Source: an uncultured Acetatifactor sp. (GTDB lineage: Bacteria; Bacillota; Clostridia; Lachnospirales; Lachnospiraceae). From it: a stretch of DNA of 64,000 nucleotides. This document shows, piece by piece, positions 1-64,000 of this stretch (position 1 is the stretch's first letter; each line of letters opens with the position of its first letter). Position numbers and translations under genes: made by a program. The stretch is taken from assembly GCA_947624245.1 (NCBI GenBank), contig CANQJL010000001.1:62001-126000 (forward strand), given 5' to 3'. Below the pieces are notes generated by a model, which saw only the letters and a program-made list of their open reading frames with translations, searched no databases and was not told the DNA's origin.

Positions 1-520
1 CGGTAAACGTATACTCGTCATAGGGATCATCCGGATTGGCGATGGGGACTCCGGAATAGTAATCATTCACCCCGTGCTGAATCAATACAAATTCCACACC
101 AGTGAAATCCACCTTTTCCAATTCGTCTATCACACCCGAAAAATATTCCGTATTGCTCTCACGTATCCTGACCGTCTGCTGCACGCCGAAATCGCCTGCC
201 GCCACCGCCTTGGAAAGTCCCACCAGCGAAAGGGAATCCTTGGCATAATCCATGCGGCGCTCACTGTCCGCCCTGCTGATGTAGGTACCGCCGAGTGCAG
301 CGTTAAAGACCGATTTGTCCAAGGCTTTCCCCACCTGTGCCGGCACGCCGGTCTCATCCCTGCACAGACCGAACAGGCTGTCGCCGAAGGCCACAATCTG
401 CACCTGCTGCCGCTCCGCCCCGAGGGTTCTCGGATGAAACGTACACGCCGCCAACAACGCCAGTAAAGTGACCGCCATCAATTCACATATGAGCTTATCC
501 TTATTTAGTTTCTCCGCCAT
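1..520 (-). CDS. SGNH/GDSL-type hydrolase, probable lipoprotein (3' end outside window)
   Basis: My own minus-strand translation from the ATG at 518-520 is open to the window edge (173 codons seen). An N-terminal hydrophobic stretch (about residues 14-25) ends in LAAC, a good lipobox with Cys26, so the protein is probably an exported lipoprotein. The GDSL block AFGDSLFG (about 44-51), an N-x-A-LGGTY block (about 73-80) and HGVNDYYSG (about 149-157) match blocks I, II and III of SGNH esterases; the catalytic Asp-His pair would lie beyond position 1. Such enzymes in glycan loci often remove or transfer O-acyl groups, so it may trim the surface glycan; the substrate is inferred only. It lies 24 bases downstream of the pseG-like gene on the same strand and may share its transcript. 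Confidence 0.8.
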   Translation of the reverse strand, partial: MAEKLNKDKLICELMAVTLLALLAACTFHPRTLGAERQQVQIVAFGDSLFGLCRDETGVPAQVGKALDKSVFNAALGGTYISRADSERRMDYAKDSLSLVGLSKAVAAGDFGVQQTVRIRESNTEYFSGVIDELEKVDFTGVEFVLIQHGVNDYYSGVPIANPDDPYDEYTFT

Positions 521-544
521 ATGATATCCTTCTCTTTTACACTT

Positions 545-1594
545 TTATGCGAGCCACTCATGGGAGTGCGCCAGTGCCTGCAGACGCAGGGCAATGCGCA
601 TGGCCCCCTGTCCATCTACCAGAGAACGCTGCCGCAGACTATAGGTGCGCCGCAACTGTGCGTCATTCCTCAACAGGACAATGCAATCGGCCACTTCTTT
701 TATAAGCTTTTCTCCCTGTCGCAGATAATCGCCCCCATAGCAGACAATCTCATGACGGCGAAAACCCTCCACTATTTTTTGCTGATTATCTACAAAAGAA
801 AAACAAACAATAGGAACGCCAGCCGCGCAGAGCTCATACATTGTAGTTCCACCCGCGGTCACGGCAATATCACAGGACTGCATCAATTCTAACATGTTTA
901 ACACATCACTGTAAACTTGAACCTTGACATTGTTCTTCTCCAAATCGCGCAAATGCGTCAAATATCGGTTGTAAGCCCCACTGATTACACAGTATTCCAT
1001 ATCCTCTGTACCCGGAAAATGCAGAACATATTCTAAGATTTTCCCCGCCAAATCATACTTATCGCTTCCTCCGGTAGTAATCAGAACCCGCTCTGCCCTG
1101 TCTCTGATTTGGTAGGAAACCTGCTCGAATTCCCGACGCAAAGGTGCATATTCCGTGCCAAGCAAATATTCCCTTTCCTGGAAAGATGTCTCTCTCCGGT
1201 AAAGGGATTGCTCTGCAAAAATATTGTAATTAATCTGAATATCCGCAGGCATACCGCAGATGCCTGTGTCATCCATATAACAAATCGGAATATACTCACC
1301 TACTCTGCGAAGATATTCCGCCGTCACATAATAACTGTCAACCAAAAGAACACTCTGGTTCTCCTCTTTCAGAACAGGGATCAGTGTATCCAATTCCTCT
1401 TCCGGCCTCAGGTAAGAGCTCCCCAATATCCTGTATTCTTGTTTTCTGCTTTCCAGAATCGGCACGGCGGAATTATCTGCCACCAGAAAACAGGACGGCT
1501 CCCCCAATCGCTCCAGCGCATCGGCAACGGAAAGACATCTCATGATATGTCCCATTCCAATCTCCCTGCCGCCGTCTGCCCTAATCCAAATCAT
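545..1594 (-). CDS. pseG: PseG-like UDP-2,4-diacetamido-2,4,6-trideoxy-beta-L-altropyranose hydrolase
   Basis: A 349-residue GT-B-fold protein of the PseG/FlmD family, which cleaves UDP from the 2,4-diacetamido-altrose intermediate of pseudaminic acid synthesis. The N-terminal motif GMGHIMRC (residues 13-20) is the family signature, with His16 at the place of the conserved catalytic His. The C-terminal half has the nucleotide-binding loop TAGGTTMYELCAAGVP (about 247-262). Length is slightly above the usual 275-340. The start overlaps the stop of the upstream PseI fusion gene by 4 bases (ATGA), typical of translational coupling. If the N-acyl group of the substrate is altered in this organism, PseG must accept that variant. 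Assignment to the Pse rather than another nonulosonate pathway rests on the motif plus the neighbouring pseI, pseF and pseC genes. Confidence 0.85.
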   Translation of the reverse strand: MIWIRADGGREIGMGHIMRCLSVADALERLGEPSCFLVADNSAVPILESRKQEYRILGSSYLRPEEELDTLIPVLKEENQSVLLVDSYYVTAEYLRRVGEYIPICYMDDTGICGMPADIQINYNIFAEQSLYRRETSFQEREYLLGTEYAPLRREFEQVSYQIRDRAERVLITTGGSDKYDLAGKILEYVLHFPGTEDMEYCVISGAYNRYLTHLRDLEKNNVKVQVYSDVLNMLELMQSCDIAVTAGGTTMYELCAAGVPIVCFSFVDNQQKIVEGFRRHEIVCYGGDYLRQGEKLIKEVADCIVLLRNDAQLRRTYSLRQRSLVDGQGAMRIALRLQALAHSHEWLA

Positions 1595-3252
1595 AGATTT
1601 TCACTGCCTTTCAGACGATTTTTGTAAACCGCAATGTTATCGCTCCAGACAAAAGGATATTTTTTTCGAATCTCCTCCAGCTGGGACATTGTATGACAGG
1701 TGCCCGGACCGACCTGTTTTTGCGGGACAATTCGTCCGGTCTTGATATCTTCCCAGTTTTCCCTGAACAACCGCATTATTTCCGCCAGAAGCTTGTTGTA
1801 AGTGCTCTCAAAAGTTTCCCGCACCTCGTCAAATACCATTTCCCGACGGCACAGAATATCTCCCGTGTCCAATTCCTTCTCCATCTGATGAATCGTCACC
1901 CCTTTTGGCGTATTTTCCAAAAAACTGAAAAAATTAGGAGCCGAGCCACGGTTATAAGGAAGCAGCGAAGTGTGCAAATTAATGATTCTGCCCTTCAGTA
2001 TCTCCAACACATCCTCAGAAATCAGATGACGGTAATTAAAGCTCACCACAAAAGAAGGCTGCATCTGTTCTGCCATCTCCGCCGTCAATTTGTTCGTCAG
2101 CTTATATACCAACGGTTCTCTTTCCCTGAGCCATTGGAACAATTCCTCCGTGTTGTCATTGTTAGTCAGAAAGAGCACCGCGCCTTTTTCCAACACGTCA
2201 AAGGTGACAGGTTCGCCCCGCTTCAGTTCCCTGTCCGTCCTCAGCCCCAAAATATCTTTGAAATACTTTGGTTTCAGACCGTAACCCGGACGGATAATAC
2301 GGATGTTTTCTTCGGTCATAGGCTCCCCTCGCGGGATATCCCTGACACAGAATACAGACCGCCGAAAAACCTTGCTGCTTTCTTCCCCTGCGCTTGCCCC
2401 ATAAACAGGAACATCCACGGCCTTTTGAGCAGCTCTTACCTCGTTCACCAGCGTGCGGTACTCCTCAGGCGTCATGGAAAAAGAGGCATCAGGATTTTCA
2501 ATCTCTCGGCTGAGGCAAAAATGTTTTTCAATGACAGAAGCCCCCAGCGCCACCGCAGCCACGGAGCTCAGACTGCCCAGCGAATGATCCGACAGCCCTA
2601 CAGGGATTCCAAACCTTCGCTTCATATCGCATATCGTACTAAGGTGCATATCTTTCGGATTGGCAGGGTATGCACTGGAGCACTTCAACAGCGCCAGCTG
2701 CCGGTTCCCTGAGGCATATACGGTCTCCACCGCCTCCCGAATCTCCTCAAGTGTCCCCATGCCCGTGGACATGATAATGGGTTTCCCTTTGGAAGCCACA
2801 TACTCGATCAGCGGAAGATCTATCATTTCAAAGGAAGCAATCTTATAAAACCTGAGCCCCAGATCTTCCAGAAAATCCACGGCTGTTCTGTCAAAAGGCG
2901 TGGACAGAAAATCAATACCGACCTTATCCGCCTCCTCCTTCAGCCTTCCCTGCCATTCCCAGGGAGTGTATGCTTTTCCATACAGGCGGTACAGATTCTC
3001 GCCCTCCCAGGTTCCGTTCTTCACCTGAAAATAGGAATTGCTGCAGTCTATCGTCAAGGTGTCCGGTGTATAAGTCTGTATCTTAATACAGTCCGCCCCG
3101 CTCTCCTTGGCGGCGTGGATAATCTCCTTGGCGCGCTCCAAACTGCCCGCATGGTTGGCAGACATCTCCGCAATCATATACACGGGACAGCCATCTCCCA
3201 CTGACCTGTCTCCGATTTGAATTCTGGATGCTCTTTTTCCGTTGTCAGTCAT
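1591..3252 (-). CDS. pseI: Nonulosonic (pseudaminic) acid synthase fused to a C-terminal formyltransferase domain
   Basis: Residues about 10-290 are a NeuB/PseI TIM-barrel synthase (condenses the free sugar with phosphoenolpyruvate): IAEMSANHAG, KIQTYTPDTL, FLSTPFD, KCSSAYPA, GLSDHSLG and IEKHFCLSR are all recognisable. A SAF/antifreeze-like domain follows (about 298-355, ending GEPVTFDVL). PseI proteins normally stop there at about 340-350 residues. This one continues for about 200 residues with a methionyl-tRNA-formyltransferase-like domain: INLHTSLLPYNRGSAPN supplies the Asn and His of the N-H-D triad and LDTGD the Asp. The whole is 553 residues from the chosen ATG at 3252, which has AGAGG just upstream; an ATG 12 bases earlier is possible. 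The domain most simply N-formylates the nonulosonate or its precursor. The linkage is seen in one uninterrupted frame. Confidence 0.85.
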   Translation of the reverse strand: MTDNGKRASRIQIGDRSVGDGCPVYMIAEMSANHAGSLERAKEIIHAAKESGADCIKIQTYTPDTLTIDCSNSYFQVKNGTWEGENLYRLYGKAYTPWEWQGRLKEEADKVGIDFLSTPFDRTAVDFLEDLGLRFYKIASFEMIDLPLIEYVASKGKPIIMSTGMGTLEEIREAVETVYASGNRQLALLKCSSAYPANPKDMHLSTICDMKRRFGIPVGLSDHSLGSLSSVAAVALGASVIEKHFCLSREIENPDASFSMTPEEYRTLVNEVRAAQKAVDVPVYGASAGEESSKVFRRSVFCVRDIPRGEPMTEENIRIIRPGYGLKPKYFKDILGLRTDRELKRGEPVTFDVLEKGAVLFLTNNDNTEELFQWLREREPLVYKLTNKLTAEMAEQMQPSFVVSFNYRHLISEDVLEILKGRIINLHTSLLPYNRGSAPNFFSFLENTPKGVTIHQMEKELDTGDILCRREMVFDEVRETFESTYNKLLAEIMRLFRENWEDIKTGRIVPQKQVGPGTCHTMSQLEEIRKKYPFVWSDNIAVYKNRLKGSENL

Positions 3253-3280
3253 TTTTCCTCTCATTTTTCCATATCCGATT

Positions 3281-3985
3281 CTAACAGTTCTTGTTTTCGT
3301 TTTCTTTCAGAAGCCGGTATTTCAGTTCTGCCAGTTCCCAGTCTTCCTCCGTGTCTATGTCCTGGATCTCCGTCTCCGACAGCACGAGAGGCACTGTCTT
3401 TTCCATAATCAATACCTGCTGCCGCTCAAAGCTGTCCGTATTGAGACAGTAGAACTGTCCCACATCGTGATAGAAGGGTTCCAAATCCTGAGACCTAGTG
3501 TTGCGGTATTGGGGCCATTTAAATTTCAGATACCCGTCCTCCAACACTACGCCCCTCTGGGGAGGAAAACCGAACCGTACCACCGGAATCACACTGTCCG
3601 CTTTCGTTTCTTCTAAAAGTTCCATGGCAGATCTCAAACGGTCCGCCGTGATAAAAGGCGCCGTTGGATAAATACAACACACCGTTTCAAAATGCTTCCC
3701 GCGCTTTCTGTACTCACTCAACACCTCCAGCAGCACATCGCTGGTGACAGCATAGTCATTGGCAGTTTTCTCGCTCCTGAAAAACGGCACCTCTGCGCCG
3801 TACTTTCGTGCAATCTCGGCAATCTCCTCATCGTCCGTAGACACCATCACCGTGTCGAACACGCCGGAGGCAATTGCCGCTTCTATGGAATATGCCAGAA
3901 TGGGCTTCCCGCAGAATTCTTTTATATTTTTTCGGGGAATGCGTTTACTTCCGCCCCGCGCGGTGATAATTGCTGCTGTCTTCAT
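3281..3985 (-). CDS. pseF: CMP-nonulosonate cytidylyltransferase (PseF-like)
   Basis: A 234-residue cytidylyltransferase of the NeuA/PseF family that activates the nonulosonic acid with CTP. The N-terminal signature RGGSKRIPRKNIK (about 10-22) is the CTP-binding loop, and KPILAYSIEAA, YPTAPFI and DIDTEEDWELAE near the C-terminus are typical of PseF. I chose the ATG at 3985 because GGGAG lies just upstream and the family motif begins about ten residues in; a longer frame to 4024 adds 13 residues without conservation. It sits 28 bases upstream of the pseI fusion gene and shares its strand, completing pseG-pseI-pseF as a block. The product CMP-Pse (or an N-acyl variant) would feed a transferase such as the GT52-like protein at 10.3-11.4 kb. 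Confidence 0.88.
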   Translation of the reverse strand: MKTAAIITARGGSKRIPRKNIKEFCGKPILAYSIEAAIASGVFDTVMVSTDDEEIAEIARKYGAEVPFFRSEKTANDYAVTSDVLLEVLSEYRKRGKHFETVCCIYPTAPFITADRLRSAMELLEETKADSVIPVVRFGFPPQRGVVLEDGYLKFKWPQYRNTRSQDLEPFYHDVGQFYCLNTDSFERQQVLIMEKTVPLVLSETEIQDIDTEEDWELAELKYRLLKENENKNC

Positions 3986-4045
3986 TTGCCCGCTCCCTCT
4001 CTGTTCCGTGTTCTTCAGAAACATGTCAGCTCTAACCTTTCAGAA

Positions 4046-4945
4046 TTATTTGGCCGGATTGCCTTTTACCGTAACACCTGCAGGCACATTCTTTGTCACA
4101 ACGGCTCCCATACCCACAAACGCATCACTTCCAACGGATACACCGTCCCGAATCACGGCGTTTCCGGAGAGATAGGCCCTTTCTCCAGTAGAGGAGCTCC
4201 CCATCATCAGAACTTCTCCCACAATAATCGTATTTTTTCCGAGTCTAACGTTATGCGAGATAAAAGAACAATTGTCGATTCGGCTCCCGCTTCCGATAAC
4301 AGTATTATCTATAGCCCCTTTACAGACAACGCTGTTCGCGCCGATCTGCACATCGTTTTCTATCACAACGCCTCCAAACTGAGGAATCGTCAAAATCTTT
4401 CCCTCCTCATTTCTGCGCGTTGTCAGACCGTCAGAACCGATTACCGTATTTTCGCGAATGATACAATCATCGCCGATCTGCACACTGCCGACGATTCGAA
4501 CGCCGGATGCGATATAGCAGTTTTTCCCGATTTGTACATCGCCGTCCACATAGGCCCCCGGAAAAATAATGGTTCCCTCTCCTATCTCCGCACCGTCACA
4601 GATCATCGCTCCGGCTTTCACCTGATATGGCTTTGGCATAGCGTTGTAAGTCACATGATTTTCATAAAAAAACCGGGCAAATCCGTAACGCGGTTCTTTG
4701 GAAAGAATCACGGCATGTTTTTTTGCAAGTTCTTCCGGAACAGGTCGACTTTCCGGCCAGATCACAATGCACTCCTCTACGGTCAGCACTGCCTCCCAGT
4801 ATTCCATAAACCCTTCCGTCACAAATAATACGGCATTATTCTTCGGGTTGGAAAGACTGGCCGGACGAACCACCTGAAAGTGTTTTGTCTCGTCATATTT
4901 TGATGCGTCTATGCAAAAAAATTCCTTTAATTTATCAGTCCTCAC
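4046..4945 (-). CDS. LpxD/hexapeptide-repeat acyltransferase
   Basis: A 299-residue protein. Residues about 110-299 form a left-handed beta-helix of hexapeptide repeats (many [IV]-G-x-x-x units such as IGEGTIIFPGAYVDG, IGDDCIIRENTVIGS, VQIGANSVV, VSVGSDAFVGMGAVV), ending NVPAGVTVKGNPAK, the usual C-cap of this superfamily. The first 100 residues are a separate domain resembling the N-terminal part of LpxD-like acyltransferases. A His in SFISHNVRLG is a plausible catalytic base. It likely N- or O-acylates a sugar using acyl-CoA or acyl carrier protein. The start codon overlaps the stop of the upstream PIG-L deacetylase by 4 bases, so the two probably act on the same substrate: deacetylate, then re-acylate. 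Substrate is inferred from context only. Confidence 0.75.
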   Translation of the reverse strand: MRTDKLKEFFCIDASKYDETKHFQVVRPASLSNPKNNAVLFVTEGFMEYWEAVLTVEECIVIWPESRPVPEELAKKHAVILSKEPRYGFARFFYENHVTYNAMPKPYQVKAGAMICDGAEIGEGTIIFPGAYVDGDVQIGKNCYIASGVRIVGSVQIGDDCIIRENTVIGSDGLTTRRNEEGKILTIPQFGGVVIENDVQIGANSVVCKGAIDNTVIGSGSRIDNCSFISHNVRLGKNTIIVGEVLMMGSSSTGERAYLSGNAVIRDGVSVGSDAFVGMGAVVTKNVPAGVTVKGNPAK

Positions 4946-5589
4946 AGCATAAGTTCCTCTCTCAGCACTTCAAATACCTCTCCGTACATTTTCCCCATCT
5001 CATATCCGCGAAATGCCGCCCTTGCCGACACACCGCGAATCCAGTAATCGCCATATTTATTTTTCTCCGTGACATGCTCGTCCAACGCTGCAATCTTCGT
5101 GTCGATCACATCAGTAATGTCCACATACAATTGCGGGCGAAAACCCACATAAGATCTTCCTGAAGGAGAAATGGGTTCGTAAAAATAAATGGTGTTATAC
5201 CGTCGTGCCGCAGAGATGGTAGCCTTTCCGACTGCGACATGGGCCTGATGTGTGTCAAACGGCCAGTGCGTAAAAATAATGTCCGGCTTAATAATATTAA
5301 TCCGTTTTTCTATTGCCTCCACTGTCCTGGAATCATAGGCAATATCCTTATTGCTGAAATCCAGAATATCCAAATCCTTACAGCCCAAGACCCGTGCCGC
5401 ATTTCTTCCCTCCTGCATAGCAGTCTCATCGGTTCTCATGACTTTTCCGTTATAATCGGTATAGCCGGATCTGCTCATGACAATCATGTGAACATCATGT
5501 CCGTCGCGGATCGCCTTTGCCAAGGTTCCTCCCGCAGCCAACTCAATGTCATCCAAATGCGCACCGATTGCAACAATCACCTTCTTCAT
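4942..5589 (-). CDS. PIG-L/LmbE family N-deacetylase
   Basis: A 215-residue zinc-dependent deacetylase. The family motif AHxDD is present as AHLDD (residues 10-14; the usual Pro is Leu), and the second metal motif HxxDxHxxH-type is seen as HWPFDTHQAH (108-117, His108, Asp112, His114, His117). RTDETAMQEGRNAARVLG (about 52-69) is also typical. PIG-L enzymes remove N-acetyl groups from amino sugars. The position between a glycosyltransferase and an LpxD-like acyltransferase, and four genes from a PseI-formyltransferase fusion, suggests that it exposes an amine on the nonulosonate or its precursor so that a different acyl group can be added. No signal peptide, so it acts in the cytoplasm. Confidence 0.85.
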   Translation of the reverse strand: MKKVIVAIGAHLDDIELAAGGTLAKAIRDGHDVHMIVMSRSGYTDYNGKVMRTDETAMQEGRNAARVLGCKDLDILDFSNKDIAYDSRTVEAIEKRINIIKPDIIFTHWPFDTHQAHVAVGKATISAARRYNTIYFYEPISPSGRSYVGFRPQLYVDITDVIDTKIAALDEHVTEKNKYGDYWIRGVSARAAFRGYEMGKMYGEVFEVLREELML

Positions 5590-5605
5590 TCTATCATCTT
5601 CCTCC

Positions 5606-6640
5606 TTATTGTTCTGCTTTCTTACCTTTTAACTTTCTGTATATTTGTTTTAACTTGAAAATAACCATAAACGCGATTGTAGACCTCAAATGCAGATTGA
5701 TCAGTTTTTTCTCATACTCATCAGTATTTTTCATGTAATAAGGGTTTTGGCGGAAATCAGGAAATGTGGATACCATTTCCTCTCCCAGCTCTCTTACAAA
5801 TCCTGCATCTTTCTTCAAATTGCTTTGCATGTAAGAAAATAAAGTGTTCTGGTAAAACAGCACGCTGAAACGATACTCTATCACCTCCGGAAATTCTTCC
5901 AACGCACCGTTTTCCCTTGCATATTTCAACATGATGCGCATTGCTTCCATGCGATCCCGGCACTTTTTCATGTCGACATCATGTGTTGTCGAGTCCTCAT
6001 GCTGATAATAAAAAACGTTCGCCTCCGGAATATGTTCAAAATGTTGCATCCGCATCCCAATTTCAACAAAAGTTGCATTATCCTCATATGACATGTGCTC
6101 GGGAAACCGAAATTCCTTATCAAAAAAAATCTTCCGCGCATAAATTTTGGTGCCAAGCGGTCCGGGATGCAGCAAATATTTTTTTCTGAGCTCATGGTCA
6201 AATATTCCCGTCTGACTGAGAAAATTGCACTCCTCCCGCTGTGTGGGAATCATGGTATGCTCATACACCCTGCACATATCCGTTCCCACAACGTCCGCCC
6301 CTGTACGTTCTGCAAGTTCCACCATTCTTTCATAAAGGTTTTCAACGACCCAATCGTCGGCATCCATAAAACCGACATATCGCCCCTTGGCTTCCCGTAA
6401 GCCTAAATTTCTTGCGCCCCCCTGTCTTCTGTTCTCCGGAGACGCAATCACCTTGACCCTCCCGGGATATCTCTTTTCAAATTCCCGAAGAACCTCAAGT
6501 GAATCATCCGTAGAAGCATCGTCCACGGCAATGACCTCCATGCTCTGCAATGTCTGCCGCACCAAAGAATTGATACAGTATTCCAGTTTACCGTCCCCTG
6601 CCATATTATAAACAGGCACTATCACGCTCAAGTCCAGCAT
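5606..6640 (-). CDS. Family 2 glycosyltransferase
   Basis: A 344-residue GT-A glycosyltransferase. It opens with LSVIVPVYN (residues 4-12), has the nucleotide-binding VDDASTDDS (about 39-47), NLGLREAKG and the metal-binding FMDADDW (about 91-97, DxD at 93-95). The C-terminal third (about 220-344) is helical and variable, without transmembrane segments, ending in a Lys-rich tail likely to touch the membrane. Its start lies inside the 3' end of the upstream ABC exporter gene (13-base overlap), so the two are probably co-translated. It likely adds one sugar to a lipid-linked glycan on the cytoplasmic face; donor and acceptor cannot be read from the sequence. Confidence 0.88.
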   Translation of the reverse strand: MLDLSVIVPVYNMAGDGKLEYCINSLVRQTLQSMEVIAVDDASTDDSLEVLREFEKRYPGRVKVIASPENRRQGGARNLGLREAKGRYVGFMDADDWVVENLYERMVELAERTGADVVGTDMCRVYEHTMIPTQREECNFLSQTGIFDHELRKKYLLHPGPLGTKIYARKIFFDKEFRFPEHMSYEDNATFVEIGMRMQHFEHIPEANVFYYQHEDSTTHDVDMKKCRDRMEAMRIMLKYARENGALEEFPEVIEYRFSVLFYQNTLFSYMQSNLKKDAGFVRELGEEMVSTFPDFRQNPYYMKNTDEYEKKLINLHLRSTIAFMVIFKLKQIYRKLKGKKAEQ

Positions 6641-8391
6641 TGATCTTTATCCTTTCTGACCACACGAGCCTTCCCGTCCTCCACCCGATATACCAGATCG
6701 CACTTCTCAATGGTCTGAAGCCTGTGCGCAATGATAATAAGCGTCTTGCGCCCATGCAGTCTGTTGATGGAATCCATCACCGCCGCCTCCGTATCGCCGT
6801 CCAGCGCCGAAGTGGCCTCGTCCATCACCAGCACTTCCGGATCATGATAGAGCGCTCTGGCAATGCCGATTCTCTGCCGCTGTCCGCCGGAGAGCCGAAT
6901 GCCCCTCTCACCGATACCTGTGTCAAGCCCTTCCGGCAGGCTCCGCACAAATTCATCCAGCTGGGCTTCCCGAAGCACCTCCCACAGCCTGTCTTCCTCT
7001 ATTTTTTCCTTGGGCACGCCAAATGCCACATTGCTCCTGATGGTATCGTCCAGCATGAAGATCATCTGCGGAATATATCCGATATTTTTCAGCCAGCCCC
7101 TGTAATTCTCCCTCACGTTCACGCCGTCCGCCGTAATCTCGCCGGTGCGTATCTCAAGCAGCCCCAGCAGAATGTCCACCACCGTACTTTTCCCGGCGCC
7201 GGTGGTTCCCACGATTCCCACAGAGGAACCGATAGGTATGGTCAAATCTGCATGGTCAAAGATGAGCTTGTCCGTATTGGGATACGCATAGGTGATATCC
7301 CGCAGTTCGATGCAATCCTTCATGGGCATCTTCCGTTCGTCCGCGGTAAATGCGGACAGATCCACTTTGTCGCCCCGAATCTCATCCTGCAGGTTGTCGC
7401 TGACGCCCATAAAGAAGGGTTCAAAGTACGCGATGGAATTGATCTGGTTGCTGATCCGGTTCACGCAGGGCAAAAGGACAAAAGCCGCCGCTGCCAGAGT
7501 GGCAAGCACGCTCAGCATATCTTCGGCGGAAACACCCGTGACCACCTGAAAGATCATATAGCCTACCATGGCCGCCACGCAGGCCGTCTCCAGAAGCAGC
7601 TTGGGAATATTGTTGTAAAGACTGTATCGCTGTACCGCATCCACATAACCACGGCCGCATTTGACATACTCTCCCACAAAATACTGCTCCCTGCCGTATA
7701 CCTTGACCTCCTTGATTCCCTGAACCGTCTGAGAAATCCATTTGAACAGACTGCTGTAGTAATCCTGATTATCCTTGCCCGCCTTGTACATGACAGGCTT
7801 CAGTATCTTCTTCACCAGGACCATAAGTGCAATCAGCACCACTGCCAGGACCATAGTCATAGTGCCGTTGGTCAGAAAACAATACCCTACAATGAACAGA
7901 GATACCACCCCGTCCGACAGAAGCTGTAAAAGCGCCAGAATCAGCGCGTACATATTGTTCACATCCGAGGTGATGCTGCGCTGTATCACAGCCGTGTCCG
8001 CATTCAGATAGAACTCATAGCCCCTTCGCAGATAATTGCGCATCATGCGCTCCGAAGTCCGGAACTGATTAGTATATACGAAGGCAAACGTCAGCTTCTG
8101 CTGGAAATACAGGAAGAGATTCTTGACCACGAACACGGCGACCAAAAGAACCATCACCGTAACGGAAAAGCTCTCATAGCTGTCGCTTCCCAACAGGTCG
8201 TACAGCGCGGATACCGCCCGGCTGTTCTCCACGGCATGGGGGTCAATGACCACGTTCACCACCTGCACCAGCATTCCGACGCCTGCGGTCTGCAAAAAAG
8301 CGCCGATGACCATCAGCACCATCAGACCCGCCATGATACGCTTTTGTCTCCCGTCCAAGAGTATATTAAGCTTTTTTATTATTCTTATCAC
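6628..8391 (-). CDS. ABC exporter, fused permease-ATPase (PglK/MsbA-like flippase)
   Basis: A 587-residue half-transporter: about six transmembrane helices in residues 15-320 and an ATPase in about 355-587 with Walker A GTTGAGKST, Q-loop region GYIPQMIFMLDD, signature LSGGQRQRIGIARAL, Walker B VLVMDEATSALD and the switch His in IIIAHRLQTIEKCD. Half-transporters of this shape flip lipid-linked oligosaccharides (PglK) or lipids (MsbA) as homodimers. It overlaps the downstream GT2 gene and lies within the Pse gene block, so I infer that it exports the pseudaminic-acid-containing lipid-linked glycan. The separate Wzx gene at 34.3-35.8 kb suggests that two export routes coexist. Confidence 0.9.
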   Translation of the reverse strand: MIRIIKKLNILLDGRQKRIMAGLMVLMVIGAFLQTAGVGMLVQVVNVVIDPHAVENSRAVSALYDLLGSDSYESFSVTVMVLLVAVFVVKNLFLYFQQKLTFAFVYTNQFRTSERMMRNYLRRGYEFYLNADTAVIQRSITSDVNNMYALILALLQLLSDGVVSLFIVGYCFLTNGTMTMVLAVVLIALMVLVKKILKPVMYKAGKDNQDYYSSLFKWISQTVQGIKEVKVYGREQYFVGEYVKCGRGYVDAVQRYSLYNNIPKLLLETACVAAMVGYMIFQVVTGVSAEDMLSVLATLAAAAFVLLPCVNRISNQINSIAYFEPFFMGVSDNLQDEIRGDKVDLSAFTADERKMPMKDCIELRDITYAYPNTDKLIFDHADLTIPIGSSVGIVGTTGAGKSTVVDILLGLLEIRTGEITADGVNVRENYRGWLKNIGYIPQMIFMLDDTIRSNVAFGVPKEKIEEDRLWEVLREAQLDEFVRSLPEGLDTGIGERGIRLSGGQRQRIGIARALYHDPEVLVMDEATSALDGDTEAAVMDSINRLHGRKTLIIIAHRLQTIEKCDLVYRVEDGKARVVRKDKDQCWT

Positions 8392-8502
8392 AGCAGTTTC
8401 TCCTCGCCATGAAATTTCAGTCAGTACCCCGTCACCCTCTGGGGCTGCAAACTACTATGGATAGTGTACCACAGCTTATCCTTTCAGTAAATCTTTCTTT
8501 CC

Positions 8503-10282
8503 TCACTCCACAGCCGCCCCCTGTGAAGCCAGACCATACAGCCATATCCGCCAGTAGCTCGTTTCCGTCTCATAGCAGCCCATCAGGGAAAGGCCAAGTT
8601 CTTCCGCATTTTTTATCTCGCCGCAGGAAAAAATATACTCGCATCCCAGATCCTTTAAGGCCTCCATATTAAATTCCAGTCTTTCATATACAATTTGACT
8701 GTTTTTCCCAAGCATCCAGGCATTTCCTGTGGCCCCGTTAAAAAGATAACACCGATTGCCCCATTCATCAAAATAAAGCCTTGTCTGTTCGTTTTTCTCC
8801 AATTCCCTTGCAATCACTTTCCGAAATCGATGCTTGTACTCCAGCGGATAATTATTGGAGTATCCGTCCACGGTGTAAAATCCGTGCATCAGCGCAGGTG
8901 CCGGACAAATTCCCAGATGAGCCACCCGGTATGTGGTCATATCTTTTCCGATGGCATCTTCAAGCTGCTGCATCAGATCCTCCGCATAATAGCTTTCCCA
9001 GGATATATAACCTGTAATGCCCGAGCCGTTATTATACTGGTTGACATTCATATAGAGATAAGAGTTCACCTTGATCAGCTGCAGCGTCGGAAAGAGCATC
9101 ACAGCCGTCACGCACAGCTTGAATACCGGAGAAAAAATCACGGAAAAAAATTTTCCCTTTCCTCTCATTCCCCACCATACAGAACAGCATACCGCAAATT
9201 CCAGATACCATCCCGCCGGATAGATCCAATAGAACCGCTCCATCTGAAAATAATGCAGAAAACCGTGCAGATTGTTCTTAATGTCCACTACAGGCTGCCA
9301 TCTGCAGATTCCGTAGAACAGAGCCACACAAAACAGGCTTGCTAACCCCCCCCACTGCCAAAATGAACCGTCTCCTGCTCTTTTGATCCAGCTTTCCATA
9401 GAACACGGCGCCCAAAAAGAGCAAAATAACGATCGGCAGTATCAGATAGCGATGCAGAGACGGCGCATGCTGAGCACTTAAGGTAAATACATTCCACACC
9501 GTCTGCCAGAAGGGCATAGCATATGTCACCATTTCTTCCCGATGACTGACGTAACCGCCCTTTCCCAAAAGCAATTCCGAAAACAGGCTATGGTTTTCCG
9601 CAACATACACCCCAAGCAGCAGCAAAAAAGCGATCAGCAGACTGCCGCTTTGCTTTCGACGCAGGAGAGATGCCAGCAGTCCCACAGCAAAAAAGGCCAA
9701 AATTACATATCCGGTATAGACAAGATGACTGCCCATTCCAAAATAAGCAATAAGAACTAGAGAAATCCACGGCGGTTTCCCTTTCCATAATCTTATAAAT
9801 GCGTATATGACCATCGGAATCCCCATCTCCGACAGCGCATAAACAGGATACAGGGGCAGCATACAGAAACAGCTTGAGGAAATCACTGCAAGAATACTGC
9901 TGCCCGTTATCTCTTTCACACAAAAATACATCCCCAGAAACGCCGTTGCAAAACAAACGGCATACTGCAGGATAAATGCCCAAAACGCAGAAAATATAAG
10001 ATATAAAGGGACAAACAGAATCCCTGCAGGCAGAAGACCGCCGGCAGCGATTCCTCCCATCATTTCCGGAAATACCTTTATTCCATCCCCGAGATGCCTG
10101 GCAGTCAGAATCGTATTCATCATGTATTCATCCCACTGGTCATGGTATTCGAACACACTGCCCTCTCCCAGCGCCAGGATTGGAACCATTACTGCCGCCA
10201 AAAGGATAGGAAACAACGCCCACAAAGGAAGTCGATCTATCCGTGCGACAGCATCATTCACTTTCTTAATTACTTTATTCAT
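8503..10282 (-). pseudogene. Large polytopic membrane protein (DUF6044/YfhO-like), split by a +1 shift at a G8 tract
   Basis: Two overlapping frames form one gene. The N-terminal part (10282 down to about 9278, start ATG with AGAAGG 5 bases upstream) has about eight transmembrane helices and the early loop EYHDQWDEYMMN, and runs out shortly after KSRRRFILAVGG. The C-terminal part continues in another frame from LASLFCVALFYG through a further helix and an exterior domain to 8503. Both sides meet at a run of eight G in the coding strand (9346-9353). With seven G the text reads FILAVGGLASLFCVALFYG and one frame of about 590 codons results. Family likeness is to multi-helix GT-C-like or YfhO/DUF6044 proteins of Firmicutes glycan loci; exact activity unknown. 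Either off-phase, a true pseudogene, or a homopolymer sequencing error. Confidence 0.75.
9346..9353 (-). repeat. Homopolymer G8 (C8 on + strand) at a frameshift
   Basis: Eight C on the plus strand, i.e. GTGGGGGGGG in the coding direction. It is the exact point where the frame of the DUF6044-like gene changes; removing one G restores it. Confidence 0.9.
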
Positions 10283-10338
10283 CTGTGCCTTCTCCAAAAC
10301 GCCACAGTACACCGATATGTCCTTTTCATCGCCTTCCC

Positions 10339-11433
10339 CTATATCTGCTCATTCTGCCTGTGTATCAGCGGATCCTCATAAGCGTCCATGAAATCCGCGC
10401 CAAGGCGCACTACCTCGTCGGCGAAGGTAATCCCCTTCATTTCCGTGAACACACCGACCACCTTCCGAAAACGCACTCCCGGAAAGAATCCCAGCATTTC
10501 CATGGGAACCGTGGCATCGAACTGCGGATATTCGGAAAAAAGCTTCCGATAATCCAGTTCATCCCTGGGATGGGGCTTCAGGAAGATTGTACCCTCCGGT
10601 TCGTACATCCTGATGATGTCCCGAAAGATCTTTTCCCGCACCTCCAAGGTACACAGAGGATCCGTCAGAATCAGTATCTTATCCCCCACGCGGCCGCTCT
10701 CCTCAAGCTGCCGTTCCAAGGTCTCCTTATCTCTGACAAAAGCCCGCAGAATCAGATCTTTATCCCGCCCGTCCAACCTGTCCACCAGAGCCTGTCTGGG
10801 ACATTCCACATAATAAGGACACGGGCGCTCTATGGCGGCAATATCATTGACCTCCATATCGATACAGTATTTCCCGTATCCGTTCTGCACAAAAATCAGA
10901 TTCAGCCGCTTGGACAAAAAAGCTTTTAATCGGAAATGCCCGCGGTTGTCATACCTTGCCGCGTCAAAATTCTTCAGGCAGTTCAGACCGTCTTCCAGGG
11001 CATGATAAGGGATTCGATTCTGATTCAGATAATACCCGATGGGATCCGAATCGCAGTATACATACACCTCTCCGTATTCCCGCAGATCTGTCGGCAGAAA
11101 AGGCGCTTCCAGCTCGGCGTAACGCTTCGTAAAGCGCATTCTGTAATACAGATTGCCCAGAAAATTTCCGGTTCCCTTTCTCCACTTGGCAAGCTCCGGG
11201 AAAAAATCTTCCCGCTTCTCATCAAACATATAAACCTTTCGGAACAGTCCCGTGCTCTCCACTCGGTCCGCAAGATTCTCAAAATTTGTAGACATCATAG
11301 ACAACACAAGATCAGCCTTTCCCTGTTCCTCGCGGGGAAGGCTCAATTCCTTCAAAAAAGTCACATATACATGATAATAGGTATGGCACACATAGATCCG
11401 GGGCTTTGCCGGGTCTTTCTTCATTTTCTTCAT
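10339..11433 (-). CDS. GT52-like (sialyltransferase-type) glycosyltransferase
   Basis: About 364 residues from the chosen ATG (AGGA 8 bases upstream; the frame extends to 11517 but the extra 28 residues are Cys-rich and unlikely). Early text RIYVCHTYYHVYVTFLKE resembles the N-terminus of GT52 lipooligosaccharide sialyltransferases, the middle has HALEDGLN, and the C-terminal domain has FLKPHPRDELDY, the His-Pro motif typical of bacterial sialyl- and polysialyltransferase GT-B folds that use CMP-sugars. No membrane segments or signal. In a locus making CMP-pseudaminic acid it is the best candidate for the nonulosonate transferase. Family assignment is from motifs and could be a more distant GT-B group. 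Confidence 0.65.
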   Translation of the reverse strand: MKKMKKDPAKPRIYVCHTYYHVYVTFLKELSLPREEQGKADLVLSMMSTNFENLADRVESTGLFRKVYMFDEKREDFFPELAKWRKGTGNFLGNLYYRMRFTKRYAELEAPFLPTDLREYGEVYVYCDSDPIGYYLNQNRIPYHALEDGLNCLKNFDAARYDNRGHFRLKAFLSKRLNLIFVQNGYGKYCIDMEVNDIAAIERPCPYYVECPRQALVDRLDGRDKDLILRAFVRDKETLERQLEESGRVGDKILILTDPLCTLEVREKIFRDIIRMYEPEGTIFLKPHPRDELDYRKLFSEYPQFDATVPMEMLGFFPGVRFRKVVGVFTEMKGITFADEVVRLGADFMDAYEDPLIHRQNEQI

Positions 11434-11516
11434 AGTCTTGTCCTGACGGAGCATCGTTTTGAGAAATTCTCCGAAGATATTATAACACAAATCACATTTT
11501 TCGCAAAATCCGCACA

Positions 11517-13106
11517 TCAGTACCTGCGATACAGCACTGACGTCTCATCTCTCCAAAGCTCCCTAAAGTCTTCTTCTATACACAATTCCTCAATCTCACC
11601 GCCGGACGGAATGAACAGATAACGGCTCTTCAGCAATGCAAAGTTCTGTGTCAGGTAATCCGGCATACAGCAGCTGATGCCGAAGCCTTCCGGCAGACCG
11701 TACAACAGCTGCCAGCTATTATCCAATCTCTCACCGTCTTTTGCCGCATCGCCAAAGGCCCATATCACCACGTTATCATACCCGGGATTGGAATCCTGCT
11801 CCAGCTCCAATTCGCTCCGGAAAGCGTCCGCCCATTTCTCCACGTCCGCCCGACGCTCCTGCGTGACGAAGGGCACCTGATAGTCATATGCGGATACCGC
11901 TTTAAAAGAATAGAAATAGACAAATACCACTCCCAGGAACACTGCTTTTTTATAAAACTTAGTCTCCATCAGGGAGACCAGAAATATCCCCGCAGCGATG
12001 AACGTGAGCAGATGCTTGCTTCCCTCTATCAGCTTGTACATCAACAGCAGCGCTGCCAGCATGGCTGTCAGGCTGAACAAAAAATGTATTTCTATGACCG
12101 ACCGGCAGTCTTTTTCGGTCTTAGGCTGCCGCCTCAGGGCAAAATAATCCTTTAGGCTTTGCACGGCGACCACGGCCAGCACTGCCATATATCCGGCAAA
12201 GTAAGCTCCCGGCGCAAACCCCGACCGAAACGCCTCCACAATATACAGGATAAAATTTCTCCCCATGGAATACAGCTTTTTCATCGTGTACAAGATGCCG
12301 CCGAAAAACCCCTGTTCAAAAAAAGCCGTTATCCAATCCGTAAAGAACAGAGGTGCAAAATACGCCGCGCTCAGATAATGCTTAATAGATACATAGAGAC
12401 CTGCCGTGACCGCAATGACCAGAGCGGAGCCTGCAATTCCTTTGATCCGGCTCTTTCTGATCCAAAAGAAAGCCGGAAGGAGCAGAAACAGCAAAAAATA
12501 CGGCCGCATCAGCGTCATTACCGCAGACATTACAAACAAAAGCGCCAGCTTCCATCCGCTTTCCTTTCTTTGATAATTGACTGCCAGCGCATAGAAGAGG
12601 ATCAGCATACAGAAACAGCTGACCTCCGGCATACCGGAAAGCATGTATCTCACAAAGGGCGTATATAAGAAAAACAGCAGCGAAAGGATTCCCAACTGTT
12701 TCCACGCAGGCCTTACAAGCCATACGAACAAAAAACAGCACAGGGACATCAGAAATATATTGCAGAGGACGGGCGACAGGAAATTCCAGCCGAAGAGCAG
12801 GCCCCATAAGACCCACGGGAACAACAGGACAGGGCTCCATGCCGCAAAGGATAACTTCAGGGCATGGCTCTCATCAAAGCCAAAATATCCCTGCGGATAC
12901 CCATAATGTATCACACCTTCTGTCTGTTTATAATAAAACAGTTCGTCATTCCACTCCGAATTGGGCAGATAGACCTGGCCGATGCTCTTCCCCTGAGAGG
13001 CACAGTAAATCAGACAGCACAGCACGGGAAGAAAAGCCAACAGCAATGACTTTGCCAAGACCATATATCGTTCGTCCTTTTTCCACCAACCGATGAACTT
13101 TTCCAT
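11517..13106 (-). CDS. Polytopic membrane protein, probable GT-C-type glycosyltransferase
   Basis: About 529 residues from the ATG at 13106 (AGGGG 7 bases upstream; a start 18 bases earlier lacks this). Around ten hydrophobic helices, with a first exterior loop containing NSEWNDELFYYKQTEG, where an acidic pair after the first helix is the usual catalytic region of GT-C enzymes. A hydrophilic C-terminal domain of about 120 residues (from EKWADAFRSELELEQD) would lie outside. It is preceded by a GtrB-like polyprenyl-phosphate sugar synthase gene, 19 bases upstream, which would supply the lipid-linked donor. I do not recognise a precise family. Confidence 0.6.
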   Translation of the reverse strand: MEKFIGWWKKDERYMVLAKSLLLAFLPVLCCLIYCASQGKSIGQVYLPNSEWNDELFYYKQTEGVIHYGYPQGYFGFDESHALKLSFAAWSPVLLFPWVLWGLLFGWNFLSPVLCNIFLMSLCCFLFVWLVRPAWKQLGILSLLFFLYTPFVRYMLSGMPEVSCFCMLILFYALAVNYQRKESGWKLALLFVMSAVMTLMRPYFLLFLLLPAFFWIRKSRIKGIAGSALVIAVTAGLYVSIKHYLSAAYFAPLFFTDWITAFFEQGFFGGILYTMKKLYSMGRNFILYIVEAFRSGFAPGAYFAGYMAVLAVVAVQSLKDYFALRRQPKTEKDCRSVIEIHFLFSLTAMLAALLLMYKLIEGSKHLLTFIAAGIFLVSLMETKFYKKAVFLGVVFVYFYSFKAVSAYDYQVPFVTQERRADVEKWADAFRSELELEQDSNPGYDNVVIWAFGDAAKDGERLDNSWQLLYGLPEGFGISCCMPDYLTQNFALLKSRYLFIPSGGEIEELCIEEDFRELWRDETSVLYRRY

Positions 13107-13125
13107 AAAACAGCCCCTTCTCAAG

Positions 13126-14052
13126 CTATATGTTGATTTTTTCCCTTATCACATACTGCGGGGAATTGTTCAGGCTGATGTATATACGGCCAATGTACTC
13201 CCCGATCAGTCCCAGCATCACCATGATCATTCCGCCGAAAAACACGATGGCGGCCATGGTCGAGCTGAATCCCATGGGGACATCCGGATTCAGCAGGCGC
13301 TTTATGACCGTGTAAATTCCGTAGAGAAATCCCAATGCCGCGCTGCAGCCTCCCAACGCAGTAGCAATACGCAAGGGCTTCACGGAAAACGCCGTGAACC
13401 CGTTGAACCAAAGTCCCAGAAGTTTTTTCAACGTATATCCGGAGGTCCCTTCCCGGCGCTCCCTGTGATCCACAGCCACATTAGTGATATTGCCCGTAGA
13501 ACGAAGCACCAGACCGATGACGTAGGGATAGGAATTTTCGTATCGAATCATATCCTCCGCCACGAACCGCTTCACCGCAAAATAGCTGGACACGTAGAGT
13601 TCCTTTGGTTTTCCCAGCATGATCCTGGCCATGAGCTCGTTGACTTTGCTCCCGAAATTGCGGAATGAAGAATGCTGCTTGTGATCGTATTTTGCATATA
13701 CGGCGTCATACCCTTCCTCCAGCTTTCCAAGCAGCCTGTCCACCTGATCCGCAGGCGTCTGTCCGTCGTCGTCCAGGCACACCACATAATCTCCGTCCGA
13801 ATGGCGCAGTCCCGCCATCAGAGCCGAGTGCTGACCGAAGTTCTTGGCAAAATCAATTCCCTTCACATTCTCATGTTCCCCACAGAGCCTGCGGATCACA
13901 TTCAGAGTGCCGTCAGGCGAGCAGTCGTTGACAAGATAAATATCGTACTCATACTGTGACAGGGTCTTCATTTTTTCCTGAATTTCCGCCACCACCCCGG
14001 GAAGCGTTTTCTCCGAGTGATAGCAGGGAATGACAAAACTGATTTTTTTCAT
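13126..14052 (-). CDS. GtrB/ArnC-like polyprenyl-phosphate sugar synthase (GT2)
   Basis: About 308 residues starting MKKISFVIPCYHSE; the longer frame to 14073 adds seven Arg/Lys-rich residues without a better ribosome site. GT2 catalytic domain with VNDCSPDGT, FAKNFGQHSALMAG, CLDDDGQTP (metal-binding DxD) and the DPM1-like signature around REGTSGYTLKKL. Two transmembrane helices follow (about 235-257 and 265-290) and the tail NSPQYVIREKI is typical of GtrB-type enzymes that transfer a sugar from a nucleotide to polyprenyl phosphate on the inner face. The product would serve exterior GT-C transferases such as the adjacent polytopic proteins. The sugar is unknown. Confidence 0.88.
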   Translation of the reverse strand: MKKISFVIPCYHSEKTLPGVVAEIQEKMKTLSQYEYDIYLVNDCSPDGTLNVIRRLCGEHENVKGIDFAKNFGQHSALMAGLRHSDGDYVVCLDDDGQTPADQVDRLLGKLEEGYDAVYAKYDHKQHSSFRNFGSKVNELMARIMLGKPKELYVSSYFAVKRFVAEDMIRYENSYPYVIGLVLRSTGNITNVAVDHRERREGTSGYTLKKLLGLWFNGFTAFSVKPLRIATALGGCSAALGFLYGIYTVIKRLLNPDVPMGFSSTMAAIVFFGGMIMVMLGLIGEYIGRIYISLNNSPQYVIREKINI

Positions 14053-14077
14053 AATTTTAATCCTTCTTTGCATCTTA

Positions 14078-14614
14078 TTACGGTGTATCCGGATTCAGGG
14101 CAGCCATCCACACAATATCCCGGTACCGCCCGTCGATGCACACGTCCTCCCGCAGGAGCCCCTCCCGCACAAATCCTGCCTTCTCATAGCTGCGGACCGC
14201 CTGTATATTGTCTGCAAAGGCTCTGAGATAGACACGGTGCAGTCCCGCCTCTCCAAAACAATACTGAAGCATCAGCTTCGCCGCCGCCGTTCCGATTCCC
14301 CGGCCCCTGGCGTCCTCCTGACCGATAAATATTCCATACTCCGCCTTTTTGTGCTGCCTGTCAATGTCCCGGATATAGACGGAGCCCAGCGGCCTGTCAC
14401 CTGCAGCATCACATATGATCATCTGCACCACCTGACCGGTCTCCACCTTTGTTCTGATCCAATTCTCGTGCCCTTCCCGGGTGAACGGTTCCTGATAAAT
14501 AAAATTTCTGCGCACTGCGTCGCTGTTTCGCCAAGCCACGATCCGATCGATATCCTCATATGTCATCGGCCGAAGATAAATCCCCGCCGACAGATCTCTG
14601 TATTCCTGCATCAT
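14078..14614 (-). CDS. pseH: GNAT N-acetyltransferase, PseH-like
   Basis: About 178 residues from the ATG at 14614, with GAGGGG 8 bases upstream (frame open to 14623). GNAT fold of RimJ/PseH type: YLRPMTYEDIDRIVAWRN at the N-terminus, the acetyl-CoA loop EDARGRGIGTAAA (Q/R-x-x-G-x-G/A) and NIQAVRSYEKAGF. PseH acetylates the 4-amino group made by PseC, and pseC, pseG, pseI and pseF are all in the window, so this is the most likely role. It overlaps the 3' end of the upstream membrane-protein gene by about 58 bases, an unusually long overlap. Generic acetylation of another 4-amino sugar cannot be excluded. Confidence 0.7.
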   Translation of the reverse strand: MMQEYRDLSAGIYLRPMTYEDIDRIVAWRNSDAVRRNFIYQEPFTREGHENWIRTKVETGQVVQMIICDAAGDRPLGSVYIRDIDRQHKKAEYGIFIGQEDARGRGIGTAAAKLMLQYCFGEAGLHRVYLRAFADNIQAVRSYEKAGFVREGLLREDVCIDGRYRDIVWMAALNPDTP

Positions 14615-16316
14615 CGCAACCACCCCTCTTCAAAAATGATTGACACGCCACAAAAGGCAAGGCGGTCATAACGGGATAAATATACCTGAGCTGTACCGTC
14701 GGACCCAAAAGCAGCGTCAGATAATACCCCAGGACCAACGTAAGCGGCAGACAAAGCCTGAATCTTTTTCCAATCACCAGCACTCCGAACAACAGCAGAT
14801 ACAGATACAGCCACGTCCCCGGCACAAACAAATATTTCAATACCGGCAAATCAAGATATGCATTGCCGTCTGCCCATTTCTCGAGAACACGATACAGCGC
14901 GGGCCATTTGGACGCCTTATAGATGCCTCTGTCGTTCAGCGTCGCCTCGTCCCATCTGGTCTGGACATACCCGCCTCCTGCGGCCTGACCTGCCTGCGCG
15001 TTGACAAAGGCATGCGTCTCGTCCCCCGGATACAGATACCCTGCGTCCACCGCAAGCGCCGCATTGATAAAATCTCCCGGGTACTTTTTCAGCAGTGTGA
15101 AATACGTCGTCAGGAAATCCTTCGCGCGATAGCGGACCACATAGGTATTGGTATTGCTCTTCACGGGATCGGCGAAATCCGGTCTGTATTTCCGATAACC
15201 CTCATTCAGTATGAAATCGTCGATCAGCGCCTTGGACGTCTCGTCCAGCGTCCCGTCGTCTTCCGGAACGACACCGATGCCGCCGTGATAGACCATGACT
15301 CTGGCCAGCTGCTGGATCGGCATACTCAGCATCTCCCGCCTGTCTCCCTGTTCCGCTCCGGTCACCCGGAATACAGCCGTCAGCGCCAGATTTCCTGCAA
15401 GGAACGCACCGATAGACCAGAGCAAAAGCCGCCCGTAGAATCTTCTTCTGCCTCTGCCGAACAAAAACGCCGCGGCCGCAAAGACGAGAAATACCAAAAA
15501 GGCATACTTTCCGTTGGTACGGAACAATATCATTCCCACCGACGCGGCAAAGAAACCCGCCTCCGCTCCAAGATGCGGTCTTTTCTCCTCCGCGCACTCA
15601 AGCAGCCGGAAAAGGGCCGTGATCTGAAGCACAAAAAACCCGCAGAATATCGAATCCTTCGTAACACTGACGCTCATGTAGAGATGGAAGGGATAAATCA
15701 TGCAGAACAGCTGCAGCAAAAGCAGCCATATGAGCCGCGCCCTGCGCCGCCACAAATACGTCACCGCGCAGGCAAATGCCGCTGCCAGGAACACCGTCTG
15801 AAGCAGGGTATAGAGCCCGATTCCCGCATTGACGCTGCCAAACAGCCTGCGTCCCAGTTCCATCATCCACTTGATGAGCAGCGTGTGAAAAATCGGATGA
15901 TGATCGTTAAAACGGCCGTCCGCTATCTGTCCCGTCTGAATCGGCATATCATAAGCGCAGATGCCGGGGTAGTACGCCAGATAACCCGGCAGCCGACAAA
16001 TCAGAACACTGAGAAAGCTGACTGCGAAGACAGCCGGCGCTCTTGAACCGGATACTCTCCGCAACAGACGCAGAGACATTTTCGGAAACGGCGCTCCTGC
16101 TGCCGCTCTGCGAAGCAGAAAGCACAGCGCCGCTCCTAAAAATCCTCCGGCGCCCGCACTTACCGCCAAGGTCCCTGCGGTATACCGCGCCGTCCACATA
16201 ATATTCCCCCAGGCGGCGAGATCCCTGCCCGTCAGGCAGAAGAACACCAACAAAAATCCGCTTATGACAAAAACGGCATATGCACTTATCCCTGAAATCT
16301 TCTCTGAGACGCCCAT
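14556..16316 (-). CDS. DUF6020-like polytopic membrane protein
   Basis: 586 residues with about 12 hydrophobic helices. The first large loop has LPGYLAYYPGICAYDMPIQ followed by HHPIFHTLLIKW, a pattern I recall from DUF6020 proteins of Firmicutes, which resemble GT39/GT-C transferases with an acidic residue after the first helices. It lies 3 bases downstream of a GT2 synthase gene, again the pairing of a polyprenyl-phosphate sugar maker with a GT-C candidate. The 3' end overlaps the PseH-like gene. High GC in this gene relative to the AT-rich block further right. Function inferred by fold class only. Confidence 0.7.
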   Translation of the reverse strand: MGVSEKISGISAYAVFVISGFLLVFFCLTGRDLAAWGNIMWTARYTAGTLAVSAGAGGFLGAALCFLLRRAAAGAPFPKMSLRLLRRVSGSRAPAVFAVSFLSVLICRLPGYLAYYPGICAYDMPIQTGQIADGRFNDHHPIFHTLLIKWMMELGRRLFGSVNAGIGLYTLLQTVFLAAAFACAVTYLWRRRARLIWLLLLQLFCMIYPFHLYMSVSVTKDSIFCGFFVLQITALFRLLECAEEKRPHLGAEAGFFAASVGMILFRTNGKYAFLVFLVFAAAAFLFGRGRRRFYGRLLLWSIGAFLAGNLALTAVFRVTGAEQGDRREMLSMPIQQLARVMVYHGGIGVVPEDDGTLDETSKALIDDFILNEGYRKYRPDFADPVKSNTNTYVVRYRAKDFLTTYFTLLKKYPGDFINAALAVDAGYLYPGDETHAFVNAQAGQAAGGGYVQTRWDEATLNDRGIYKASKWPALYRVLEKWADGNAYLDLPVLKYLFVPGTWLYLYLLLFGVLVIGKRFRLCLPLTLVLGYYLTLLLGPTVQLRYIYPVMTALPFVACQSFLKRGGCDDAGIQRSVGGDLSSADDI

Positions 16317-16319
16317 GTA

Positions 16320-17261
16320 TTAGATCCCCGTTTTCTGCCGTTTTTCCGCGTTGACTTTGTTCAGGCGGTATTCAAAGTCCCGCCTGTCTTTGGCGGCCAT
16401 GACTTCCAGGATCATGCCCGAGAACAGTGACAGTATGCCCGCCAGCACCATAAATCCGCACACGATGAGCGTGGGGAAGCGGGGTACAAGTCCCGTACCC
16501 AAATATTCCCTCAGCACAGGCAGCATGAGCAGCGCCGCCGCCAATATCAGAACGGCGCACAGTGCGCCGAAGAACTTAAGCGGTCTGTAATTCTTATAGA
16601 GCTGCAGCATCTTCCTTATCACCCGCATACCGTCGCTGTAGGTATTCAGCTTTGATTTACTGCCCGCCGGACGGTCACGGTAATCCACCACCACGTTTTC
16701 CACCTGCATGTTGTAATTTACCGCGTGAATGCTCATCTCGGTCTCTATTTCAAAGCCTTTGGAAAAGACCGGAAAGGTCTTCACAAATTCGTAACTGAAC
16801 GCTCTGTATCCGGTCATGATATCTTTGATGTCCGATCCGAAGAGCCTGTTGATTCCCGTCCTCATCAGACTGTTTCCGAAATTGTGGAACGGACGCTTAT
16901 TTTCCGTAAAATATGTGGAAGACAGGCGATCCCCCACCACCATATCGGCACCGTGCTCCATGACCTTGTCCACCAATTCGCGGGCGCAGTCCAAAGGATA
17001 CGTATCGTCGCCGTCGATCATCAGGTAACACTCGGCGTCGATCTCCCGAAACATTCTGCGAATCACGTTTCCTTTTCCCTGCCTGTACTCATGGCGGACC
17101 ACCGCTCCCGCAGCCTCGGCAAGCTGCACCGTGCGGTCTGTGGAATTATTGTCGTACACATAAACAACCGCCTCCGGCAGTGCGTTTTTCGCATCCCGCA
17201 CCACCTTTGCAATTGTCTGCTCTTCGTTATAGCAGGGAATCAAGACCGCCGTTTTATCCAT
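16320..17261 (-). CDS. DPM1-like glycosyltransferase with C-terminal membrane helices (GT2)
   Basis: 313 residues: AVLIPCYNEEQTI at the N-terminus, VYDNNSTDRT, the short acidic motif MIDGDDTYP (metal binding), and KDIMTGYRAFS. The last 100 residues hold two hydrophobic helices (about 222-245 and 256-285). The layout matches polyprenyl-phosphate-hexose synthases, distinct in sequence from the one at 13.1-14.1 kb, so two different lipid-phosphate sugars may be made. First gene of the minus-strand run at this point: upstream is a divergent intergenic stretch of about 130 bases shared with the plus-strand gene at 17392, which should hold both promoters. Confidence 0.85.
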   Translation of the reverse strand: MDKTAVLIPCYNEEQTIAKVVRDAKNALPEAVVYVYDNNSTDRTVQLAEAAGAVVRHEYRQGKGNVIRRMFREIDAECYLMIDGDDTYPLDCARELVDKVMEHGADMVVGDRLSSTYFTENKRPFHNFGNSLMRTGINRLFGSDIKDIMTGYRAFSYEFVKTFPVFSKGFEIETEMSIHAVNYNMQVENVVVDYRDRPAGSKSKLNTYSDGMRVIRKMLQLYKNYRPLKFFGALCAVLILAAALLMLPVLREYLGTGLVPRFPTLIVCGFMVLAGILSLFSGMILEVMAAKDRRDFEYRLNKVNAEKRQKTGI

Positions 17262-17391
17262 CTTTCCGATTCCTTTCGTTCTTTTATTCTACATTTTATC
17301 ACGCTTACGGAATATCAGCCACTATTCTTGTAAAAAAATTTATGTTATACTGGATTCACTGGATTCAAAATTACAAATCGGGAGTATCCTT

Positions 17392-19005
17392 ATGAATGCC
17401 ATCCATATATTTTTTCGGAAAATATACGACTTTGCCTGTAAATGTCTACAGGTTCTCTGTCTGCTGACAGCCGTTCTGTTGTTCGCCGGCGGCTTTCTTT
17501 TCACCTGCTACAGCACGGATATGACTTCTCAGCAGGTTCTGACGCGCTTTGACAATCCGCTCCAAAGCCTGCTTGGGATTGCACTGTCTGCAGGCTTTAT
17601 GGTATTTGTTTCTTACCTTGCAGACAAGATGGGCGCCCGGAACACGAAAGCTCCCGAACCCTGCACCGTCCTGACGATCCTCGTTCTGTTCTGGTACCTC
17701 GCGGCGGGAGCCGCATTCGTCCTGTACGGCAAAACGGTCCCTGCCGCCGACGCAATGTCCGTATACAAAGCTGCGCAGGAGCTTGCGGCAGGCAACACCG
17801 CGGTCATCCAGCCCACAGAGTCGTATCTCTCCTACTATCCCCAGCAGGTGGGCCTGACAGCGTTCTTTGAGGTCCTGATACGCATCCTGCATCTCGTGCC
17901 CACAGGGCTTCCCGATTACCATTTTATCAAATGCCTGTATGTGCTTCTGGCCTGCGCCGCCATTCTTCTGCAGAGAGGAACCGTGAAGCTGTTATGGCAG
18001 GACCGGAGGGCGGAGCTGTTCTATCTTATTGCGGCCGGCTTCCACCTACCCTTTTTGATGTATACCTCTTTTGTCTATGGGGAGATCCCTTCCTTTGCCG
18101 CCTTGAGCGCAGGTCTGTATTTCCTGTGCCGGCTGCACTGTCAAAGGCCCTCCTCTCGGCGCAGAATCGTTCTTTGCGCTCTCGCGGCTCTATTCTTCCT
18201 GACCTTCAGCGTCATGCTGCGCAAGAACAACCTGATCCTGATCATCGCCGTTGTAATCGTAACGCTCCTGCAGGGCCTCAGAGACAGAAAGAAGACGCTG
18301 CTGGTCTTTGCCCTGCTCTGCGCTCTGGGCGGCATTTTCATCCTTCCGTCGATACAGAAAATCTATGAACTGCGCGCAGAAAATGTCTTGCGTTCCGGCG
18401 TCCCCGCCATATCTTATCTGGCCATGGGAATGCAGGAAGCTCCCCGAGCAAACGGCTGGTACAACGGATTCAATTTCAATACCTATCGGGACACGGGCAT
18501 GGATACGGCCAAAACTGCCGAGCTCAGCCGCAGGGCCATCAAAGAACGCCTGGAGACGTTCCAAAAAGATCCCGCCTATGCCGTAGATTTTTACTTTCGC
18601 AAGCATCTCTCCCAATGGGCGGACGGCACTTACGCTTCCCGTCAGGCCACCCTGGCCACCTTCGGCGGCAGAACCGACTTCTTTGCTTCCCTCTATGAAG
18701 GAAAATACAGCCGCTTTTTCATCGAGTATTCCAACATATACCAGAACATTCTGTATCTGGGCGTGCTGCTCTACTGTATTGCCTCTTTCCGCCGCTCTTA
18801 TCAAAACGGCCTTCCCGAAGCGCTGGGCCTGATCGGCGTGATAGGCGGGCTTCTGTTCCATACCTTCTGGGAAGCGAACTCCAGATATATCCTCCCGTAC
18901 AGTCTCCTTCTGATGCCCTACTGCGCCAGAGGCATCTCCCTGTGTGCCGATGTGTCGGGTCGTATTGTCCGCACAAAGTTCAGAAATAAGACCTGCCGAT
19001 CATAA
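17392..19005 (+). CDS. GT39/PMT-like polytopic glycosyltransferase candidate
   Basis: 537 residues, about 11 hydrophobic helices, one of the few plus-strand genes. GT-C-like cues are the first exterior loop with VPAADAMSVYKAAQE and the following YYPQQVGLTAFFEVLIRI. A large exterior segment (about 340-430) contains WYNGFNFNTYRDTG. GGGAG lies 8 bases before the ATG; a TATACT element at 17346-17351 could be its -10, but I see no good -35. Its 3' end overlaps the convergent gene at 18980 by 26 bases, so transcription of the two may interfere. Substrate unknown; likely transfers a polyprenyl-phosphate sugar outside the membrane. Confidence 0.65.
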   Translation: MNAIHIFFRKIYDFACKCLQVLCLLTAVLLFAGGFLFTCYSTDMTSQQVLTRFDNPLQSLLGIALSAGFMVFVSYLADKMGARNTKAPEPCTVLTILVLFWYLAAGAAFVLYGKTVPAADAMSVYKAAQELAAGNTAVIQPTESYLSYYPQQVGLTAFFEVLIRILHLVPTGLPDYHFIKCLYVLLACAAILLQRGTVKLLWQDRRAELFYLIAAGFHLPFLMYTSFVYGEIPSFAALSAGLYFLCRLHCQRPSSRRRIVLCALAALFFLTFSVMLRKNNLILIIAVVIVTLLQGLRDRKKTLLVFALLCALGGIFILPSIQKIYELRAENVLRSGVPAISYLAMGMQEAPRANGWYNGFNFNTYRDTGMDTAKTAELSRRAIKERLETFQKDPAYAVDFYFRKHLSQWADGTYASRQATLATFGGRTDFFASLYEGKYSRFFIEYSNIYQNILYLGVLLYCIASFRRSYQNGLPEALGLIGVIGGLLFHTFWEANSRYILPYSLLLMPYCARGISLCADVSGRIVRTKFRNKTCRS

Positions 19006-20260
19006 GCAGGCCGAAATAGTACGCCCCGCAGGCGGCATGCCACAGATACGCCAGCCACTGCGCCGTTACGAGCGCCTTCTCCCAATGTGTCTTGCCGCCC
19101 CTCATCGTTATTTTCAGCAGAAGTATCAAGGCCGTCAGATGGCAGAAGAAAATGCCGTATATATATCCCCAAGAAAAGTTAAAGTCCGGCTTACGGAATC
19201 CTTTCTCATATAGGGAGAGGGCCATTACAAAGCCCATCAGATAAAACTGCCAAGAGAACCGATACATCGTATTCCGTTTCACTTCCCTGAAGTTCAGCAC
19301 GAGCACCAGAAGCGGAAAGCCGACAGCAAGGCAGATGCCAAGAGGAATATTCTCACAGTACAGTTTCCAGACCTCGCCGAAGGCAAATCCGATACCGCGT
19401 TCCTCATTACCGCTCGGCGCAAACACTCCGCTGTACTGATAGAGCAGATCTATAAAGGTGGGAACAAAACACAGTCCCAGCTGCAGAGTGGGCACAAAAT
19501 TGTGAAAGCGGCTCCGAATCAGTCGGTACAGCATGATCAGCCCTGCCGTTCCCACAAGTACAATGGTAAAACTCGGCTTTGTCATGGTCGCCGCAAGCAA
19601 AAAGACGGAAAAAAGAATATAGTCCCTAGGCCGTGCGCCGCCGGTCCCCGCTCCTTTTTCATATACAGGAAGCAGCTTTGCATACCAGAAAAAAGCCAAT
19701 ATCGCAAACGGTCTAGCCGCCATATAGGTGGCATTGTGAAAGGGATTGGGGGAAAAGACTCCGGTATACCTGAATTTGATTCCCGGCAGATAGATGCCGG
19801 CAGGCGGATAGAGCATGGATATAAAAAACAGGGAGACTGCCAGCAGACTTAAGAACGCTCCCCACAGCAGACTTTTTCCGGAAAGCCCGTTTTCCTTCTC
19901 ATATTCCGGCAGGATCAGACGGTTCAGCAAAAGCTTCACCACAATCATGCCCAGATCATTCAACAGCATGACGGCGAGAGCCACCGACCACGGAGGAGAG
20001 ACAAAAAGATGAAGCAGGGCCGCCAATTTAAAGTAGACGGGGTAGGGAAAATCATATTCGCTGTCCAGACCCTGCATTTCCAACATATACGCTTTCATAT
20101 CCGACGGATACACTTTCCCCCAAAGCGATTCGTCACTTGCGGATACGGCCTGCCGGTAAAAAAGTGTCAGCGTCACAGCGGACGCTGCCGCCAGCAGCAC
20201 CACAAATATCACGACATCCAGGATTCTGTTCTTTTTCCCCGTAAGATCCTTTGTCTCCAT
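18980..20260 (-). CDS. Polytopic membrane protein, possible GT-C transferase
   Basis: About 426 residues from the ATG at 20260 (GAGG 9 bases upstream; a TTG start 18 bases earlier is possible). About ten hydrophobic helices; the first exterior loop carries YPSDMKAYMLEMQGLDSEYDFPYPVYFKL, cited here only in part, and acidic residues there could be catalytic as in GT-C folds. I do not recognise a named family. It lies 19 bases downstream of pseC and is likely cotranscribed with it. The last codons overlap the opposing gene at 17392-19005. Confidence 0.55.
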   Translation of the reverse strand: METKDLTGKKNRILDVVIFVVLLAAASAVTLTLFYRQAVSASDESLWGKVYPSDMKAYMLEMQGLDSEYDFPYPVYFKLAALLHLFVSPPWSVALAVMLLNDLGMIVVKLLLNRLILPEYEKENGLSGKSLLWGAFLSLLAVSLFFISMLYPPAGIYLPGIKFRYTGVFSPNPFHNATYMAARPFAILAFFWYAKLLPVYEKGAGTGGARPRDYILFSVFLLAATMTKPSFTIVLVGTAGLIMLYRLIRSRFHNFVPTLQLGLCFVPTFIDLLYQYSGVFAPSGNEERGIGFAFGEVWKLYCENIPLGICLAVGFPLLVLVLNFREVKRNTMYRFSWQFYLMGFVMALSLYEKGFRKPDFNFSWGYIYGIFFCHLTALILLLKITMRGGKTHWEKALVTAQWLAYLWHAACGAYYFGLLMIGRSYF

Positions 20261-20278
20261 AAGCTCCTTCCTCAACAC

Positions 20279-21472
20279 TTATTTTCTGTAATATTCCACT
20301 ACCTTTTTCACTGCGCGGACAGTATCCTCCACCTCCGCGTCGGTCATGGAATAATAGAGCGGAATGCTCATGGACCAGTTATAATAGTCCTCCGCATTGG
20401 GACAGATCCCCCTTTGATACCCCAGCTTCTCGTAATAGGAGTGCCAGTACACAGGCAGATAATGCACCTGAGGACACACGTTTTCCGCATACAGTGCGTC
20501 GAAGAACTGTCTTCTGTCACAGGCAAGACGCTCAGGATTCAGGCGCAGGATATAGAGATGTCTGGTAGTGTCTGACTGCGGTATCTCCTGCTGCACAATG
20601 ATCTCCGGCATCTTAGAAAATACACTGTCATACTTTGCCACAATCTCTTTTCTGCGCGCCGAAAATCTGGGAAGTTTATTCAACTGGCTCAACAGCAGCG
20701 CCGCCTGGAAATCGGTCATTCGATAGTTGAAGCCCAGCTCCACCTGCTCGTTATACCAAAGAGCGTCCGTGGGATGCGCCATTTCCGACTGAACTCGGGT
20801 GATACCGTGCGTGCGCAGCCTCATCAGCCTGCGATAGAATTCCTCATTGTCAGTGGTGATCGCACCGCCTTCACCGCCGGTGACCGTCTTTACCGGATGG
20901 AAGCTGAAGCAGGTCATATCCGCAATGCTTCCCACCGGCCTGCCATTGTATTTGGTGCCGATGGCATGCGCAGCATCCTCGATCAAAAGAAGACCGTTCT
21001 CCTCACATATCTTGTGAAGCGCGTCGTGCTCTACGGACTGTCCCGTGAAGTCTACCGCCACAATGCCCTTCGTCTTCGGCGTGATCAGCTTTCTGACCGA
21101 TTCCGGATCGATGTTGTAGGTCCTTGGATCGATATCCGCAAAGACAGGCTTCGCCCCGCAATACAGGATACAGTTGGCGGAAGCCGCAAAAGTGATAGAG
21201 CTGACTATGACTTCGTCTCCCTCGCCAAACCCTGCCGTCATGGCCGCCAGGTGGAGCGCCGCCGTCCCGTTTGCGACCACGACGGCATATTTTGCGCCCG
21301 TGACCTCACACAGCTTTTTCTCCAAAGCCTCCACCTTGGGGCCGCAAGTGATCAGATCGCCTCGCAGCGTTTCCGCCACCGCGTCTATATCATCCTGTTC
21401 AATACACTGCCTGCCGTAAAATATCTTGGACTCTCTCACCGGAGTACCGCCGAATATCGCCAGTTTTTCCAT
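20279..21472 (-). CDS. pseC: PseC-like UDP-4-amino-4,6-dideoxy-N-acetyl-beta-L-altrosamine transaminase
   Basis: 397-residue DegT/DnrJ/EryC1 aminotransferase. Pyridoxal-phosphate Lys195 lies in CFSFHPVKTVTGGEGG, with the Asp of LIEDAAHAIG (about 163-172) and the phosphate-binding ANGTAALHLA (68-77). LITCGPKVEALEKKL near the N-terminus and the overall match are closest to PseC, which makes the 4-amino sugar of the pseudaminic pathway. AGGAGG sits 8 bases before the ATG and a promoter is seen upstream, so this is the first gene of its transcript. PseB, the 4,6-dehydratase/5-epimerase that precedes PseC and is usually its neighbour, is not next to it; a divergent regulator gene is there instead. 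Confidence 0.85.
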   Translation of the reverse strand: MEKLAIFGGTPVRESKIFYGRQCIEQDDIDAVAETLRGDLITCGPKVEALEKKLCEVTGAKYAVVVANGTAALHLAAMTAGFGEGDEVIVSSITFAASANCILYCGAKPVFADIDPRTYNIDPESVRKLITPKTKGIVAVDFTGQSVEHDALHKICEENGLLLIEDAAHAIGTKYNGRPVGSIADMTCFSFHPVKTVTGGEGGAITTDNEEFYRRLMRLRTHGITRVQSEMAHPTDALWYNEQVELGFNYRMTDFQAALLLSQLNKLPRFSARRKEIVAKYDSVFSKMPEIIVQQEIPQSDTTRHLYILRLNPERLACDRRQFFDALYAENVCPQVHYLPVYWHSYYEKLGYQRGICPNAEDYYNWSMSIPLYYSMTDAEVEDTVRAVKKVVEYYRK

Positions 21473-21512
21473 CGTATACCTCCTGCGTACCGCAAAACAC
21501 TCTGATTGTTAT

Positions 21513-21541
21513 AGTTTAGCAGGAAATTCACAAAGTTACAA
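21513..21541 (-). promoter_or_regulatory. Putative sigma-A promoter for pseC
   Basis: Minus strand: -35 TTGTAA (21536-21541), 17-base spacer, -10 TAAACT (21513-21518). About 40 bases before the pseC start. The -10 is 5/6 to consensus in an AT-rich setting. Confidence 0.5.
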
Positions 21542-21562
21542 TGAAATTATACTTAAATTTTA

Positions 21563-21604
21563 TTGACTTATCCTCTTATTTTGTTGACTTATCCACTTAT
21601 TTGT
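21563..21604 (+). repeat. Two 21-bp direct repeats overlapping a promoter
   Basis: TTGACTTATCCTCTTATTTT and TTGACTTATCCACTTATTTG begin exactly 21 bases apart (21563 and 21584), i.e. two helical turns. The second copy contains the -35 of the downstream promoter. The repeats are a likely operator for the adjacent BlaI-like repressor, or a duplicated promoter element. Confidence 0.6.
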
Positions 21605-21612
21605 CCTATAAT
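21584..21612 (+). promoter_or_regulatory. Sigma-A promoter of the BlaI-like regulator gene
   Basis: TTGACT (21584-21589), 17-base spacer, TATAAT (21607-21612), followed by AGGAGG and the ATG at 21639. Near-consensus. Confidence 0.85.
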
Positions 21613-21638
21613 TTCAATAAAATCAGGAGGTGTATATT

Positions 21639-22031
21639 ATGTCACAATTAAATCCCAGAGAACTTGATGTACTGAATATCTTGTGGAAGACCGATGAACC
21701 CATGACTTCCACAGATATTGTAAACGAGCGGAGAGGTCTGACCCAGAGCACTGTTATCGCAGTTCTCCGCAAACTCTTAAAGGACGATCTGGTAGAGGTC
21801 GCCGGCGTAACACACAGCGGCAAGGTGCTGAGCAGGACCTACCGCCCTACGCCTGCGTCAAAGGACGTGATCATGAACAACTTTACCGGCGACTATGCAA
21901 GCTTTAAGAATGTCATTTCCAAGTCGGATCTGTGCGCCGCTATCCTCGGCATCGAACAAAGCCCCGAGCAAATGAAGGCTGAGATTGCCAAGCTTAAGAA
22001 CATTTTAAAGGACTTGGAGAAAAAGCTTTAA
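21639..22031 (+). CDS. BlaI/MecI/CopY-type winged-helix transcriptional regulator
   Basis: 131 residues starting MSQLNPRELDVLNILW, with AGGAGG 8 bases upstream (the frame adds three residues before). Residues about 5-75 match the penicillinase-repressor winged helix: two-helix start, MTSTDIVNERRGLTQSTVIAVLRKLLKDDLVEV as recognition helix and wing (quoted in part), and a C-terminal helix (about 100-131) rich in Lys and Glu that would dimerise. No BlaR1-type sensor protease lies beside it, so the inducing signal is not evident. It diverges from pseC and sits upstream of the amidase/DUF2589 operon, so either could be its target besides itself. Confidence 0.75.
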   Translation: MSQLNPRELDVLNILWKTDEPMTSTDIVNERRGLTQSTVIAVLRKLLKDDLVEVAGVTHSGKVLSRTYRPTPASKDVIMNNFTGDYASFKNVISKSDLCAAILGIEQSPEQMKAEIAKLKNILKDLEKKL

Positions 22032-22042
22032 ACAGCACGGCC

Positions 22043-22079
22043 AAGAGCCTGTCCCACAGTAATCGGGACAGGCTCTTTT
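22043..22079. terminator. Intrinsic terminator, bidirectional
   Basis: Perfect 13-bp stem (AAGAGCCTGTCCC / GGGACAGGCTCTT) with a 9-base loop and T-tract, between the convergent regulator gene and the DUF2589 operon. The A-rich left side could also serve the minus strand. Confidence 0.9.
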
Positions 22080-22102
22080 ACCAATGCTGCTCATCCGTTC
22101 GT

Positions 22103-22378
22103 CTACCCGTCTGTTTCCAACGACGGCTTTCTCGGAAATCCTACATGGTAGGTCACCTTCTCCATGGTCAGTTCATGTTCTCCGATCAGATACCGCCCCA
22201 CCGTAATATCCTTTCCTATGATAACGCCCTTCGGATAGTCATTGAGGCAGCGGTTCAGCAGTTGGGCCTGCGCCTCTTTCGCCTGATCCGAAAGCGGGTT
22301 ATTGGGATTGACGCTCCCGATGGGTACCAGCTTTACATAGTGAATATCCGTCAAAGCAGGCTTTTTGTCTTCCCTCAT
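22103..22378 (-). CDS. Small hypothetical protein, last gene of the DUF2589 operon
   Basis: About 91 residues from the ATG at 22378, chosen because GGAG lies 7 bases upstream. Hydrophilic; contains KGVIIGKDITVGRYLIGEHE and a C-terminal YHVGFPRKP. No family recognised and no membrane segment. It is the fifth and last gene of the minus-strand run that starts with the amidase and ends just before a terminator, so it is probably part of the same functional unit. Confidence 0.6.
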   Translation of the reverse strand: MREDKKPALTDIHYVKLVPIGSVNPNNPLSDQAKEAQAQLLNRCLNDYPKGVIIGKDITVGRYLIGEHELTMEKVTYHVGFPRKPSLETDG

Positions 22379-22401
22379 CACAGATCTCCTCTCTTGGACC
22401 C

Positions 22402-23562
22402 TCATTTGCCGTCGTCGTGCTTCGGCTCCTCAGGCTTCTCAGGCTTCTCAGGCTTTTCAGGCTGCTCCGGTTCAGAGGTCTTTCCGGAAATGACCTCGCT
22501 GTATTCCATCCGTTTCTTAGAGTACTCCTCTTCCGTCTTATCCAGATTCCTCCGGGCCTGTACCGCGATGCTCTGGGCCTGCGCGATCTGCTTGTATCCG
22601 CTCTGGTCACTGTCATAATCCACGACCTTTTTGTCCGCGCTCATCTCTTTTAAGCCAAACAGTACGGACACGCCCTTGGAGGAATCCTGGCTGTCCGAGA
22701 TCATGCGGATCAGATCCGCAGCCTGATTCTGAAACGTTATCCAGCTCTGATTCACTTTGTCCATGTTCTGCGAGTAATCCATTGCCTCCGGGCTGTCGGA
22801 ATCCATTTTGCCCAGTTCCTTTGCCATATCGCTCTGCAGAGCATTCTGCTGACCGGCTGCCAGCTTTCTCAATGCACCGATCCGATTGTCCAGAATGTCC
22901 CTCGCCGCATTGATACGATTCTCCAGCAGACTGATATCCTGACGCAGCGCCTTCAGTCTCTCCGCCCGTGCCTTCGCCTGACCCGTCAGCTCCTGCCCGT
23001 TGCCGTCCTTTAACGTACTTCCCACCAAAGCAGGCGCTACATTTGCGGCCATCATATCCAGCACTCTCGCCAGGCCCTCGGGAACGCCATGGTTCGCAGC
23101 GCGCACGTCCACATGGTACTTGGCCGAGTTATCGGTGCTTCTGGTATTGGAGGAATGGGCGCTGACACTGCCGGTAACGCTGATCTTGATCGGTCCGATC
23201 TTGGCGGAGCCTGTGAGGCTGGCGCTCATATCCTTGGAAGACTCCTGCCTCTCGCTCTGCTTTACCTCCATGTCAAAGAGAATATTCACCTCATCCACCT
23301 GCAGATTGGGAATCGGCACAATGGCCAGCATAGGTACGTCCACCTTCATCTCGTCCAGATTGCTGGTGCCGTCCTCGTTATGTGTGCGCTTCTGATACCC
23401 GAACGCTACCGTGCGCACCTTACCTGCTCCGTCAAACCCTACAGTGTTTATAAATTCAGCCGTAGAACCGGCCAACTGCTGACTGGCATCCGCCGCAGCC
23501 CGCAGCGGAGCGCCGATCAGCTGATCCATCTGTAATCCTGCAAATTGTTCCGCAATTGCCAT
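22402..23562 (-). CDS. DUF2589-like protein with Pro-Glu-Lys tail
   Basis: 386 residues. Residues about 1-180 match what I recall of DUF2589: early IGAPLRAAADASQQLA, the core VPMLAIVPIPNLQVDEVNI and DMEVKQSER, then YHVDVRAANHGVPEGLARVLD. Residues about 195-360 are predicted coiled coil (LKALRQDISLLENRINAARD and KEMSADKK regions), and the end is a low-complexity PEKPEKPEEP tail encoded by 9-bp repeats. No signal peptide. A paralog with the same core lies two genes upstream, so the two may form a hetero-oligomer. Function of the family is unknown to me. Its start overlaps the small gene at 23517-23807 by 46 bases. Confidence 0.7.
   Translation of the reverse strand: MAIAEQFAGLQMDQLIGAPLRAAADASQQLAGSTAEFINTVGFDGAGKVRTVAFGYQKRTHNEDGTSNLDEMKVDVPMLAIVPIPNLQVDEVNILFDMEVKQSERQESSKDMSASLTGSAKIGPIKISVTGSVSAHSSNTRSTDNSAKYHVDVRAANHGVPEGLARVLDMMAANVAPALVGSTLKDGNGQELTGQAKARAERLKALRQDISLLENRINAARDILDNRIGALRKLAAGQQNALQSDMAKELGKMDSDSPEAMDYSQNMDKVNQSWITFQNQAADLIRMISDSQDSSKGVSVLFGLKEMSADKKVVDYDSDQSGYKQIAQAQSIAVQARRNLDKTEEEYSKKRMEYSEVISGKTSEPEQPEKPEKPEKPEEPKHDDGK
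22424..22468 (-). repeat. 9-bp tandem repeat (five units) encoding Pro-Glu-Lys tail
   Basis: Plus-strand units GGCTCCTCA, GGCTTCTCA (twice), GGCTTTTCA and GGCTGCTCC. The unit is a multiple of three, so copy-number changes lengthen or shorten the tail without a frameshift. Confidence 0.8.
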
Positions 23563-23807
23563 AATGATTCCTTCCTTTCTCTTTTTCTGAAATTTAATTT
23601 TTCTTTGAAGCTGCGTAATTTTTTTCTGAAAACGTCGAGCCAGCCCGTCCTTTTCGGATACGTAATCTTCGTCGCCGAAACGCTTTCCACCACCATCACA
23701 GCGTAATGCCAGTCCTGTGCCAAAAGCAGCCGAAAATTTATTTCTTCCGCAAGCGCCTCCGTATAGACGCAGACCGCCCTGGTAATCAGTTGTTCTCTAT
23801 CCCTCAT
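23517..23807 (-). CDS. Small basic hypothetical protein in the DUF2589 operon
   Basis: 96 residues; the C-terminal half is strongly basic (GWLDVFRKKLRSFKEKLNFR). No membrane helix or known motif. It overlaps both neighbours: its start lies in the 3' end of the upstream DUF2589 gene (11 bases) and its end in the start of the downstream one (46 bases), which supports it being translated rather than a chance frame. Confidence 0.55.
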   Translation of the reverse strand: MRDREQLITRAVCVYTEALAEEINFRLLLAQDWHYAVMVVESVSATKITYPKRTGWLDVFRKKLRSFKEKLNFRKRERKESLWQLRNNLQDYRWIS

Positions 23808-24624
23808 AATCTTTCTCCAGTCCCAGTTCCAGCTCTTTGTTCAATATCTGCTCCTGATAGCTTCTGATCCGATCTTCAATTGCAGACCGGGCAGCCGCAT
23901 ATTTGCCGCTGTCGGAGCTTTCGCCTGCCTTTGGCATGCCGCCTCTCTTCAGGGACGTCTGCGCTGCCGGCATTCCGCCGTCCTGCTCCTGCAGCATATC
24001 CGATACTTTCCGATGGAGCTTCTGCAGCTTTCGGACTTTTGCCTTCATCAGGTCTATCTCCTTCCGAGCCGTCTTATGTTCGTCGGAGCTCAAGGCGCCG
24101 TCTATGGCCAAAGGCGTGGCGTCGATCTTTTTCACGATCTGATCTGTATTCAACAGGTCTGTCAGACGCAGGATCCCCTCGGTGGCAGGCAGAGACCGGA
24201 CGTTCAGTTTATAGCGCACCCTCGGCAGAAAATCACCTTTCCGCTGCTCGGGGGCGCAGATCCGCGCCGTAATGACGCAATTTTCCTCTCTCCCTTTCTC
24301 TGCCCTCACCTCGGCGGAAAAATCGATTTCCGCCCTCTCCACATTCAGATTGGTCAGAGGTACGATAGACAGAAGCGGCACCTGCACCTGAAGGTTGTCC
24401 ACGCTGTATCCGTCTTCACCTGCCGGGCTCACCCTGTCATAAGCGATACTGATATTGTCCAGATGAACGACCTTGTCCTGACCGCTCTGTCGAACGGTCC
24501 CCATATTCTCAATGGCATCGATCATCTGGATCCGAAGCTGTTGGTTCGACTGTGCAAGCGCGTACAACGGCGCATATACCACATCTTCCAACGGTATAAA
24601 ATCACTCTGTTCCTTTCCGTCCAT
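23797..24624 (-). CDS. DUF2589-like protein, paralog of the 22402-23562 product
   Basis: 275 residues. The core VPLLSIVPLTNLNVERAEID aligns with VPMLAIVPIPNLQVDEVNI of the other paralog, and YKLNVRSLPATEGILRLTD with the region before its coiled coil. Starts with IPLEDVVYAPLYALAQSNQ, like the family N-terminus. Residues about 180-275 are charged and probably coiled coil. Cytoplasmic by prediction. Lies 55 bases downstream of the amidase gene. The pair of diverged paralogs in one operon suggests a two-component assembly; nothing more can be read. Confidence 0.7.
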   Translation of the reverse strand: MDGKEQSDFIPLEDVVYAPLYALAQSNQQLRIQMIDAIENMGTVRQSGQDKVVHLDNISIAYDRVSPAGEDGYSVDNLQVQVPLLSIVPLTNLNVERAEIDFSAEVRAEKGREENCVITARICAPEQRKGDFLPRVRYKLNVRSLPATEGILRLTDLLNTDQIVKKIDATPLAIDGALSSDEHKTARKEIDLMKAKVRKLQKLHRKVSDMLQEQDGGMPAAQTSLKRGGMPKAGESSDSGKYAAARSAIEDRIRSYQEQILNKELELGLEKDYEG

Positions 24625-24679
24625 ACAGGCGCCTCCTCTCTCCTCACACTGTCTGTTATCCGCTGTCGCTGCGCATCCG

Positions 24680-25291
24680 CTATACCGATGCCGAAGTCAT
24701 TCGGTCAAGGGCATTTTTGACATCATGCCGGAAGCCGTCCATGGTATGGCCGCTCTGCAGCCCTTCCCAGAGATGCTCCGGGTCCTTGTGCCCGCTGGCA
24801 ATTCCCCGTGCATGTCCCTCGTTATGACTGATGATCACGCCGTCCGCCAAAGGATCCAGATCGTATTTCCGGCACAGGGACGCAAACAGCTCCACTGCCG
24901 AGTTGTAGGTCCGATTCACGACCTCCAGCGCTTTGTTCCTGTCATAACACAGAAAGCTTGCGCCGGAGATGTAATCAATACATTCCGGTTCGCACATTTC
25001 AACGCCGATGTGCGTACTGTTGGCAGTATGCAATTTATTTTGAGCATCACGGAAAGTCCCGCAATGCCAGCCCCGATGCTCCCAGGGCAATGTCTGGTAG
25101 ACGGTTCCCGTCTTTCCGTCGATAAAGGCGTGGACGGCCTTTTTTACGCCCGGCCTGTTCCATTGTTGTATGAAGACCTTTGCACAGGGCTGAGGGCAGC
25201 CCACGCTGTGCAGCATCAGACCCTTTAACTGATTTTTTAACCGTACCTTGTAACAGTCATTTCCCGTTAAAATGCTCTGAACAATTTCCAT
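24680..25291 (-). CDS. N-acetylmuramoyl-L-alanine amidase (Amidase_2/PGRP type)
   Basis: 203 residues. Zinc-ligand blocks are visible: LMLHSVG near the N-terminus (His28), the mid-domain HAFIDGKTGTVYQTLPW and HRGWHCG, VIISHNEGH and GHKDPEHLW near the C-terminus, together the layout of PGRP/phage T7 lysozyme-like amidases that cut the Ala-MurNAc bond. There is no signal peptide and no wall-binding domain, as in phage endolysins, so release would need a holin, lysis or another route. AAAGGAGG lies just before the ATG. First gene of the DUF2589 operon, downstream of the putative invertible promoter. Confidence 0.85.
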   Translation of the reverse strand: MEIVQSILTGNDCYKVRLKNQLKGLMLHSVGCPQPCAKVFIQQWNRPGVKKAVHAFIDGKTGTVYQTLPWEHRGWHCGTFRDAQNKLHTANSTHIGVEMCEPECIDYISGASFLCYDRNKALEVVNRTYNSAVELFASLCRKYDLDPLADGVIISHNEGHARGIASGHKDPEHLWEGLQSGHTMDGFRHDVKNALDRMTSASV

Positions 25292-25340
25292 TTTGATTCC
25301 TCCTTTTGATTTATTAAGCTATCCGGATTGCTTGTTTAAT

Positions 25341-25357
25341 CATAATACGATATTATG
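25341..25357 (+). repeat. Left inverted repeat / quasi-palindromic site near the recombinase gene
   Basis: CATAATACGATATTATG: arms CATAATA and TATTATG around CGA. In reverse complement it matches the site at 25462-25478 at 14 of 17 positions, so the two are inverted copies. They flank 104 bases between the amidase start and the recombinase 3' end. Could be recombinase core sites or operators. Confidence 0.45.
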
Positions 25358-25412
25358 TTGCGCCCGGTTTCTTCATTTCGTGCAGGTTTGCGGAAGGTCC
25401 CACCAAAACCCT

Positions 25413-25441
25413 TTGATAAAAAAATTTGATTTTTTTGTAAA
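25413..25441 (-). promoter_or_regulatory. Putative promoter of the amidase/DUF2589 operon, inside the inverted repeats
   Basis: Minus strand: TTTACA (25436-25441), 17-base spacer, TATCAA (25413-25418). It points at the amidase gene in the orientation given. The -10 is weak. Confidence 0.35.
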
Positions 25442-25461
25442 TTAGGACTTGACACGCTCCA

Positions 25462-25478
25462 CAATATATCGTATTTTG
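25462..25478 (+). repeat. Right inverted repeat near the recombinase gene
   Basis: CAATATATCGTATTTTG. Inverted partner of 25341-25357, sharing the 10-base core AATACGATAT in opposite orientation. It ends 8 bases before the 3' end of the recombinase gene. Confidence 0.45.
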
Positions 25479-25486
25479 TTGACTTA

Positions 25487-26317
25487 TTAAAATTCCAGTC
25501 CGTCCAGCTTCCTGCGCTTTTCTTCCGCCGTAGTGGCGGTATAAATACGGGTCGTCTCCAGATTGGAATGTCCGAGAATATCGGCAAGCTCCGTCAGATC
25601 CGCATACTGCCTCATATAGGTGATTGCAAAAAGATGCCGGAAGCTGTGGGGGTGAGCTTTTTTCTTTTCCACTCCCGTCATATCGGCCAAATGCAGGAAC
25701 ATCTTATACACCGCCGTCCTGCCGATCGGCTTCTGCCCTTTTCCCCGAAAGATTACCCCCGTCTCTATCTGCTGTTCCCTGCAGTAAGCGCTGAGATCCG
25801 AGGTCAGTCTGGGCGGCAGATATACCTCCCGCAGCTTTCCCTTGTTTTCCACCGTAAATTTTCCTAAAGAAAGCACCTCCACTGTCAGAGATGCCAATTC
25901 GCCGATCCTTATTCCCGTAAATACCAACACTCTTATAATGTAATAATATTTGATCCTTCCGCTTTCCCGGGCGTACTCGCTCATTTTCCGGTATTCTTCC
26001 GCATTGATGACGTTTTCTAGGCACCGATTGCGCTGCACCTTGGCAGTCTTGATCGTACAATCCTGATATCCCGCATATCTGAGATAGCTGTTGACTGCCA
26101 CTATATAGAGATTTACGGTGGCCGGCTTTTTTCTCTGTTGGATCAAAAATTTCTTATATTCGAGCATTCCCTCTTTCGTAATCGGCCGCCCCTGCAGATA
26201 CTCCAACAGAAGCGCGGCCTGCCTTCTGTATATGGAGATCGTTCCCTCGGACAATTCGTTTCGGAATAAATATTCCGCGTATTGATCCAGATGGTCTTTG
26301 TCTTTTGTGTAGATCAT
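25487..26317 (-). CDS. Tyrosine recombinase/integrase (XerC/D-like)
   Basis: 276 residues with an N-terminal SAM-like core-binding domain (about 1-85, LFRNELSEGTISIYRRQAAL) and a C-terminal catalytic domain: first Arg in TGIRIGELASL, Lys region TVENKGKLREV, HSFRHLFA (HxxR), LGHSNLETTRIYT with the second His and nucleophile Tyr. All catalytic residues are present, so it should be active. Single, with no excisionase or phage genes beside it apart from the amidase. Its 3' end abuts an inverted-repeat-bounded segment, which fits a DNA invertase that switches a promoter. Integration of a small element is the alternative. Confidence 0.88.
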   Translation of the reverse strand: MIYTKDKDHLDQYAEYLFRNELSEGTISIYRRQAALLLEYLQGRPITKEGMLEYKKFLIQQRKKPATVNLYIVAVNSYLRYAGYQDCTIKTAKVQRNRCLENVINAEEYRKMSEYARESGRIKYYYIIRVLVFTGIRIGELASLTVEVLSLGKFTVENKGKLREVYLPPRLTSDLSAYCREQQIETGVIFRGKGQKPIGRTAVYKMFLHLADMTGVEKKKAHPHSFRHLFAITYMRQYADLTELADILGHSNLETTRIYTATTAEEKRRKLDGLEF

Positions 26318-26410
26318 TTTGATTTCCCCTTTCTGTATGAATAATATACTTTATCTTATTACCATATATAAACTCTGAAGATCCTGCAATAAGAAATTGT
26401 CTTCCGTTAC

Positions 26411-26439
26411 TTGACACCGCCTGCACCTTTTTTTATATT
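26411..26439 (+). promoter_or_regulatory. Sigma-A promoter for the HAD phosphatase gene
   Basis: TTGACA (26411-26416), 17-base spacer, TATATT (26434-26439); about 50 bases upstream of the chosen start codon. Confidence 0.8.
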
Positions 26440-26491
26440 AGTGAAGGGACAGTGACTTAAATATGTGCCCATGCACACGGAGAACGGGGAA

Positions 26492-27328
26492 ATGTATCGA
26501 GATTATTTCGGCAGGAATGCCGACAGTTTAAAAGACAAGAAATTATTTCTTTTGGATATGGACGGCACCATCTACGAAGAAGACAGGCTGTTCGACGGCG
26601 TATTGGATTTTTTCCGTAAGATAAGAGAGCGGGGCGGACGGTATGTCTTTATCACCAACAATTCCTCCAGGTCCGTGGAGGATTACGTGGCGAAGGTGAA
26701 CCGAATGGGAATTGCAGCAGACAAGAATGATTTCTTTACGTCCGCGCAGGCCACGATCCTGTATCTGGAGGAGCACCATCACGGCAAATGCATCTACTGT
26801 CAGGGGACGAAATCGCTGATCAAAGAATTGAGAGACGCGGGGCTTGATGTGGTCGCGGAATATTCGGATCGGGCGGAGGTCATCCTTGTGGGATATGACA
26901 CAGAGCTCACGACGCAAAAGATGCACGACACCTGCAGAATGCTGAAAAAGGATATCCCTTACATCGCCACCAATCCGGATTACGTGTGCCCCGTCAGCTT
27001 TGGCTTCGTTCCGGACTGCGGATCCTTCTGTATGATGTACGAGAATGCTACCGGACGAAGACCGGTATTTATCGGCAAGCCCGAGCCGACTATGATCGAT
27101 TTTGTCCGCGAAAAGTACGGCTGTTCCAAGGAGGAGACCGTAGTGATCGGAGACAGATTGTATACGGATATCGCCAGCGGAATCAACGCAAAGGTAGATT
27201 CCGTCTGTGTGCTGACAGGGGAGGCAACCGTGGAGGATATCCGAAACGGTGAGATAAAGCCTGCCTATACGTTCGATTCTGTGAAGGATGTGCTGCGTAT
27301 TATTTCCTCCACACCATCCTGTCAATGA
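26492..27328 (+). CDS. HAD-superfamily sugar phosphatase (NagD-like)
   Basis: About 278 residues from the ATG at 26492 (GGAG 9 bases upstream; GTG and ATG starts up to 27 bases earlier are possible). Motif I LFLLDMDGTIYEED, motif II VFITNNSSR, motif III Lys in FIGKPEPTMIDF and motif IV VIGDRLYTDIASG are all present, with the C2 cap between II and III that marks the NagD/p-nitrophenylphosphatase group. Substrate could be a sugar phosphate or nucleotide monophosphate. Its last 29 bases overlap the 3' end of the convergent capG gene. Confidence 0.88.
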   Translation: MYRDYFGRNADSLKDKKLFLLDMDGTIYEEDRLFDGVLDFFRKIRERGGRYVFITNNSSRSVEDYVAKVNRMGIAADKNDFFTSAQATILYLEEHHHGKCIYCQGTKSLIKELRDAGLDVVAEYSDRAEVILVGYDTELTTQKMHDTCRMLKKDIPYIATNPDYVCPVSFGFVPDCGSFCMMYENATGRRPVFIGKPEPTMIDFVREKYGCSKEETVVIGDRLYTDIASGINAKVDSVCVLTGEATVEDIRNGEIKPAYTFDSVKDVLRIISSTPSCQ

Positions 27329-28439
27329 TTCCCGTATAGCTCTGAATGAGCTTTGCCACCTTGGCGCTGACATTCTCGTCCACATAATCCGGAACCGCAA
27401 CGCCCAAATCGCCTTCTTCTTTCATTCTGACTGCCATATCCACTGCCTGAAGCACCTGCGTGGACGTAATTCCGCCCAGAATAAAATTGCCTTTGTCCAA
27501 GGCCTCCGGACGCTCCGTCGACGTTCTGATGCAGACTGCGGCAAAAGGATTCCCCTTGGCGTTAAAATAAGCGGCTTCCTCCGGCAGTGTGCCGCTGTCA
27601 GAGACCACACAGTAAGCGTTCATCTGGAGATGATTGTAGTCCGAGAACCCAAAAGGCTGGAGGCTCCTGACCAAAGGATGAAACTCGAATCCTCTCTGCT
27701 CGATAAATTTTCTGCTTCTCGGATGCGTGCTGTAAATTATGGGCATCTGATACTTTTCCGCAAGACAGTTCACCGCTTCCATCAAGGCGAAGAAATTCTT
27801 CTCCTGATCGATGTTTTCTTCTCTGTGCGCAGACAGAAGGATATATTTTCCCTTTTCCAGCCCCAGCGTGTCCAGAACCCTGCTGGCCATGATCTTTTCC
27901 ATATTGACAGACAGCACCTCCGCCATAGGCGATCCCGTCACATAAGTCCGCTCCTTCGCCGTACCCTCGGCGTTTAAATATCTTCTGGCGTGTTCGCTGT
28001 AGCAGAGATTTACGTCGGCAATGTGATCCACGATGCGCCGGTTCGTCTCCTCGGGAAGATTCTCGTCAAAGCAGCGATTCCCCGCCTCCATATGAAAAAT
28101 CGGGATCTTATGGCGTTTCGCAGAAATGGCGGCCAATGCAGAGTTGGTATCCCCCAGCACCAAGAAAGCGTCCGGCTTTGCCTCCGCCATCAGCTTATAG
28201 CTCTTCGCGATAATATTTCCGATAGTCTCGCCCAGATCGCTCCCCACCGCGTTCAGGTAATGATCGGGCTGCCGCAGTCCAAGATCTTCAAAAAAAATCT
28301 GATTTAACTCGTAATCATAATTCTGCCCTGTATGAACCAGAATCTGTTCAAAGTACTTGTCGCACTTTTTGATCACCTCGGAAAGCCTGATGATCTCCGG
28401 CCTGGTGCCTATCACAGTCATTATCTTCAGCTTGCTCAA
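27300..28439 (-). CDS. capG: UDP-N-acetylglucosamine-type 2-epimerase for UDP-L-FucNAc (CapG/FnlC)
   Basis: 379-residue GT-B-fold 2-epimerase. GTRPEIIRLSEVIKKC at the N-terminus, HTGQNYDYELN, HMEAGNRCFDENLPEETNR, SAHREENID and the C-terminal SDSGTLPEEAAYF are family marks. It follows capF and capE in the order used for UDP-N-acetyl-L-fucosamine (CapE-CapF-CapG; FnlA-B-C), where it converts the 2-epimer to the L-fuco form. Its ATG overlaps the capF stop by 4 bases. Cytoplasmic. Convergent overlap with the HAD phosphatase gene at the 3' end. Confidence 0.9.
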   Translation of the reverse strand: MSKLKIMTVIGTRPEIIRLSEVIKKCDKYFEQILVHTGQNYDYELNQIFFEDLGLRQPDHYLNAVGSDLGETIGNIIAKSYKLMAEAKPDAFLVLGDTNSALAAISAKRHKIPIFHMEAGNRCFDENLPEETNRRIVDHIADVNLCYSEHARRYLNAEGTAKERTYVTGSPMAEVLSVNMEKIMASRVLDTLGLEKGKYILLSAHREENIDQEKNFFALMEAVNCLAEKYQMPIIYSTHPRSRKFIEQRGFEFHPLVRSLQPFGFSDYNHLQMNAYCVVSDSGTLPEEAAYFNAKGNPFAAVCIRTSTERPEALDKGNFILGGITSTQVLQAVDMAVRMKEEGDLGVAVPDYVDENVSAKVAKLIQSYTGIIDRMVWRK

Positions 28440-29578
28440 TTTACATCCCTCTCTCTTCCTTGGTCTACCGATTCATAAACGGTATCCGGTCTTCCCGGAT
28501 TAAAGCACTCGTTGCACCACATCAGCGTGACCAGATCCGTATCCCCCTCATTGATAATGGAGTGGACATATCCCGTCGGAATATCCACCACCTCCAGCTT
28601 ATCACCGCTGACGTGATACTCAAAGATCTCGTCGCTTCCGTGTCTGCGAAACCGTATCAAAGCTTTTCCGCTTACCACCACAAATTTCTCATTCTTGGTA
28701 TGATGCCAGTGGTTGCCCTTCGTGATCCCGGGTCTGGAAATGTTGACCGATACCTGGCCTCTGTCGACGCTCTTAAGTATTTCCGTAAAGCTTCCCCTCT
28801 CATCCTCTTTCATGTCCAACGAATAGGAAAATCCGTCTTCGGGCAGGTAACTCAAATAGGTGCTGTAGAGCTTTTTCTCTAAGCTTCCCTCCGTCATGTC
28901 AGGAAGCATGAGATTGTGCCTGCTCTCTTTAAAACTATACAGCAGGTTCACGATCTCTCCCAGCGCCGCCTCATGCTCCACAGGCACATAGCAGTATCCG
29001 TCGGCGTTGACATGGGGATGCCGGTCGTAGGCCTGCATCAGCTCCTCCACTACATCATCGATATAGACCAGACGCAGGACCGTCTTCCTGTCGTTGACCT
29101 GTATGGGAAGACCGTGAGCGATATTGTAGCAGAAGGTGGCCACCGCGCTGTTATAGTTGGGACGGCACCATTTCCCGAACACATTGGGAAAACGATAAAT
29201 ATATACCGGCGCTCCCGTCTCCTGCCCATAGGAAAACAGCATGTCTTCTCCGGCCTTTTTGCTCTGTCCGTAGGGGTTTTCCAGAGAGGCTTGAACAGAG
29301 GAGGAAATGACGATCGGGCAGGTATTTCCGCATTTTTTCAGCGTTTCCACCAACCGTGAAGTAAATCCAAAGTTTCCCTCCATATACTCTTCCACACGTT
29401 CCGGACGATTGACGCCGGCAAGATGATAGACAAAGTCACACTCCCCGCAGTATTCTGCCAACCGCTCCTTCGGTGTATCGATATCAAAGGGAAGGACTTC
29501 CACCCCTTCCCTTCTATTCAATTCCGTCACCAGATTTTTCCCGATAAAGCCCTCAGCTCCGGTCACAAGTACCTTCAT
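28436..29578 (-). CDS. capF: Bifunctional reductase/cupin CapF (FnlB) of UDP-L-FucNAc synthesis
   Basis: About 380 residues from the ATG at 29578 (GGAGG 5 bases upstream). Residues 1-240: extended SDR with VLVTGAEGFIGKNL at the N-terminus and YGQSKKAGE (YxxxK). Residues about 255-380: cupin with RPGITKGNHWHHTKNEKF (metal His) and VDIPTGYVHSIINEG. This SDR-plus-cupin fusion is diagnostic for CapF, where the cupin epimerises C3 and the SDR reduces C4. Upstream capE and downstream capG complete the pathway. Full length for the family (about 370). Confidence 0.92.
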   Translation of the reverse strand: MKVLVTGAEGFIGKNLVTELNRREGVEVLPFDIDTPKERLAEYCGECDFVYHLAGVNRPERVEEYMEGNFGFTSRLVETLKKCGNTCPIVISSSVQASLENPYGQSKKAGEDMLFSYGQETGAPVYIYRFPNVFGKWCRPNYNSAVATFCYNIAHGLPIQVNDRKTVLRLVYIDDVVEELMQAYDRHPHVNADGYCYVPVEHEAALGEIVNLLYSFKESRHNLMLPDMTEGSLEKKLYSTYLSYLPEDGFSYSLDMKEDERGSFTEILKSVDRGQVSVNISRPGITKGNHWHHTKNEKFVVVSGKALIRFRRHGSDEIFEYHVSGDKLEVVDIPTGYVHSIINEGDTDLVTLMWCNECFNPGRPDTVYESVDQGRERDVN

Positions 29579-29604
29579 GCCACCCTCCATGCACGTCGCA
29601 GCGC

Positions 29605-30645
29605 TTATTTCCCCTCAAAAGCCGCGATCTCCTCTCGGATATAAGACAGGGTCAGAAGCTTCTCCTTCACCTGCTCCACATTCATCAAAACGGTATTGTT
29701 GGAATTGAACTCAGACAGTTTACTTCTTTCCGGATTGCCGTTCGTAAAGTATTTGTCGTAGTTCAGGCTGCGCTTGTCCGCCGGTACCCGATAGAAATTT
29801 CCCAAGTCAATGGCATGGGAGCACTCCTCATTGGTGAGAAGCGTCTCATACATCTTCTCCCCATGGCGAATGCCGATGACCTTCACCTCCGCGTCGGAAC
29901 GGAAAAGCTCCTTCACAGCCTGCGCCAGTACGCCGATGGTGCAGGCAGGCGCCTTCTGCACCATGATATCGCCGCTCTCGGCATGTTGGAACGCATACAC
30001 TACCAGCTCCACCGCCTCCTCTAAGCTCATCACGAAGCGGGTCATAGTGGGGTCGGTTATAGTAAGAGGCTTGCCCTCCTTGATCTGGCTGATGAACAGC
30101 GGCACCACAGACCCTCTGGAACAGAGCACGTTTCCGTATCTGGTGCAGCAGATGCCGGTCTGCTCCGGTGGCACGGTTCTGGATTTCGCCACAATGACCT
30201 TTTCCATCATGGCCTTGGAGGTGCCCATGGCATTCACCGGATAGGCCGCCTTGTCGGTAGAGAGACAGATGACTTTTTTCACCCCTGCTTCCACCGCTGC
30301 CTGGAGCACATTCTCCGTTCCCAGCACATTAGTCTTTACCGCCTCGATAGGAAAGAACTCGCAGGAAGGGACCTGTTTCAGCGCTGCCGCATGAAAAATA
30401 TAATCTACGCCATACATGGCTTTGGCGATGCTCTGAGGATCTCTGACATCGCCGATGTAAAATTTTAATTTGTTGCTGTGCTCCGGAAAATTGCGCTGAT
30501 AAAAATGACGCATATCGTCCTGCTTCAGCTCATCTCTGGAAAAAATGCGGATCTCGCCGATGTCCGTAGCAAGAAATCTGTTCAAGACGGCGTTGCCAAA
30601 GGATCCGGTCCCGCCGGTAATCAATAGTGTCTTCCCTGTAAACAT
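29605..30645 (-). CDS. capE: UDP-GlcNAc 4,6-dehydratase/5-epimerase CapE (FnlA)
   Basis: About 346 residues from the ATG at 30645, where GAGGTG lies upstream (the frame runs 45 bases further without conservation). SDR with LLITGGTGSFGNAVL, FHAAALKQVPSCEFFP and MGTSKAMMEK, where Met replaces the usual catalytic Tyr, as in the CapE/PseB group. SCEFFPIEA and the C-terminal EFNSNNT favour CapE/FnlA over PseB, which has AAEYNP-type text. It is first in the capE-F-G operon. It could be asked whether it also supplies the PseB step, since no pseB is visible here. Confidence 0.88.
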   Translation of the reverse strand: MFTGKTLLITGGTGSFGNAVLNRFLATDIGEIRIFSRDELKQDDMRHFYQRNFPEHSNKLKFYIGDVRDPQSIAKAMYGVDYIFHAAALKQVPSCEFFPIEAVKTNVLGTENVLQAAVEAGVKKVICLSTDKAAYPVNAMGTSKAMMEKVIVAKSRTVPPEQTGICCTRYGNVLCSRGSVVPLFISQIKEGKPLTITDPTMTRFVMSLEEAVELVVYAFQHAESGDIMVQKAPACTIGVLAQAVKELFRSDAEVKVIGIRHGEKMYETLLTNEECSHAIDLGNFYRVPADKRSLNYDKYFTNGNPERSKLSEFNSNNTVLMNVEQVKEKLLTLSYIREEIAAFEGK

Positions 30646-30708
30646 AGTCACCTCGTTGGTTGTTTTATCCGGTAGATTATAGTATAGCAAGCTAAATTTA
30701 CTTTCATT

Positions 30709-30737
30709 AATATAGCATATTAAAAAGAACTTGTACA
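30709..30737 (-). promoter_or_regulatory. Putative extended -10 promoter for capE-F-G
   Basis: Minus strand: TGTACA (30732-30737), 17-base spacer ending TGC, TATATT (30709-30714). The TGn next to the -10 compensates for the poor -35. About 64 bases before capE. Confidence 0.5.
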
Positions 30738-30770
30738 GAGCGAGATAGCGCCATCAAAGCCGCTCCAAAT

Positions 30771-32039
30771 CTAATCCCGTCTGAAAATATCTCTGGTATA
30801 TACCTTTTCCTTCACATCATCCAGCACATTGTCGTATCTATTCGCAATGATGCTGTTGCTGAGTCTCTTAAACTCATCCAGGTCATTTACGACACGACTT
30901 CCGAAAAAAGTAGAACCGTCCTCGAGCGTCGGCTCATACACAATGACCGTCGCACCTTTTGCCTTGATGCGTTTCATCACGCCCTGTATGGAAGACTGGC
31001 GGAAGTTATCCGAATTGTTTTTCATAGTAAGCCTGTATACACCTACTACGATATCCTTTGTCTGTTCCTCCCGCCGACTCGTATACTCTTCGGAGTTTCC
31101 GTATAATCCGGCCATTTCCAGCACCCTGTCGGCAATAAAGTCTTTGCGGGTCCGATTGCTTTCCACTATGGCCCGTATCAATTCTTCCGGCACATCCTGA
31201 TAATTAGCCAACAGCTGCTTGGAATCCTTCGGAAGACAGTATCCACCGTATCCGAAAGACGGATTGTTATAGTAATCCCCTATCCTGGAATCCAGACACA
31301 CTCCGGATATAATATCTGCCGTGTTCAATCCCTTCATCTCGCAATAAGTATCCAGTTCATTAAAATAAGATACCCGAAGCGCAAGATAAGTGTTGGCAAA
31401 CAGCTTCACACTCTCCGCCTCCGCGGTTCCCATGAGCAGCGTCGGAATATCCTCCTTCAGTGCGCCTTCTGCCAGGAGAGCAGCAAAATCGGCTGCTGCC
31501 TTCCTATTGTTTTCATCACATCCCACAATAATCCGGCTGGGATACAGATTGTCGTATAATGCCTTCGATTCCCGCAGGAACTCCGGGCTGAACATTATAT
31601 TGTCCGTTCCGTACTTATGCCGCACGGATTCGGTATATCCCACAGGCACAGTAGATTTGATCACAATCACAGGTTTTTCTTTGCGCTCTGCCGTTGCCTC
31701 GATCACCGCCTCGATGACTGCTTCCACCGCGGAACAGTCAAAGAAATTCTTCCGAGAATCATAATTGGTAGGCGTCGCAATGACAACATAATCCGCAGTG
31801 CTATAGGCGTCGGCCCCGTCAACCGTCGCTTTCAGATCCAGTTCCGCTTCCGCAAAATACTTCTCAATATATGCATCCGCAAAAGGTGAAATCCGCTTAT
31901 TGATGCTCTCAACCTTCTCACTGACAATGTCCACGGCCGTCACGGTATTCTTCTGCGCCAGCAGCACAGCCAGACTCAACCCGACATAACCGGTTCCCGC
32001 AACTGCAATTCTATATTTCTTTCCGTCTCCGCGCATCAT
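30771..32039 (-). CDS. ugd: UDP-glucose/UDP-hexose 6-dehydrogenase
   Basis: About 422 residues from the ATG at 32039, with GGGGAGG 9 bases upstream; the frame extends 33 bases further. N-terminal NAD site [38 protein letters not shown], and the active-site Cys in [14 protein letters not shown]. Oxidises UDP-glucose to UDP-glucuronate in two steps. The gene lies directly downstream of a UDP-glucuronate-4-epimerase-like gene, so UDP-galacturonate is the likely end product. Cytoplasmic. A CapL-type dehydrogenase of an N-acetyl sugar is less likely because length and motifs fit Ugd. Confidence 0.88.
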
Positions 32040-32072
32040 TTCCGTATCCCTCCCCTGATACCGACCTTCCAT

Positions 32073-33164
32073 TCAGCAGCTATAGTATGCTTTGTACCAT
32101 TCGGCAAACCGCTTCAGACCTTCTCGCAGAGAAGTCTTCGGCTTATACCCAAAATCTCTTTCCAATTTACTCGTATCCGCATAAGTAACAGGCACATCAC
32201 CCGGCTGCATGGGAACTTTCTCAATGTAATCTTCTACCTGAAAGCCGCTTGGCAGGACACCGGCATTGACCAATTCTTCTGCCAGTATATTCACAAATTC
32301 CATTAAGTCCTCCGGATGACTGTTGCCGATGTTATAGATGGCATAAGGCGGTATCGGAAGTCCGTCCACGCCGTTTGCTTTCTCAGGCGCACCCCGCATC
32401 ACCCTGACAATACCTTCCACTATATCGTCGATATATGTAAAATCCCTCTGACAATTTCCGTAGTTGAAAATCTTGATTTTCTCTCCTGCCTTCAGTTTGT
32501 CCGTAAAACCGAAATACGCCATGTCCGGCCTGCCTGCCGGCCCATAGACCGTAAAAAACCTCAGACCGGTCGATGGAATATTATAGAGCTTGGCATAAGC
32601 ATGAGCAAGCAATTCATTGCTTTTTTTGGTAGCGGCATACAGGCTTATAGGGTGGTCCACAGAATCCGATTCACTAAACGGAACCTTGGTCTGTCCCCCG
32701 TAAACGGAAGAAGACGAAGCATAGACCAGATGCTGTACACCGGAATCTCCATTCTCATAAGAATGCCTGGAAGCCTCAAGAATATTGTAAAACCCGATAA
32801 GATTTGAATTGATATAGGCGTCCGGATCAGTGATGGAATACCGCACCCCCGCCTGCGCAGCAAGATTTACAACAACAGACGGTCGATATTTGCGAAAGAC
32901 CTCCTCCACAGCCGCTTTATCGGAAATATCCATGCCGCATAGCGGAACAAAGGCCGACTGCTCTTTAGGCTGCATGTCCAACAGTTCCTTCACTCGATGC
33001 TCTTTCAACTGCCGATCATAATAAGCGTTCATATTATCCACGCCAACAATGATAGTCTCAATGCATTCGCTCAATAGACGGCGGGTAAGGTTGGCTCCTA
33101 TGAAACCTGCAAAGCCTGTTATTAAGATTGTCCTGTTGTCCAAATGGATTGTTTTCTTAGCCAA
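32073..33164 (-). CDS. UDP-glucuronate 4-epimerase-like SDR
   Basis: 363 residues; the start is TTG, with GGAGG 9 bases upstream. Extended SDR: ILITGFAGFIGANLTRRLL, VDNMNAYYDRQLKEHR (typical of uronate epimerases), AAQAGVRYSI, SSSSVYGG and YAATKKSNE (YxxxK). VPMQPGDVPVTYAD near the C-terminus is the standard ending. Interconverts UDP-GlcA and UDP-GalA. Pairs with the downstream ugd. Confidence 0.9.
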   Translation of the reverse strand: MAKKTIHLDNRTILITGFAGFIGANLTRRLLSECIETIIVGVDNMNAYYDRQLKEHRVKELLDMQPKEQSAFVPLCGMDISDKAAVEEVFRKYRPSVVVNLAAQAGVRYSITDPDAYINSNLIGFYNILEASRHSYENGDSGVQHLVYASSSSVYGGQTKVPFSESDSVDHPISLYAATKKSNELLAHAYAKLYNIPSTGLRFFTVYGPAGRPDMAYFGFTDKLKAGEKIKIFNYGNCQRDFTYIDDIVEGIVRVMRGAPEKANGVDGLPIPPYAIYNIGNSHPEDLMEFVNILAEELVNAGVLPSGFQVEDYIEKVPMQPGDVPVTYADTSKLERDFGYKPKTSLREGLKRFAEWYKAYYSC

Positions 33165-33257
33165 TCTGTTTTTCCTCCGCTTTTGTATTGTACAATAAGT
33201 TTTCCACCACAGCTGAAAAACTCAATCCGGCAATCCCGTAATCAGTATCTTATTCAT
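33157..33257 (-). pseudogene. Possible remnant of an SDR/epimerase gene N-terminus
   Basis: An ATG at 33257 with GGAG upstream begins MNKILITG, a perfect SDR start, then stops after 11 codons. One inserted base after that would continue as IAGLSFSAVVENLLYN and stop at 33157. No more of the gene exists, so it may be a scar of gene replacement or simply a short leader peptide. Confidence 0.3.
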
Positions 33258-33300
33258 TTACGTCCACTCCTGCTTCTTCCAAGAGTAATCGCCTGCAGCT

Positions 33301-33317
33301 CATAATAAATTATTATG
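33301..33317. promoter_or_regulatory. Palindrome CATAATA-N3-TATTATG
   Basis: CATAATAAATTATTATG: same 7-base arms as the site at 25341-25357, here with centre AAT. It sits in the 181-base gap upstream of the uronate epimerase. Possible shared operator or recombinase site; AT-rich chance match not excluded. Confidence 0.35.
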
Positions 33318-33345
33318 ATATTAACATATATTCACCCTATTCCTT

Positions 33346-34161
33346 TTATATATCTGGAAGTTGTGCATACGGTCTTTTCACAAAATGAAATAAACCAAAC
33401 CTGCCCCCCATGTTATCCTTTTCATTATCATATTTCGAAATAGGAGTATCTTTTTCAATGCAATTACCATCTGTGGTAGAAAATTCAACAAGGTCACAAT
33501 GTAAAAAGATATCTTTTATAGTCTGAGGATAAAAAACTCTATGGGCATTAAATTCCAAATGCTCCCAACCAACGGGAACCGATATATAGGCATGTCCTCC
33601 CGGAGCAAGAACTCTTTCTATACTCCTCATTGCCTTATAACACGCTTCCGGATCAATCGGGTCGCCATATCGGCCTAACCCAAAATGTTCTAAAGAGCAA
33701 AGAGCAGATATAGAGATAATAGATTCATCTGGTACCCCCCCTAGGTTCGTTGCATCCTCCTGTTTAAAATCGACTCCGGGAATATTCATGTCAAAAGGGC
33801 GGACATCAATCAAATGAATACGCTCCATAAAGCACGACAGATGTGCAATAAACCCATCTATTCGAGATCCAATATCATAATGCTCATATGGTTTGTTCTT
33901 TGCAATAAGCTGTGCTGCCCATAAATCCTGCCAAAAATACTGCCCCTCTGTTCCAGCTTTCTGATATCTATCAGTAAAACAGGAAATAGCATATTGTCTT
34001 TCAAATACAAAACTTGTCTGATTTTTATGATTATACTCTCTTAAGTCCTTGTGAAGTTGTCTTTTTCCCCTATGTAAGTCAGGGATTTCTCTAAAACATT
34101 TGAAGAGAGAAAACAAAATTGGATGTCTCATTAAAAATCTTAATGCTCTTTTCTTATTCAT
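33346..34161 (-). CDS. DUF268-type methyltransferase-like protein
   Basis: 271 residues. The central part has HYDIGSRIDGFIAHL (SAM-site-like), IHLIDVRPFDMNIPGV and ISALCSLEHFGLGRYGDPIDPE, which I recall as the DUF268 signature, followed by VLAPGGHAYISVPVG. DUF268 proteins have a Rossmann methyltransferase fold and recur in polysaccharide loci, probably as sugar O-methyltransferases. It carries a C7/G7 tract (33735-33741) encoding Gly-Gly in LGGVPDES, in frame here; one base gained or lost would truncate it. First gene of the AT-rich block. Confidence 0.7.
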   Translation of the reverse strand: MNKKRALRFLMRHPILFSLFKCFREIPDLHRGKRQLHKDLREYNHKNQTSFVFERQYAISCFTDRYQKAGTEGQYFWQDLWAAQLIAKNKPYEHYDIGSRIDGFIAHLSCFMERIHLIDVRPFDMNIPGVDFKQEDATNLGGVPDESIISISALCSLEHFGLGRYGDPIDPEACYKAMRSIERVLAPGGHAYISVPVGWEHLEFNAHRVFYPQTIKDIFLHCDLVEFSTTDGNCIEKDTPISKYDNEKDNMGGRFGLFHFVKRPYAQLPDI

Positions 34162-34268
34162 AACCTTCCTCTTTCATTTTTTATAAACGCCCAATACAAC
34201 TGATTATGCTATCCGAAGTCCATGGCACTATAGCAACAAAACAAATTATCTCCATTGCAAACGGCTTT

Positions 34269-35789
34269 TTATATTTTATTTCTTTGTAGTCTAATAGTTG
34301 CTCTCACATATTCCAGAAGTGTTTTAAAGTCTCTATTATTTGCAAAAATAAGTATGTTAAAGCTATTAATAATCAAGAATGTGACAAATCCTCTCTCAAG
34401 AATTCCTATCCAACCACATGGAAAATTACATTCCAAGAATAATATTACAACACATTCCGCTCCTGCCAATAATCCTCTGGCAATTTGGGCAGCAAGATAC
34501 TTCCCCATCTTTTCCTTTAGATAAATATCAAATACTACCTTTGTTCTGGCATACCAAATAATAATATGCCCCACTACAGTACCAAAGATTATTCCGCTAA
34601 ATCTAAACTTTCGAACCAGTGCAAGAGAAAGCAGCAAATTAAAAATTGCCGCTAAGCCCATAATCTTCTTATCATGTTCAAAATCTCCTAAAGCATCTCT
34701 AAACAATGCCATGCACTTCCCTGCCCAAACAATATATAAGTTAGCGGTTATCAATAGGACAAAACCCATAGACTGCAAATACTGTTCTCCAAGCCATATT
34801 TTGATAAACGGTTGTAAAATCACCACAACAGAAGCACATAAATAACACCCAACCATGAAGAACAGCATATCTAAAGCACCAATAATCTTTCTTCCCTTCT
34901 TTGGTTCATCAGAATATATTAAATTCGCTATCCCGCTAAGTAACGGATCTACTAATTTACTAACTACTAAACTTAATTGATTCACGATCAAAGTATAATT
35001 TGTAAACAAAGCAACTTGCCCTACTCCCAGTATAGAAGATATAACAATATTATCTGTCGAGCTGTATATAATGACGGCTAATCTATACGGCAAATAATTT
35101 CTGATATCTTTAAATAACTTTAACTCCTTTATGTCATTTATCGTAACATATTTTTTGGTAATCTTTCCAAACTGCTTTTTGTACAATAATGACAACAGAA
35201 TATTAGAAAAAACATTTTGTATAATTGTAATTGTAATATAAATCAAGTAGTTTGCCAAAGTCAACAGAACTAAAATACGTAATACCTGTCCCGCAAGCGC
35301 CGCCCACATATCTACCCGCGCAATTTGATAATCTTTCTGTTCGGCCCTGATTCTCAGTCTGTAATAACCCATAAAATAACTACTAACGCTTCCCAAAAGC
35401 TGCAAAATGTACACCAAAAGCAAGTATTTAAAAGGTAGATCAGTTCCTGCAACCAGAATCGGTATAAAGGGTATTGCTAACATACCAATGGCAAAAATAC
35501 CCGTCGCCATAGCAAAATACAGAATTCTATATAAGCACATTAACTTTTCTATTTCATCATCTTTCTTTTGCGCAACAGCCTGAAACAATTTGTAGGTAAT
35601 TGCCCCGCCCATACCCAAATCCATTATCGAAACAAGACTCAACACCTCCTTAAATACGCCCTCGAGGCCCAGAGAATCTATATTAATGGAATCCAAAAAT
35701 ATCCTTCTTGACAGGATTAGAAGCACTGTGGTAGTCAAATAACACAATATAGAATTAACAGAGTTTTTTAAAGCATTTTTTATTCTCAA
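34269..35789 (-). CDS. wzx: Wzx-type polysaccharide flippase
   Basis: 506 residues with about 12-14 hydrophobic helices spread over the whole length, matching the MOP/MATE-fold Wzx family: an early amphipathic RRIFLDSINIDSLGLEGVF, LVSIMDLGMGGAITYKLF and mid-protein YLPYRLAVIIYSSTDNIVIS. It would flip the undecaprenyl-linked repeat unit of this polymer. AT-rich codon use like its neighbours. A polymerase partner is encoded at 57.5-59.0 kb. Confidence 0.88.
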   Translation of the reverse strand: MRIKNALKNSVNSILCYLTTTVLLILSRRIFLDSINIDSLGLEGVFKEVLSLVSIMDLGMGGAITYKLFQAVAQKKDDEIEKLMCLYRILYFAMATGIFAIGMLAIPFIPILVAGTDLPFKYLLLVYILQLLGSVSSYFMGYYRLRIRAEQKDYQIARVDMWAALAGQVLRILVLLTLANYLIYITITIIQNVFSNILLSLLYKKQFGKITKKYVTINDIKELKLFKDIRNYLPYRLAVIIYSSTDNIVISSILGVGQVALFTNYTLIVNQLSLVVSKLVDPLLSGIANLIYSDEPKKGRKIIGALDMLFFMVGCYLCASVVVILQPFIKIWLGEQYLQSMGFVLLITANLYIVWAGKCMALFRDALGDFEHDKKIMGLAAIFNLLLSLALVRKFRFSGIIFGTVVGHIIIWYARTKVVFDIYLKEKMGKYLAAQIARGLLAGAECVVILFLECNFPCGWIGILERGFVTFLIINSFNILIFANNRDFKTLLEYVRATIRLQRNKI

Positions 35790-35904
35790 CGCATTTTGAC
35801 CTTTCTCTTAAAGTGCAATCTCCCTATATATCATCGTTTATTAACATTGTCAAATTCATAGAATAACACCTTCGTTTCCCTGCAAATAGAATATTTATAT
35901 TGCA

Positions 35905-36600
35905 TTATATCTTAGTTGCTTTTACATGATAACCAAAACACAGTAACTCATCCGATACATTACCCTGCGTATACTTCTTCAAAGCCATTGAAAGCAATTC
36001 GCTTTGAAGCCTGATCATTATACTCTTTTTATTTAAATACTTCTTCATAACAAAAGAAATACGGCTCAATTCCTGTATCATATAGGAAAAATAATTTCCA
36101 TTGCTTTCAAGACAATCTATTTTAAATCCATATTTTTTTAATATAGTTTCATACCAATAACAACTAAATCCGGTGCAAAAATGATACGGCGCCATATGTG
36201 TCAAAGAACAGAAAGGTGCCGTCAGAATCAGTACCCCCCCAGGACGAACAATACGCGCAAATTCTTGTATTGCTAACTCAGGAGACGGGAGATGTTCTAA
36301 AACTTCCGTACATAAAATAGCATCAAACGAGCAATCTTTTACCGGAATGTCGATAATGTCGCTGACAATATCAATTTTACTTGTATCCCAATTTCCCCCA
36401 TTCAATCCTTTAGAATTGCCGGTCCCATCATATTGACAAAAATCTTGTGAGACATACTGCAAATGACTACACGTATCTTTCCAACGAAGCTCTCCTGCGC
36501 CGGCATCTAAAATTGAAGTCCCTGCCGGCAACGCTAAAAGTTGTGCTTTCAGCCATTCACTCCTGTTAATTTCATTTCTGTTTTCTCTTTTTATAGACAT
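35905..36600 (-). CDS. SAM-dependent methyltransferase (class I)
   Basis: 231 residues. Motif I SILDAGAGELRWKD, LCTEVLEHLPSPE (motif around the substrate pocket) and ARIVRPGGVLILTAP are typical of small-molecule methyltransferases of the Methyltransf_11 group. The Gly-Gly of RPGGV is encoded by a G7 tract (36234-36240 as C7), in frame. It probably O-methylates a sugar of the polymer. Non-secreted. Confidence 0.82.
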   Translation of the reverse strand: MSIKRENRNEINRSEWLKAQLLALPAGTSILDAGAGELRWKDTCSHLQYVSQDFCQYDGTGNSKGLNGGNWDTSKIDIVSDIIDIPVKDCSFDAILCTEVLEHLPSPELAIQEFARIVRPGGVLILTAPFCSLTHMAPYHFCTGFSCYWYETILKKYGFKIDCLESNGNYFSYMIQELSRISFVMKKYLNKKSIMIRLQSELLSMALKKYTQGNVSDELLCFGYHVKATKI

Positions 36601-36716
36601 ATGACCATCTCCTCCTTTACGAATATTGTTCCCCCTTCAACATCTCACAAATATCATTATTAGCATAACCAACGGGAAAATGTCTGCAGTTTTCATAATA
36701 TCTACATTGTAAACTA

Positions 36717-37589
36717 TCAATTTCCTATGATTACAAAATCACTTAATATATTTGTCACTATGCGTTTATTAAGGTCATCGCATCTACTCTCATCAAACCA
36801 TTTTTCTGGTGCTATCATAATTTTCCCTTCTCGCTCGGACAGCCATGCCCCCCACCAGCTAAATGTAGAATTTGCTATAATAAAATATTTGCAATTTCGC
36901 ATCATCTCCAGATCTATCAATTCATTTTCGCTCAAATTTGAGTCCACAAATATCGTATTTTCAACATCCTTAAACTCACTTCGGCACCACTCGATGTCAT
37001 CTGAGAAAAAATATATATGCGAAATATCCACATTGTTTTTTAGGTACGAAATCGCTTTCTCGTAATATTTTTTCTCTACTACATTATACAGACTATTTTG
37101 AGGTTTCAAATAGTCTCCTCTTCTCACATGTACAGCTAAGGAGTCTTCATTCCGAATATTCTTAATAATACATTTCTGCCTTTCTCCCACTTTCCCTTTG
37201 TATCTATATTCATTTAGTAAACAAATACGACATTCTTGAAAATATTGCAGATTTATCCAATCGCCAACCACATATGCTTCTGGAATATCTATATTCTGAT
37301 ATCCAAATGGAACGTGTTCGACAACAGTACGTGTTTTTTTATCCCACCACTTACGCCGACTGTCATCAGTCTGCAAAAGTTTTCTTCCACCCCAATATAT
37401 GAATCCTCTTAACCAACTTTTCTTTTTATAACTTATATTATATTTATCAATTTCAAGTTTTCTCCGTTTATCCCTTCCTATGTAAAACGTATCCAGACAC
37501 AAATTTTCTTTATGCTTTCTAACATAAGACAACCCAAATGCATATTGAAACATTTGATTGCCAATTCCGCCGGTCATACAGATAATCAT
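36717..37589 (-). CDS. GT11 alpha-1,2-fucosyltransferase-like
   Basis: About 290 residues from the ATG at 37589 (AGAGG 8 bases upstream). GGIGNQMFQYAFG at residues 7-19 is the GT11 start, and LAVHVRRGDYLKP is the HxRRGDY motif for GDP-fucose binding; NSTFSWWGAWL near the C-terminus is also standard. No GDP-fucose genes (gmd/fcl) are in the window, so the donor must be made elsewhere, or the donor is another GDP-deoxysugar. Confidence 0.9.
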   Translation of the reverse strand: MIICMTGGIGNQMFQYAFGLSYVRKHKENLCLDTFYIGRDKRRKLEIDKYNISYKKKSWLRGFIYWGGRKLLQTDDSRRKWWDKKTRTVVEHVPFGYQNIDIPEAYVVGDWINLQYFQECRICLLNEYRYKGKVGERQKCIIKNIRNEDSLAVHVRRGDYLKPQNSLYNVVEKKYYEKAISYLKNNVDISHIYFFSDDIEWCRSEFKDVENTIFVDSNLSENELIDLEMMRNCKYFIIANSTFSWWGAWLSEREGKIMIAPEKWFDESRCDDLNKRIVTNILSDFVIIGN

Positions 37590-37708
37590 AGCTAATTCCT
37601 CTCGCACATCGTTTCAGATAATGTTCTACATTCAGCACATTATATATCTTGACATCTATACCATTCCACAAAACCAATTCAAGCTGTTTTGTGCATTATC
37701 CTGCTTGT

Positions 37709-38740
37709 CTAATGCAGGTATATAAGCCACTTATGTTTCCCTTCAAAAAACAATACTGCCGTAGCCAGTACCATGGATATTCCTATGACCGCCATAAAAC
37801 ACCACAAACTGCTTTCTTCATATTTCACTAATATTCCGTCAATCACCCACGGATGAATCAAAAGAATCAGTAAAGAAAGCTTACGCGCCATTATACCAAA
37901 TTTCTCTCCAAATGACCACGTTTTTCCAAGATAATTTAAAATCGCTACTAGTGACACACTGCTCATCATCACGCCAAACCCGATGTCTAAACTTCCCGTC
38001 CCCCAAATCTTATCTATAACAGTCGGTTCCAGAATAAGCATCAGAAGTCCCACTGACAGCATGGTCATGTATTGGGATATTTGAAAAGAATCCTGACGAC
38101 GATACAGTAAATATCCGAAAACAATGCAGGGAAGTCCCTCAAACAAACCATTCCTTGTATGCCCAAAGAGCAATACCATGCCATCAATCAACTTTCCAAT
38201 AACTGGCAGGCCTGAAACGGCAGGCTGCCACATATTTCCCATTACGCCTAACGTATAAGCAAAAATACTCACACACAATAACTGTCTGTCGGATAAGTGC
38301 AGCTTCCGATATAAAAGTACAAACAAAAGCACGGCGGCAATCAGCGCTGGAAAAAACCACAGCACCCCCCATAAATTTCCCATGAAAAATTGTCGAAAGA
38401 ACAGTATTGTCTTTAGCAGGACATTTCTATCATCCTCCAACCATGCCGGCATATATAAAGGAGCATAAATGACACACCATATCAGATATACCCTTATCAA
38501 TCTGGTAAGATAACTTTTAATCAGGTCTCCTTTCCATTCCTTTTCACTTAAAAAAAGTCCGGAAGTGATAAAGAAAAACGGAACGCCCAATCTCCAGATA
38601 CCCCCCCTGAGCACCAACGGAGTCATACCTTTTATTGGAGAGCAATGAATCATCACAATAAACAGCGTTGCAAACATTTTCCCCAAGTCTATTGCAACAT
38701 TTTCCTTCCTTCTCGTTGTCTGTTCTTCCCTTGTCGCCAT
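37709..38740 (-). CDS. Acyltransferase family 3 (OafA/WecH-like)
   Basis: 343 residues with about ten hydrophobic helices. AIDLGKMFATLFIVMIHCSP at the N-terminus carries the family His; RLGVPFFFITSGLFLS is the second conserved block. These integral proteins O-acetylate sugars from acetyl-CoA. A G7 tract (C7 at 38601-38607) encodes the Gly-Gly of LRGGIWR, just before the RLGVPFF block, in frame; a shift here would delete nearly the whole enzyme. A second acyltransferase of the family lies at 41.6-42.6 kb. Confidence 0.88.
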   Translation of the reverse strand: MATREEQTTRRKENVAIDLGKMFATLFIVMIHCSPIKGMTPLVLRGGIWRLGVPFFFITSGLFLSEKEWKGDLIKSYLTRLIRVYLIWCVIYAPLYMPAWLEDDRNVLLKTILFFRQFFMGNLWGVLWFFPALIAAVLLFVLLYRKLHLSDRQLLCVSIFAYTLGVMGNMWQPAVSGLPVIGKLIDGMVLLFGHTRNGLFEGLPCIVFGYLLYRRQDSFQISQYMTMLSVGLLMLILEPTVIDKIWGTGSLDIGFGVMMSSVSLVAILNYLGKTWSFGEKFGIMARKLSLLILLIHPWVIDGILVKYEESSLWCFMAVIGISMVLATAVLFFEGKHKWLIYLH

Positions 38741-38782
38741 GTGACCGCTCCTTTTACGCCGTAATAATAAAAGTGCAAGCCC

Positions 38783-39929
38783 TCACAAAAAGTCCGGCAT
38801 GACCGAAACAGACTTTAATGTCATATATCCCACTGCCGTCAACATCTGCATTGCAAAAGCCAAATATCCAAAACACGCCGTCGGATAGCTGATACGAAGA
38901 AATCTTTCGTTTTTATCCAGAATCTGATCAATCATACGCAAAATAGCTATGATAAAGAAAATCATAGAACCAAGCACAGCTCTGGGAGGATATGTGGGTG
39001 ATAATATCATTGCGCCCACAGATACGATCCCTGCAGCTATAAACAAGCAAGCCGGCTTGTCCGGCAGTTCATGGTACACATACCGTAAGGCAAGGAGCAG
39101 AACCCCCCCCTATCAAGAGCGTCGGAAACAGGTAGCTGAAGATTGCCCGCTCCATATAGTACCCTCGCAGCATCAGGGTCTTGAGCAGTCCCGCATCCGG
39201 ATTAATCATCCCTGCTCTAACTCTGCTGCCCGGCGCTGCCAACATGAATATTGTCCCCGTCAATAGGCCTAGTCCTCCTGTAATAGTCCACTTGGGAAGA
39301 TATCTCTTACTTTTCACTACATCTATTATGATAAAAAAGACCATAAGCACAAACGTCGGCCCAATATTCTCGACGGTCCAGCCCGCCAAAACACCCAGTA
39401 ACAATAATCCGATCGAGGCCGCCACAGATGTATGCGTGTATGTCTTATTTTCCAACAGTCCAAGATATGGCAGGAAAAAGAGCAGGCATATCGTAATTGT
39501 CCACACATAAGTAACACTTCCTGTTATCCAATTACATGTCCCGTCAAAATCGGGATTCAAAAAATAAATCAGAGCAGTCGACATCAATAATGTAAATGCA
39601 TTCCGATTCTTACTATAGCAACAACATATTAAATTTAGTGCCGCAACGACTATCGCATTTAAAAGACTGGAATATGGTTTTTTCCACCACATCAATATTC
39701 TGCCAATCGTATGGGCGACCGTACGGCCGCCCCAAGAGAAATACTGATGTAGCTGTGTATAAAAAATATCGCTGAAACTTTGTGTCGGCTGTCCCGTCTT
39801 CCAAGATTTCATTAGCCCAAAGTCGTCGCTTCTAAATGCCGTCACTTGGTTCAATGCAAACATCAGAGCACATGTAACAATGCTGATAAGAATCATCGAC
39901 ACAATATTTATTTTTTTTGTTTTAGCCAT
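38783..39929 (-). pseudogene. DUF6056-like membrane protein, split by a +1 shift at a G8 tract
   Basis: The N-terminal frame (start ATG at 39929 with GGAGG upstream) has SDDFGLMKSWK, HQYFSWGGRTVAH and NWITGSVTYVW, which I recall as DUF6056 marks, and about seven helices up to FPTLLIGGGS, where it goes out of frame. The C-terminal frame begins around YHELPDKPACLFIAAG and adds three to four helices to 38783. They meet at C8 on the plus strand (39103-39110). With G7 the text is LIGGVLLLALRYVYHELPDK, a plausible helix, giving about 382 residues. Its start overlaps the AsnB-like gene end by 8 bases. Off-phase, pseudogene or sequence error. Confidence 0.75.
39103..39110 (-). repeat. Homopolymer G8 (C8 on + strand) at a frameshift
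   Basis: ATAGGGGGGGGTT in the coding direction; removing one G joins the two halves of the DUF6056-like gene. Confidence 0.9.
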
Positions 39930-41568
39930 TCTTTTTCCCTCCACATGTTTTCATGTTCTTAATACACTCTGCCAATCCTATAACAGCATACTTCACAGAT
40001 GTGTTCCCCCCTCTTCTTTCCTTTTTGCTCAATCTCACTGCATCACTTTTTTCCAGATATCCACCGTCAGCCAGCATTGCAAGCGCCTCTTGATACCTGC
40101 TCCACAAAGCAGAATTTAAAACAATCGTCTGATTCTCGGTCTGATAGGGATTTATCACTTGCAAACGATCCCCTGAAACACAGGCTAGCAGCACATTGAC
40201 GAGGTTAAGAAAACGCATTATATAATAACCGGTTCGATAATAAATCTTGTCTGCCAACCCATATCTTTTTTCTGTGGATTCTCCTCTTCCAAAATACCGC
40301 CGGGATGATATATCTTTCATACTGAAAAAATAATTATCCAGAATATATTGTTCCACCCGTTTCTCTGCTCTGTATTTTATTGGTATCGATAACATTAATT
40401 CCAACAATTCATAATCTGCATAGGGTAGTTCCACCGGCATCCGCTCCCGACACAGTGCCGATAATCTAACATGAAATTTAGGATTACGTTCTATTACATA
40501 AATAAACTCGTCCATGCAGGAAAAATTACCTTTGTCGCCCGGATATCGTTCTGCCAGTACGGCCAGATCCTTTTCTATTTCCCGTTTCATCTCCCATGGA
40601 ATCCGAAGTTCCGTATTTTGCAGAGTACTATAATAAGCACTCTCCTCCATAGATTCTTTTGCCTTTTCTGCTCTAGCGTCCCAGCCCATAACAGCATCGC
40701 TGTAATAATTAGAAAGAGCTATCGCTTTATCCTCGCTGTCATATTCAGACAAGCAACGATACATGTGCATATGATTCAGTGCAATCCCGCCCCCTGTCTT
40801 GATCGGCACGGATAGGTTATTCATATAATCTTTCGCCTTCAACGGAACAAAATGCGGTTGTGCAAAACCCAGCCTTTTTGCCACAGCACAAGCAATCCGG
40901 TACTCCTTTATGTGCCGGCTGTAGCCAAATGTATATAGCATTACATCTTTTTGCCCAGTGCCGGCCAACATACAAGCTGACAACCGGCTATCCACCCCTC
41001 CGCTAAGGCCCATAACAATCTTGTCCCCTTTATATTTTGAAAAGATTGCCTGTAGTTTCAAATAAACTTGCTCTGCCGCAACTGCCTCTTCTTCCATATC
41101 TGCCCTTTGCAAGATAGTGTAATTCCAATATGGCAGGATTCTTCCGCCATTCTCATTCAGGACACACCTTGAGGCAGCCGGAAACTGTTGTATATTATTA
41201 AAAATTGTTCTGATCCCGATACCGCTTCCATACAAAAGTGTTTCATAAATACCAACTCTGTCTATTCCTTCTGCATAATCGTAACAGAGTCTGAAATCTG
41301 TCGTTAATAAATATTTTTTCCCCTTATTTGCCATATATAGTGGCACCGACGCAAAAGGATCATTATATACCTCTATATAATCAGGGCCAGTATAAACTAA
41401 AATTCCCTTATGCTTTTTCGCAAAATCCGACAAGCTGTCTTTTCTCAGCCCTAAGACATTTACTTCTTCATACGCAAAAAACAGGATTTTTCCATCTTCA
41501 CTCTGATTACAAACCATATCTTTAGAATTTATTTCTACTATACATTGCTTTTCAATTAAAATCTGCAT
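39922..41568 (-). CDS. Asparagine-synthetase-like protein lacking the N-terminal Cys
   Basis: 548 residues. The C-terminal ATP-pyrophosphatase domain has the PP-loop VMGLSGGVDSRLSACML (S189-R195), DEFIYVIERNP and RMPVELPYADYELLELMLS, as in AsnB. The N-terminal half resembles the glutaminase domain (FNNIQQFPAASRCVL, YWNY) but starts MQILIEKQC, without the Cys2 nucleophile, so glutamine cannot be used and ammonia or another amine would be the donor. Such degenerate AsnB proteins are frequent in capsule loci; they may amidate a uronic acid. The locus makes UDP-GalA or UDP-GlcA, which would fit. A G6 run encodes RRGGN at the C-terminus. Confidence 0.8.
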   Translation of the reverse strand: MQILIEKQCIVEINSKDMVCNQSEDGKILFFAYEEVNVLGLRKDSLSDFAKKHKGILVYTGPDYIEVYNDPFASVPLYMANKGKKYLLTTDFRLCYDYAEGIDRVGIYETLLYGSGIGIRTIFNNIQQFPAASRCVLNENGGRILPYWNYTILQRADMEEEAVAAEQVYLKLQAIFSKYKGDKIVMGLSGGVDSRLSACMLAGTGQKDVMLYTFGYSRHIKEYRIACAVAKRLGFAQPHFVPLKAKDYMNNLSVPIKTGGGIALNHMHMYRCLSEYDSEDKAIALSNYYSDAVMGWDARAEKAKESMEESAYYSTLQNTELRIPWEMKREIEKDLAVLAERYPGDKGNFSCMDEFIYVIERNPKFHVRLSALCRERMPVELPYADYELLELMLSIPIKYRAEKRVEQYILDNYFFSMKDISSRRYFGRGESTEKRYGLADKIYYRTGYYIMRFLNLVNVLLACVSGDRLQVINPYQTENQTIVLNSALWSRYQEALAMLADGGYLEKSDAVRLSKKERRGGNTSVKYAVIGLAECIKNMKTCGGKKNG

Positions 41569-41580
41569 ACCTATCCCCTT

Positions 41581-42570
41581 TTAATAGTCCGTTCTCCTAT
41601 GTCTGTATCCAAAACATCCACTTATTTTTTTGCATATCCTATCTAACAGAAAAACCCCCGCCGCCGAAACCGCCACTGCAGCCAGCGGATATAATATAAC
41701 GCCATATAACAGGTATCTGCTTCTTGAACAGACATTGGATACTATCCCCGCAATCGGCATATGAGTTAAATAGATGATATAACTATTTTTCCCCAACCAG
41801 CACAATATACTGCTTATTCTTTCATTTTGCCGAATAATCCTGCAGATTTCTATACAGAGTATTCCGCTTCCTGCAATAAACATGAGAAACAACGGAGATC
41901 CATAGGCGACTTTATTCTTATTTATCAGCAGTGCAAAGAAGATACAGATTAGGGCAATGCCCCCCCTAAACCATATGTACTTTTTTCTTAATAGTCTTTC
42001 TAAGAACCCATAAGCTCTCTCGTTTTGAAGGCACAATCCAAAAGCAAAAAACGGCATATGGCACAGTACATTATTAACCACTCCAATATCATTAATAAAC
42101 GTCCTTATTCCAAAATCATAAGTTATAATATGATATAGTAGACTCAATACGAACAGTGTTATCTGAATTCTCACATTTCTCGCATAATAAAATATCAGCC
42201 ACAAAATAACTATTGTATGCATAAACCAAAGATATGTTCCTATGCCTGCCAGCCATTTAAGCAAATTGGCGTATCCTAAACCTTTGCGTAATACCTCATA
42301 CCCCCAGACCGCTGTCCCCCAAAACAACCATTGTATCATAAGTTTTCGTTTTTTTCGCCAAAATTGTCTCGCAGAAATATTATTATGAAAAAGATAACCG
42401 GAAAGAAGCAAAAATATGGGGACGCCCACCGTTCCGATATTATTGCGTACATTATCCAAGAATGCATCAACCGCACTATACGAAACCCTATTGGGGCAGT
42501 GGGCATATATAACACTGATAATGGCCAGGCCCTTTAGGCACCAAATCGGCTCCCTGTACTTTTCGTTCAT
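41581..42570 (-). CDS. Acyltransferase family 3
   Basis: 329 residues, about ten hydrophobic helices. CLKGLAIISVIYAHCPN (catalytic His) and GTVGVPIFLLLSGYLF are the two family blocks, and NSYIIYLTHMPIAG lies near the C-terminus. Likely O-acetylates the exported repeat unit. A G7 tract (C7 at 41960-41966) encodes FRGGIAL within a helix, in frame. Twelve bases separate it from the next gene. Confidence 0.87.
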   Translation of the reverse strand: MNEKYREPIWCLKGLAIISVIYAHCPNRVSYSAVDAFLDNVRNNIGTVGVPIFLLLSGYLFHNNISARQFWRKKRKLMIQWLFWGTAVWGYEVLRKGLGYANLLKWLAGIGTYLWFMHTIVILWLIFYYARNVRIQITLFVLSLLYHIITYDFGIRTFINDIGVVNNVLCHMPFFAFGLCLQNERAYGFLERLLRKKYIWFRGGIALICIFFALLINKNKVAYGSPLFLMFIAGSGILCIEICRIIRQNERISSILCWLGKNSYIIYLTHMPIAGIVSNVCSRSRYLLYGVILYPLAAVAVSAAGVFLLDRICKKISGCFGYRHRRTDY

Positions 42571-42582
42571 TCTGCTTCTCCG

Positions 42583-43746
42583 CTAAAACAACCGCTTCAT
42601 TGTCTGAACAATTTCTGCGGCACTCTTTTCTATTTCAAAATTGTTCTCCGCTATTTCTCTCGAACATGCCTCTGCCTGCTTGTACCAATCTGCGTCTGCC
42701 TCCAGTAAAGCTGTAATTTTTTCCTGAAAGTCCTGTACATTATGATAGGAGAATACATAGCCGTTCTTTCCTTGTTCTACTACTTCAGGATAATTTCCCA
42801 CATGCTCCGATACAAAAAACGGTTTTCCACACCAAAGTGCTTCAATACAGGAAAGTGGATTCGGATCAGACAGTGATGGGAGAAAAAATACATCTGCACA
42901 ATACAGCAATTCTACGATTGCGCTTTTATCCTGATATCCCAACAATTTTAAATCCACATGGTATTTCTGCGCATACTCGCGCAACTCTGTTTCAAGTTCA
43001 CCATTTCCTGCAACAGCCAATTGGATTTTCTCATAACCCTTTACCGTTTTCAGCATCTCCATAAATGGCATTAAACCTTTTACGTGTGTCAGACGTGCCG
43101 CGGAGAAAAAAAGGCACTTTCCTTTTGATAATCCATATTTCTCTCGCACTTCATCCACCGTCAGGCAAATATCCTTCTGCAGCTGACAAAACGATTTGTT
43201 ATCAATCAAATTCGGAACATGGATATATTCCGCTTCCGGGCTGCCATATTTTAAGATCAATTCTTTTGCCTTTTCGCCGGGATACCAATATCCTCCCCCC
43301 CTGAACTTCCCATAAAATATCCGTCTCACTCTATCACGAATCCAATAGATAAAAGGATTGTAGTCTCTTGTTTCGTTCAAGTGAGATTCTGACCAAAAGA
43401 AAAGTTTGCAGTGTTTGTGTCTTGCCCAAAACAGAGCCTGCCATACGGGTAGTAATGGATATCCCCCTGATAGAACTAGTATATCCGGTTTCAATTCATC
43501 GAGACACAGTCTTAAGTCTGAATTGATATACAGGCGATCCGCCTTGCCAAACAGAACTTTTCTTTTTAATAATTTTGCATAATCCTGTTGAAAATCGCTG
43601 TACTTCCACGACCTGTAACTAACGTCTGCCTGCATCACCAGAAGTTTAAAATCAATTTTTTCTTTCTTGGCCTGTACGGCCAGCTCCGTAAAAAAAGGAT
43701 GGCGGTAAGGAGTCAATGTATCTGTCAGCAGTACTATTGATTTCAT
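42583..43746 (-). CDS. Family 4 glycosyltransferase
   Basis: 387 residues, GT-B fold. LSGGYPLLPVWQAL in the N-terminal domain; the C-terminal domain has FFSAARLTHVKGLMPFME, VAGNGELETEL and FLPSLSDPNPLSCIEALWCGKP, the E-x7-E-like motif of GT4. A G7 tract (C7 at 43295-43301) encodes FRGGGYWYPG, in frame and before the catalytic domain. Donor unknown. Cytoplasmic face of the membrane. Confidence 0.9.
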   Translation of the reverse strand: MKSIVLLTDTLTPYRHPFFTELAVQAKKEKIDFKLLVMQADVSYRSWKYSDFQQDYAKLLKRKVLFGKADRLYINSDLRLCLDELKPDILVLSGGYPLLPVWQALFWARHKHCKLFFWSESHLNETRDYNPFIYWIRDRVRRIFYGKFRGGGYWYPGEKAKELILKYGSPEAEYIHVPNLIDNKSFCQLQKDICLTVDEVREKYGLSKGKCLFFSAARLTHVKGLMPFMEMLKTVKGYEKIQLAVAGNGELETELREYAQKYHVDLKLLGYQDKSAIVELLYCADVFFLPSLSDPNPLSCIEALWCGKPFFVSEHVGNYPEVVEQGKNGYVFSYHNVQDFQEKITALLEADADWYKQAEACSREIAENNFEIEKSAAEIVQTMKRLF

Positions 43747-43758
43747 TTTCTACTTTCC

Positions 43759-44814
43759 TCATTGTTCAGAACGCATCTTCTCAAAAATATCCAGGACAAA
43801 TTTTGCACGATCTGTCACTTCATGTTTATCTTTTAACAGCCTTCGGTATCCCGCCTCCGCAATTTTTTCCCTTTCATCCGCATGTTCCAGATAATAACAA
43901 ATTTTATTCACAAATTCTTCTTTATTTGAGTAAAAAACCGCCTCTTCATCTGCATTATACATGGCTGCTATATCCTCCGTATATGGTGCTATCATCATCG
44001 TTTTAGCTGCAGGGATTTCAAAGCAGCGTCTTGTATAAGTATCATGATTGACTTTGGATAGAAATACAATAGCAATTTCAGCTGCGTTTAACATTTCATT
44101 ATACAATGCCTGTGTATTCTCCAATTTTACCAAATATGGATTATTCTCTTCAAATCTCTCCCAAGAAGTCTTTATAATGCCGACTTCTATTTTTCTTTCC
44201 AAAAGCGCTTTAATGTATTCTCCTCTCTCATCATTTTCATAATGCCCCAAAAAGACCACTTTGGGCACTTGAATCGCCGGTCTTTCTATATAATAGTTCC
44301 TTTCTTCAATATAATAGGATTTCAGTTGATACACACTTTTACAGCCGGCATTTTCAAAGTCGCTGATATTCTGCCGACGGTAAACAAATCCGGCAGATGC
44401 CACAGAGAGCCCTCTTCTAAAATGTCTCCAATAATAATGCGGGTAATACTCTCCGAATGGATTGTCATTGCTGTAAAGAAAGATATCACTTCCAAGTCCT
44501 TTTATCTTTTCAAGCGTATGCCTGTAAACATGTCTTGTATTATAAAGAAATACCAAATCCGGCTTGAAATCTTCCGCTATCTTCAACATTTGCCTGTTCA
44601 GCTTTTGTACGCGCGGTCCGAATGCTGTTTTATACTGGGCACGAGACAAAAGATTTAAAAAATAATTGCTCTTTTCAGAGTTAAAATCAAAATAATTGTT
44701 TGTTTGAAAGTAGTAAATATCCTGACAGCCTAATTTTCTCCATGCGTCATAAAATGCATGTGAATACATCCTATATGTACTATCACCAACTAACAGGATT
44801 CTGATAGCTTTCAT
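43759..44814 (-). CDS. CgeB-like glycosyltransferase
   Basis: 351 residues. ILLVGDSTYRMYSHAFYDAW at the N-terminus, FLYNTRHVYRHTLEKI, LYSNDNPFGEYY and, in the C-terminal domain, RRCFEIPAAKTMMIAPYTED with FVNKICYYLEHADERE are the layout of CgeB/spore-maturation type GT-B transferases (Glyco_trans_1_2). Likely the first gene of a transcript, because a good promoter lies upstream. Donor and acceptor unknown. Confidence 0.8.
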   Translation of the reverse strand: MKAIRILLVGDSTYRMYSHAFYDAWRKLGCQDIYYFQTNNYFDFNSEKSNYFLNLLSRAQYKTAFGPRVQKLNRQMLKIAEDFKPDLVFLYNTRHVYRHTLEKIKGLGSDIFLYSNDNPFGEYYPHYYWRHFRRGLSVASAGFVYRRQNISDFENAGCKSVYQLKSYYIEERNYYIERPAIQVPKVVFLGHYENDERGEYIKALLERKIEVGIIKTSWERFEENNPYLVKLENTQALYNEMLNAAEIAIVFLSKVNHDTYTRRCFEIPAAKTMMIAPYTEDIAAMYNADEEAVFYSNKEEFVNKICYYLEHADEREKIAEAGYRRLLKDKHEVTDRAKFVLDIFEKMRSEQ

Positions 44815-44911
44815 AACGGATATCCTTTCAATTTTACGTTTTTACCATATAAAATCAGACAAGTCAAAGGCAATTAATCATGAATCAATTTCGACAGTAG
44901 CATACGGTTTG

Positions 44912-44940
44912 ATTGTAACATACAAGCCATTGTCATTCAA
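44912..44940 (-). promoter_or_regulatory. Putative sigma-A promoter reading into the AT-rich block
   Basis: Minus strand: TTGAAT (44935-44940), 17-base spacer, TACAAT (44912-44917), in the 206-base gap between the phosphonopyruvate decarboxylase and CgeB-like genes. A TTGACT element further downstream is a second candidate. Confidence 0.55.
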
Positions 44941-45020
44941 CGGTTTTCATCCGGAAATCCCCCTGGCATCCCATTCGGATTTACCTGCTTAAGGTTGCTG
45001 TTCATACACTAAATCATGCT

Positions 45021-46139
45021 TCAAGTTTCTAGCATTTCCCTAAAAGCCTTCTTATTTTCCAACGCAGTAGTCGTCGGTCTCCCCAGATTTTCTCTGGCCC
45101 CGATCCCACACTTAACTTCAATAAAGCTGAGCTGCCCTCTTTCTTTTGCGAATAACAATTCCCTGTCCAAATCAGGCAGCTTATCTACACTGACCGCATA
45201 CGGATATCCACAGCCCTTTGCTATCTGTACCAGATCTGTTTTTGCCGCCACTGTCGGCATACCCCCCACCGTTTCATGGGCCTCGTTGTTGATTACGATG
45301 TGAACCATATTTCCCGGGCTGTTCGCCCCGATCACAGCCATCGCCCCCATATGCATCAGGGCGGCTCCATCTCCATCTACGCACCAGACTTTTTTCTCCG
45401 GCTTTTGGAGTGCAATTCCCAAGGCTATGCTGCTGCAGTGTCCCATGGAGCCCACTGTCAGGAAATCATATCGATGGCTTTCCCCCCTATCCTCCCTGAT
45501 TTCAAACAGCTCTCTGGACGCTTTGCCTGTGGTACAGACAACGGGATCCTCACCTGTTACCGCCACAATGTGTCGGATAATTTCTTCTCGGAGCAGCTTA
45601 TGTCCATTCCCATACTCGACGTTCTTATCATAAGTCAAAGCTCCTTTTCGAATCAGAAAAGCTACATCTCTGCCGTTGTCCAGCTCAGATCGAAATTCCG
45701 TCATGGCCGCCGCCACCGCCTCATCCGCTGTATCTTTTCCGATGACAAAGAACGGGATATCCATTACTCCCAAGAGTTTTTCCGTCACTTCACCCTGGAA
45801 GACATGCTGGGGTTCATCATGAACTCCGGGCTCGCCCCTCCATCCCACAATAAACACGGTCGGAATAGCATAGACCTTTTCGTTCAGAAGAGACGCCGCC
45901 GGATTGATAATGTTTCCTTCTCCGGAATTTTGAAGATACACAACGGGTACCCTTCCTGTAGCCAAATGATAGCCCGCTGCCAGCGCAGCACAGTTTCCCT
46001 CATTGGCCGCGATCACATGATGGTGAGGATCTGTGCCGTATGTATGCATCAGATAATTACACAGTGCTTTTAGCTGGGAATCCGGAACCCCCGTATAAAA
46101 ATCAGAACCTATGATTTCAATCAGTTTCTCTGCTCGCAT
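45021..46139 (-). CDS. aepY: Phosphonopyruvate decarboxylase
   Basis: 372-residue thiamine-diphosphate enzyme, full length for the family. NEGNCAALAAGYHLATG contains the catalytic Glu; GWRGEPGVHDEPQH, VGSMGHCSSIALGIALQ and CVDGDGAALMHMGAMAVIG (GDG...N thiamine motif, with NNEAHETVGG) are typical of Ppd/AepY. Decarboxylates phosphonopyruvate to phosphonoacetaldehyde, pulling the unfavourable PEP mutase step. Overlaps the 3' end of the cytidylyltransferase gene by 19 bases. Confidence 0.93.
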   Translation of the reverse strand: MRAEKLIEIIGSDFYTGVPDSQLKALCNYLMHTYGTDPHHHVIAANEGNCAALAAGYHLATGRVPVVYLQNSGEGNIINPAASLLNEKVYAIPTVFIVGWRGEPGVHDEPQHVFQGEVTEKLLGVMDIPFFVIGKDTADEAVAAAMTEFRSELDNGRDVAFLIRKGALTYDKNVEYGNGHKLLREEIIRHIVAVTGEDPVVCTTGKASRELFEIREDRGESHRYDFLTVGSMGHCSSIALGIALQKPEKKVWCVDGDGAALMHMGAMAVIGANSPGNMVHIVINNEAHETVGGMPTVAAKTDLVQIAKGCGYPYAVSVDKLPDLDRELLFAKERGQLSFIEVKCGIGARENLGRPTTTALENKKAFREMLET

Positions 46140-46879
46140 ATAGTTGCTCTCACCTTGCTTTCATCATTTTTGCACAGCCATTCTTCATAGCTCGCATCCA
46201 ACGCCACAAGCTCTTCAACAGTATCAATTTCTATCAAGGCATCCTTGCTCACTTTATTGATTCGCACCTCAATTTGATCTAAAATCTGATCCATTACTTC
46301 ATCCCAAAACAAATTTTCCGTTCCGGGACAGTTATAGAGAGATTGGATTTTTTCCTTTAAAACTTTTGAATCTCTTTGAGTCAAAAAAGCAATACCTGTC
46401 ATATTATATAAATCTGTCCCGCCCTTTTGGATATGGACAATACGGTTCCCTCTCGTCTCAAAAATCCAATCGCTAGAATATCCCTTCACCATCTTTGCAT
46501 AATAGCAGGAATGTGACAGCGAAGCCCTAAAAATATCAGGATTTTTCACCAAAATGTCTGATTCGCAGATAAAACAATCTGCATCACCCAAATATTCACA
46601 GACAGCATAAATAGAGGAAATATTATTTTTTACCTGATAGTCTTTATTCTCAACCAATGTCACCTGACTGTATTTCCCCTGCAAATATCCAAACATATCT
46701 TTTTTATAGCCGACGACCACATAGATTCTTCTGACACCACGTTGCAACAATCCCTCTATCATTGTTTCTATCAAAACTTTTCCGTTGACCGTCACTAATG
46801 GCTTTGGAATTTTCTCTGTAAGAGGGCGCATCCTGCTCCCCAGTCCGGCCGCCATTAACACCGCTATTTCCTGTCTCAT
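46121..46879 (-). CDS. LicC/PntC-like cytidylyltransferase, probably for 2-aminoethylphosphonate
   Basis: 252 residues of the nucleotidyltransferase fold: VLMAAGLGSRMRPLTEKIPK at the N-terminus, YQVKNNISSIYAV, CFICESDILVKNPD and SSDWIFETRG resemble LicC choline-phosphate cytidylyltransferases and PntC, which makes CMP-2-aminoethylphosphonate. Placed between the transaminase and decarboxylase genes of AEP synthesis, with a LicD transferase nearby, CMP-AEP is the most economical product. Choline phosphate is the main alternative, but no choline kinase is present. Start ATG has GAGG upstream. Confidence 0.82.
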   Translation of the reverse strand: MRQEIAVLMAAGLGSRMRPLTEKIPKPLVTVNGKVLIETMIEGLLQRGVRRIYVVVGYKKDMFGYLQGKYSQVTLVENKDYQVKNNISSIYAVCEYLGDADCFICESDILVKNPDIFRASLSHSCYYAKMVKGYSSDWIFETRGNRIVHIQKGGTDLYNMTGIAFLTQRDSKVLKEKIQSLYNCPGTENLFWDEVMDQILDQIEVRINKVSKDALIEIDTVEELVALDASYEEWLCKNDESKVRATICEQRN

Positions 46880-46925
46880 AATCCTCTCATTCTGTCGCTT
46901 TCACGGCTTCTAAAATCAAAATCTT

Positions 46926-48053
46926 CTATCGATATTCCACAGGGATCTTTATCTTGAACTGCCGCATTGCCTGTTCCAGGACTTTAAAAAAGCATTCAAT
47001 GTCCTCTTGATCAATTGCTCCCAGGGCGCATAGGCGAAAAGAGTTGCTTCCTGCTATTTTCCCCGGATAAATTGTGAATCCCCGCTCATAACAGTAATCA
47101 TGTACCTTTTCAAAGCTCCAGTTTTCATCATCTGGATAGCGAACTGCAACAACAAGTCCCGATTGCAATTTGCGGTCTATCAGACATTGAAAGCCCAATT
47201 CCTTCAGTCCTTTATGAATTGCTTCAAAAACCCGTGTATGCCTTTTCCACTTTTCAGCTTCCCCTTCCTGCCAGTACTCTTTTAGAGCCTGTCTTACCGA
47301 ATAGATTGTCTGAACCGGCGGGGTAAAGTGCATCTCCCCTGCTTTTTGAAAATAATCATACTGCAGGAATAGATTACAGTAATAAGACCTTTTCGGAAAG
47401 GAAGCGGACTGTTCGATCAACTCTTTTTTTCCTATGACAAAAGAAAGACCTGTCATAGCCATGATACCCTTTTGGGCGGATGCCATGCAAAAATCTATCT
47501 GATCTTTCTCCATGTCGATGGGAATCATCGCATAAGACGAAGTGGTATCCACCACAAACACTGCTCCAAATTGATGTACCAGCTTCCCGATGTCGCGAAT
47601 AGGATTGAGAAGCCCTGTGCCTGTTTCGTTGTGTGTCGTATACACTAGCGCAATTTCCGGATGTTCATGCATAGTTTTTTCAATTAATGCCAAATCAGGA
47701 ACTTGATTATATGCAAAAGTCAAATTGATATACTCAAGCCCATAATATTCACATATTTCCACAGCCCGCTGGCTGTATGCCCCATTATTGATTACCAGAA
47801 CTTTCTTTCCTGCAGGCAGCAGAGAGTTCAGGCACACATCCATATTGATAGTCCCTGAACCGCAGAAAAGCACAGCCGTATAGATGTCAAGGTCTCCGTG
47901 TACGATCCGCACCAAATCATTCCGGATGTCGTCCATAATTTCCCTGAACTCTGCCTCTCTGGGACAGATATCCGGAACCACTTGAGCCATTTTTACACTA
48001 TCTGTTGTGGTTGCCGGGCCAGGATTTAATAAAACGTTTCTTTTTATTTGCAT
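46926..48053 (-). CDS. phnW: 2-aminoethylphosphonate--pyruvate transaminase
   Basis: About 375 residues. VLLNPGPATTTDSVK at the N-terminus, FCGSGTINMDVCLNSLLP, TTHNETGTGLLNP, VDTTSSYAMIPIDM and the pyridoxal-phosphate Lys in ASAQKGIMAMTGLSF are typical of PhnW/AepZ. Here it runs towards 2-aminoethylphosphonate from phosphonoacetaldehyde. I took the ATG at 48053; a GTG 9 bases earlier follows AAAGG. Upstream is the methyltransferase with a G8 tract. Confidence 0.92.
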   Translation of the reverse strand: MQIKRNVLLNPGPATTTDSVKMAQVVPDICPREAEFREIMDDIRNDLVRIVHGDLDIYTAVLFCGSGTINMDVCLNSLLPAGKKVLVINNGAYSQRAVEICEYYGLEYINLTFAYNQVPDLALIEKTMHEHPEIALVYTTHNETGTGLLNPIRDIGKLVHQFGAVFVVDTTSSYAMIPIDMEKDQIDFCMASAQKGIMAMTGLSFVIGKKELIEQSASFPKRSYYCNLFLQYDYFQKAGEMHFTPPVQTIYSVRQALKEYWQEGEAEKWKRHTRVFEAIHKGLKELGFQCLIDRKLQSGLVVAVRYPDDENWSFEKVHDYCYERGFTIYPGKIAGSNSFRLCALGAIDQEDIECFFKVLEQAMRQFKIKIPVEYR

Positions 48054-48071
48054 CTGCGTCACGCCTTTTCT

Positions 48072-48716
48072 CTAATTTTTTGTCATGTAGCACTGAAACA
48101 CAAAATCACTATTCCAATAATTTCTCATATTCTCTGTAGAAAAGCGGATATTCATATCATGTTTTTCAGCAAATTTTAGAAAAAATTCTTTGTCATAAAA
48201 AAACTTAGGCAATTCCTTATACCTCTCTTCGTAGTTGGCATCAACCTGTTTTCGATATTCCAAGAAATCCGCTTTTTTACGAATATCATGAATATCAACA
48301 ATACCAATGGAATAATTTGCCTTGCGATACATTTTCTCTAACACAGTTTCTGCATACTCATAGCTGTCAAAATAGGAAAAAACACTATTTGACAAAACTG
48401 CATCATAGACAATGGTATCCGACAGATGAATCGCCTCGTCACAAATCAGCTCCATCGGATTCTCTAATACAGTTTTCGCAATATCAATAAGCGAATGCGA
48501 ATAGTCTATTCCACCTACCTGCATACCATCCTGCTGATATAAGTATAAATTAGGGCCCGATCCACATCCAACTTCAAATATGCTTTTTATCTCGCGTCTG
48601 CCAGTTCTGGCGCAAAAGCTTAATTCATTATTAATTTGAACATACTGTTCATAAAACTGTTCATATGTAAGCATTTCTCCTGTAGAATCCCAGCCATCCA
48701 GCCGTTTTAATTCCAA
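48072..48716 (-). CDS. SAM methyltransferase, 5' end disturbed by a G8 tract
   Basis: 214 residues in the frame that starts at TTG 48716: KSIFEVGCGSGPNLYLYQQDG (motif I, quoted in part), YDAVLSNSVFSYFDS and YSIGIVDIHDI. Just upstream is G8 (48730-48737 as C8). If it were G7, the frame WEKRSPETELNSIRGG (upstream, from TTG 48789) would run directly into KELFLELKRLDGWDS; WEKR followed by L-x-LDGW/FDS is what I recall for this methyltransferase family, so the true gene is probably about 239 residues and is out of frame here. Between PEP mutase and PhnW genes, it may methylate AEP or a sugar. Confidence 0.65.
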   Translation of the reverse strand: MELKRLDGWDSTGEMLTYEQFYEQYVQINNELSFCARTGRREIKSIFEVGCGSGPNLYLYQQDGMQVGGIDYSHSLIDIAKTVLENPMELICDEAIHLSDTIVYDAVLSNSVFSYFDSYEYAETVLEKMYRKANYSIGIVDIHDIRKKADFLEYRKQVDANYEERYKELPKFFYDKEFFLKFAEKHDMNIRFSTENMRNYWNSDFVFQCYMTKN

Positions 48717-48729
48717 AAAGAGTTCTTTA

Positions 48730-48737
48730 CCCCCCCC
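48730..48737 (-). repeat. Homopolymer G8 (C8 on + strand) in the methyltransferase 5' region
   Basis: ATTCGGGGGGGGTAAAG in the coding direction. With G8 the upstream frame meets TAA at once; with G7 it enters the methyltransferase frame. Confidence 0.88.
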
Positions 48738-48874
48738 GAATAGAATTTAATTCCGTTTCTGGGCTACGCTTTTCCCATATTTCATGCAATTATTTTTCAT
48801 TGTTTTCCTCTTTTCCACTATCTCCTTCACATATTTCGGATACAATAACCTTGTTTTTCCGTACGCACTTATTT

Positions 48875-50170
48875 TTAAATTTCATCAATCAAAGTAATAA
48901 TATCCTTAATCGACATTAACTCCTTGTCTGCTTCATATGCCCTATGATGTGTCAAGATGCTCTGAGCTGCTTTTTCCATAGCCGGAAATGCGGCTCGCAG
49001 CAGTTGATTTGCATAAATGACAATGTTCACACCATGGGTGGCAAGTTCCCGTTCAGTAATGATATTATAGGAGGAAGGCACAACAACAATCGGTGTCTTT
49101 TGGTCTTCTCTTCTGAATCTGTCACAGAATTCCAGTATTTCATCCGGCTCCTTGCGGCGGCTATGAATCATGATGCCATCGGCTCCTGCGTCTCGAAAGG
49201 CAAAAGCCCGCTTTAGCGCATCTTCCATTCCTTTTTCCAAAATCAGCGATTCGATTCTGGCAATAATCATAAAGTCTTCAGAAAGCTGTGCCTGCTTTCC
49301 TGCCGCAATTTTTGCACTGAACTCCTCGATAGAAGCTTGCGTCTGTTCCACCGTTGTCCCAAACAGGCTGTTTTTTTTCAGGCCCGTCTTGTCCTCAATA
49401 ATCACAGCGGAAACACCCATTCGCTCCAGGCTTCTGACCGTATATACGAAATGTTCCGTAATTCCTCCAGTATCCCCGTCAAAAATGATTGGCTTCGTCG
49501 TAACCTCCATGACATCGTTGATCGTCCGATAGCGGGAAGTCATATCCACCAGTTCGATGTCCGGTTTCCCTTTTTCCGTCGAATCGCAAAGCGAAGAAAT
49601 CCACATGGCATCAAACTGATCGATTGCCGTGCCATTAGACACTATCGTTTTCTCAGCAATCAACCCAGTGAGGCCGCTATGCACTTCTATGGTCTTCACA
49701 ATCGGAACCAGCTTCAAAAGTTTTCTAAGCCTGCTTCGCCTAAATTCCGGCATAGAAAGCTTCTCTATCATCTGCCGGTCAATTTTCTGAATGGATGGGT
49801 TATAGGTGTACGGCACTTCTACCAGCTCTCCCCCATACGTTTTCAATAGCGATATAATGTTTTCTTTGATTCCCGCCATTCCCGGAGCATCCCAGTTGTT
49901 GCCATGGACAACGTAATCCGGGTGCAGTTCTCCGATCACATCGTCATACATGATCGTATTCTGCACAATGACTTTATCCACCTCTGGTACTTCTTCCAGC
50001 ATTTTTACTCTTTCCTCTGTAGACTTCGTTGGAAACCGATTGTATCGGATCATTTCGGCGTCACAGAGGACTCCCACTATAACGGTTCCCAATTTAGAAG
50101 CCTCATGAATGATATTCAAATGTCCTTCATGCAGAACATCTGTGCAGAAACAGGTATAAACTGTTTTCAT
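48875..50170 (-). CDS. aepX: Phosphoenolpyruvate mutase with N-terminal cytidylyltransferase-like domain
   Basis: About 431 residues from the second ATG (AAGGG 8 bases upstream). Residues about 5-130: a nucleotidyltransferase domain with HEGH (HxGH motif) in TDVLHEGHLNIIHEA and RYNRFPTKSTEERVKML. Residues about 160-431: isocitrate-lyase/PEP mutase barrel with IIFDGDTGGITEHF and the diagnostic EDKTGLKKNS (about 259-268). PEP mutase makes the C-P bond. The same two-domain layout and length is known from AepX of the Bacteroides fragilis polysaccharide B locus. The role of the fused domain is not clear from sequence. Confidence 0.93.
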   Translation of the reverse strand: MKTVYTCFCTDVLHEGHLNIIHEASKLGTVIVGVLCDAEMIRYNRFPTKSTEERVKMLEEVPEVDKVIVQNTIMYDDVIGELHPDYVVHGNNWDAPGMAGIKENIISLLKTYGGELVEVPYTYNPSIQKIDRQMIEKLSMPEFRRSRLRKLLKLVPIVKTIEVHSGLTGLIAEKTIVSNGTAIDQFDAMWISSLCDSTEKGKPDIELVDMTSRYRTINDVMEVTTKPIIFDGDTGGITEHFVYTVRSLERMGVSAVIIEDKTGLKKNSLFGTTVEQTQASIEEFSAKIAAGKQAQLSEDFMIIARIESLILEKGMEDALKRAFAFRDAGADGIMIHSRRKEPDEILEFCDRFRREDQKTPIVVVPSSYNIITERELATHGVNIVIYANQLLRAAFPAMEKAAQSILTHHRAYEADKELMSIKDIITLIDEI

Positions 50171-50192
50171 AGTCATTTCCCTTCTATTCCAG

Positions 50193-50987
50193 TTAAGGTT
50201 TGTAATATGCTACATAAGCATGATGAGTCACGCGCTCTTCCTCCGGCGGAAGCTGCATATAATCTCCATAAAGGATTGTCAGCCATTCATCCCATTGCAC
50301 CGGAGCGTCAAATGTCCGGTTCTCAAACGTCACCTTCTCGTAAGACCGCACTGCCTCCTTATCCCAGAGCAGACGGTCGCTCCACATGAACATCCCCACC
50401 TGTTCCGTCTCCGTCTTCTCATAGCATCTGGCATTTTGAGCTATCTTTTTCACAAAATAATTGGAAGGAAACGGCTTTAAGAGTGTACTGCACACCTTTT
50501 TAGCCGTCTTTTTGTACCATTTTCCCCTGTCGGAGATCAGGTTGTGCTGCAGCATATTCAAAAGCAGCCACCGCTGTACTTTTCGATACATCTTCCATGC
50601 GCTTTTTTCGTCCGGCACATTGTCATACACAAATACATCAATGTTTACTGCAAAGGCAACTCCCTTTTCATCCGGTTCATAAAGCAGCGTCTGCATATCT
50701 GCCACCTTCCCGCAGGGATAAAACAAGTCGTCATCCCTCTCCGGACACCAGAACCGATATCTGCCGCCCTCTCGGTTAAAAGTATTCATAAACCGATCGT
50801 AATCCGGTCTAAGCATCCCAATATCAATGTCATCATCCCATGGGATATACCCCTTATGACGCACAGCGCCCAACAGAGTGCCATAATCCAACCAGTAGTG
50901 AATCCCGTTTTTCTCGCAGAACCTTGCGACATATTCCAAAATCTGAAGTTGTATCTCCCGTACTTCTTTATCGTCCAGCCTTTGCAT
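50193..50987 (-). CDS. licD: LicD-family phosphotransferase
   Basis: About 264 residues from the ATG at 50987, chosen for GGAGG 5 bases upstream; a TTG 27 bases earlier is less likely. The family hallmark DYGTLLGAVRHKGYIPW followed by DDDIDIG lies at about 33-56, and ERDDDLFYPCGK comes later. LicD proteins move phosphocholine or similar phospho groups from a CMP-linked donor to a glycan. Directly beside PEP mutase, and with AEP activation genes close by, it most likely attaches 2-aminoethylphosphonate to the polysaccharide. Cytoplasmic face. Confidence 0.9.
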   Translation of the reverse strand: MQRLDDKEVREIQLQILEYVARFCEKNGIHYWLDYGTLLGAVRHKGYIPWDDDIDIGMLRPDYDRFMNTFNREGGRYRFWCPERDDDLFYPCGKVADMQTLLYEPDEKGVAFAVNIDVFVYDNVPDEKSAWKMYRKVQRWLLLNMLQHNLISDRGKWYKKTAKKVCSTLLKPFPSNYFVKKIAQNARCYEKTETEQVGMFMWSDRLLWDKEAVRSYEKVTFENRTFDAPVQWDEWLTILYGDYMQLPPEEERVTHHAYVAYYKP

Positions 50988-51032
50988 ATACACCTCCGCC
51001 ACACTGAGTTTCAATTATAAACTCTTGCAAGT

Positions 51033-52223
51033 TCAAACAAGCGTATGATAATAATGTATATACTTTCGATAACACTCTTCTCTATCGTACTGCATGGCCC
51101 TTTCCCTGCACTGAGACGCACAGTCGCGCTCTGACCATATCCCGATCTCTTTCATCAGGCAATCGAGATCGCCCTTCTCCACTGCTTTGCCGCATCCTTC
51201 TCCGAGAATTTCCGGGCTTCCTCCCGTCCGATAAGTAATGACCGGCGTACCACAGGCAAGCGCTTCTATGTTGGTGGTTGGAAAAGTGTCTTCATAAGTC
51301 AGATTGAGAAAAACATCCGCTGCAGAATAATACTGTGCCAGCTCTTCCACACTCTCTGTCCTGCGCACTCCTATAATTCCTTCCGGCAGAGTTCCCATCT
51401 GCTTTTCACTTAAACCCACCATGCAGATCATATACTGCCGTTCCAGTATTTTCCTGAGTGCAAGAAAATCCTGATACCCTTTATTCTTTGTCCAAACGCT
51501 CGCCACGCCCAGAAGAAGTTTCCTGCCGTTACAGCCCAGCTTCTGCTTTAAATCGCTCTGCCTGGGCTTAAATTTGTCCAGGTCCACACCGTTTGGAATC
51601 GTAATACATCTGTACGATGCCAGAAAAGAATTTTCAATCTGTTTACCCAGCCAGACCGAAGGCGTCACGACGGTCATGTTCTGCAATCCTGTAAACGCCG
51701 CCCTCTTTTTGTTATAATTATCATGCGTCCGTGTTTTACAAAAGGTTGCCGGATACGCGTTTATGTTGGGACAGTCCTCACAGCTCTCTTTCCATTTCAT
51801 GCAGCCGGCAGATTCATAGTGGGCGCAATGACCTGTAAATGCCCAACAGTCATGCATCGTCCATATGACCGGCTTACCGTATCCCTTCAAAAATGCAAAC
51901 AGCATCTCATAATTGACATAATAGCCGTGTAGATTGTGCAGATGGACAATATCCGGCTCATACTGTTCGATATCTTTGAGCAAACGCTTCGTTGCCCGAA
52001 CGGAATACAGGCCGTGTCGGTCAGTTACCCTTGTCAGAAATGCGTGTATATAGTTGTCCGGCAAGCTGGATATTTTAAACGCATCTAACTCCTTGGGCGC
52101 GGTGCCTCTCCCATATGCAATCCGGCATTGATCCCCGTTTTCTTTGAGCATGAGGCTGATGTCCGTTGCAATTCTCCCCGTGCTTCCGCTTCCACAGACT
52201 ACATTGATCTGATAAACTCTCAT
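51033..52223 (-). CDS. Family 4 glycosyltransferase
   Basis: 396 residues. QINVVCGSGSTGRIATDI at the N-terminus, VHLHNLHGYYVNYE, TMHDCWAFTGHCAHYES with a Cys cluster (CAHYESAGCMKWKESCEDC), IPNGVDLDKFKP and NLTYEDTFPTTNIEALACGT (E-x7-E). The Cys-rich insert after WTMHDCW is common in this GT4 subgroup of exopolysaccharide loci. Start overlaps the upstream GT4 stop by 4 bases. Confidence 0.92.
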   Translation of the reverse strand: MRVYQINVVCGSGSTGRIATDISLMLKENGDQCRIAYGRGTAPKELDAFKISSLPDNYIHAFLTRVTDRHGLYSVRATKRLLKDIEQYEPDIVHLHNLHGYYVNYEMLFAFLKGYGKPVIWTMHDCWAFTGHCAHYESAGCMKWKESCEDCPNINAYPATFCKTRTHDNYNKKRAAFTGLQNMTVVTPSVWLGKQIENSFLASYRCITIPNGVDLDKFKPRQSDLKQKLGCNGRKLLLGVASVWTKNKGYQDFLALRKILERQYMICMVGLSEKQMGTLPEGIIGVRRTESVEELAQYYSAADVFLNLTYEDTFPTTNIEALACGTPVITYRTGGSPEILGEGCGKAVEKGDLDCLMKEIGIWSERDCASQCRERAMQYDREECYRKYIHYYHTLV

Positions 52224-53455
52224 ACCGATTCATGCTCACTCCAATATTTTTCCATCTGATCCAGCAGCTGCATTTTATCAAAATTCGTCCGATAATAAGC
52301 TAAGGCATTTTGTCCCATGTCGCTTCGGACCGATTCATAATCTTTCATGATGCTTTGAATGGTTTCCGATAATAGAGCGGCGTCCCCCATAGGAACCACC
52401 CACCCGCAGCCGGCCTCCTCTACAATCCGTTTTGTCTCTCCGTCCGCCACTGCCAAAATCGGCATCCCGCAGGCCATATAGGACTGCAGCTTAGCAGGTA
52501 TCGTCATGGAAAACAACGGATTATCTGCAAAGGAGATAAATGCCACGTTACATGCGGCCAGATAAAACGGAATTTCTTCCGGTGCTTTTCTTCCCAACAG
52601 GCAGAACATTTCGGACACGCCCTTTGCCGCAAAGCTCTTTTCCAATTCCTCCCTGTATCTTCCGTCACCTATCAGGACAAATCTGCAGCGTATTCCCTTT
52701 TCCTGCAGCTTGACAGCCGTATCAGGAAGAATATCCAACCCCTGAGCATAACCCACATTTCCGGTAAAAACAATTTTAAAGATTCCATCCTCCGGCAGAT
52801 CCGCCAGCGGCTTTTTCTCTGCCGGCTGATAAAATTCTTCTGCATACTGCGGCCAAAACTTTACTTTACTGTCTCCGCTTTCTGTGAATGCCGCTTTTCG
52901 CTCTTCGATCCGCTGCACGAACTTTTGGGAAGTCGCCAAAATCATATCGCAGTTTCGATATATGTAATCTGCCATTTTATCAATACAGCCCAAGATTCGA
53001 CGGTTCCTGACCCCTGCCGCTGCCTCTACATTTTCAGGCCACAGATCCTGCACATAAATACAGCAGGGAATTTTTCGCCTTTTAGCATACCAGACTCCTA
53101 CCAGCGCCTGTGTCATAGGCGAGACTTCAAATATAAAAACTTGATCCGCTCTTACTCCGGTAAAAGACTTCCAAAAAAACCCCGAAATGACAAAGGAAAA
53201 ATAATTGAAAACCAGCATCAGAGGATTTTTTCCCCTCGGAATGATGGGAAGCCTTATGATTCTGACTCCCTCGTAACACTCTTTGCGTCGTCTGAACCAC
53301 CCATACCCTTTTAAAAAACGCCCCTGAGGATAATTCGGAATCCCTGTGACCACAGTCACCTGATGCCCTCGTTTTACCCATTCCCTGCATATGTCATTGA
53401 TCCGAAACTCCTCTGGATAAAAATATTGAGAAATAACCAGTATGTGTTCTTTCAT
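52220..53455 (-). CDS. Family 4 glycosyltransferase, WbuB-like
   Basis: About 411 residues. ILVISQYFYPEEFRINDICR and TGIPNYPQGRF at the N-terminus are the hallmark of WbuB-type transferases, which in E. coli O-antigen systems add L-FucNAc. YVQDLWPENVEAA, FTGNVGYAQGLDILPD and SMTIPAKLQSYMACGMPILA follow. The capE-F-G genes in this window make UDP-L-FucNAc, so this is the natural candidate to use it. I took the ATG over the preceding GTG. Confidence 0.9.
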   Translation of the reverse strand: MKEHILVISQYFYPEEFRINDICREWVKRGHQVTVVTGIPNYPQGRFLKGYGWFRRRKECYEGVRIIRLPIIPRGKNPLMLVFNYFSFVISGFFWKSFTGVRADQVFIFEVSPMTQALVGVWYAKRRKIPCCIYVQDLWPENVEAAAGVRNRRILGCIDKMADYIYRNCDMILATSQKFVQRIEERKAAFTESGDSKVKFWPQYAEEFYQPAEKKPLADLPEDGIFKIVFTGNVGYAQGLDILPDTAVKLQEKGIRCRFVLIGDGRYREELEKSFAAKGVSEMFCLLGRKAPEEIPFYLAACNVAFISFADNPLFSMTIPAKLQSYMACGMPILAVADGETKRIVEEAGCGWVVPMGDAALLSETIQSIMKDYESVRSDMGQNALAYYRTNFDKMQLLDQMEKYWSEHESV

Positions 53456-53458
53456 CAC

Positions 53459-54349
53459 TTAAGACTTCTTCTCCGTCCTCTGGATCGACTCTTCCAGCCC
53501 ATATATACGATAATCTTCCTGATATCGGCTCATATCCTGCTCATATACCAGATTGCCGAACGCCTTGTCTGCCAGGCGGCCCGGCTTGCCGCCTAAAAAA
53601 CTCATGCACTTTAAAAATGGCGTAAATATCCTGCTCAGTCGGATCCTTTTCCCATGGGCCTTTGCAATCAGCCGCACCATCTCGCCGGTCTGTACATACT
53701 CAGCATTCTGCGGGAAGAAAATCCCGCATTCCTCATTGACTATCATTAAACTGACAAATTTGCAGAGGTTTTCCACATACAGCATACTCCGCTGATTTTT
53801 CACATCGGGAAAGAACGGAAGCTTCCGTGCCATCTTTGCCAGCAGCGGATAATTGCCTTTGGAGCCTTTTCCGTAGATCATGGGCGGTCTCAATATCACC
53901 ACTTTAAATTCTTCCGAGACCAGCTCCTGCAGTCCCTCCTCCGCCTTCACCTTACTGTCCCCGTAGAAATTGGCGGGCGACACGGGCGTATCGGATGTGA
54001 TCACACGCATCTTCCCTATCCCTGCGCTCTCTCCGTACACGATGATACTGCTCATGAAAAGAAACTGCTTTACACCGTCCCGCTTGGCCTTGCGGGCACA
54101 TTCTATGGTCAGATCGGTATTTACGCTGTAGTATAAAGCCTTCTGTTCCTCCGTCACCTTCCCTGTATCCGCATGGGCAATCCCTGCCACATGGAAAACG
54201 GCGTCAAATCCTCCAAAGTCCTTCTCACGCCAGCTGCTCTGTCTCATGTCCAATGTCTCGATGGTAATGGAGGGTGCATGTTCTTTTACCCACGTTTCAA
54301 AGCTGGTGCCAATATAGCTGTTGGCACCGGTAATCAAAACACGCTTCAT
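53459..54349 (-). CDS. NAD-dependent epimerase/4-reductase (SDR)
   Basis: About 296 residues from MKRVLITGANSYIGTS; the frame extends 31 residues upstream inside the neighbouring gene. NAD site at the N-terminus, FHVAGIAHADTGK, MSSIIVYGESAG and YGDSKVKAEE (YxxxK). SDRs next to a PglC/WcaJ-like transferase commonly reduce UDP-4-keto-6-deoxy-GlcNAc to UDP-D-QuiNAc or UDP-D-FucNAc, the sugar that starts the repeat unit. The 4,6-dehydratase for the step before is encoded at 55.6-57.5 kb. Overlaps the initiating transferase gene by 4 bases. Confidence 0.82.
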   Translation of the reverse strand: MKRVLITGANSYIGTSFETWVKEHAPSITIETLDMRQSSWREKDFGGFDAVFHVAGIAHADTGKVTEEQKALYYSVNTDLTIECARKAKRDGVKQFLFMSSIIVYGESAGIGKMRVITSDTPVSPANFYGDSKVKAEEGLQELVSEEFKVVILRPPMIYGKGSKGNYPLLAKMARKLPFFPDVKNQRSMLYVENLCKFVSLMIVNEECGIFFPQNAEYVQTGEMVRLIAKAHGKRIRLSRIFTPFLKCMSFLGGKPGRLADKAFGNLVYEQDMSRYQEDYRIYGLEESIQRTEKKS

Positions 54350-54963
54350 CTCTTTTCCTCTCTGCCCTTTTCCATCGCTCCCGTGCCGCCTTCCACTATT
54401 CCCTCCTGCTTTGCAACGGATACGATCGTTCCGAAGATACACTTCAGATCCATCCGAAAGCCTCTCTTAGCCACATACTCCCCGTCCAGGCGGGCCTTGA
54501 CGGCAATGGGAAGCTCATCCCGTCCGTTGATCTGCGCCCAGCCCGTAAGGCCGGGAAGCACATCGTTCGCCCCGTACTTGTCCCGCTCGGCGATCAGATC
54601 GTATTGATTCCACAGCGCCGGCCTCGGCCCCACTATGGCCATATCGCCCTTCAGGATATTGATAATCTGCGGAAGCTCGTCCAGGCTTGTCCTGCGAAGG
54701 AACTTTCCCACTCCGGTAATATACTGCTCCGGGTTCTCCAGAAGATGAGTGGGGGTGTCCTTTGGGGTGTCAATCCGCATGGTTCGGAATTTCAGAATAT
54801 GAAAATGGCTTTTGTGTATCCCCACCCTTTTTTGCCGAAACAAAACAGGCCCTCTGGAATCTAATTTAATTGCCAAAATAAGCACAAGAAACACCGGCGA
54901 CAAGATAAGAATCCCTATCATCGCCAGCACCCTGTCAATCACATTTTTCAACACATCGTACAT
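54346..54963 (-). CDS. Initiating undecaprenyl-phosphate sugar phosphotransferase (PglC/WcaJ C-terminal type)
   Basis: About 205 residues from the ATG at 54963 (GAGG 10 bases upstream). One N-terminal re-entrant hydrophobic helix (IGILILSPVFLVLILAIKLD), then SRGPVLFRQKRVG, FRTMR, RRTSLDELPQIINILKGDMAIVGPRP and PGLTGWAQINGRD, the full set for monotopic phosphoglycosyltransferases. Loads the first sugar phosphate onto undecaprenyl phosphate. Length is that of PglC, without the extra helices of WcaJ. First gene after the terminator at 55.1 kb, with its own promoter. Confidence 0.93.
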   Translation of the reverse strand: MYDVLKNVIDRVLAMIGILILSPVFLVLILAIKLDSRGPVLFRQKRVGIHKSHFHILKFRTMRIDTPKDTPTHLLENPEQYITGVGKFLRRTSLDELPQIINILKGDMAIVGPRPALWNQYDLIAERDKYGANDVLPGLTGWAQINGRDELPIAVKARLDGEYVAKRGFRMDLKCIFGTIVSVAKQEGIVEGGTGAMEKGREEKR

Positions 54964-54999
54964 ACTTTCGACGCCTCGCAAAACAGCCTGTTATTTTTT

Positions 55000-55028
55000 A
55001 TTTTATCATGTATTTTCCGACAGCACAA
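55000..55028 (-). promoter_or_regulatory. Putative sigma-A promoter of the initiating transferase transcript
   Basis: Minus strand: TTGTGC (55023-55028), 17-base spacer, TAAAAT (55000-55005), about 37 bases before the start codon and downstream of the XRE terminator. Confidence 0.55.
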
Positions 55029-55073
55029 CTAAAGAATATTACCATTTAAGATACAGTTCAAAAAAGTGTTCTC

Positions 55074-55102
55074 AAAAAGAGAGACTCCCTTAGGAGTCTC
55101 TC
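55074..55102 (-). terminator. Intrinsic terminator after the XRE gene
   Basis: Minus strand: GAGAGACTCC-TAAG-GGAGTCTCTC stem-loop followed by TTTTT. It separates the upstream polymer genes and XRE gene from the initiating transferase transcript. Confidence 0.9.
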
Positions 55103-55126
55103 CATTGCGCCGCCGTTCATTCAGGT

Positions 55127-55480
55127 TCAGTCCTTTGCGTCCTGCTGATCCTTTAAGAACTTCGCATACAATATGACGCTCTCTCGATATTTCATATCGA
55201 TTTCAAAAATGGTGTCCACATAATCCTGTAAATGAAATCTTTCGGTCACTGGCTCGTTCAATTTCTGCGGATTGTACCGATAGCTGGAACGTCCCAGCAG
55301 ATAATCCGTAGTCACACCGAAATAATCCGCGATCTTGCACAACGTCTCATAATCCGGATAGTGAACCCCGTTCTCATAATTTGAGATGGTACTGACGGAT
55401 AAGTTCAACTGAGCCGCCAGCTGTTTTTGACAATAATTCTTTTCTTTCCTCAATTTAGCAATCATTTGTCCTACTTCCAT
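55127..55480 (-). CDS. XRE-family transcriptional regulator
   Basis: 117 residues. Residues about 5-60 are a HTH_3 domain: IAKLRKEKNYCQKQLAAQLN, LSVSTISNYENGVHYPDYET and ADYFGVTTDYLLG. The C-terminal part (about 75-117) is probably for dimerisation, without a recognisable ligand domain. A single regulator inside an exopolysaccharide locus, followed directly by a terminator and a new promoter, is well placed to control the downstream transcript. AT-rich upstream gap of about 130 bases may hold its promoter (TATAAT at about 55517-55523 in the minus direction, no clear -35). Confidence 0.9.
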   Translation of the reverse strand: MEVGQMIAKLRKEKNYCQKQLAAQLNLSVSTISNYENGVHYPDYETLCKIADYFGVTTDYLLGRSSYRYNPQKLNEPVTERFHLQDYVDTIFEIDMKYRESVILYAKFLKDQQDAKD

Positions 55481-55612
55481 ACCCGCACCTCTCTTTTGTC
55501 TAATACACGGAAACTAAATTATATTGTAAATCATTTTAGATATTGCGGGGCTTTATTTTACGAATAGAATAAAATTACTGTTATTTTATCCAATAATTTA
55601 TATTTCCTAAAA

Positions 55613-57475
55613 TTATTCGTAATGATATGTGCCTATAATATCCTGCACCGTCTTCCGCACATCTCCTGTTTCTCGCTTGACATCCTCTGACAGACGCTCC
55701 AATTGCGTTTCAAATTTCTTCTCGTCGAACTCAATGGGGCGCCCGACATAGATCATCTTGTTGTCTGTCTTTTTGAGGCCCTCCTCGTCCATAAGAAGTT
55801 CCTCATACATTTTTTCTCCGGGCCGCAGCCCCGTAAATTTGATTTCAATATCCTCGCCCGGCTTGTAGCCGGACAACTTGATCAGATTGAGGGCCAGATC
55901 CAATATCTTCACCGGCTGTCCCATGTCCAGTACAAAGATCTCCCCTCCTTTTGCATACGCGCCTGCCTGCAGCACAAGGGACACCGCCTCGGGTATGGTC
56001 ATAAAATACCGAATGATGTCAGGATGTGTGACCGTCACCGGACCTCCCTCCGCGATCTGCTGCTTGAACAGCGGTATCACGCTTCCGTTGCTTCCCAGCA
56101 CATTGCCGAAGCGCACTGCCACGAAATTCGTCTTCGACCTCTGGTTCATCATCTGAATCACCATTTCACAGATCCGCTTGGAGGCCCCCATAATGTTCGT
56201 GGGATTTACCGCTTTGTCCGTGGAGATCAGCACGAATTTCTCCGCTCCGTATTTATCCGCCGCCATGGCAGTCTTGTAGGTTCCGAACACATTGTTCTTG
56301 ATGGCCTCATTGGGGCTTGCTTCCATCAGCGGCACATGCTTGTGGGCGGCCGCATGGTATACGATGTCAGGGCGGTATGTGGCAAAGATCCGGTCCATAC
56401 GGTTGGTATTCCTGACGGACGCGATCAAAACCACCTGATCCAACGCCGGGTATTTTCGAAGCAGCTCCTGCTGGATCTCATACGCATTGTTCTCATAGAT
56501 ATCCACGATGATCAGTTGTTTCGGATCATGCGCTGCAATCTGTCTGCACAGCTCGCTTCCGATGGAACCGCCCCCGCCGGTCACAAGGATCACTTTCCCC
56601 CTGACATATCCCAGCACTTCCTCCGTATTGATGCTGACAGGCTCCCTGCCCAGCAGGTCCTCGATATCCACCTCCTTCAGCTTGGCGACGGACACCTCTC
56701 CGTTAATCAGTTGATACACTCCGGGCAGAGTACGCAGTTTGCACCCTGATTCCTTACAGATATCAAGGATTTCCTTCTTTGTCTGAACGCTTGCCGACGG
56801 AATCGCAAAAATGATCTCATCGATGCCGTATTGCCTGACCGCGTCCAGTATCTTGTCCCGCCCCCCTACAATGGGCACGCCCCGCAGAAGCTTTCCGTGA
56901 CAGCCGGGCTGATCATCAATGATGCATTTTACCTGAATATTCAAATACTGACTGCTCTCGATCTCCTTCAAGATCATGTTGCCGGCGGCACCGGCGCCGA
57001 TGACCATGGTGTTCGTCCGATGGTTCTTTCCGGCAATAGCCGTGCGCTTGTTGTTAAGGATTCTCAATATCCTGTAACCGAACCTGGTGCCGCATACCAT
57101 TACGGTAAGCAGAAACCAGTAGAGAACATAATAGCTTCTCGGCATCCGTAGGCCTGTCGCATAACAGAAGACCGTCTGTATGACCGCAATACAGGAAGTG
57201 GCAAAAACAATATTGAGCAACTCATTAGCGCTGGCATAGCGCCAGACGCTTTTGTACAGCTTCCAAAGCCAGAAGAATATCACGGCAATCAGGATATTGG
57301 GGATGAAAATGTGCTGGAATGTCACAAAATATTCCGTGTACGCTACATTGCGGAACGAAAAATCGAACCGGATATATAACGCCCCAAAGGACGATATGAT
57401 AACGGACATAATATCCAGTAATATCAACGCCGCAATGCGATTGGGCGGAATCTTTAATATTTTTTTACTTTCCAT
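55613..57475 (-). CDS. Membrane-bound nucleotide-sugar 4,6-dehydratase (CapD/PglF/WbpM type)
   Basis: About 620 residues from MESKKILKIP at 57475; the longer frame is within the preceding gene. Four hydrophobic helices in about residues 12-135, a first nucleotide-binding domain (VIGAGAAGNMILKEI), then the dehydratase with VTGGGGSIGSELCRQI, YHAAAHKHVPLMEASP, MGASKRICEMV (Met in place of Tyr) and FGNVLGSNGSVIPLF. Converts UDP-GlcNAc to UDP-4-keto-6-deoxy-GlcNAc. Supplies the SDR at 53.5 kb and the initiating transferase. The retaining chemistry makes it an unlikely substitute for PseB. Confidence 0.93.
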   Translation of the reverse strand: MESKKILKIPPNRIAALILLDIMSVIISSFGALYIRFDFSFRNVAYTEYFVTFQHIFIPNILIAVIFFWLWKLYKSVWRYASANELLNIVFATSCIAVIQTVFCYATGLRMPRSYYVLYWFLLTVMVCGTRFGYRILRILNNKRTAIAGKNHRTNTMVIGAGAAGNMILKEIESSQYLNIQVKCIIDDQPGCHGKLLRGVPIVGGRDKILDAVRQYGIDEIIFAIPSASVQTKKEILDICKESGCKLRTLPGVYQLINGEVSVAKLKEVDIEDLLGREPVSINTEEVLGYVRGKVILVTGGGGSIGSELCRQIAAHDPKQLIIVDIYENNAYEIQQELLRKYPALDQVVLIASVRNTNRMDRIFATYRPDIVYHAAAHKHVPLMEASPNEAIKNNVFGTYKTAMAADKYGAEKFVLISTDKAVNPTNIMGASKRICEMVIQMMNQRSKTNFVAVRFGNVLGSNGSVIPLFKQQIAEGGPVTVTHPDIIRYFMTIPEAVSLVLQAGAYAKGGEIFVLDMGQPVKILDLALNLIKLSGYKPGEDIEIKFTGLRPGEKMYEELLMDEEGLKKTDNKMIYVGRPIEFDEKKFETQLERLSEDVKRETGDVRKTVQDIIGTYHYE

Positions 57476-59033
57476 CACAGACCGCCTTTCTCCATGCCAC
57501 GAACAGCATTGTAATACTGAGGCTCCCCACGCCCCACGAATATTCGACCATGCCAAACACTGCGGGAATCAGAAGATACATCCACGCCGCCGCATGCTCC
57601 ACAGAACCGTATTCCATAAATCTCTTCCACTGTACTGCAGTGCCCCACAGAATCAACGCTGCAAACAGGACCATAACGGGAATTCCGAAATCGGTGCCAT
57701 ACTGTAGGAAGATATTGTGGGCATGGCCAATCCAGTAATATTTCTGTAACTGGAACCCTTGTTCCTCATAAGGGTGTCCAAGCAGATTTAAGTGATGAAT
57801 ATAATAGCTATAAATAGTTTTTCTTATCAGAATGGTGTCTGACTGGCTTTGATCTTCCGACAGCACCGGAATCTTATTGGGAGGAAGGTTTTTCTCCGCG
57901 GCATTCGCTTTCATCAAAAAGGGAGAATGTTCCAACAGATTTGTAAAGCCCCCGTAGATTCTTCCCAGCGCCGCATCCAGATACTCGTCTATGTCCACAT
58001 ATTTTTCCGAGTCCCACGGATCCCAGGAATGTACACGCTGCTCGCTCCACTCTCCCCAGTTCCAGACCGGATGATGAAACACCGGAGGCAAATATCTGAC
58101 GGCACCAAAGCACAAGGGAAATGTCAGCGCCACACACAGACAGAGCACTGCCAAGCTTTTCCACCAACGCTGCAGCGGCCGCATCCTGACGAGAAACTTT
58201 ATAAAACCGAATATCAACACAATGGCCGTCAGCCACCCTGCTCTTCCAATCGTCATCAGTTCGAATGAAAGCACCGCTCCGGCTCCCGCCCAATAGTACA
58301 GCTTCACCAATCTGCCTGCGTTGGCTTTTGCGGCCCATAAAATCTTACAGAAAACCGCCGCCAGCACCTCCAGATAGAATAAGGCGTTCAAATTCGGGTT
58401 GGAAAAAACCCCCTTGTAGCGCACCGTGTCATAGGGTCGGAATACAAAGCAAAGCCCCTGCAGAACAAAGAATCCCAGAATCATCCCGTCCAACATCCCC
58501 TGAAACAGATCCTCCTGCTCCTCTTTCGAATAGTCCGTCAGATAGAACGCCCCGAACATCACCAGATAAGTCGCCGGCCAAATGTATTTGCTTCTGGAGA
58601 GAATCATAAGGAGCATCATGAGCAGCCAGACTGCCAGATACCTCCTATTCAGCACAGGGTACCTCTTCTCCACCGCTGTACTGATAAATGTCTGAATGAG
58701 AATGTACCCGTAAAGTATGACATTGAGCAGCACGACAACCCAGTCATTCAAAAACGGCATATTGTTCTTTCCCCACAAAAAGGCAAAGGGAGTACCCGTC
58801 AGACAGATTACGGTCCAAATCAGATATGGTATTTTCCGCCTTGTAATATCCCTCAGACGATAATGAGACATAATGACTACCGCCATCACAATCCCTGTGA
58901 GATCCCGGAATGTCTCCAGCCAGCCGTCCAGCCCTGAACAGGTCTTAATCCTCTGGTCGATGATGCAAAAAGCAAAAAAGCATATCGTGTAGACCGCCCG
59001 TCTGACAGAATATGTGAATTTGAACATTTTCAT
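57465..59033 (-). CDS. O-antigen polymerase/ligase-like protein (Wzy/WaaL)
   Basis: 522 residues, about 12 hydrophobic helices and a large exterior loop (about 315-430, from HHPVWNWGEWSEQRVHSW). IGRAGWLTAIVLIFGF and the following helices match the Wzy_C/ligase superfamily, as does the GHAHNIFLQYGTDFGI region near the end. Likely polymerises the repeat unit outside the membrane. Partner of the Wzx at 34.3 kb. The 3' end overlaps the dehydratase start by 11 bases. Confidence 0.85.
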   Translation of the reverse strand: MKMFKFTYSVRRAVYTICFFAFCIIDQRIKTCSGLDGWLETFRDLTGIVMAVVIMSHYRLRDITRRKIPYLIWTVICLTGTPFAFLWGKNNMPFLNDWVVVLLNVILYGYILIQTFISTAVEKRYPVLNRRYLAVWLLMMLLMILSRSKYIWPATYLVMFGAFYLTDYSKEEQEDLFQGMLDGMILGFFVLQGLCFVFRPYDTVRYKGVFSNPNLNALFYLEVLAAVFCKILWAAKANAGRLVKLYYWAGAGAVLSFELMTIGRAGWLTAIVLIFGFIKFLVRMRPLQRWWKSLAVLCLCVALTFPLCFGAVRYLPPVFHHPVWNWGEWSEQRVHSWDPWDSEKYVDIDEYLDAALGRIYGGFTNLLEHSPFLMKANAAEKNLPPNKIPVLSEDQSQSDTILIRKTIYSYYIHHLNLLGHPYEEQGFQLQKYYWIGHAHNIFLQYGTDFGIPVMVLFAALILWGTAVQWKRFMEYGSVEHAAAWMYLLIPAVFGMVEYSWGVGSLSITMLFVAWRKAVCDGK

Positions 59034-59042
59034 AAGTCTTCC

Positions 59043-60029
59043 CTATCCTCTTATCCTTCTGTGCAGCTTCCTGATCCCTCTTGGGCTCAGCGCGAACAGT
59101 GTGTGGTAAAGTTTATTTTTTGGCGTAAGCAGGGGGTTCCCCATCGCTTTCCCCCAATTTTTTCTCAGGTATGCCACGATTTCCCGATACATATCGTTGT
59201 CACGGGTCATCTGAGAAATCGGAATGTGCAACAGGTATTCCAGACGTTGAAATACGCCGAAACGCAGCGCCGTTTCGGTCAGCTCCGGCATATCCGTCCG
59301 CACCATTGCCTCCGCCATATCCGCGTTTTCCACGCAATCCGCATATACTCTGGAGAAGTCCTCCCGATCCGCCTTCCTGGAATTGCTCCCCACACGGTAG
59401 AACACATGATAATCCTGCCAGGGAAGCGACACCAATCTGCCGATCTCTGGCAGCATACGCACCAGCAGATGAAAATCCTCATTCAGCTTTCCCGTGGGAA
59501 ATTCGTTCTCCCCGAACAGATCCCTGCGAATCAGCTTGGTACAGAAGGAGCAGTCTCCCCTGTGCATCAAAAGCTCCCGCAGAAATTCCTTGTTCTCCCA
59601 GATCTCGGGCTCCGTGGGAGGTTCGCAGATGTTAGGCAGCCTATTCCCGTTCTCGTCGATCTCATCTCTGCCGATCTGGCTCACCGTCACATCGTATTCC
59701 TGTATTGCCTGCAGGAGCCTCTCATACATACGGGGGCTGATATAGTCGTCGCTGTCCACAAATCCCACATATTCCCCTGACGCATGCTTTAACGCCAGGT
59801 TCCTTGCGGAGGAGGATCCCCCGTTCTCTTTGTGGAAGACCCTGATGCGCTCATCTTCCTCTCCCAGCCTGTCGCACAGCTGCCCTGTCCCGTCCGTGGA
59901 GCCGTCGTCCACCAGAAGGATCTCCAGATTGCGGTACGTCTGCTCTGTGATAGAGTGAACGCATCGCGGAAGATATTCTAAAATATTATAGACCGGTACG
60001 ATCACGGTGATCAAAGGGTTCTCGTTCAT
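59043..60029 (-). CDS. Family 2 glycosyltransferase
   Basis: About 328 residues from the ATG at 60029 (GAGG 6 bases upstream; up to four extra residues are possible). ITVIVPVYNILEYL, LLVDDGSTDGTG, NLALKHASGEYVGFVDSDDY (DxD) and the acceptor-side region NEDFHLLVRMLPE, where the ED pair fits the catalytic base position. No transmembrane helix. Part of the left-running GT series before the Wzy gene. Confidence 0.92.
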   Translation of the reverse strand: MNENPLITVIVPVYNILEYLPRCVHSITEQTYRNLEILLVDDGSTDGTGQLCDRLGEEDERIRVFHKENGGSSSARNLALKHASGEYVGFVDSDDYISPRMYERLLQAIQEYDVTVSQIGRDEIDENGNRLPNICEPPTEPEIWENKEFLRELLMHRGDCSFCTKLIRRDLFGENEFPTGKLNEDFHLLVRMLPEIGRLVSLPWQDYHVFYRVGSNSRKADREDFSRVYADCVENADMAEAMVRTDMPELTETALRFGVFQRLEYLLHIPISQMTRDNDMYREIVAYLRKNWGKAMGNPLLTPKNKLYHTLFALSPRGIRKLHRRIRG

Positions 60030-60037
60030 CATAGTCC

Positions 60038-61246
60038 TCATTGCCGTTTCAGCAGCCGCGCCGCCCCTCTCTCCGACAACAGCGGAGCGGGGGCACAGGG
60101 CGACAGTTTTCCCCCAAAGCAGTCCTCCGCAGAGGCCGCTTTACACAGGTCGTCCTTTCCTGCGAGCAGGTCTTCCGTCAGTTTCAAAAGCCGTTCCGCT
60201 GCGTTTTCCGCATTCCATGTCTCCGTTACAGTGCGATATGCGCATCTTCCGAGGGTTCTGCACAGCTCCCTGTCCCGAGCCAGCCGGGCGGCAAAGGAAA
60301 AGAGCTCCTCCGCGTTTCCGTCCCGATAAACAAAACCGTTCTTCCCATGGTCGATCAGATACGGCACGGCGCCGATCATATGATCCGCTATCAGAGCGCA
60401 GGCGCTGTTCATGGCTTCGTTGGCCACCGCCCCCCAGCCTTCCTGACGGTCGCTGGTAAACAGAAAAATATCCGCCTTCTCCATACGCTCCCGCACCTGC
60501 TCCGGAGACTGAAATCCCGGAAAGCTCACCTGATCTTCCAATCCGTAGCTGTGCCGCAACTCCTCCAGTTGGGCCTTTTTTTCACCGTCGCCGACCACAT
60601 CCATGTGAAAGTCGATGCCCTGCTCTTTCAGATACCGGGCCGTCTCAAGCGCCAGCTCCGGGTGCTTCCAGTAGATCATTCTGCCCGCCCAGAGAAGATA
60701 GGGCTTACCCTCCCAGCCCTTTTGTGCGAACAGACGGTCCAGATCATGGCTCCTTGTCTCGGGGAAATATCCCCAGCAGTACATTTTCCCGGGATAGGCC
60801 CGGACAATATGAAAATCCGACGGCACATACGCTCCCGCGCACAGCAGCCACACGCTGCCGTTCCTGTATTGTGTATGATCGATATATTTCCGGCGAAGGC
60901 CTCTGGGGCTTACCGCCTTCCACTGTCCCGTCTTATACAGACGTTCACTCAGGCGGATCACCGGTCTGCCAGAAGCCAGGCGTTCCCGAATGAAGCTCTC
61001 GTCGTCGGTTCCGCCGAACAGCACCACGTCGCAGTCCATGATCAGTCTGCGGCAGAAGGCCTCTTCTTCATACCAGCACCGGACATACCCGGGGCGTTCC
61101 TCCTCATGCCAGCCCATTCTGACCCGCTCTGGCTCCATGGCCTCCGTCTGGATAAAGGTAAATTCCCCCTCCAGCAGCCGGCTCATTGCGTTGCAGAAAG
61201 GGATCTGATGATGATTGATATAATTTGACACAAATACGGCTCTCAT
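60038..61246 (-). CDS. Family 4 glycosyltransferase
   Basis: 402 residues. FVSNYINHHQIPFCNAM at the N-terminus, LLWAGRMIYWKHPELALE, VVGDGEKKAQL, VSFPGFQSPEQVRE and FLFTSDRQEGWGAVANEAMN (E-x7-E). The variant EGWGAVANEAM is typical of GT4 enzymes in Clostridia capsule loci. Overlaps the upstream gene by 4 bases (ATGA). Confidence 0.92.
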   Translation of the reverse strand: MRAVFVSNYINHHQIPFCNAMSRLLEGEFTFIQTEAMEPERVRMGWHEEERPGYVRCWYEEEAFCRRLIMDCDVVLFGGTDDESFIRERLASGRPVIRLSERLYKTGQWKAVSPRGLRRKYIDHTQYRNGSVWLLCAGAYVPSDFHIVRAYPGKMYCWGYFPETRSHDLDRLFAQKGWEGKPYLLWAGRMIYWKHPELALETARYLKEQGIDFHMDVVGDGEKKAQLEELRHSYGLEDQVSFPGFQSPEQVRERMEKADIFLFTSDRQEGWGAVANEAMNSACALIADHMIGAVPYLIDHGKNGFVYRDGNAEELFSFAARLARDRELCRTLGRCAYRTVTETWNAENAAERLLKLTEDLLAGKDDLCKAASAEDCFGGKLSPCAPAPLLSERGAARLLKRQ

Positions 61247-62682
61247 GAAATACCCTTCTCATCCTCCGGGCGATCGTTCCCCGTCATGTTCTCCTCCGGA
61301 CGGTCTCCCTCGTCTCCGGAAAGTATTCTTGCATAAATCTCCATCAATTTTTGATAATTTCTCTCACGTTTATGGGTCCTGTTTGCATGAATACTTGCAT
61401 TTTGACAGTATTCCTTCTGTTTCTCTGGATCGCTCCACATCCGAATCACGGCGCCTGCAAGACGCTTTGCCACTGCCTTCATCTGTGCGTCGCTCTCGTC
61501 GGAAAAACTTTTCGTATTATTTTTTGCCTTTCTGCCGATCCGATAGCCCTCGTACAGGATACCGTCCTCGCCGTCGAAAAACAGGCTGGGAATACCTCCC
61601 ACATCCGCGCTGACGCACGGCATACCGAGCAGCATGGCCTCGCCCAGAGAATTGGGAGAATTTTCCAGCGATGAACAGCATACATACACGCTGCTGCGCA
61701 AATATCTGTCCCGCATCTGTTCCGCCGAAAGCTTTCCCAGAAATCTGACCTTGTCAAGCAGTCCGTTCTCTTTCATCAGCTTTCTCAGATATTTCCCATA
61801 ACCCGATATCTTCAGCTTCTGCTTCAGGGTGGCGTAATTGACGATGCTGTTCCCCGCAACATAGAGAGTCGCATCGGGATACTTTGCCAGTATCGCAGGC
61901 ATGGCCTGCAGCATGTAGTGGAGCCCTTTGATCGGATAATCACCTTGGCTCATAAAGATGGAGTGGGGAATGCATTGATCTGCCTGCCATTTTACCCCGT
62001 AAAATTCCGGGCGCAGAATCTCGTTCATGTTAAAGTAGCGGGCCGTCTGATTCCATTTTCTGGTGCACAGTCTGTCCCATTCCGTGCGGCCCGTGATATT
62101 GCCCGCCAGCGTAATGGCTTCCTTTTCCATGACCCCGCGCCGCACGAATTTCTGCTGCTGCTCGATCATGTTGTCCCTGCGCAGATAGTCTCTCAGCGTG
62201 ACCTTTTTCACCACCTTGTTGGGCAGATTGGCAAAATAGGCTTCCGCATACATGGCGCAGATCCCCTGCAGGCCGATGAGCAGCCGCCCCTTATCCGGAA
62301 TAATCCTTGCCATGGCCAGCGTATGGGGATATTCCGTTCCAAAGCAATGTACAATGTCAGGGTTCACCGCATCCAGGATCTTCCGCAATTTCTTCTCCAG
62401 CGTCCGATCGTATATCTCTGCGTGACCCGTCTCCTCATAGAAGCCATAGCAGGTGAGCGACGTATTCTCCAAAGCAATCACACGTCTGCAGATATCATGG
62501 TTTTCGGGAAACATTACCCTCGGCGCCGGAAAGGCCACAGAGAGCTCCAGATTGTTCTCCTGCGCATTTTTCAGCACCACCTCGGCAAGCCCGGTAATCC
62601 AGCCTTCCTTGTTCGTCACTTCCAGATTCAGTTGTTCCGCTATCATTGGCATGATCACATTACATAACCACAGAACTTTCAT
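61243..62682 (-). CDS. Family 4 glycosyltransferase
   Basis: 479 residues, longer than usual through an insert in the N-terminal domain and a charged tail (GDRPEENMTGNDRPEDEKG). HCFGTEYPHTLAMARI, FMSQGDYPIKGLHYMLQAMP, LYVAGNSIV and CSSLENSPNSLGEAMLLGMP (E-x7-E). GGAGG 4-5 bases before the ATG. Second gene of the transcript that starts at EpsG. Confidence 0.9.
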   Translation of the reverse strand: MKVLWLCNVIMPMIAEQLNLEVTNKEGWITGLAEVVLKNAQENNLELSVAFPAPRVMFPENHDICRRVIALENTSLTCYGFYEETGHAEIYDRTLEKKLRKILDAVNPDIVHCFGTEYPHTLAMARIIPDKGRLLIGLQGICAMYAEAYFANLPNKVVKKVTLRDYLRRDNMIEQQQKFVRRGVMEKEAITLAGNITGRTEWDRLCTRKWNQTARYFNMNEILRPEFYGVKWQADQCIPHSIFMSQGDYPIKGLHYMLQAMPAILAKYPDATLYVAGNSIVNYATLKQKLKISGYGKYLRKLMKENGLLDKVRFLGKLSAEQMRDRYLRSSVYVCCSSLENSPNSLGEAMLLGMPCVSADVGGIPSLFFDGEDGILYEGYRIGRKAKNNTKSFSDESDAQMKAVAKRLAGAVIRMWSDPEKQKEYCQNASIHANRTHKRERNYQKLMEIYARILSGDEGDRPEENMTGNDRPEDEKGIS

Positions 62683-62694
62683 ATTCCCTCCGAT

Positions 62695-63828
62695 TCAGTT
62701 AAAGATCCAGTTCAGGTACGGCAGCAGTCTCACATCCACTGCATACATACCGCGCAGGAGCAGTACAAAATATACGCCGAATGCGCCGATCACCCCCGCA
62801 TATCCCAATCTGCGCAGCGTCTTGTTTTCCATCCGGGCCAACAGTCTCGGCAGCAGGAAGACCTGAGATATTATCATGTAATAGCCCACTCTGGAAATCT
62901 CCGGCACAAAGGAGCCGCAGCAGTACGCCGCCAGGCCGAACAGGTTCAGGAAAAAATAGAACCGCTCCGTCATGTCCTCCTTAAGGCTCTTCCTGCAAAA
63001 GCAAATCCCCAGGATCAGCACACAGACGCATTTCAGGATATTTGCATAGGACAACCGGCCGTTGTCGAAGACCGAGTCCCTGTAATATGGGTAAAAACGG
63101 AAAATAATGTCCCGATAGATATCCTGACAGAAGAGAAGGCTTGCAAGCAAAATGCCGCCTGCCGCATAATGCCAACGCTTCAGTCTGCGGGCCGCCAGAT
63201 AGCGCGCCGTCAGATAGACCGGAATCACCAGCAGCACCGATTTATGGAACAGGGCGCCTGCCAGAATCCAGAGAATGAATTTCCCGTATTCGCCCCGCAG
63301 CACGTATTTCATGCTGTAGAGCGCAATGGCAAGCACCAGATAATAGCGCACGGAATTCAGGCTGTTGAAATAGTAGCCGCCCGTCAGCAGCAAATACAGG
63401 GAAAAGGCATAACAGCTTCCCTGATCATGCAGCGCCTTCACAAAAAAGAAGACCGTCACAAGGGAAAAGAACGCAAATACCGGCAGATACCTGTCATATC
63501 CGAAGAGCATCTGTATCCACCTGACCACCAGATTAAATCCGATTTCCGAAGCCACATGCCGATTCTGAGCAATCAGCTTAAAATTGTCTCGATAGACCCA
63601 GTAATCGTTCCCCACCGCAATGCGACAGGCACTTACGCCGGCGAGCAGACAGTAGATGGCAATGCCGGCCACCCGGTTTCTCGCCTGCTGCCGGTTCAGG
63701 CCCGCAGGCTCTCCGTATTTTCTGCCGCCGCGAATATATGCGGGCACATACTCTCTGTTATCCACGAACAGTCCCAGCAGGACCGTCACCAGCGACAGCA
63801 CAATATAGACGAGTGCGCTTTTTTCCAT
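62695..63828 (-). CDS. epsG: EpsG-family polysaccharide polymerase-like protein
   Basis: 377 residues with about ten hydrophobic helices. VGNDYWVYRDNFKLI after the second helix, SEIGFNLVVRW, NSVRYYLVLAIALYSMKYVL and GALFHKSVLLVIPV are the EpsG (PF14897-like) blocks. EpsG is a Wzy-type polymerase candidate. Since a second Wzy-like gene lies at 57.5 kb, two polymers or a division of labour is possible. AAGGAGG 5 bases before the ATG. Confidence 0.88.
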   Translation of the reverse strand: MEKSALVYIVLSLVTVLLGLFVDNREYVPAYIRGGRKYGEPAGLNRQQARNRVAGIAIYCLLAGVSACRIAVGNDYWVYRDNFKLIAQNRHVASEIGFNLVVRWIQMLFGYDRYLPVFAFFSLVTVFFFVKALHDQGSCYAFSLYLLLTGGYYFNSLNSVRYYLVLAIALYSMKYVLRGEYGKFILWILAGALFHKSVLLVIPVYLTARYLAARRLKRWHYAAGGILLASLLFCQDIYRDIIFRFYPYYRDSVFDNGRLSYANILKCVCVLILGICFCRKSLKEDMTERFYFFLNLFGLAAYCCGSFVPEISRVGYYMIISQVFLLPRLLARMENKTLRRLGYAGVIGAFGVYFVLLLRGMYAVDVRLLPYLNWIFN

Positions 63829-63860
63829 ATATGCCTCCTTCTATGTGACGGCATTCCGAT

Positions 63861-64000
63861 TCATTCGCTGTCTCTGCTCCGTCGTCTGTGTCCGGCAGCC
63901 TCTCTTATACCCTCCCGCATCCAGCGGCTGCACTGCCAAAATCCGGCATCCGCACACAGCTTTTTGCGATGGGCCAAAAGAAATCTGTACGTCATGAGCA
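63861..64000 (-). CDS. C-terminal end of an upstream gene (partial)
   Basis: My translation of the minus strand from the window edge gives YRFLLAHRKKLCADAGFWQC and continues to a TGA at 63861-63863, 33 bases before the EpsG start. The text is basic, as at the ends of many glycosyltransferases, but 46 codons are too few to name it. Another frame is open to a TAG at 63841 and cannot be excluded. Confidence 0.4.
   Translation of the reverse strand, partial: LMTYRFLLAHRKKLCADAGFWQCSRWMREGIREAAGHRRRSRDSE

Follow-up and report, generated by a model that had tools for sequence, protein, structure and literature searches.

Do the G7 and G8 tracts on the minus strand of a surface-sugar locus in an uncultured Acetatifactor species (Lachnospiraceae) act as phase-variable contingency sequences? 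The DNA analysed, referred to here as the window, is a stretch of 64,000 nucleotides, in which a sequence-only reading had listed eight such tracts, seven of them in an AT-rich block at 33.3-48.8 kb. All eight positions and lengths proved exact, as did the count for the block. The tracts are homopolymers, in which a change in length would alter a reading frame or, in promoters, a spacing. The tracts and the gene pieces that matter to the argument are the following, with window positions:

8503..9399, minus strand: downstream piece of the split DUF6044 gene (profile positions 311-562, other frame)
9278..10312, minus strand: upstream piece of the split DUF6044 gene (Pfam profile positions 11-306)
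9346..9353, minus strand: G8 tract at a frame break, DUF6044 membrane-protein gene
33300..48800, minus strand: low-GC glycan and phosphonate cluster with seven G7/G8 and six G6 tracts
33735..33741, minus strand: in-frame G7 with TA directly after it, DUF268/methyltransferase-like gene (33346-34161)
36234..36240, minus strand: in-frame G7 with TA directly after it, methyltransferase gene (35905-36600), where the tract codes for part of a PGG motif
38601..38607, minus strand: in-frame G7 with TA directly after it, Acyl_transf_3 gene (37709-38740)
38786..39100, minus strand: downstream piece of the split DUF6056 gene (profile positions 293-366, other frame)
39069..39944, minus strand: upstream piece of the split DUF6056 gene (profile positions 2-272)
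39103..39110, minus strand: G8 tract at a frame break, DUF6056 gene
41960..41966, minus strand: G7, in frame in an Acyl_transf_3 gene (41581-42570)
43295..43301, minus strand: G7, in frame in a group-1 glycosyltransferase gene (42583-43746)
48730..48737, minus strand: G8 followed by TA, directly before or at the start of a methyltransferase ORF (48072-48716)

An ORF overlap was also seen at an A7 run at 57466.

Each of the five G7 tracts lies within one open frame, as had been claimed, and several of the window tracts encode Gly-Gly. The companion claim, that all three G8 tracts sit at frame breaks, holds for 9346 and 39103, and at 48730 a break is at best putative. There, the sole start with a good upstream ribosome site (judged by eye) meets a stop before the tract, and in the other frame TTG is the one start available. 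Among the loci compared, the methyltransferase had no homologue. A poly-G promoter was considered for this tract and rejected, since no -35 box was visible upstream by eye.

At 9346 and 39103, one gene is certainly split between two frames at each G8, the two pieces covering successive parts of the DUF6044 (profile length 564) and DUF6056 (profile length 442) profiles, respectively. Matches to the upstream DUF6044 piece were found in 97 of 138 genus genomes, the host genome counted; among the best homologues, 28 of 29 are open over 583-645 aa and one measures 441 aa, while weaker matches in G137 and G053 contain one internal stop and several further matches are fragments. Many congeners likewise have unbroken homologues of the DUF6056 gene. 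That both genes stay open beyond the tract and are unbroken in congeners would fit consensus errors, in which the run length was miscalled and the genes are really intact, as would the draft state of the host assembly (53 contigs) and the poly-G artefacts at contig ends in other assemblies (L076, L075), one of which bears what we take to be Illumina adapter sequence. A rough ORF rule, with gene boundaries counted, moreover called breaks at 8 of 38 coding A7/T7 runs of the host genome (part of them checked), compared to 4 of 22 coding G7 runs, and by this rule G-runs of length seven are thus not special. Against consensus errors, breaks at G-runs recur across several independent relatives, and the coding A8/T8 runs in the sampled host sequence were all in frame by the same rule, though in a small sample (4/4). 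Miscalled runs appear to us a rather improbable account of the two breaks.

The regularity seen in the window, with all G7 in frame and all G8 out of frame, breaks down in the genome as a whole. The host genome carries 55 G7/G8 tracts, seven of them G8, and no G9 or longer; an in-frame G8 occurs on L017, while two G7s, at L006:2503 and L026:7466, are probably at frame breaks. Many of the G7 tracts lie in unrelated genes.

Comparison of tract lengths with relatives, which the sequence-only reading had proposed, gave a divided answer: congeners do reach G9-G14, but the alignable DUF6044 and DUF6056 homologues carry no tract at the matching sites. Runs of just 2-6 G occupy the DUF6044 site in the 29 homologues, and runs of 2-4 G the DUF6056 site in the alignable loci (9/29), so that 9346 and 39103 are not conserved contingency loci. 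A DNA search of the 138 genus genomes with the 38.5-49 kb segment matched 40 of them, the host included, mostly in the phosphonate genes, plus an 85% piece in G068 and some short fragments, so that the genes of the block that bear tracts seem to be accessory.

The 33.3-48.8 kb cluster is enriched in tracts of G7 or longer beyond codon usage. Codon shuffling of its 14 genes gave 1.54 expected runs of at least seven G compared to six observed (P 0.0015), and 4.55 expected runs of at least six G compared to 12 observed (0/2000 shuffles), while the 36 flank genes held two runs of at least seven G with 2.20 expected. The earlier estimate of fewer than one expected run in the block stands with independent bases (0.63, compared to seven observed) but not with Markov models, which predict 1.1-2.3 runs at orders 1-3 and 4.9 at order 4. 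Genome-wide, seven of the 55 tracts fall within 15.5 of 2531 kb (P 5e-8), in a block chosen post hoc. A plus strand rich in C, together with Gly-Gly codons, could produce runs by chance, and the whole window does hold eight runs of seven or more, near the independent-base expectation of 6.2, several of them encoding Gly-Gly as noted above. The excess in the block nevertheless survives codon shuffling, even if the block was picked after the data were seen, and runs of at least seven G followed by TA number three there, compared to 0.17 expected (P 0.001). Chance is a very unlikely explanation.

The two breaks might also be ordinary fixed frameshifts, that is recent pseudogenes, at the sites most prone to slippage and without reversible switching. 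Such a reading fits tracts of merely G7/G8, the tract-free aligned homologues at both break sites, and the presence of the MutL family PF01119 in all 15 genus genomes tested, the host included, which also leaves loss of mismatch repair, as far as MutL is concerned, unsupported as a driver of the tracts. It is less easily reconciled with a glycan-cluster excess that goes beyond codon usage and is absent from the flank, in parallel with a class of poly-G promoters; together these suggest that the tracts are kept rather than avoided. Fixed frameshifts are, in our judgement, about as improbable as miscalled runs.

The promoters in question form a discrete class of 12 tracts in the host genome, mostly of the form TTGACA-N9-G7-TAAAAT, none of which lies within the window. 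Nine of the 12 precede exported or membrane proteins, a G7 directly precedes the -10 box in 9 of 78 TTGACN..TAWAAT sites, and further members have variant -10 boxes (two on L016, one on L020). The repeat thus lies between recognisable -35 and -10 boxes. Since 11 of the 12 tracts adjoining the -10 box share an identical G7, the class looks fixed rather than variable in this genome, and the perfect-consensus sites (TTGACA to TAWAAT, with the run directly before the -10 box) all have exactly G7 and a spacer of 16 (8/8), as would be expected of a regulator binding site or a sigma-factor preference without any switch. Other genomes, however, vary the run length on constant flanks and reach spacers off the optimum. 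The pattern TTGACAN{7,14}G6TAWAAT was found at 31 sites in 18 of 299 family genomes, the host included, compared to none in the reversed control, and the 23 sites outside the host, which include three copies of one repeated promoter, have spacers of 14-20, a range seen in other genera of the family, with 12 outside 16-18 compared to 5 of 45 ordinary promoters of the host genome (P 0.0007). In G043, an identical flank occurs with G6 and with G7 in one genome; with a scan pattern that confines spacers to 15-19, same-flank runs within a genome were G8/G9 in E13__bin66, Caccopulliclostridium and E03__bin100, G7/G8 in Coassembly_mag_441, and G8-G11 on near-identical flanks in DeMMO3_36. Length thus differs between paralogous promoters and between species, with one genome per species, and a fixed site without a switch is unlikely. 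The first genes behind poly-G promoters are biased towards exported proteins (47/75 compared to 130/416 for others, P 4e-7, repeated families counted separately). Six loci of relatives that share a conserved G8/G9 element gave no Rfam match at the gathering threshold, and a copper-sensor operator was dropped as an identity for the run, the left half-site of the motif being missing.

Among the tracts of G9 or longer read in relatives (67), 14 are in frame, 10 are at breaks and 43 are unclassified; at least two of the 24 classified are promoters. Many of the congeners' long tracts lie in genes for glycan modification. On L144, such a tract splits an Acyl_transf_3 gene into profile segments 2-155 and 152-323, and 12 of 30 tract-bearing ORFs, hand-chosen for scanning, belong to glycan-enzyme or glycan-locus families. 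A concentration on surface functions is common to the block genes, the exported-protein bias and the glycan ORFs of relatives. TA directly follows about half of the runs of seven or more G in the host genome, compared to about 5% of short runs; in one further locus set, it follows 0 of 13 non-promoter G7 runs and 5 of 8 runs of G8 or longer. If such a boundary depends on run length but not on codon phase, slippage drift alone would hardly account for it, and some process that recognises sequence would be making or keeping the tracts. Tentatively, gut Clostridia including Lachnospiraceae might share a general design for poly-G phase variation, with a threshold-length G-run closed by TA that varies the promoter spacer of exported proteins and switches the frame of glycan genes, although we consider this doubtful as a whole.

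The surface-sugar cluster and the longer runs of relatives suggest on/off switching by run length, and we give a probability of roughly 0.55 to the reading that the G7 and G8 tracts of the window belong to a Lachnospiraceae-wide poly-G population acting as slippage-prone contingency sequences. The original interpretation as phase variation gains from the enrichment of the block, the two split genes, the poly-G promoter class, and the G9-G14 tracts and breaks of relatives, but is weakened by a maximum of G8 in the host, the presence of MutL and the lack of conserved sites. Slippage would shift the frame in genes or the spacing in promoters, the split genes at 9346 and 39103 would be OFF alleles, and lengths would change within a clone, reversibly and with altered expression. 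Frequent slippage typically needs G8 or more. The host genome would be in a short-tract state, its switching probably rare given such short tracts.

Poly-G/C loci of Campylobacter typically lie in surface-glycan genes, with frame breaks, in a mismatch-repair-deficient background, a background not found here given MutL in 15/15 genus genomes. Neisseria porA and opc have phase-variable promoters with a repeat between -35 and -10. Work on Campylobacter (PMC8355987) describes G/C homopolymers within and between genes, as found here; the present tracts differ in being G7-G8 (G9-G14 in relatives), in a MutL-bearing Lachnospiraceae host, in many being promoter elements, and in that their switching is putative. 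Another parallel is the pilus of Bifidobacterium breve (PMC9187656), a Gram-positive gut commensal in which slippage of an intragenic G-tract between two frames switches a surface structure and was measured by maximum-depth sequencing; that host is an Actinobacterium and the genes are pilin genes, whereas the present case comes from genome data. The same source cites the phase-variable promoter of Haemophilus influenzae fimbriae, with a repeat between -35 and -10. Repeat length sets that spacing in the Haemophilus and Neisseria promoters as it does here, but here TTGACA-N9-Gn-TAAAAT recurs on many genes of one genome, and also in other Clostridia, with a putative effect on expression. In the open-access literature, searched by title and abstract opening, none of the matches listed reports phase-variable poly-G tracts from either Lachnospiraceae or Clostridia.

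The promoter class offers a simple searchable signature, by which the proposal can be put to the test wherever long reads of a Lachnospiraceae genome exist. Should the tracts switch, this family, dominant among gut commensals, would possess a means of bet-hedging most familiar from pathogens of mucosal surfaces. It would act on capsule decoration and lipoproteins and would help account for strain-level heterogeneity among gut isolates.

The eight poly-G tracts that the sequence-only reading had described in the window were recovered with the same positions and lengths, seven of them within the low-GC glycan/phosphonate block (33300..48800, minus strand):

33735, minus strand: G7 within one single open frame
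36234, minus strand: G7 within one single open frame
38601, minus strand: G7 within one single open frame
41960, minus strand: G7 within one single open frame
43295, minus strand: G7 within one single open frame
9346, minus strand: G8 parting two ORFs with DUF6044 11-306 and 311-562
39103, minus strand: G8 parting two pieces with DUF6056 2-272 and 293-366
48730, minus strand: G8 located 13 bases 5' of the TTG start of a methyltransferase ORF (48072-48716)

That reading had placed all G7 in frame and all three G8 at frame breaks. The breaks at 9346 and 39103 stood, as the Pfam pieces lie in different frames, but at 48730 the sole upstream start with a clear ribosome site reaches a stop ahead of the tract, and a single frame break is therefore not demonstrated. 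Partly within the glycan cluster lies a phosphonate decoration set (45021-51014; PEP mutase, a TPP enzyme like phosphonopyruvate decarboxylase, a class V aminotransferase, a nucleotidyltransferase and LicD), parts of which are found at ~70% identity in up to 39 congeners. At 57465-57556, an A7 run coincides with 92 bases common to two same-strand ORFs, of which the downstream is Polysacc_synt_2 and the upstream had no Pfam match, making this a candidate frame break.

The two G8 breaks at 9346 and 39103 may be errors or fixed mutations. The upstream DUF6044 piece had matches in 97/138 genus genomes and DUF6056 in 51/138 (own included in both). Among the best 29 DUF6044 homologues, 28 were open over 583-645 aa and one over 441, compared with 356 for the own piece, while two weaker matches had an internal stop; DUF6056 homologues were open over 369-464 aa, compared with 293. 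At the break junctions the G-runs measured 2-6 in the 29 DUF6044 homologues and 2-4 in the nine of 29 DUF6056 loci that aligned usably. Since these runs are so short, the tracts at both breaks look recent and species-specific when judged by sequence comparison.

The whole genome (2.53 Mb, 53 contigs) holds 48 G7 and 7 G8 tracts and none longer, with 8/55 in the window, and the sequence round the remaining 47 was also read. Two further coding G8 lie at frame breaks, one (L026:6270) between a DUF6056-like piece and a piece without a match, the other (L023:2533) between a lipoprotein-like start and an ABC_sub_bind domain. The proposed rule of G7 in frame and G8 out holds for the clear cases in the window but fails genome-wide, since the G8 at L017:2486 is in frame and the G7 at L006:2503 and L026:7466 are probably breaks in membrane proteins, judging from overlapping ORFs without Pfam match. 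A rough ORF rule served as a control on 252.6 kb of own sequence: coding A8/T8 were in frame in 4/4 cases, and 8/38 A7/T7 and 4/22 G7 were flagged as breaks, gene boundaries being among these flags, which were checked in part.

The seven G7+ runs of the block exceed expectations that range from 0.63 with independent bases up to 2.3 with a Markov model of order 3; an order 4 model, trained on those very runs, expects 4.9. Codon shuffling of 14 block genes with proteins fixed gave an expectation of 1.54 for G>=7 (6 observed, P = 0.0015) and 4.55 for G>=6 (12 observed), the block limits having been picked by the earlier reader from the same data; 36 flank genes showed no excess of G>=7 (2 vs 2.20).

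A second class of tracts sits in promoters, none of them in the window. The own genome contains 78 TTGACN{13,18}TAWAAT sites (14 for the reversed control), nine of which carry a G7 abutting the -10 box, every one with a 16-base spacer, and one a G7 within the spacer. Three added sites (two at L016, one at L020) have variant -10 boxes, one with a G8. The 45 ordinary TTGACA promoters, including the one with G7 inside the spacer, have spacers of 17 (25), 18 (10), 16 (5), 20 (3) and 13 (2). Nine of the 12 poly-G promoters precede exported or membrane proteins as judged by eye (exceptions L014, L027 and L034), among them lipoproteins, a class B sortase-like protein (two promoters) and three zinc-ribbon membrane proteins. 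One such promoter occurs near contig ends in three copies (L021, L035 and L036) with the same flank and G7, ahead of a zinc-ribbon membrane protein family with variable repeats, running past the contig ends.

The strict pattern TTGACAN{7,14}G6TAWAAT, which admits spacers of 13-20, gave 31 sites in 18 of 299 family genomes and none in reverse. The 23 sites outside the own genome had spacers of 14 (2), 15 (2), 16 (3), 17 (1), 18 (7, three being one repeated promoter), 19 (5) and 20 (3). A looser pattern gave 15 sites vs 3 for the reverse in 16 congeners, and a scan of named genomes at least 113 loci in many phyla, numerous Clostridia among them. Several genomes contain repeated promoters with constant or nearly constant flanks and unequal G counts. 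Hydrophobic start segments were found in 47/75 first genes after poly-G promoters vs 130/416 other ORFs of the same loci (P = 4e-7); two other thresholds gave 50 vs 145 and 38 vs 110.

Long runs also tend to end in TA. In own sequence this follows 5.8, 5.5, 4.6 and 3.8% of G2-G5, 20% of G6 (n=25), 52% of G7 (n=46) and 43% of G8 (n=7); in relatives, 5-7% of G2-G5, 1.5% of G6, 11% of G7 (n=18), 28% of G8 (n=29) and 57% of G9+ (n=67). Among the matches listed from the named-genome scan, promoter-like runs excluded, it followed 26/443 G5, 5/66 G6, 0/13 G7 and 5/8 G8+. In-frame coding tracts show it in 8/23 own and 11/15 relatives' cases (L027, L147 and L162 look promoter-like); as every one of the three codon phases is represented, a protein effect is unlikely. 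Examples in promoters and coding sequence include window 33735, 36234 and 38601, and loci L002, L019, L022, L030, L074 and L082.

Relatives carry longer tracts. The sequence GGGGGGGG is present, very unevenly spread, in 95/101 genus genomes (own included), and G10+ in 18/20 congeners picked for high count or quality; in G048 and G062 every G10+ site was a contig-end artefact. Of the 67 distinct G9+ tracts read, a subset of those present and counted after dropping 12 artefact or duplicate loci, the ORF rule placed 14 in frame and 10 at breaks and gave an unclear call for 43, the classified ones including two promoters (L154, L156) and two promoter-like loci (L147, L162). At L144, Acyl_transf_3 is clearly split at the tract. 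Of 30 tract ORFs chosen for length, 12 belong to glycan-enzyme or glycan-locus families and seven had no match; glycan-related families at relatives' tracts are acyltransferases, GT2, pyruvyl transferase, TupA and FrhB (the last a family with a glycan role). One of the 30 ORFs is a DNA methylase (N6_N4_Mtase) in G095; the G12 close to where its frame ends (L073:1501), a break by the ORF rule whose downstream piece had no Pfam match, marks a candidate phase-variable methyltransferase. Six congeners share a conserved intergenic element without Rfam match (L041, L050, L053, L055, L063, L064), in which two AT-rich blocks flank a G8 or, in one case, a G9, and one 3.8-kb contig (L148, G100:C109) has three G9-G10 tracts ~450 bases apart, crossed by short frames only.

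No report of poly-G phase variation in Lachnospiraceae was found in titles and abstract starts of the open-access papers listed. There are two precedents: homopolymers have been put forward as a general device, with Clostridia among the groups sampled (PMC2831843), and slippage of an intragenic G-tract has been measured in Bifidobacterium breve, a gut Gram-positive (PMC9187656). Slipped-strand change of the G-tracts is the most economical reading, whereby altered tract length would shift the frame in genes or change promoter spacing. The short tracts of this genome, together with its mutL gene, argue for rare switching here.
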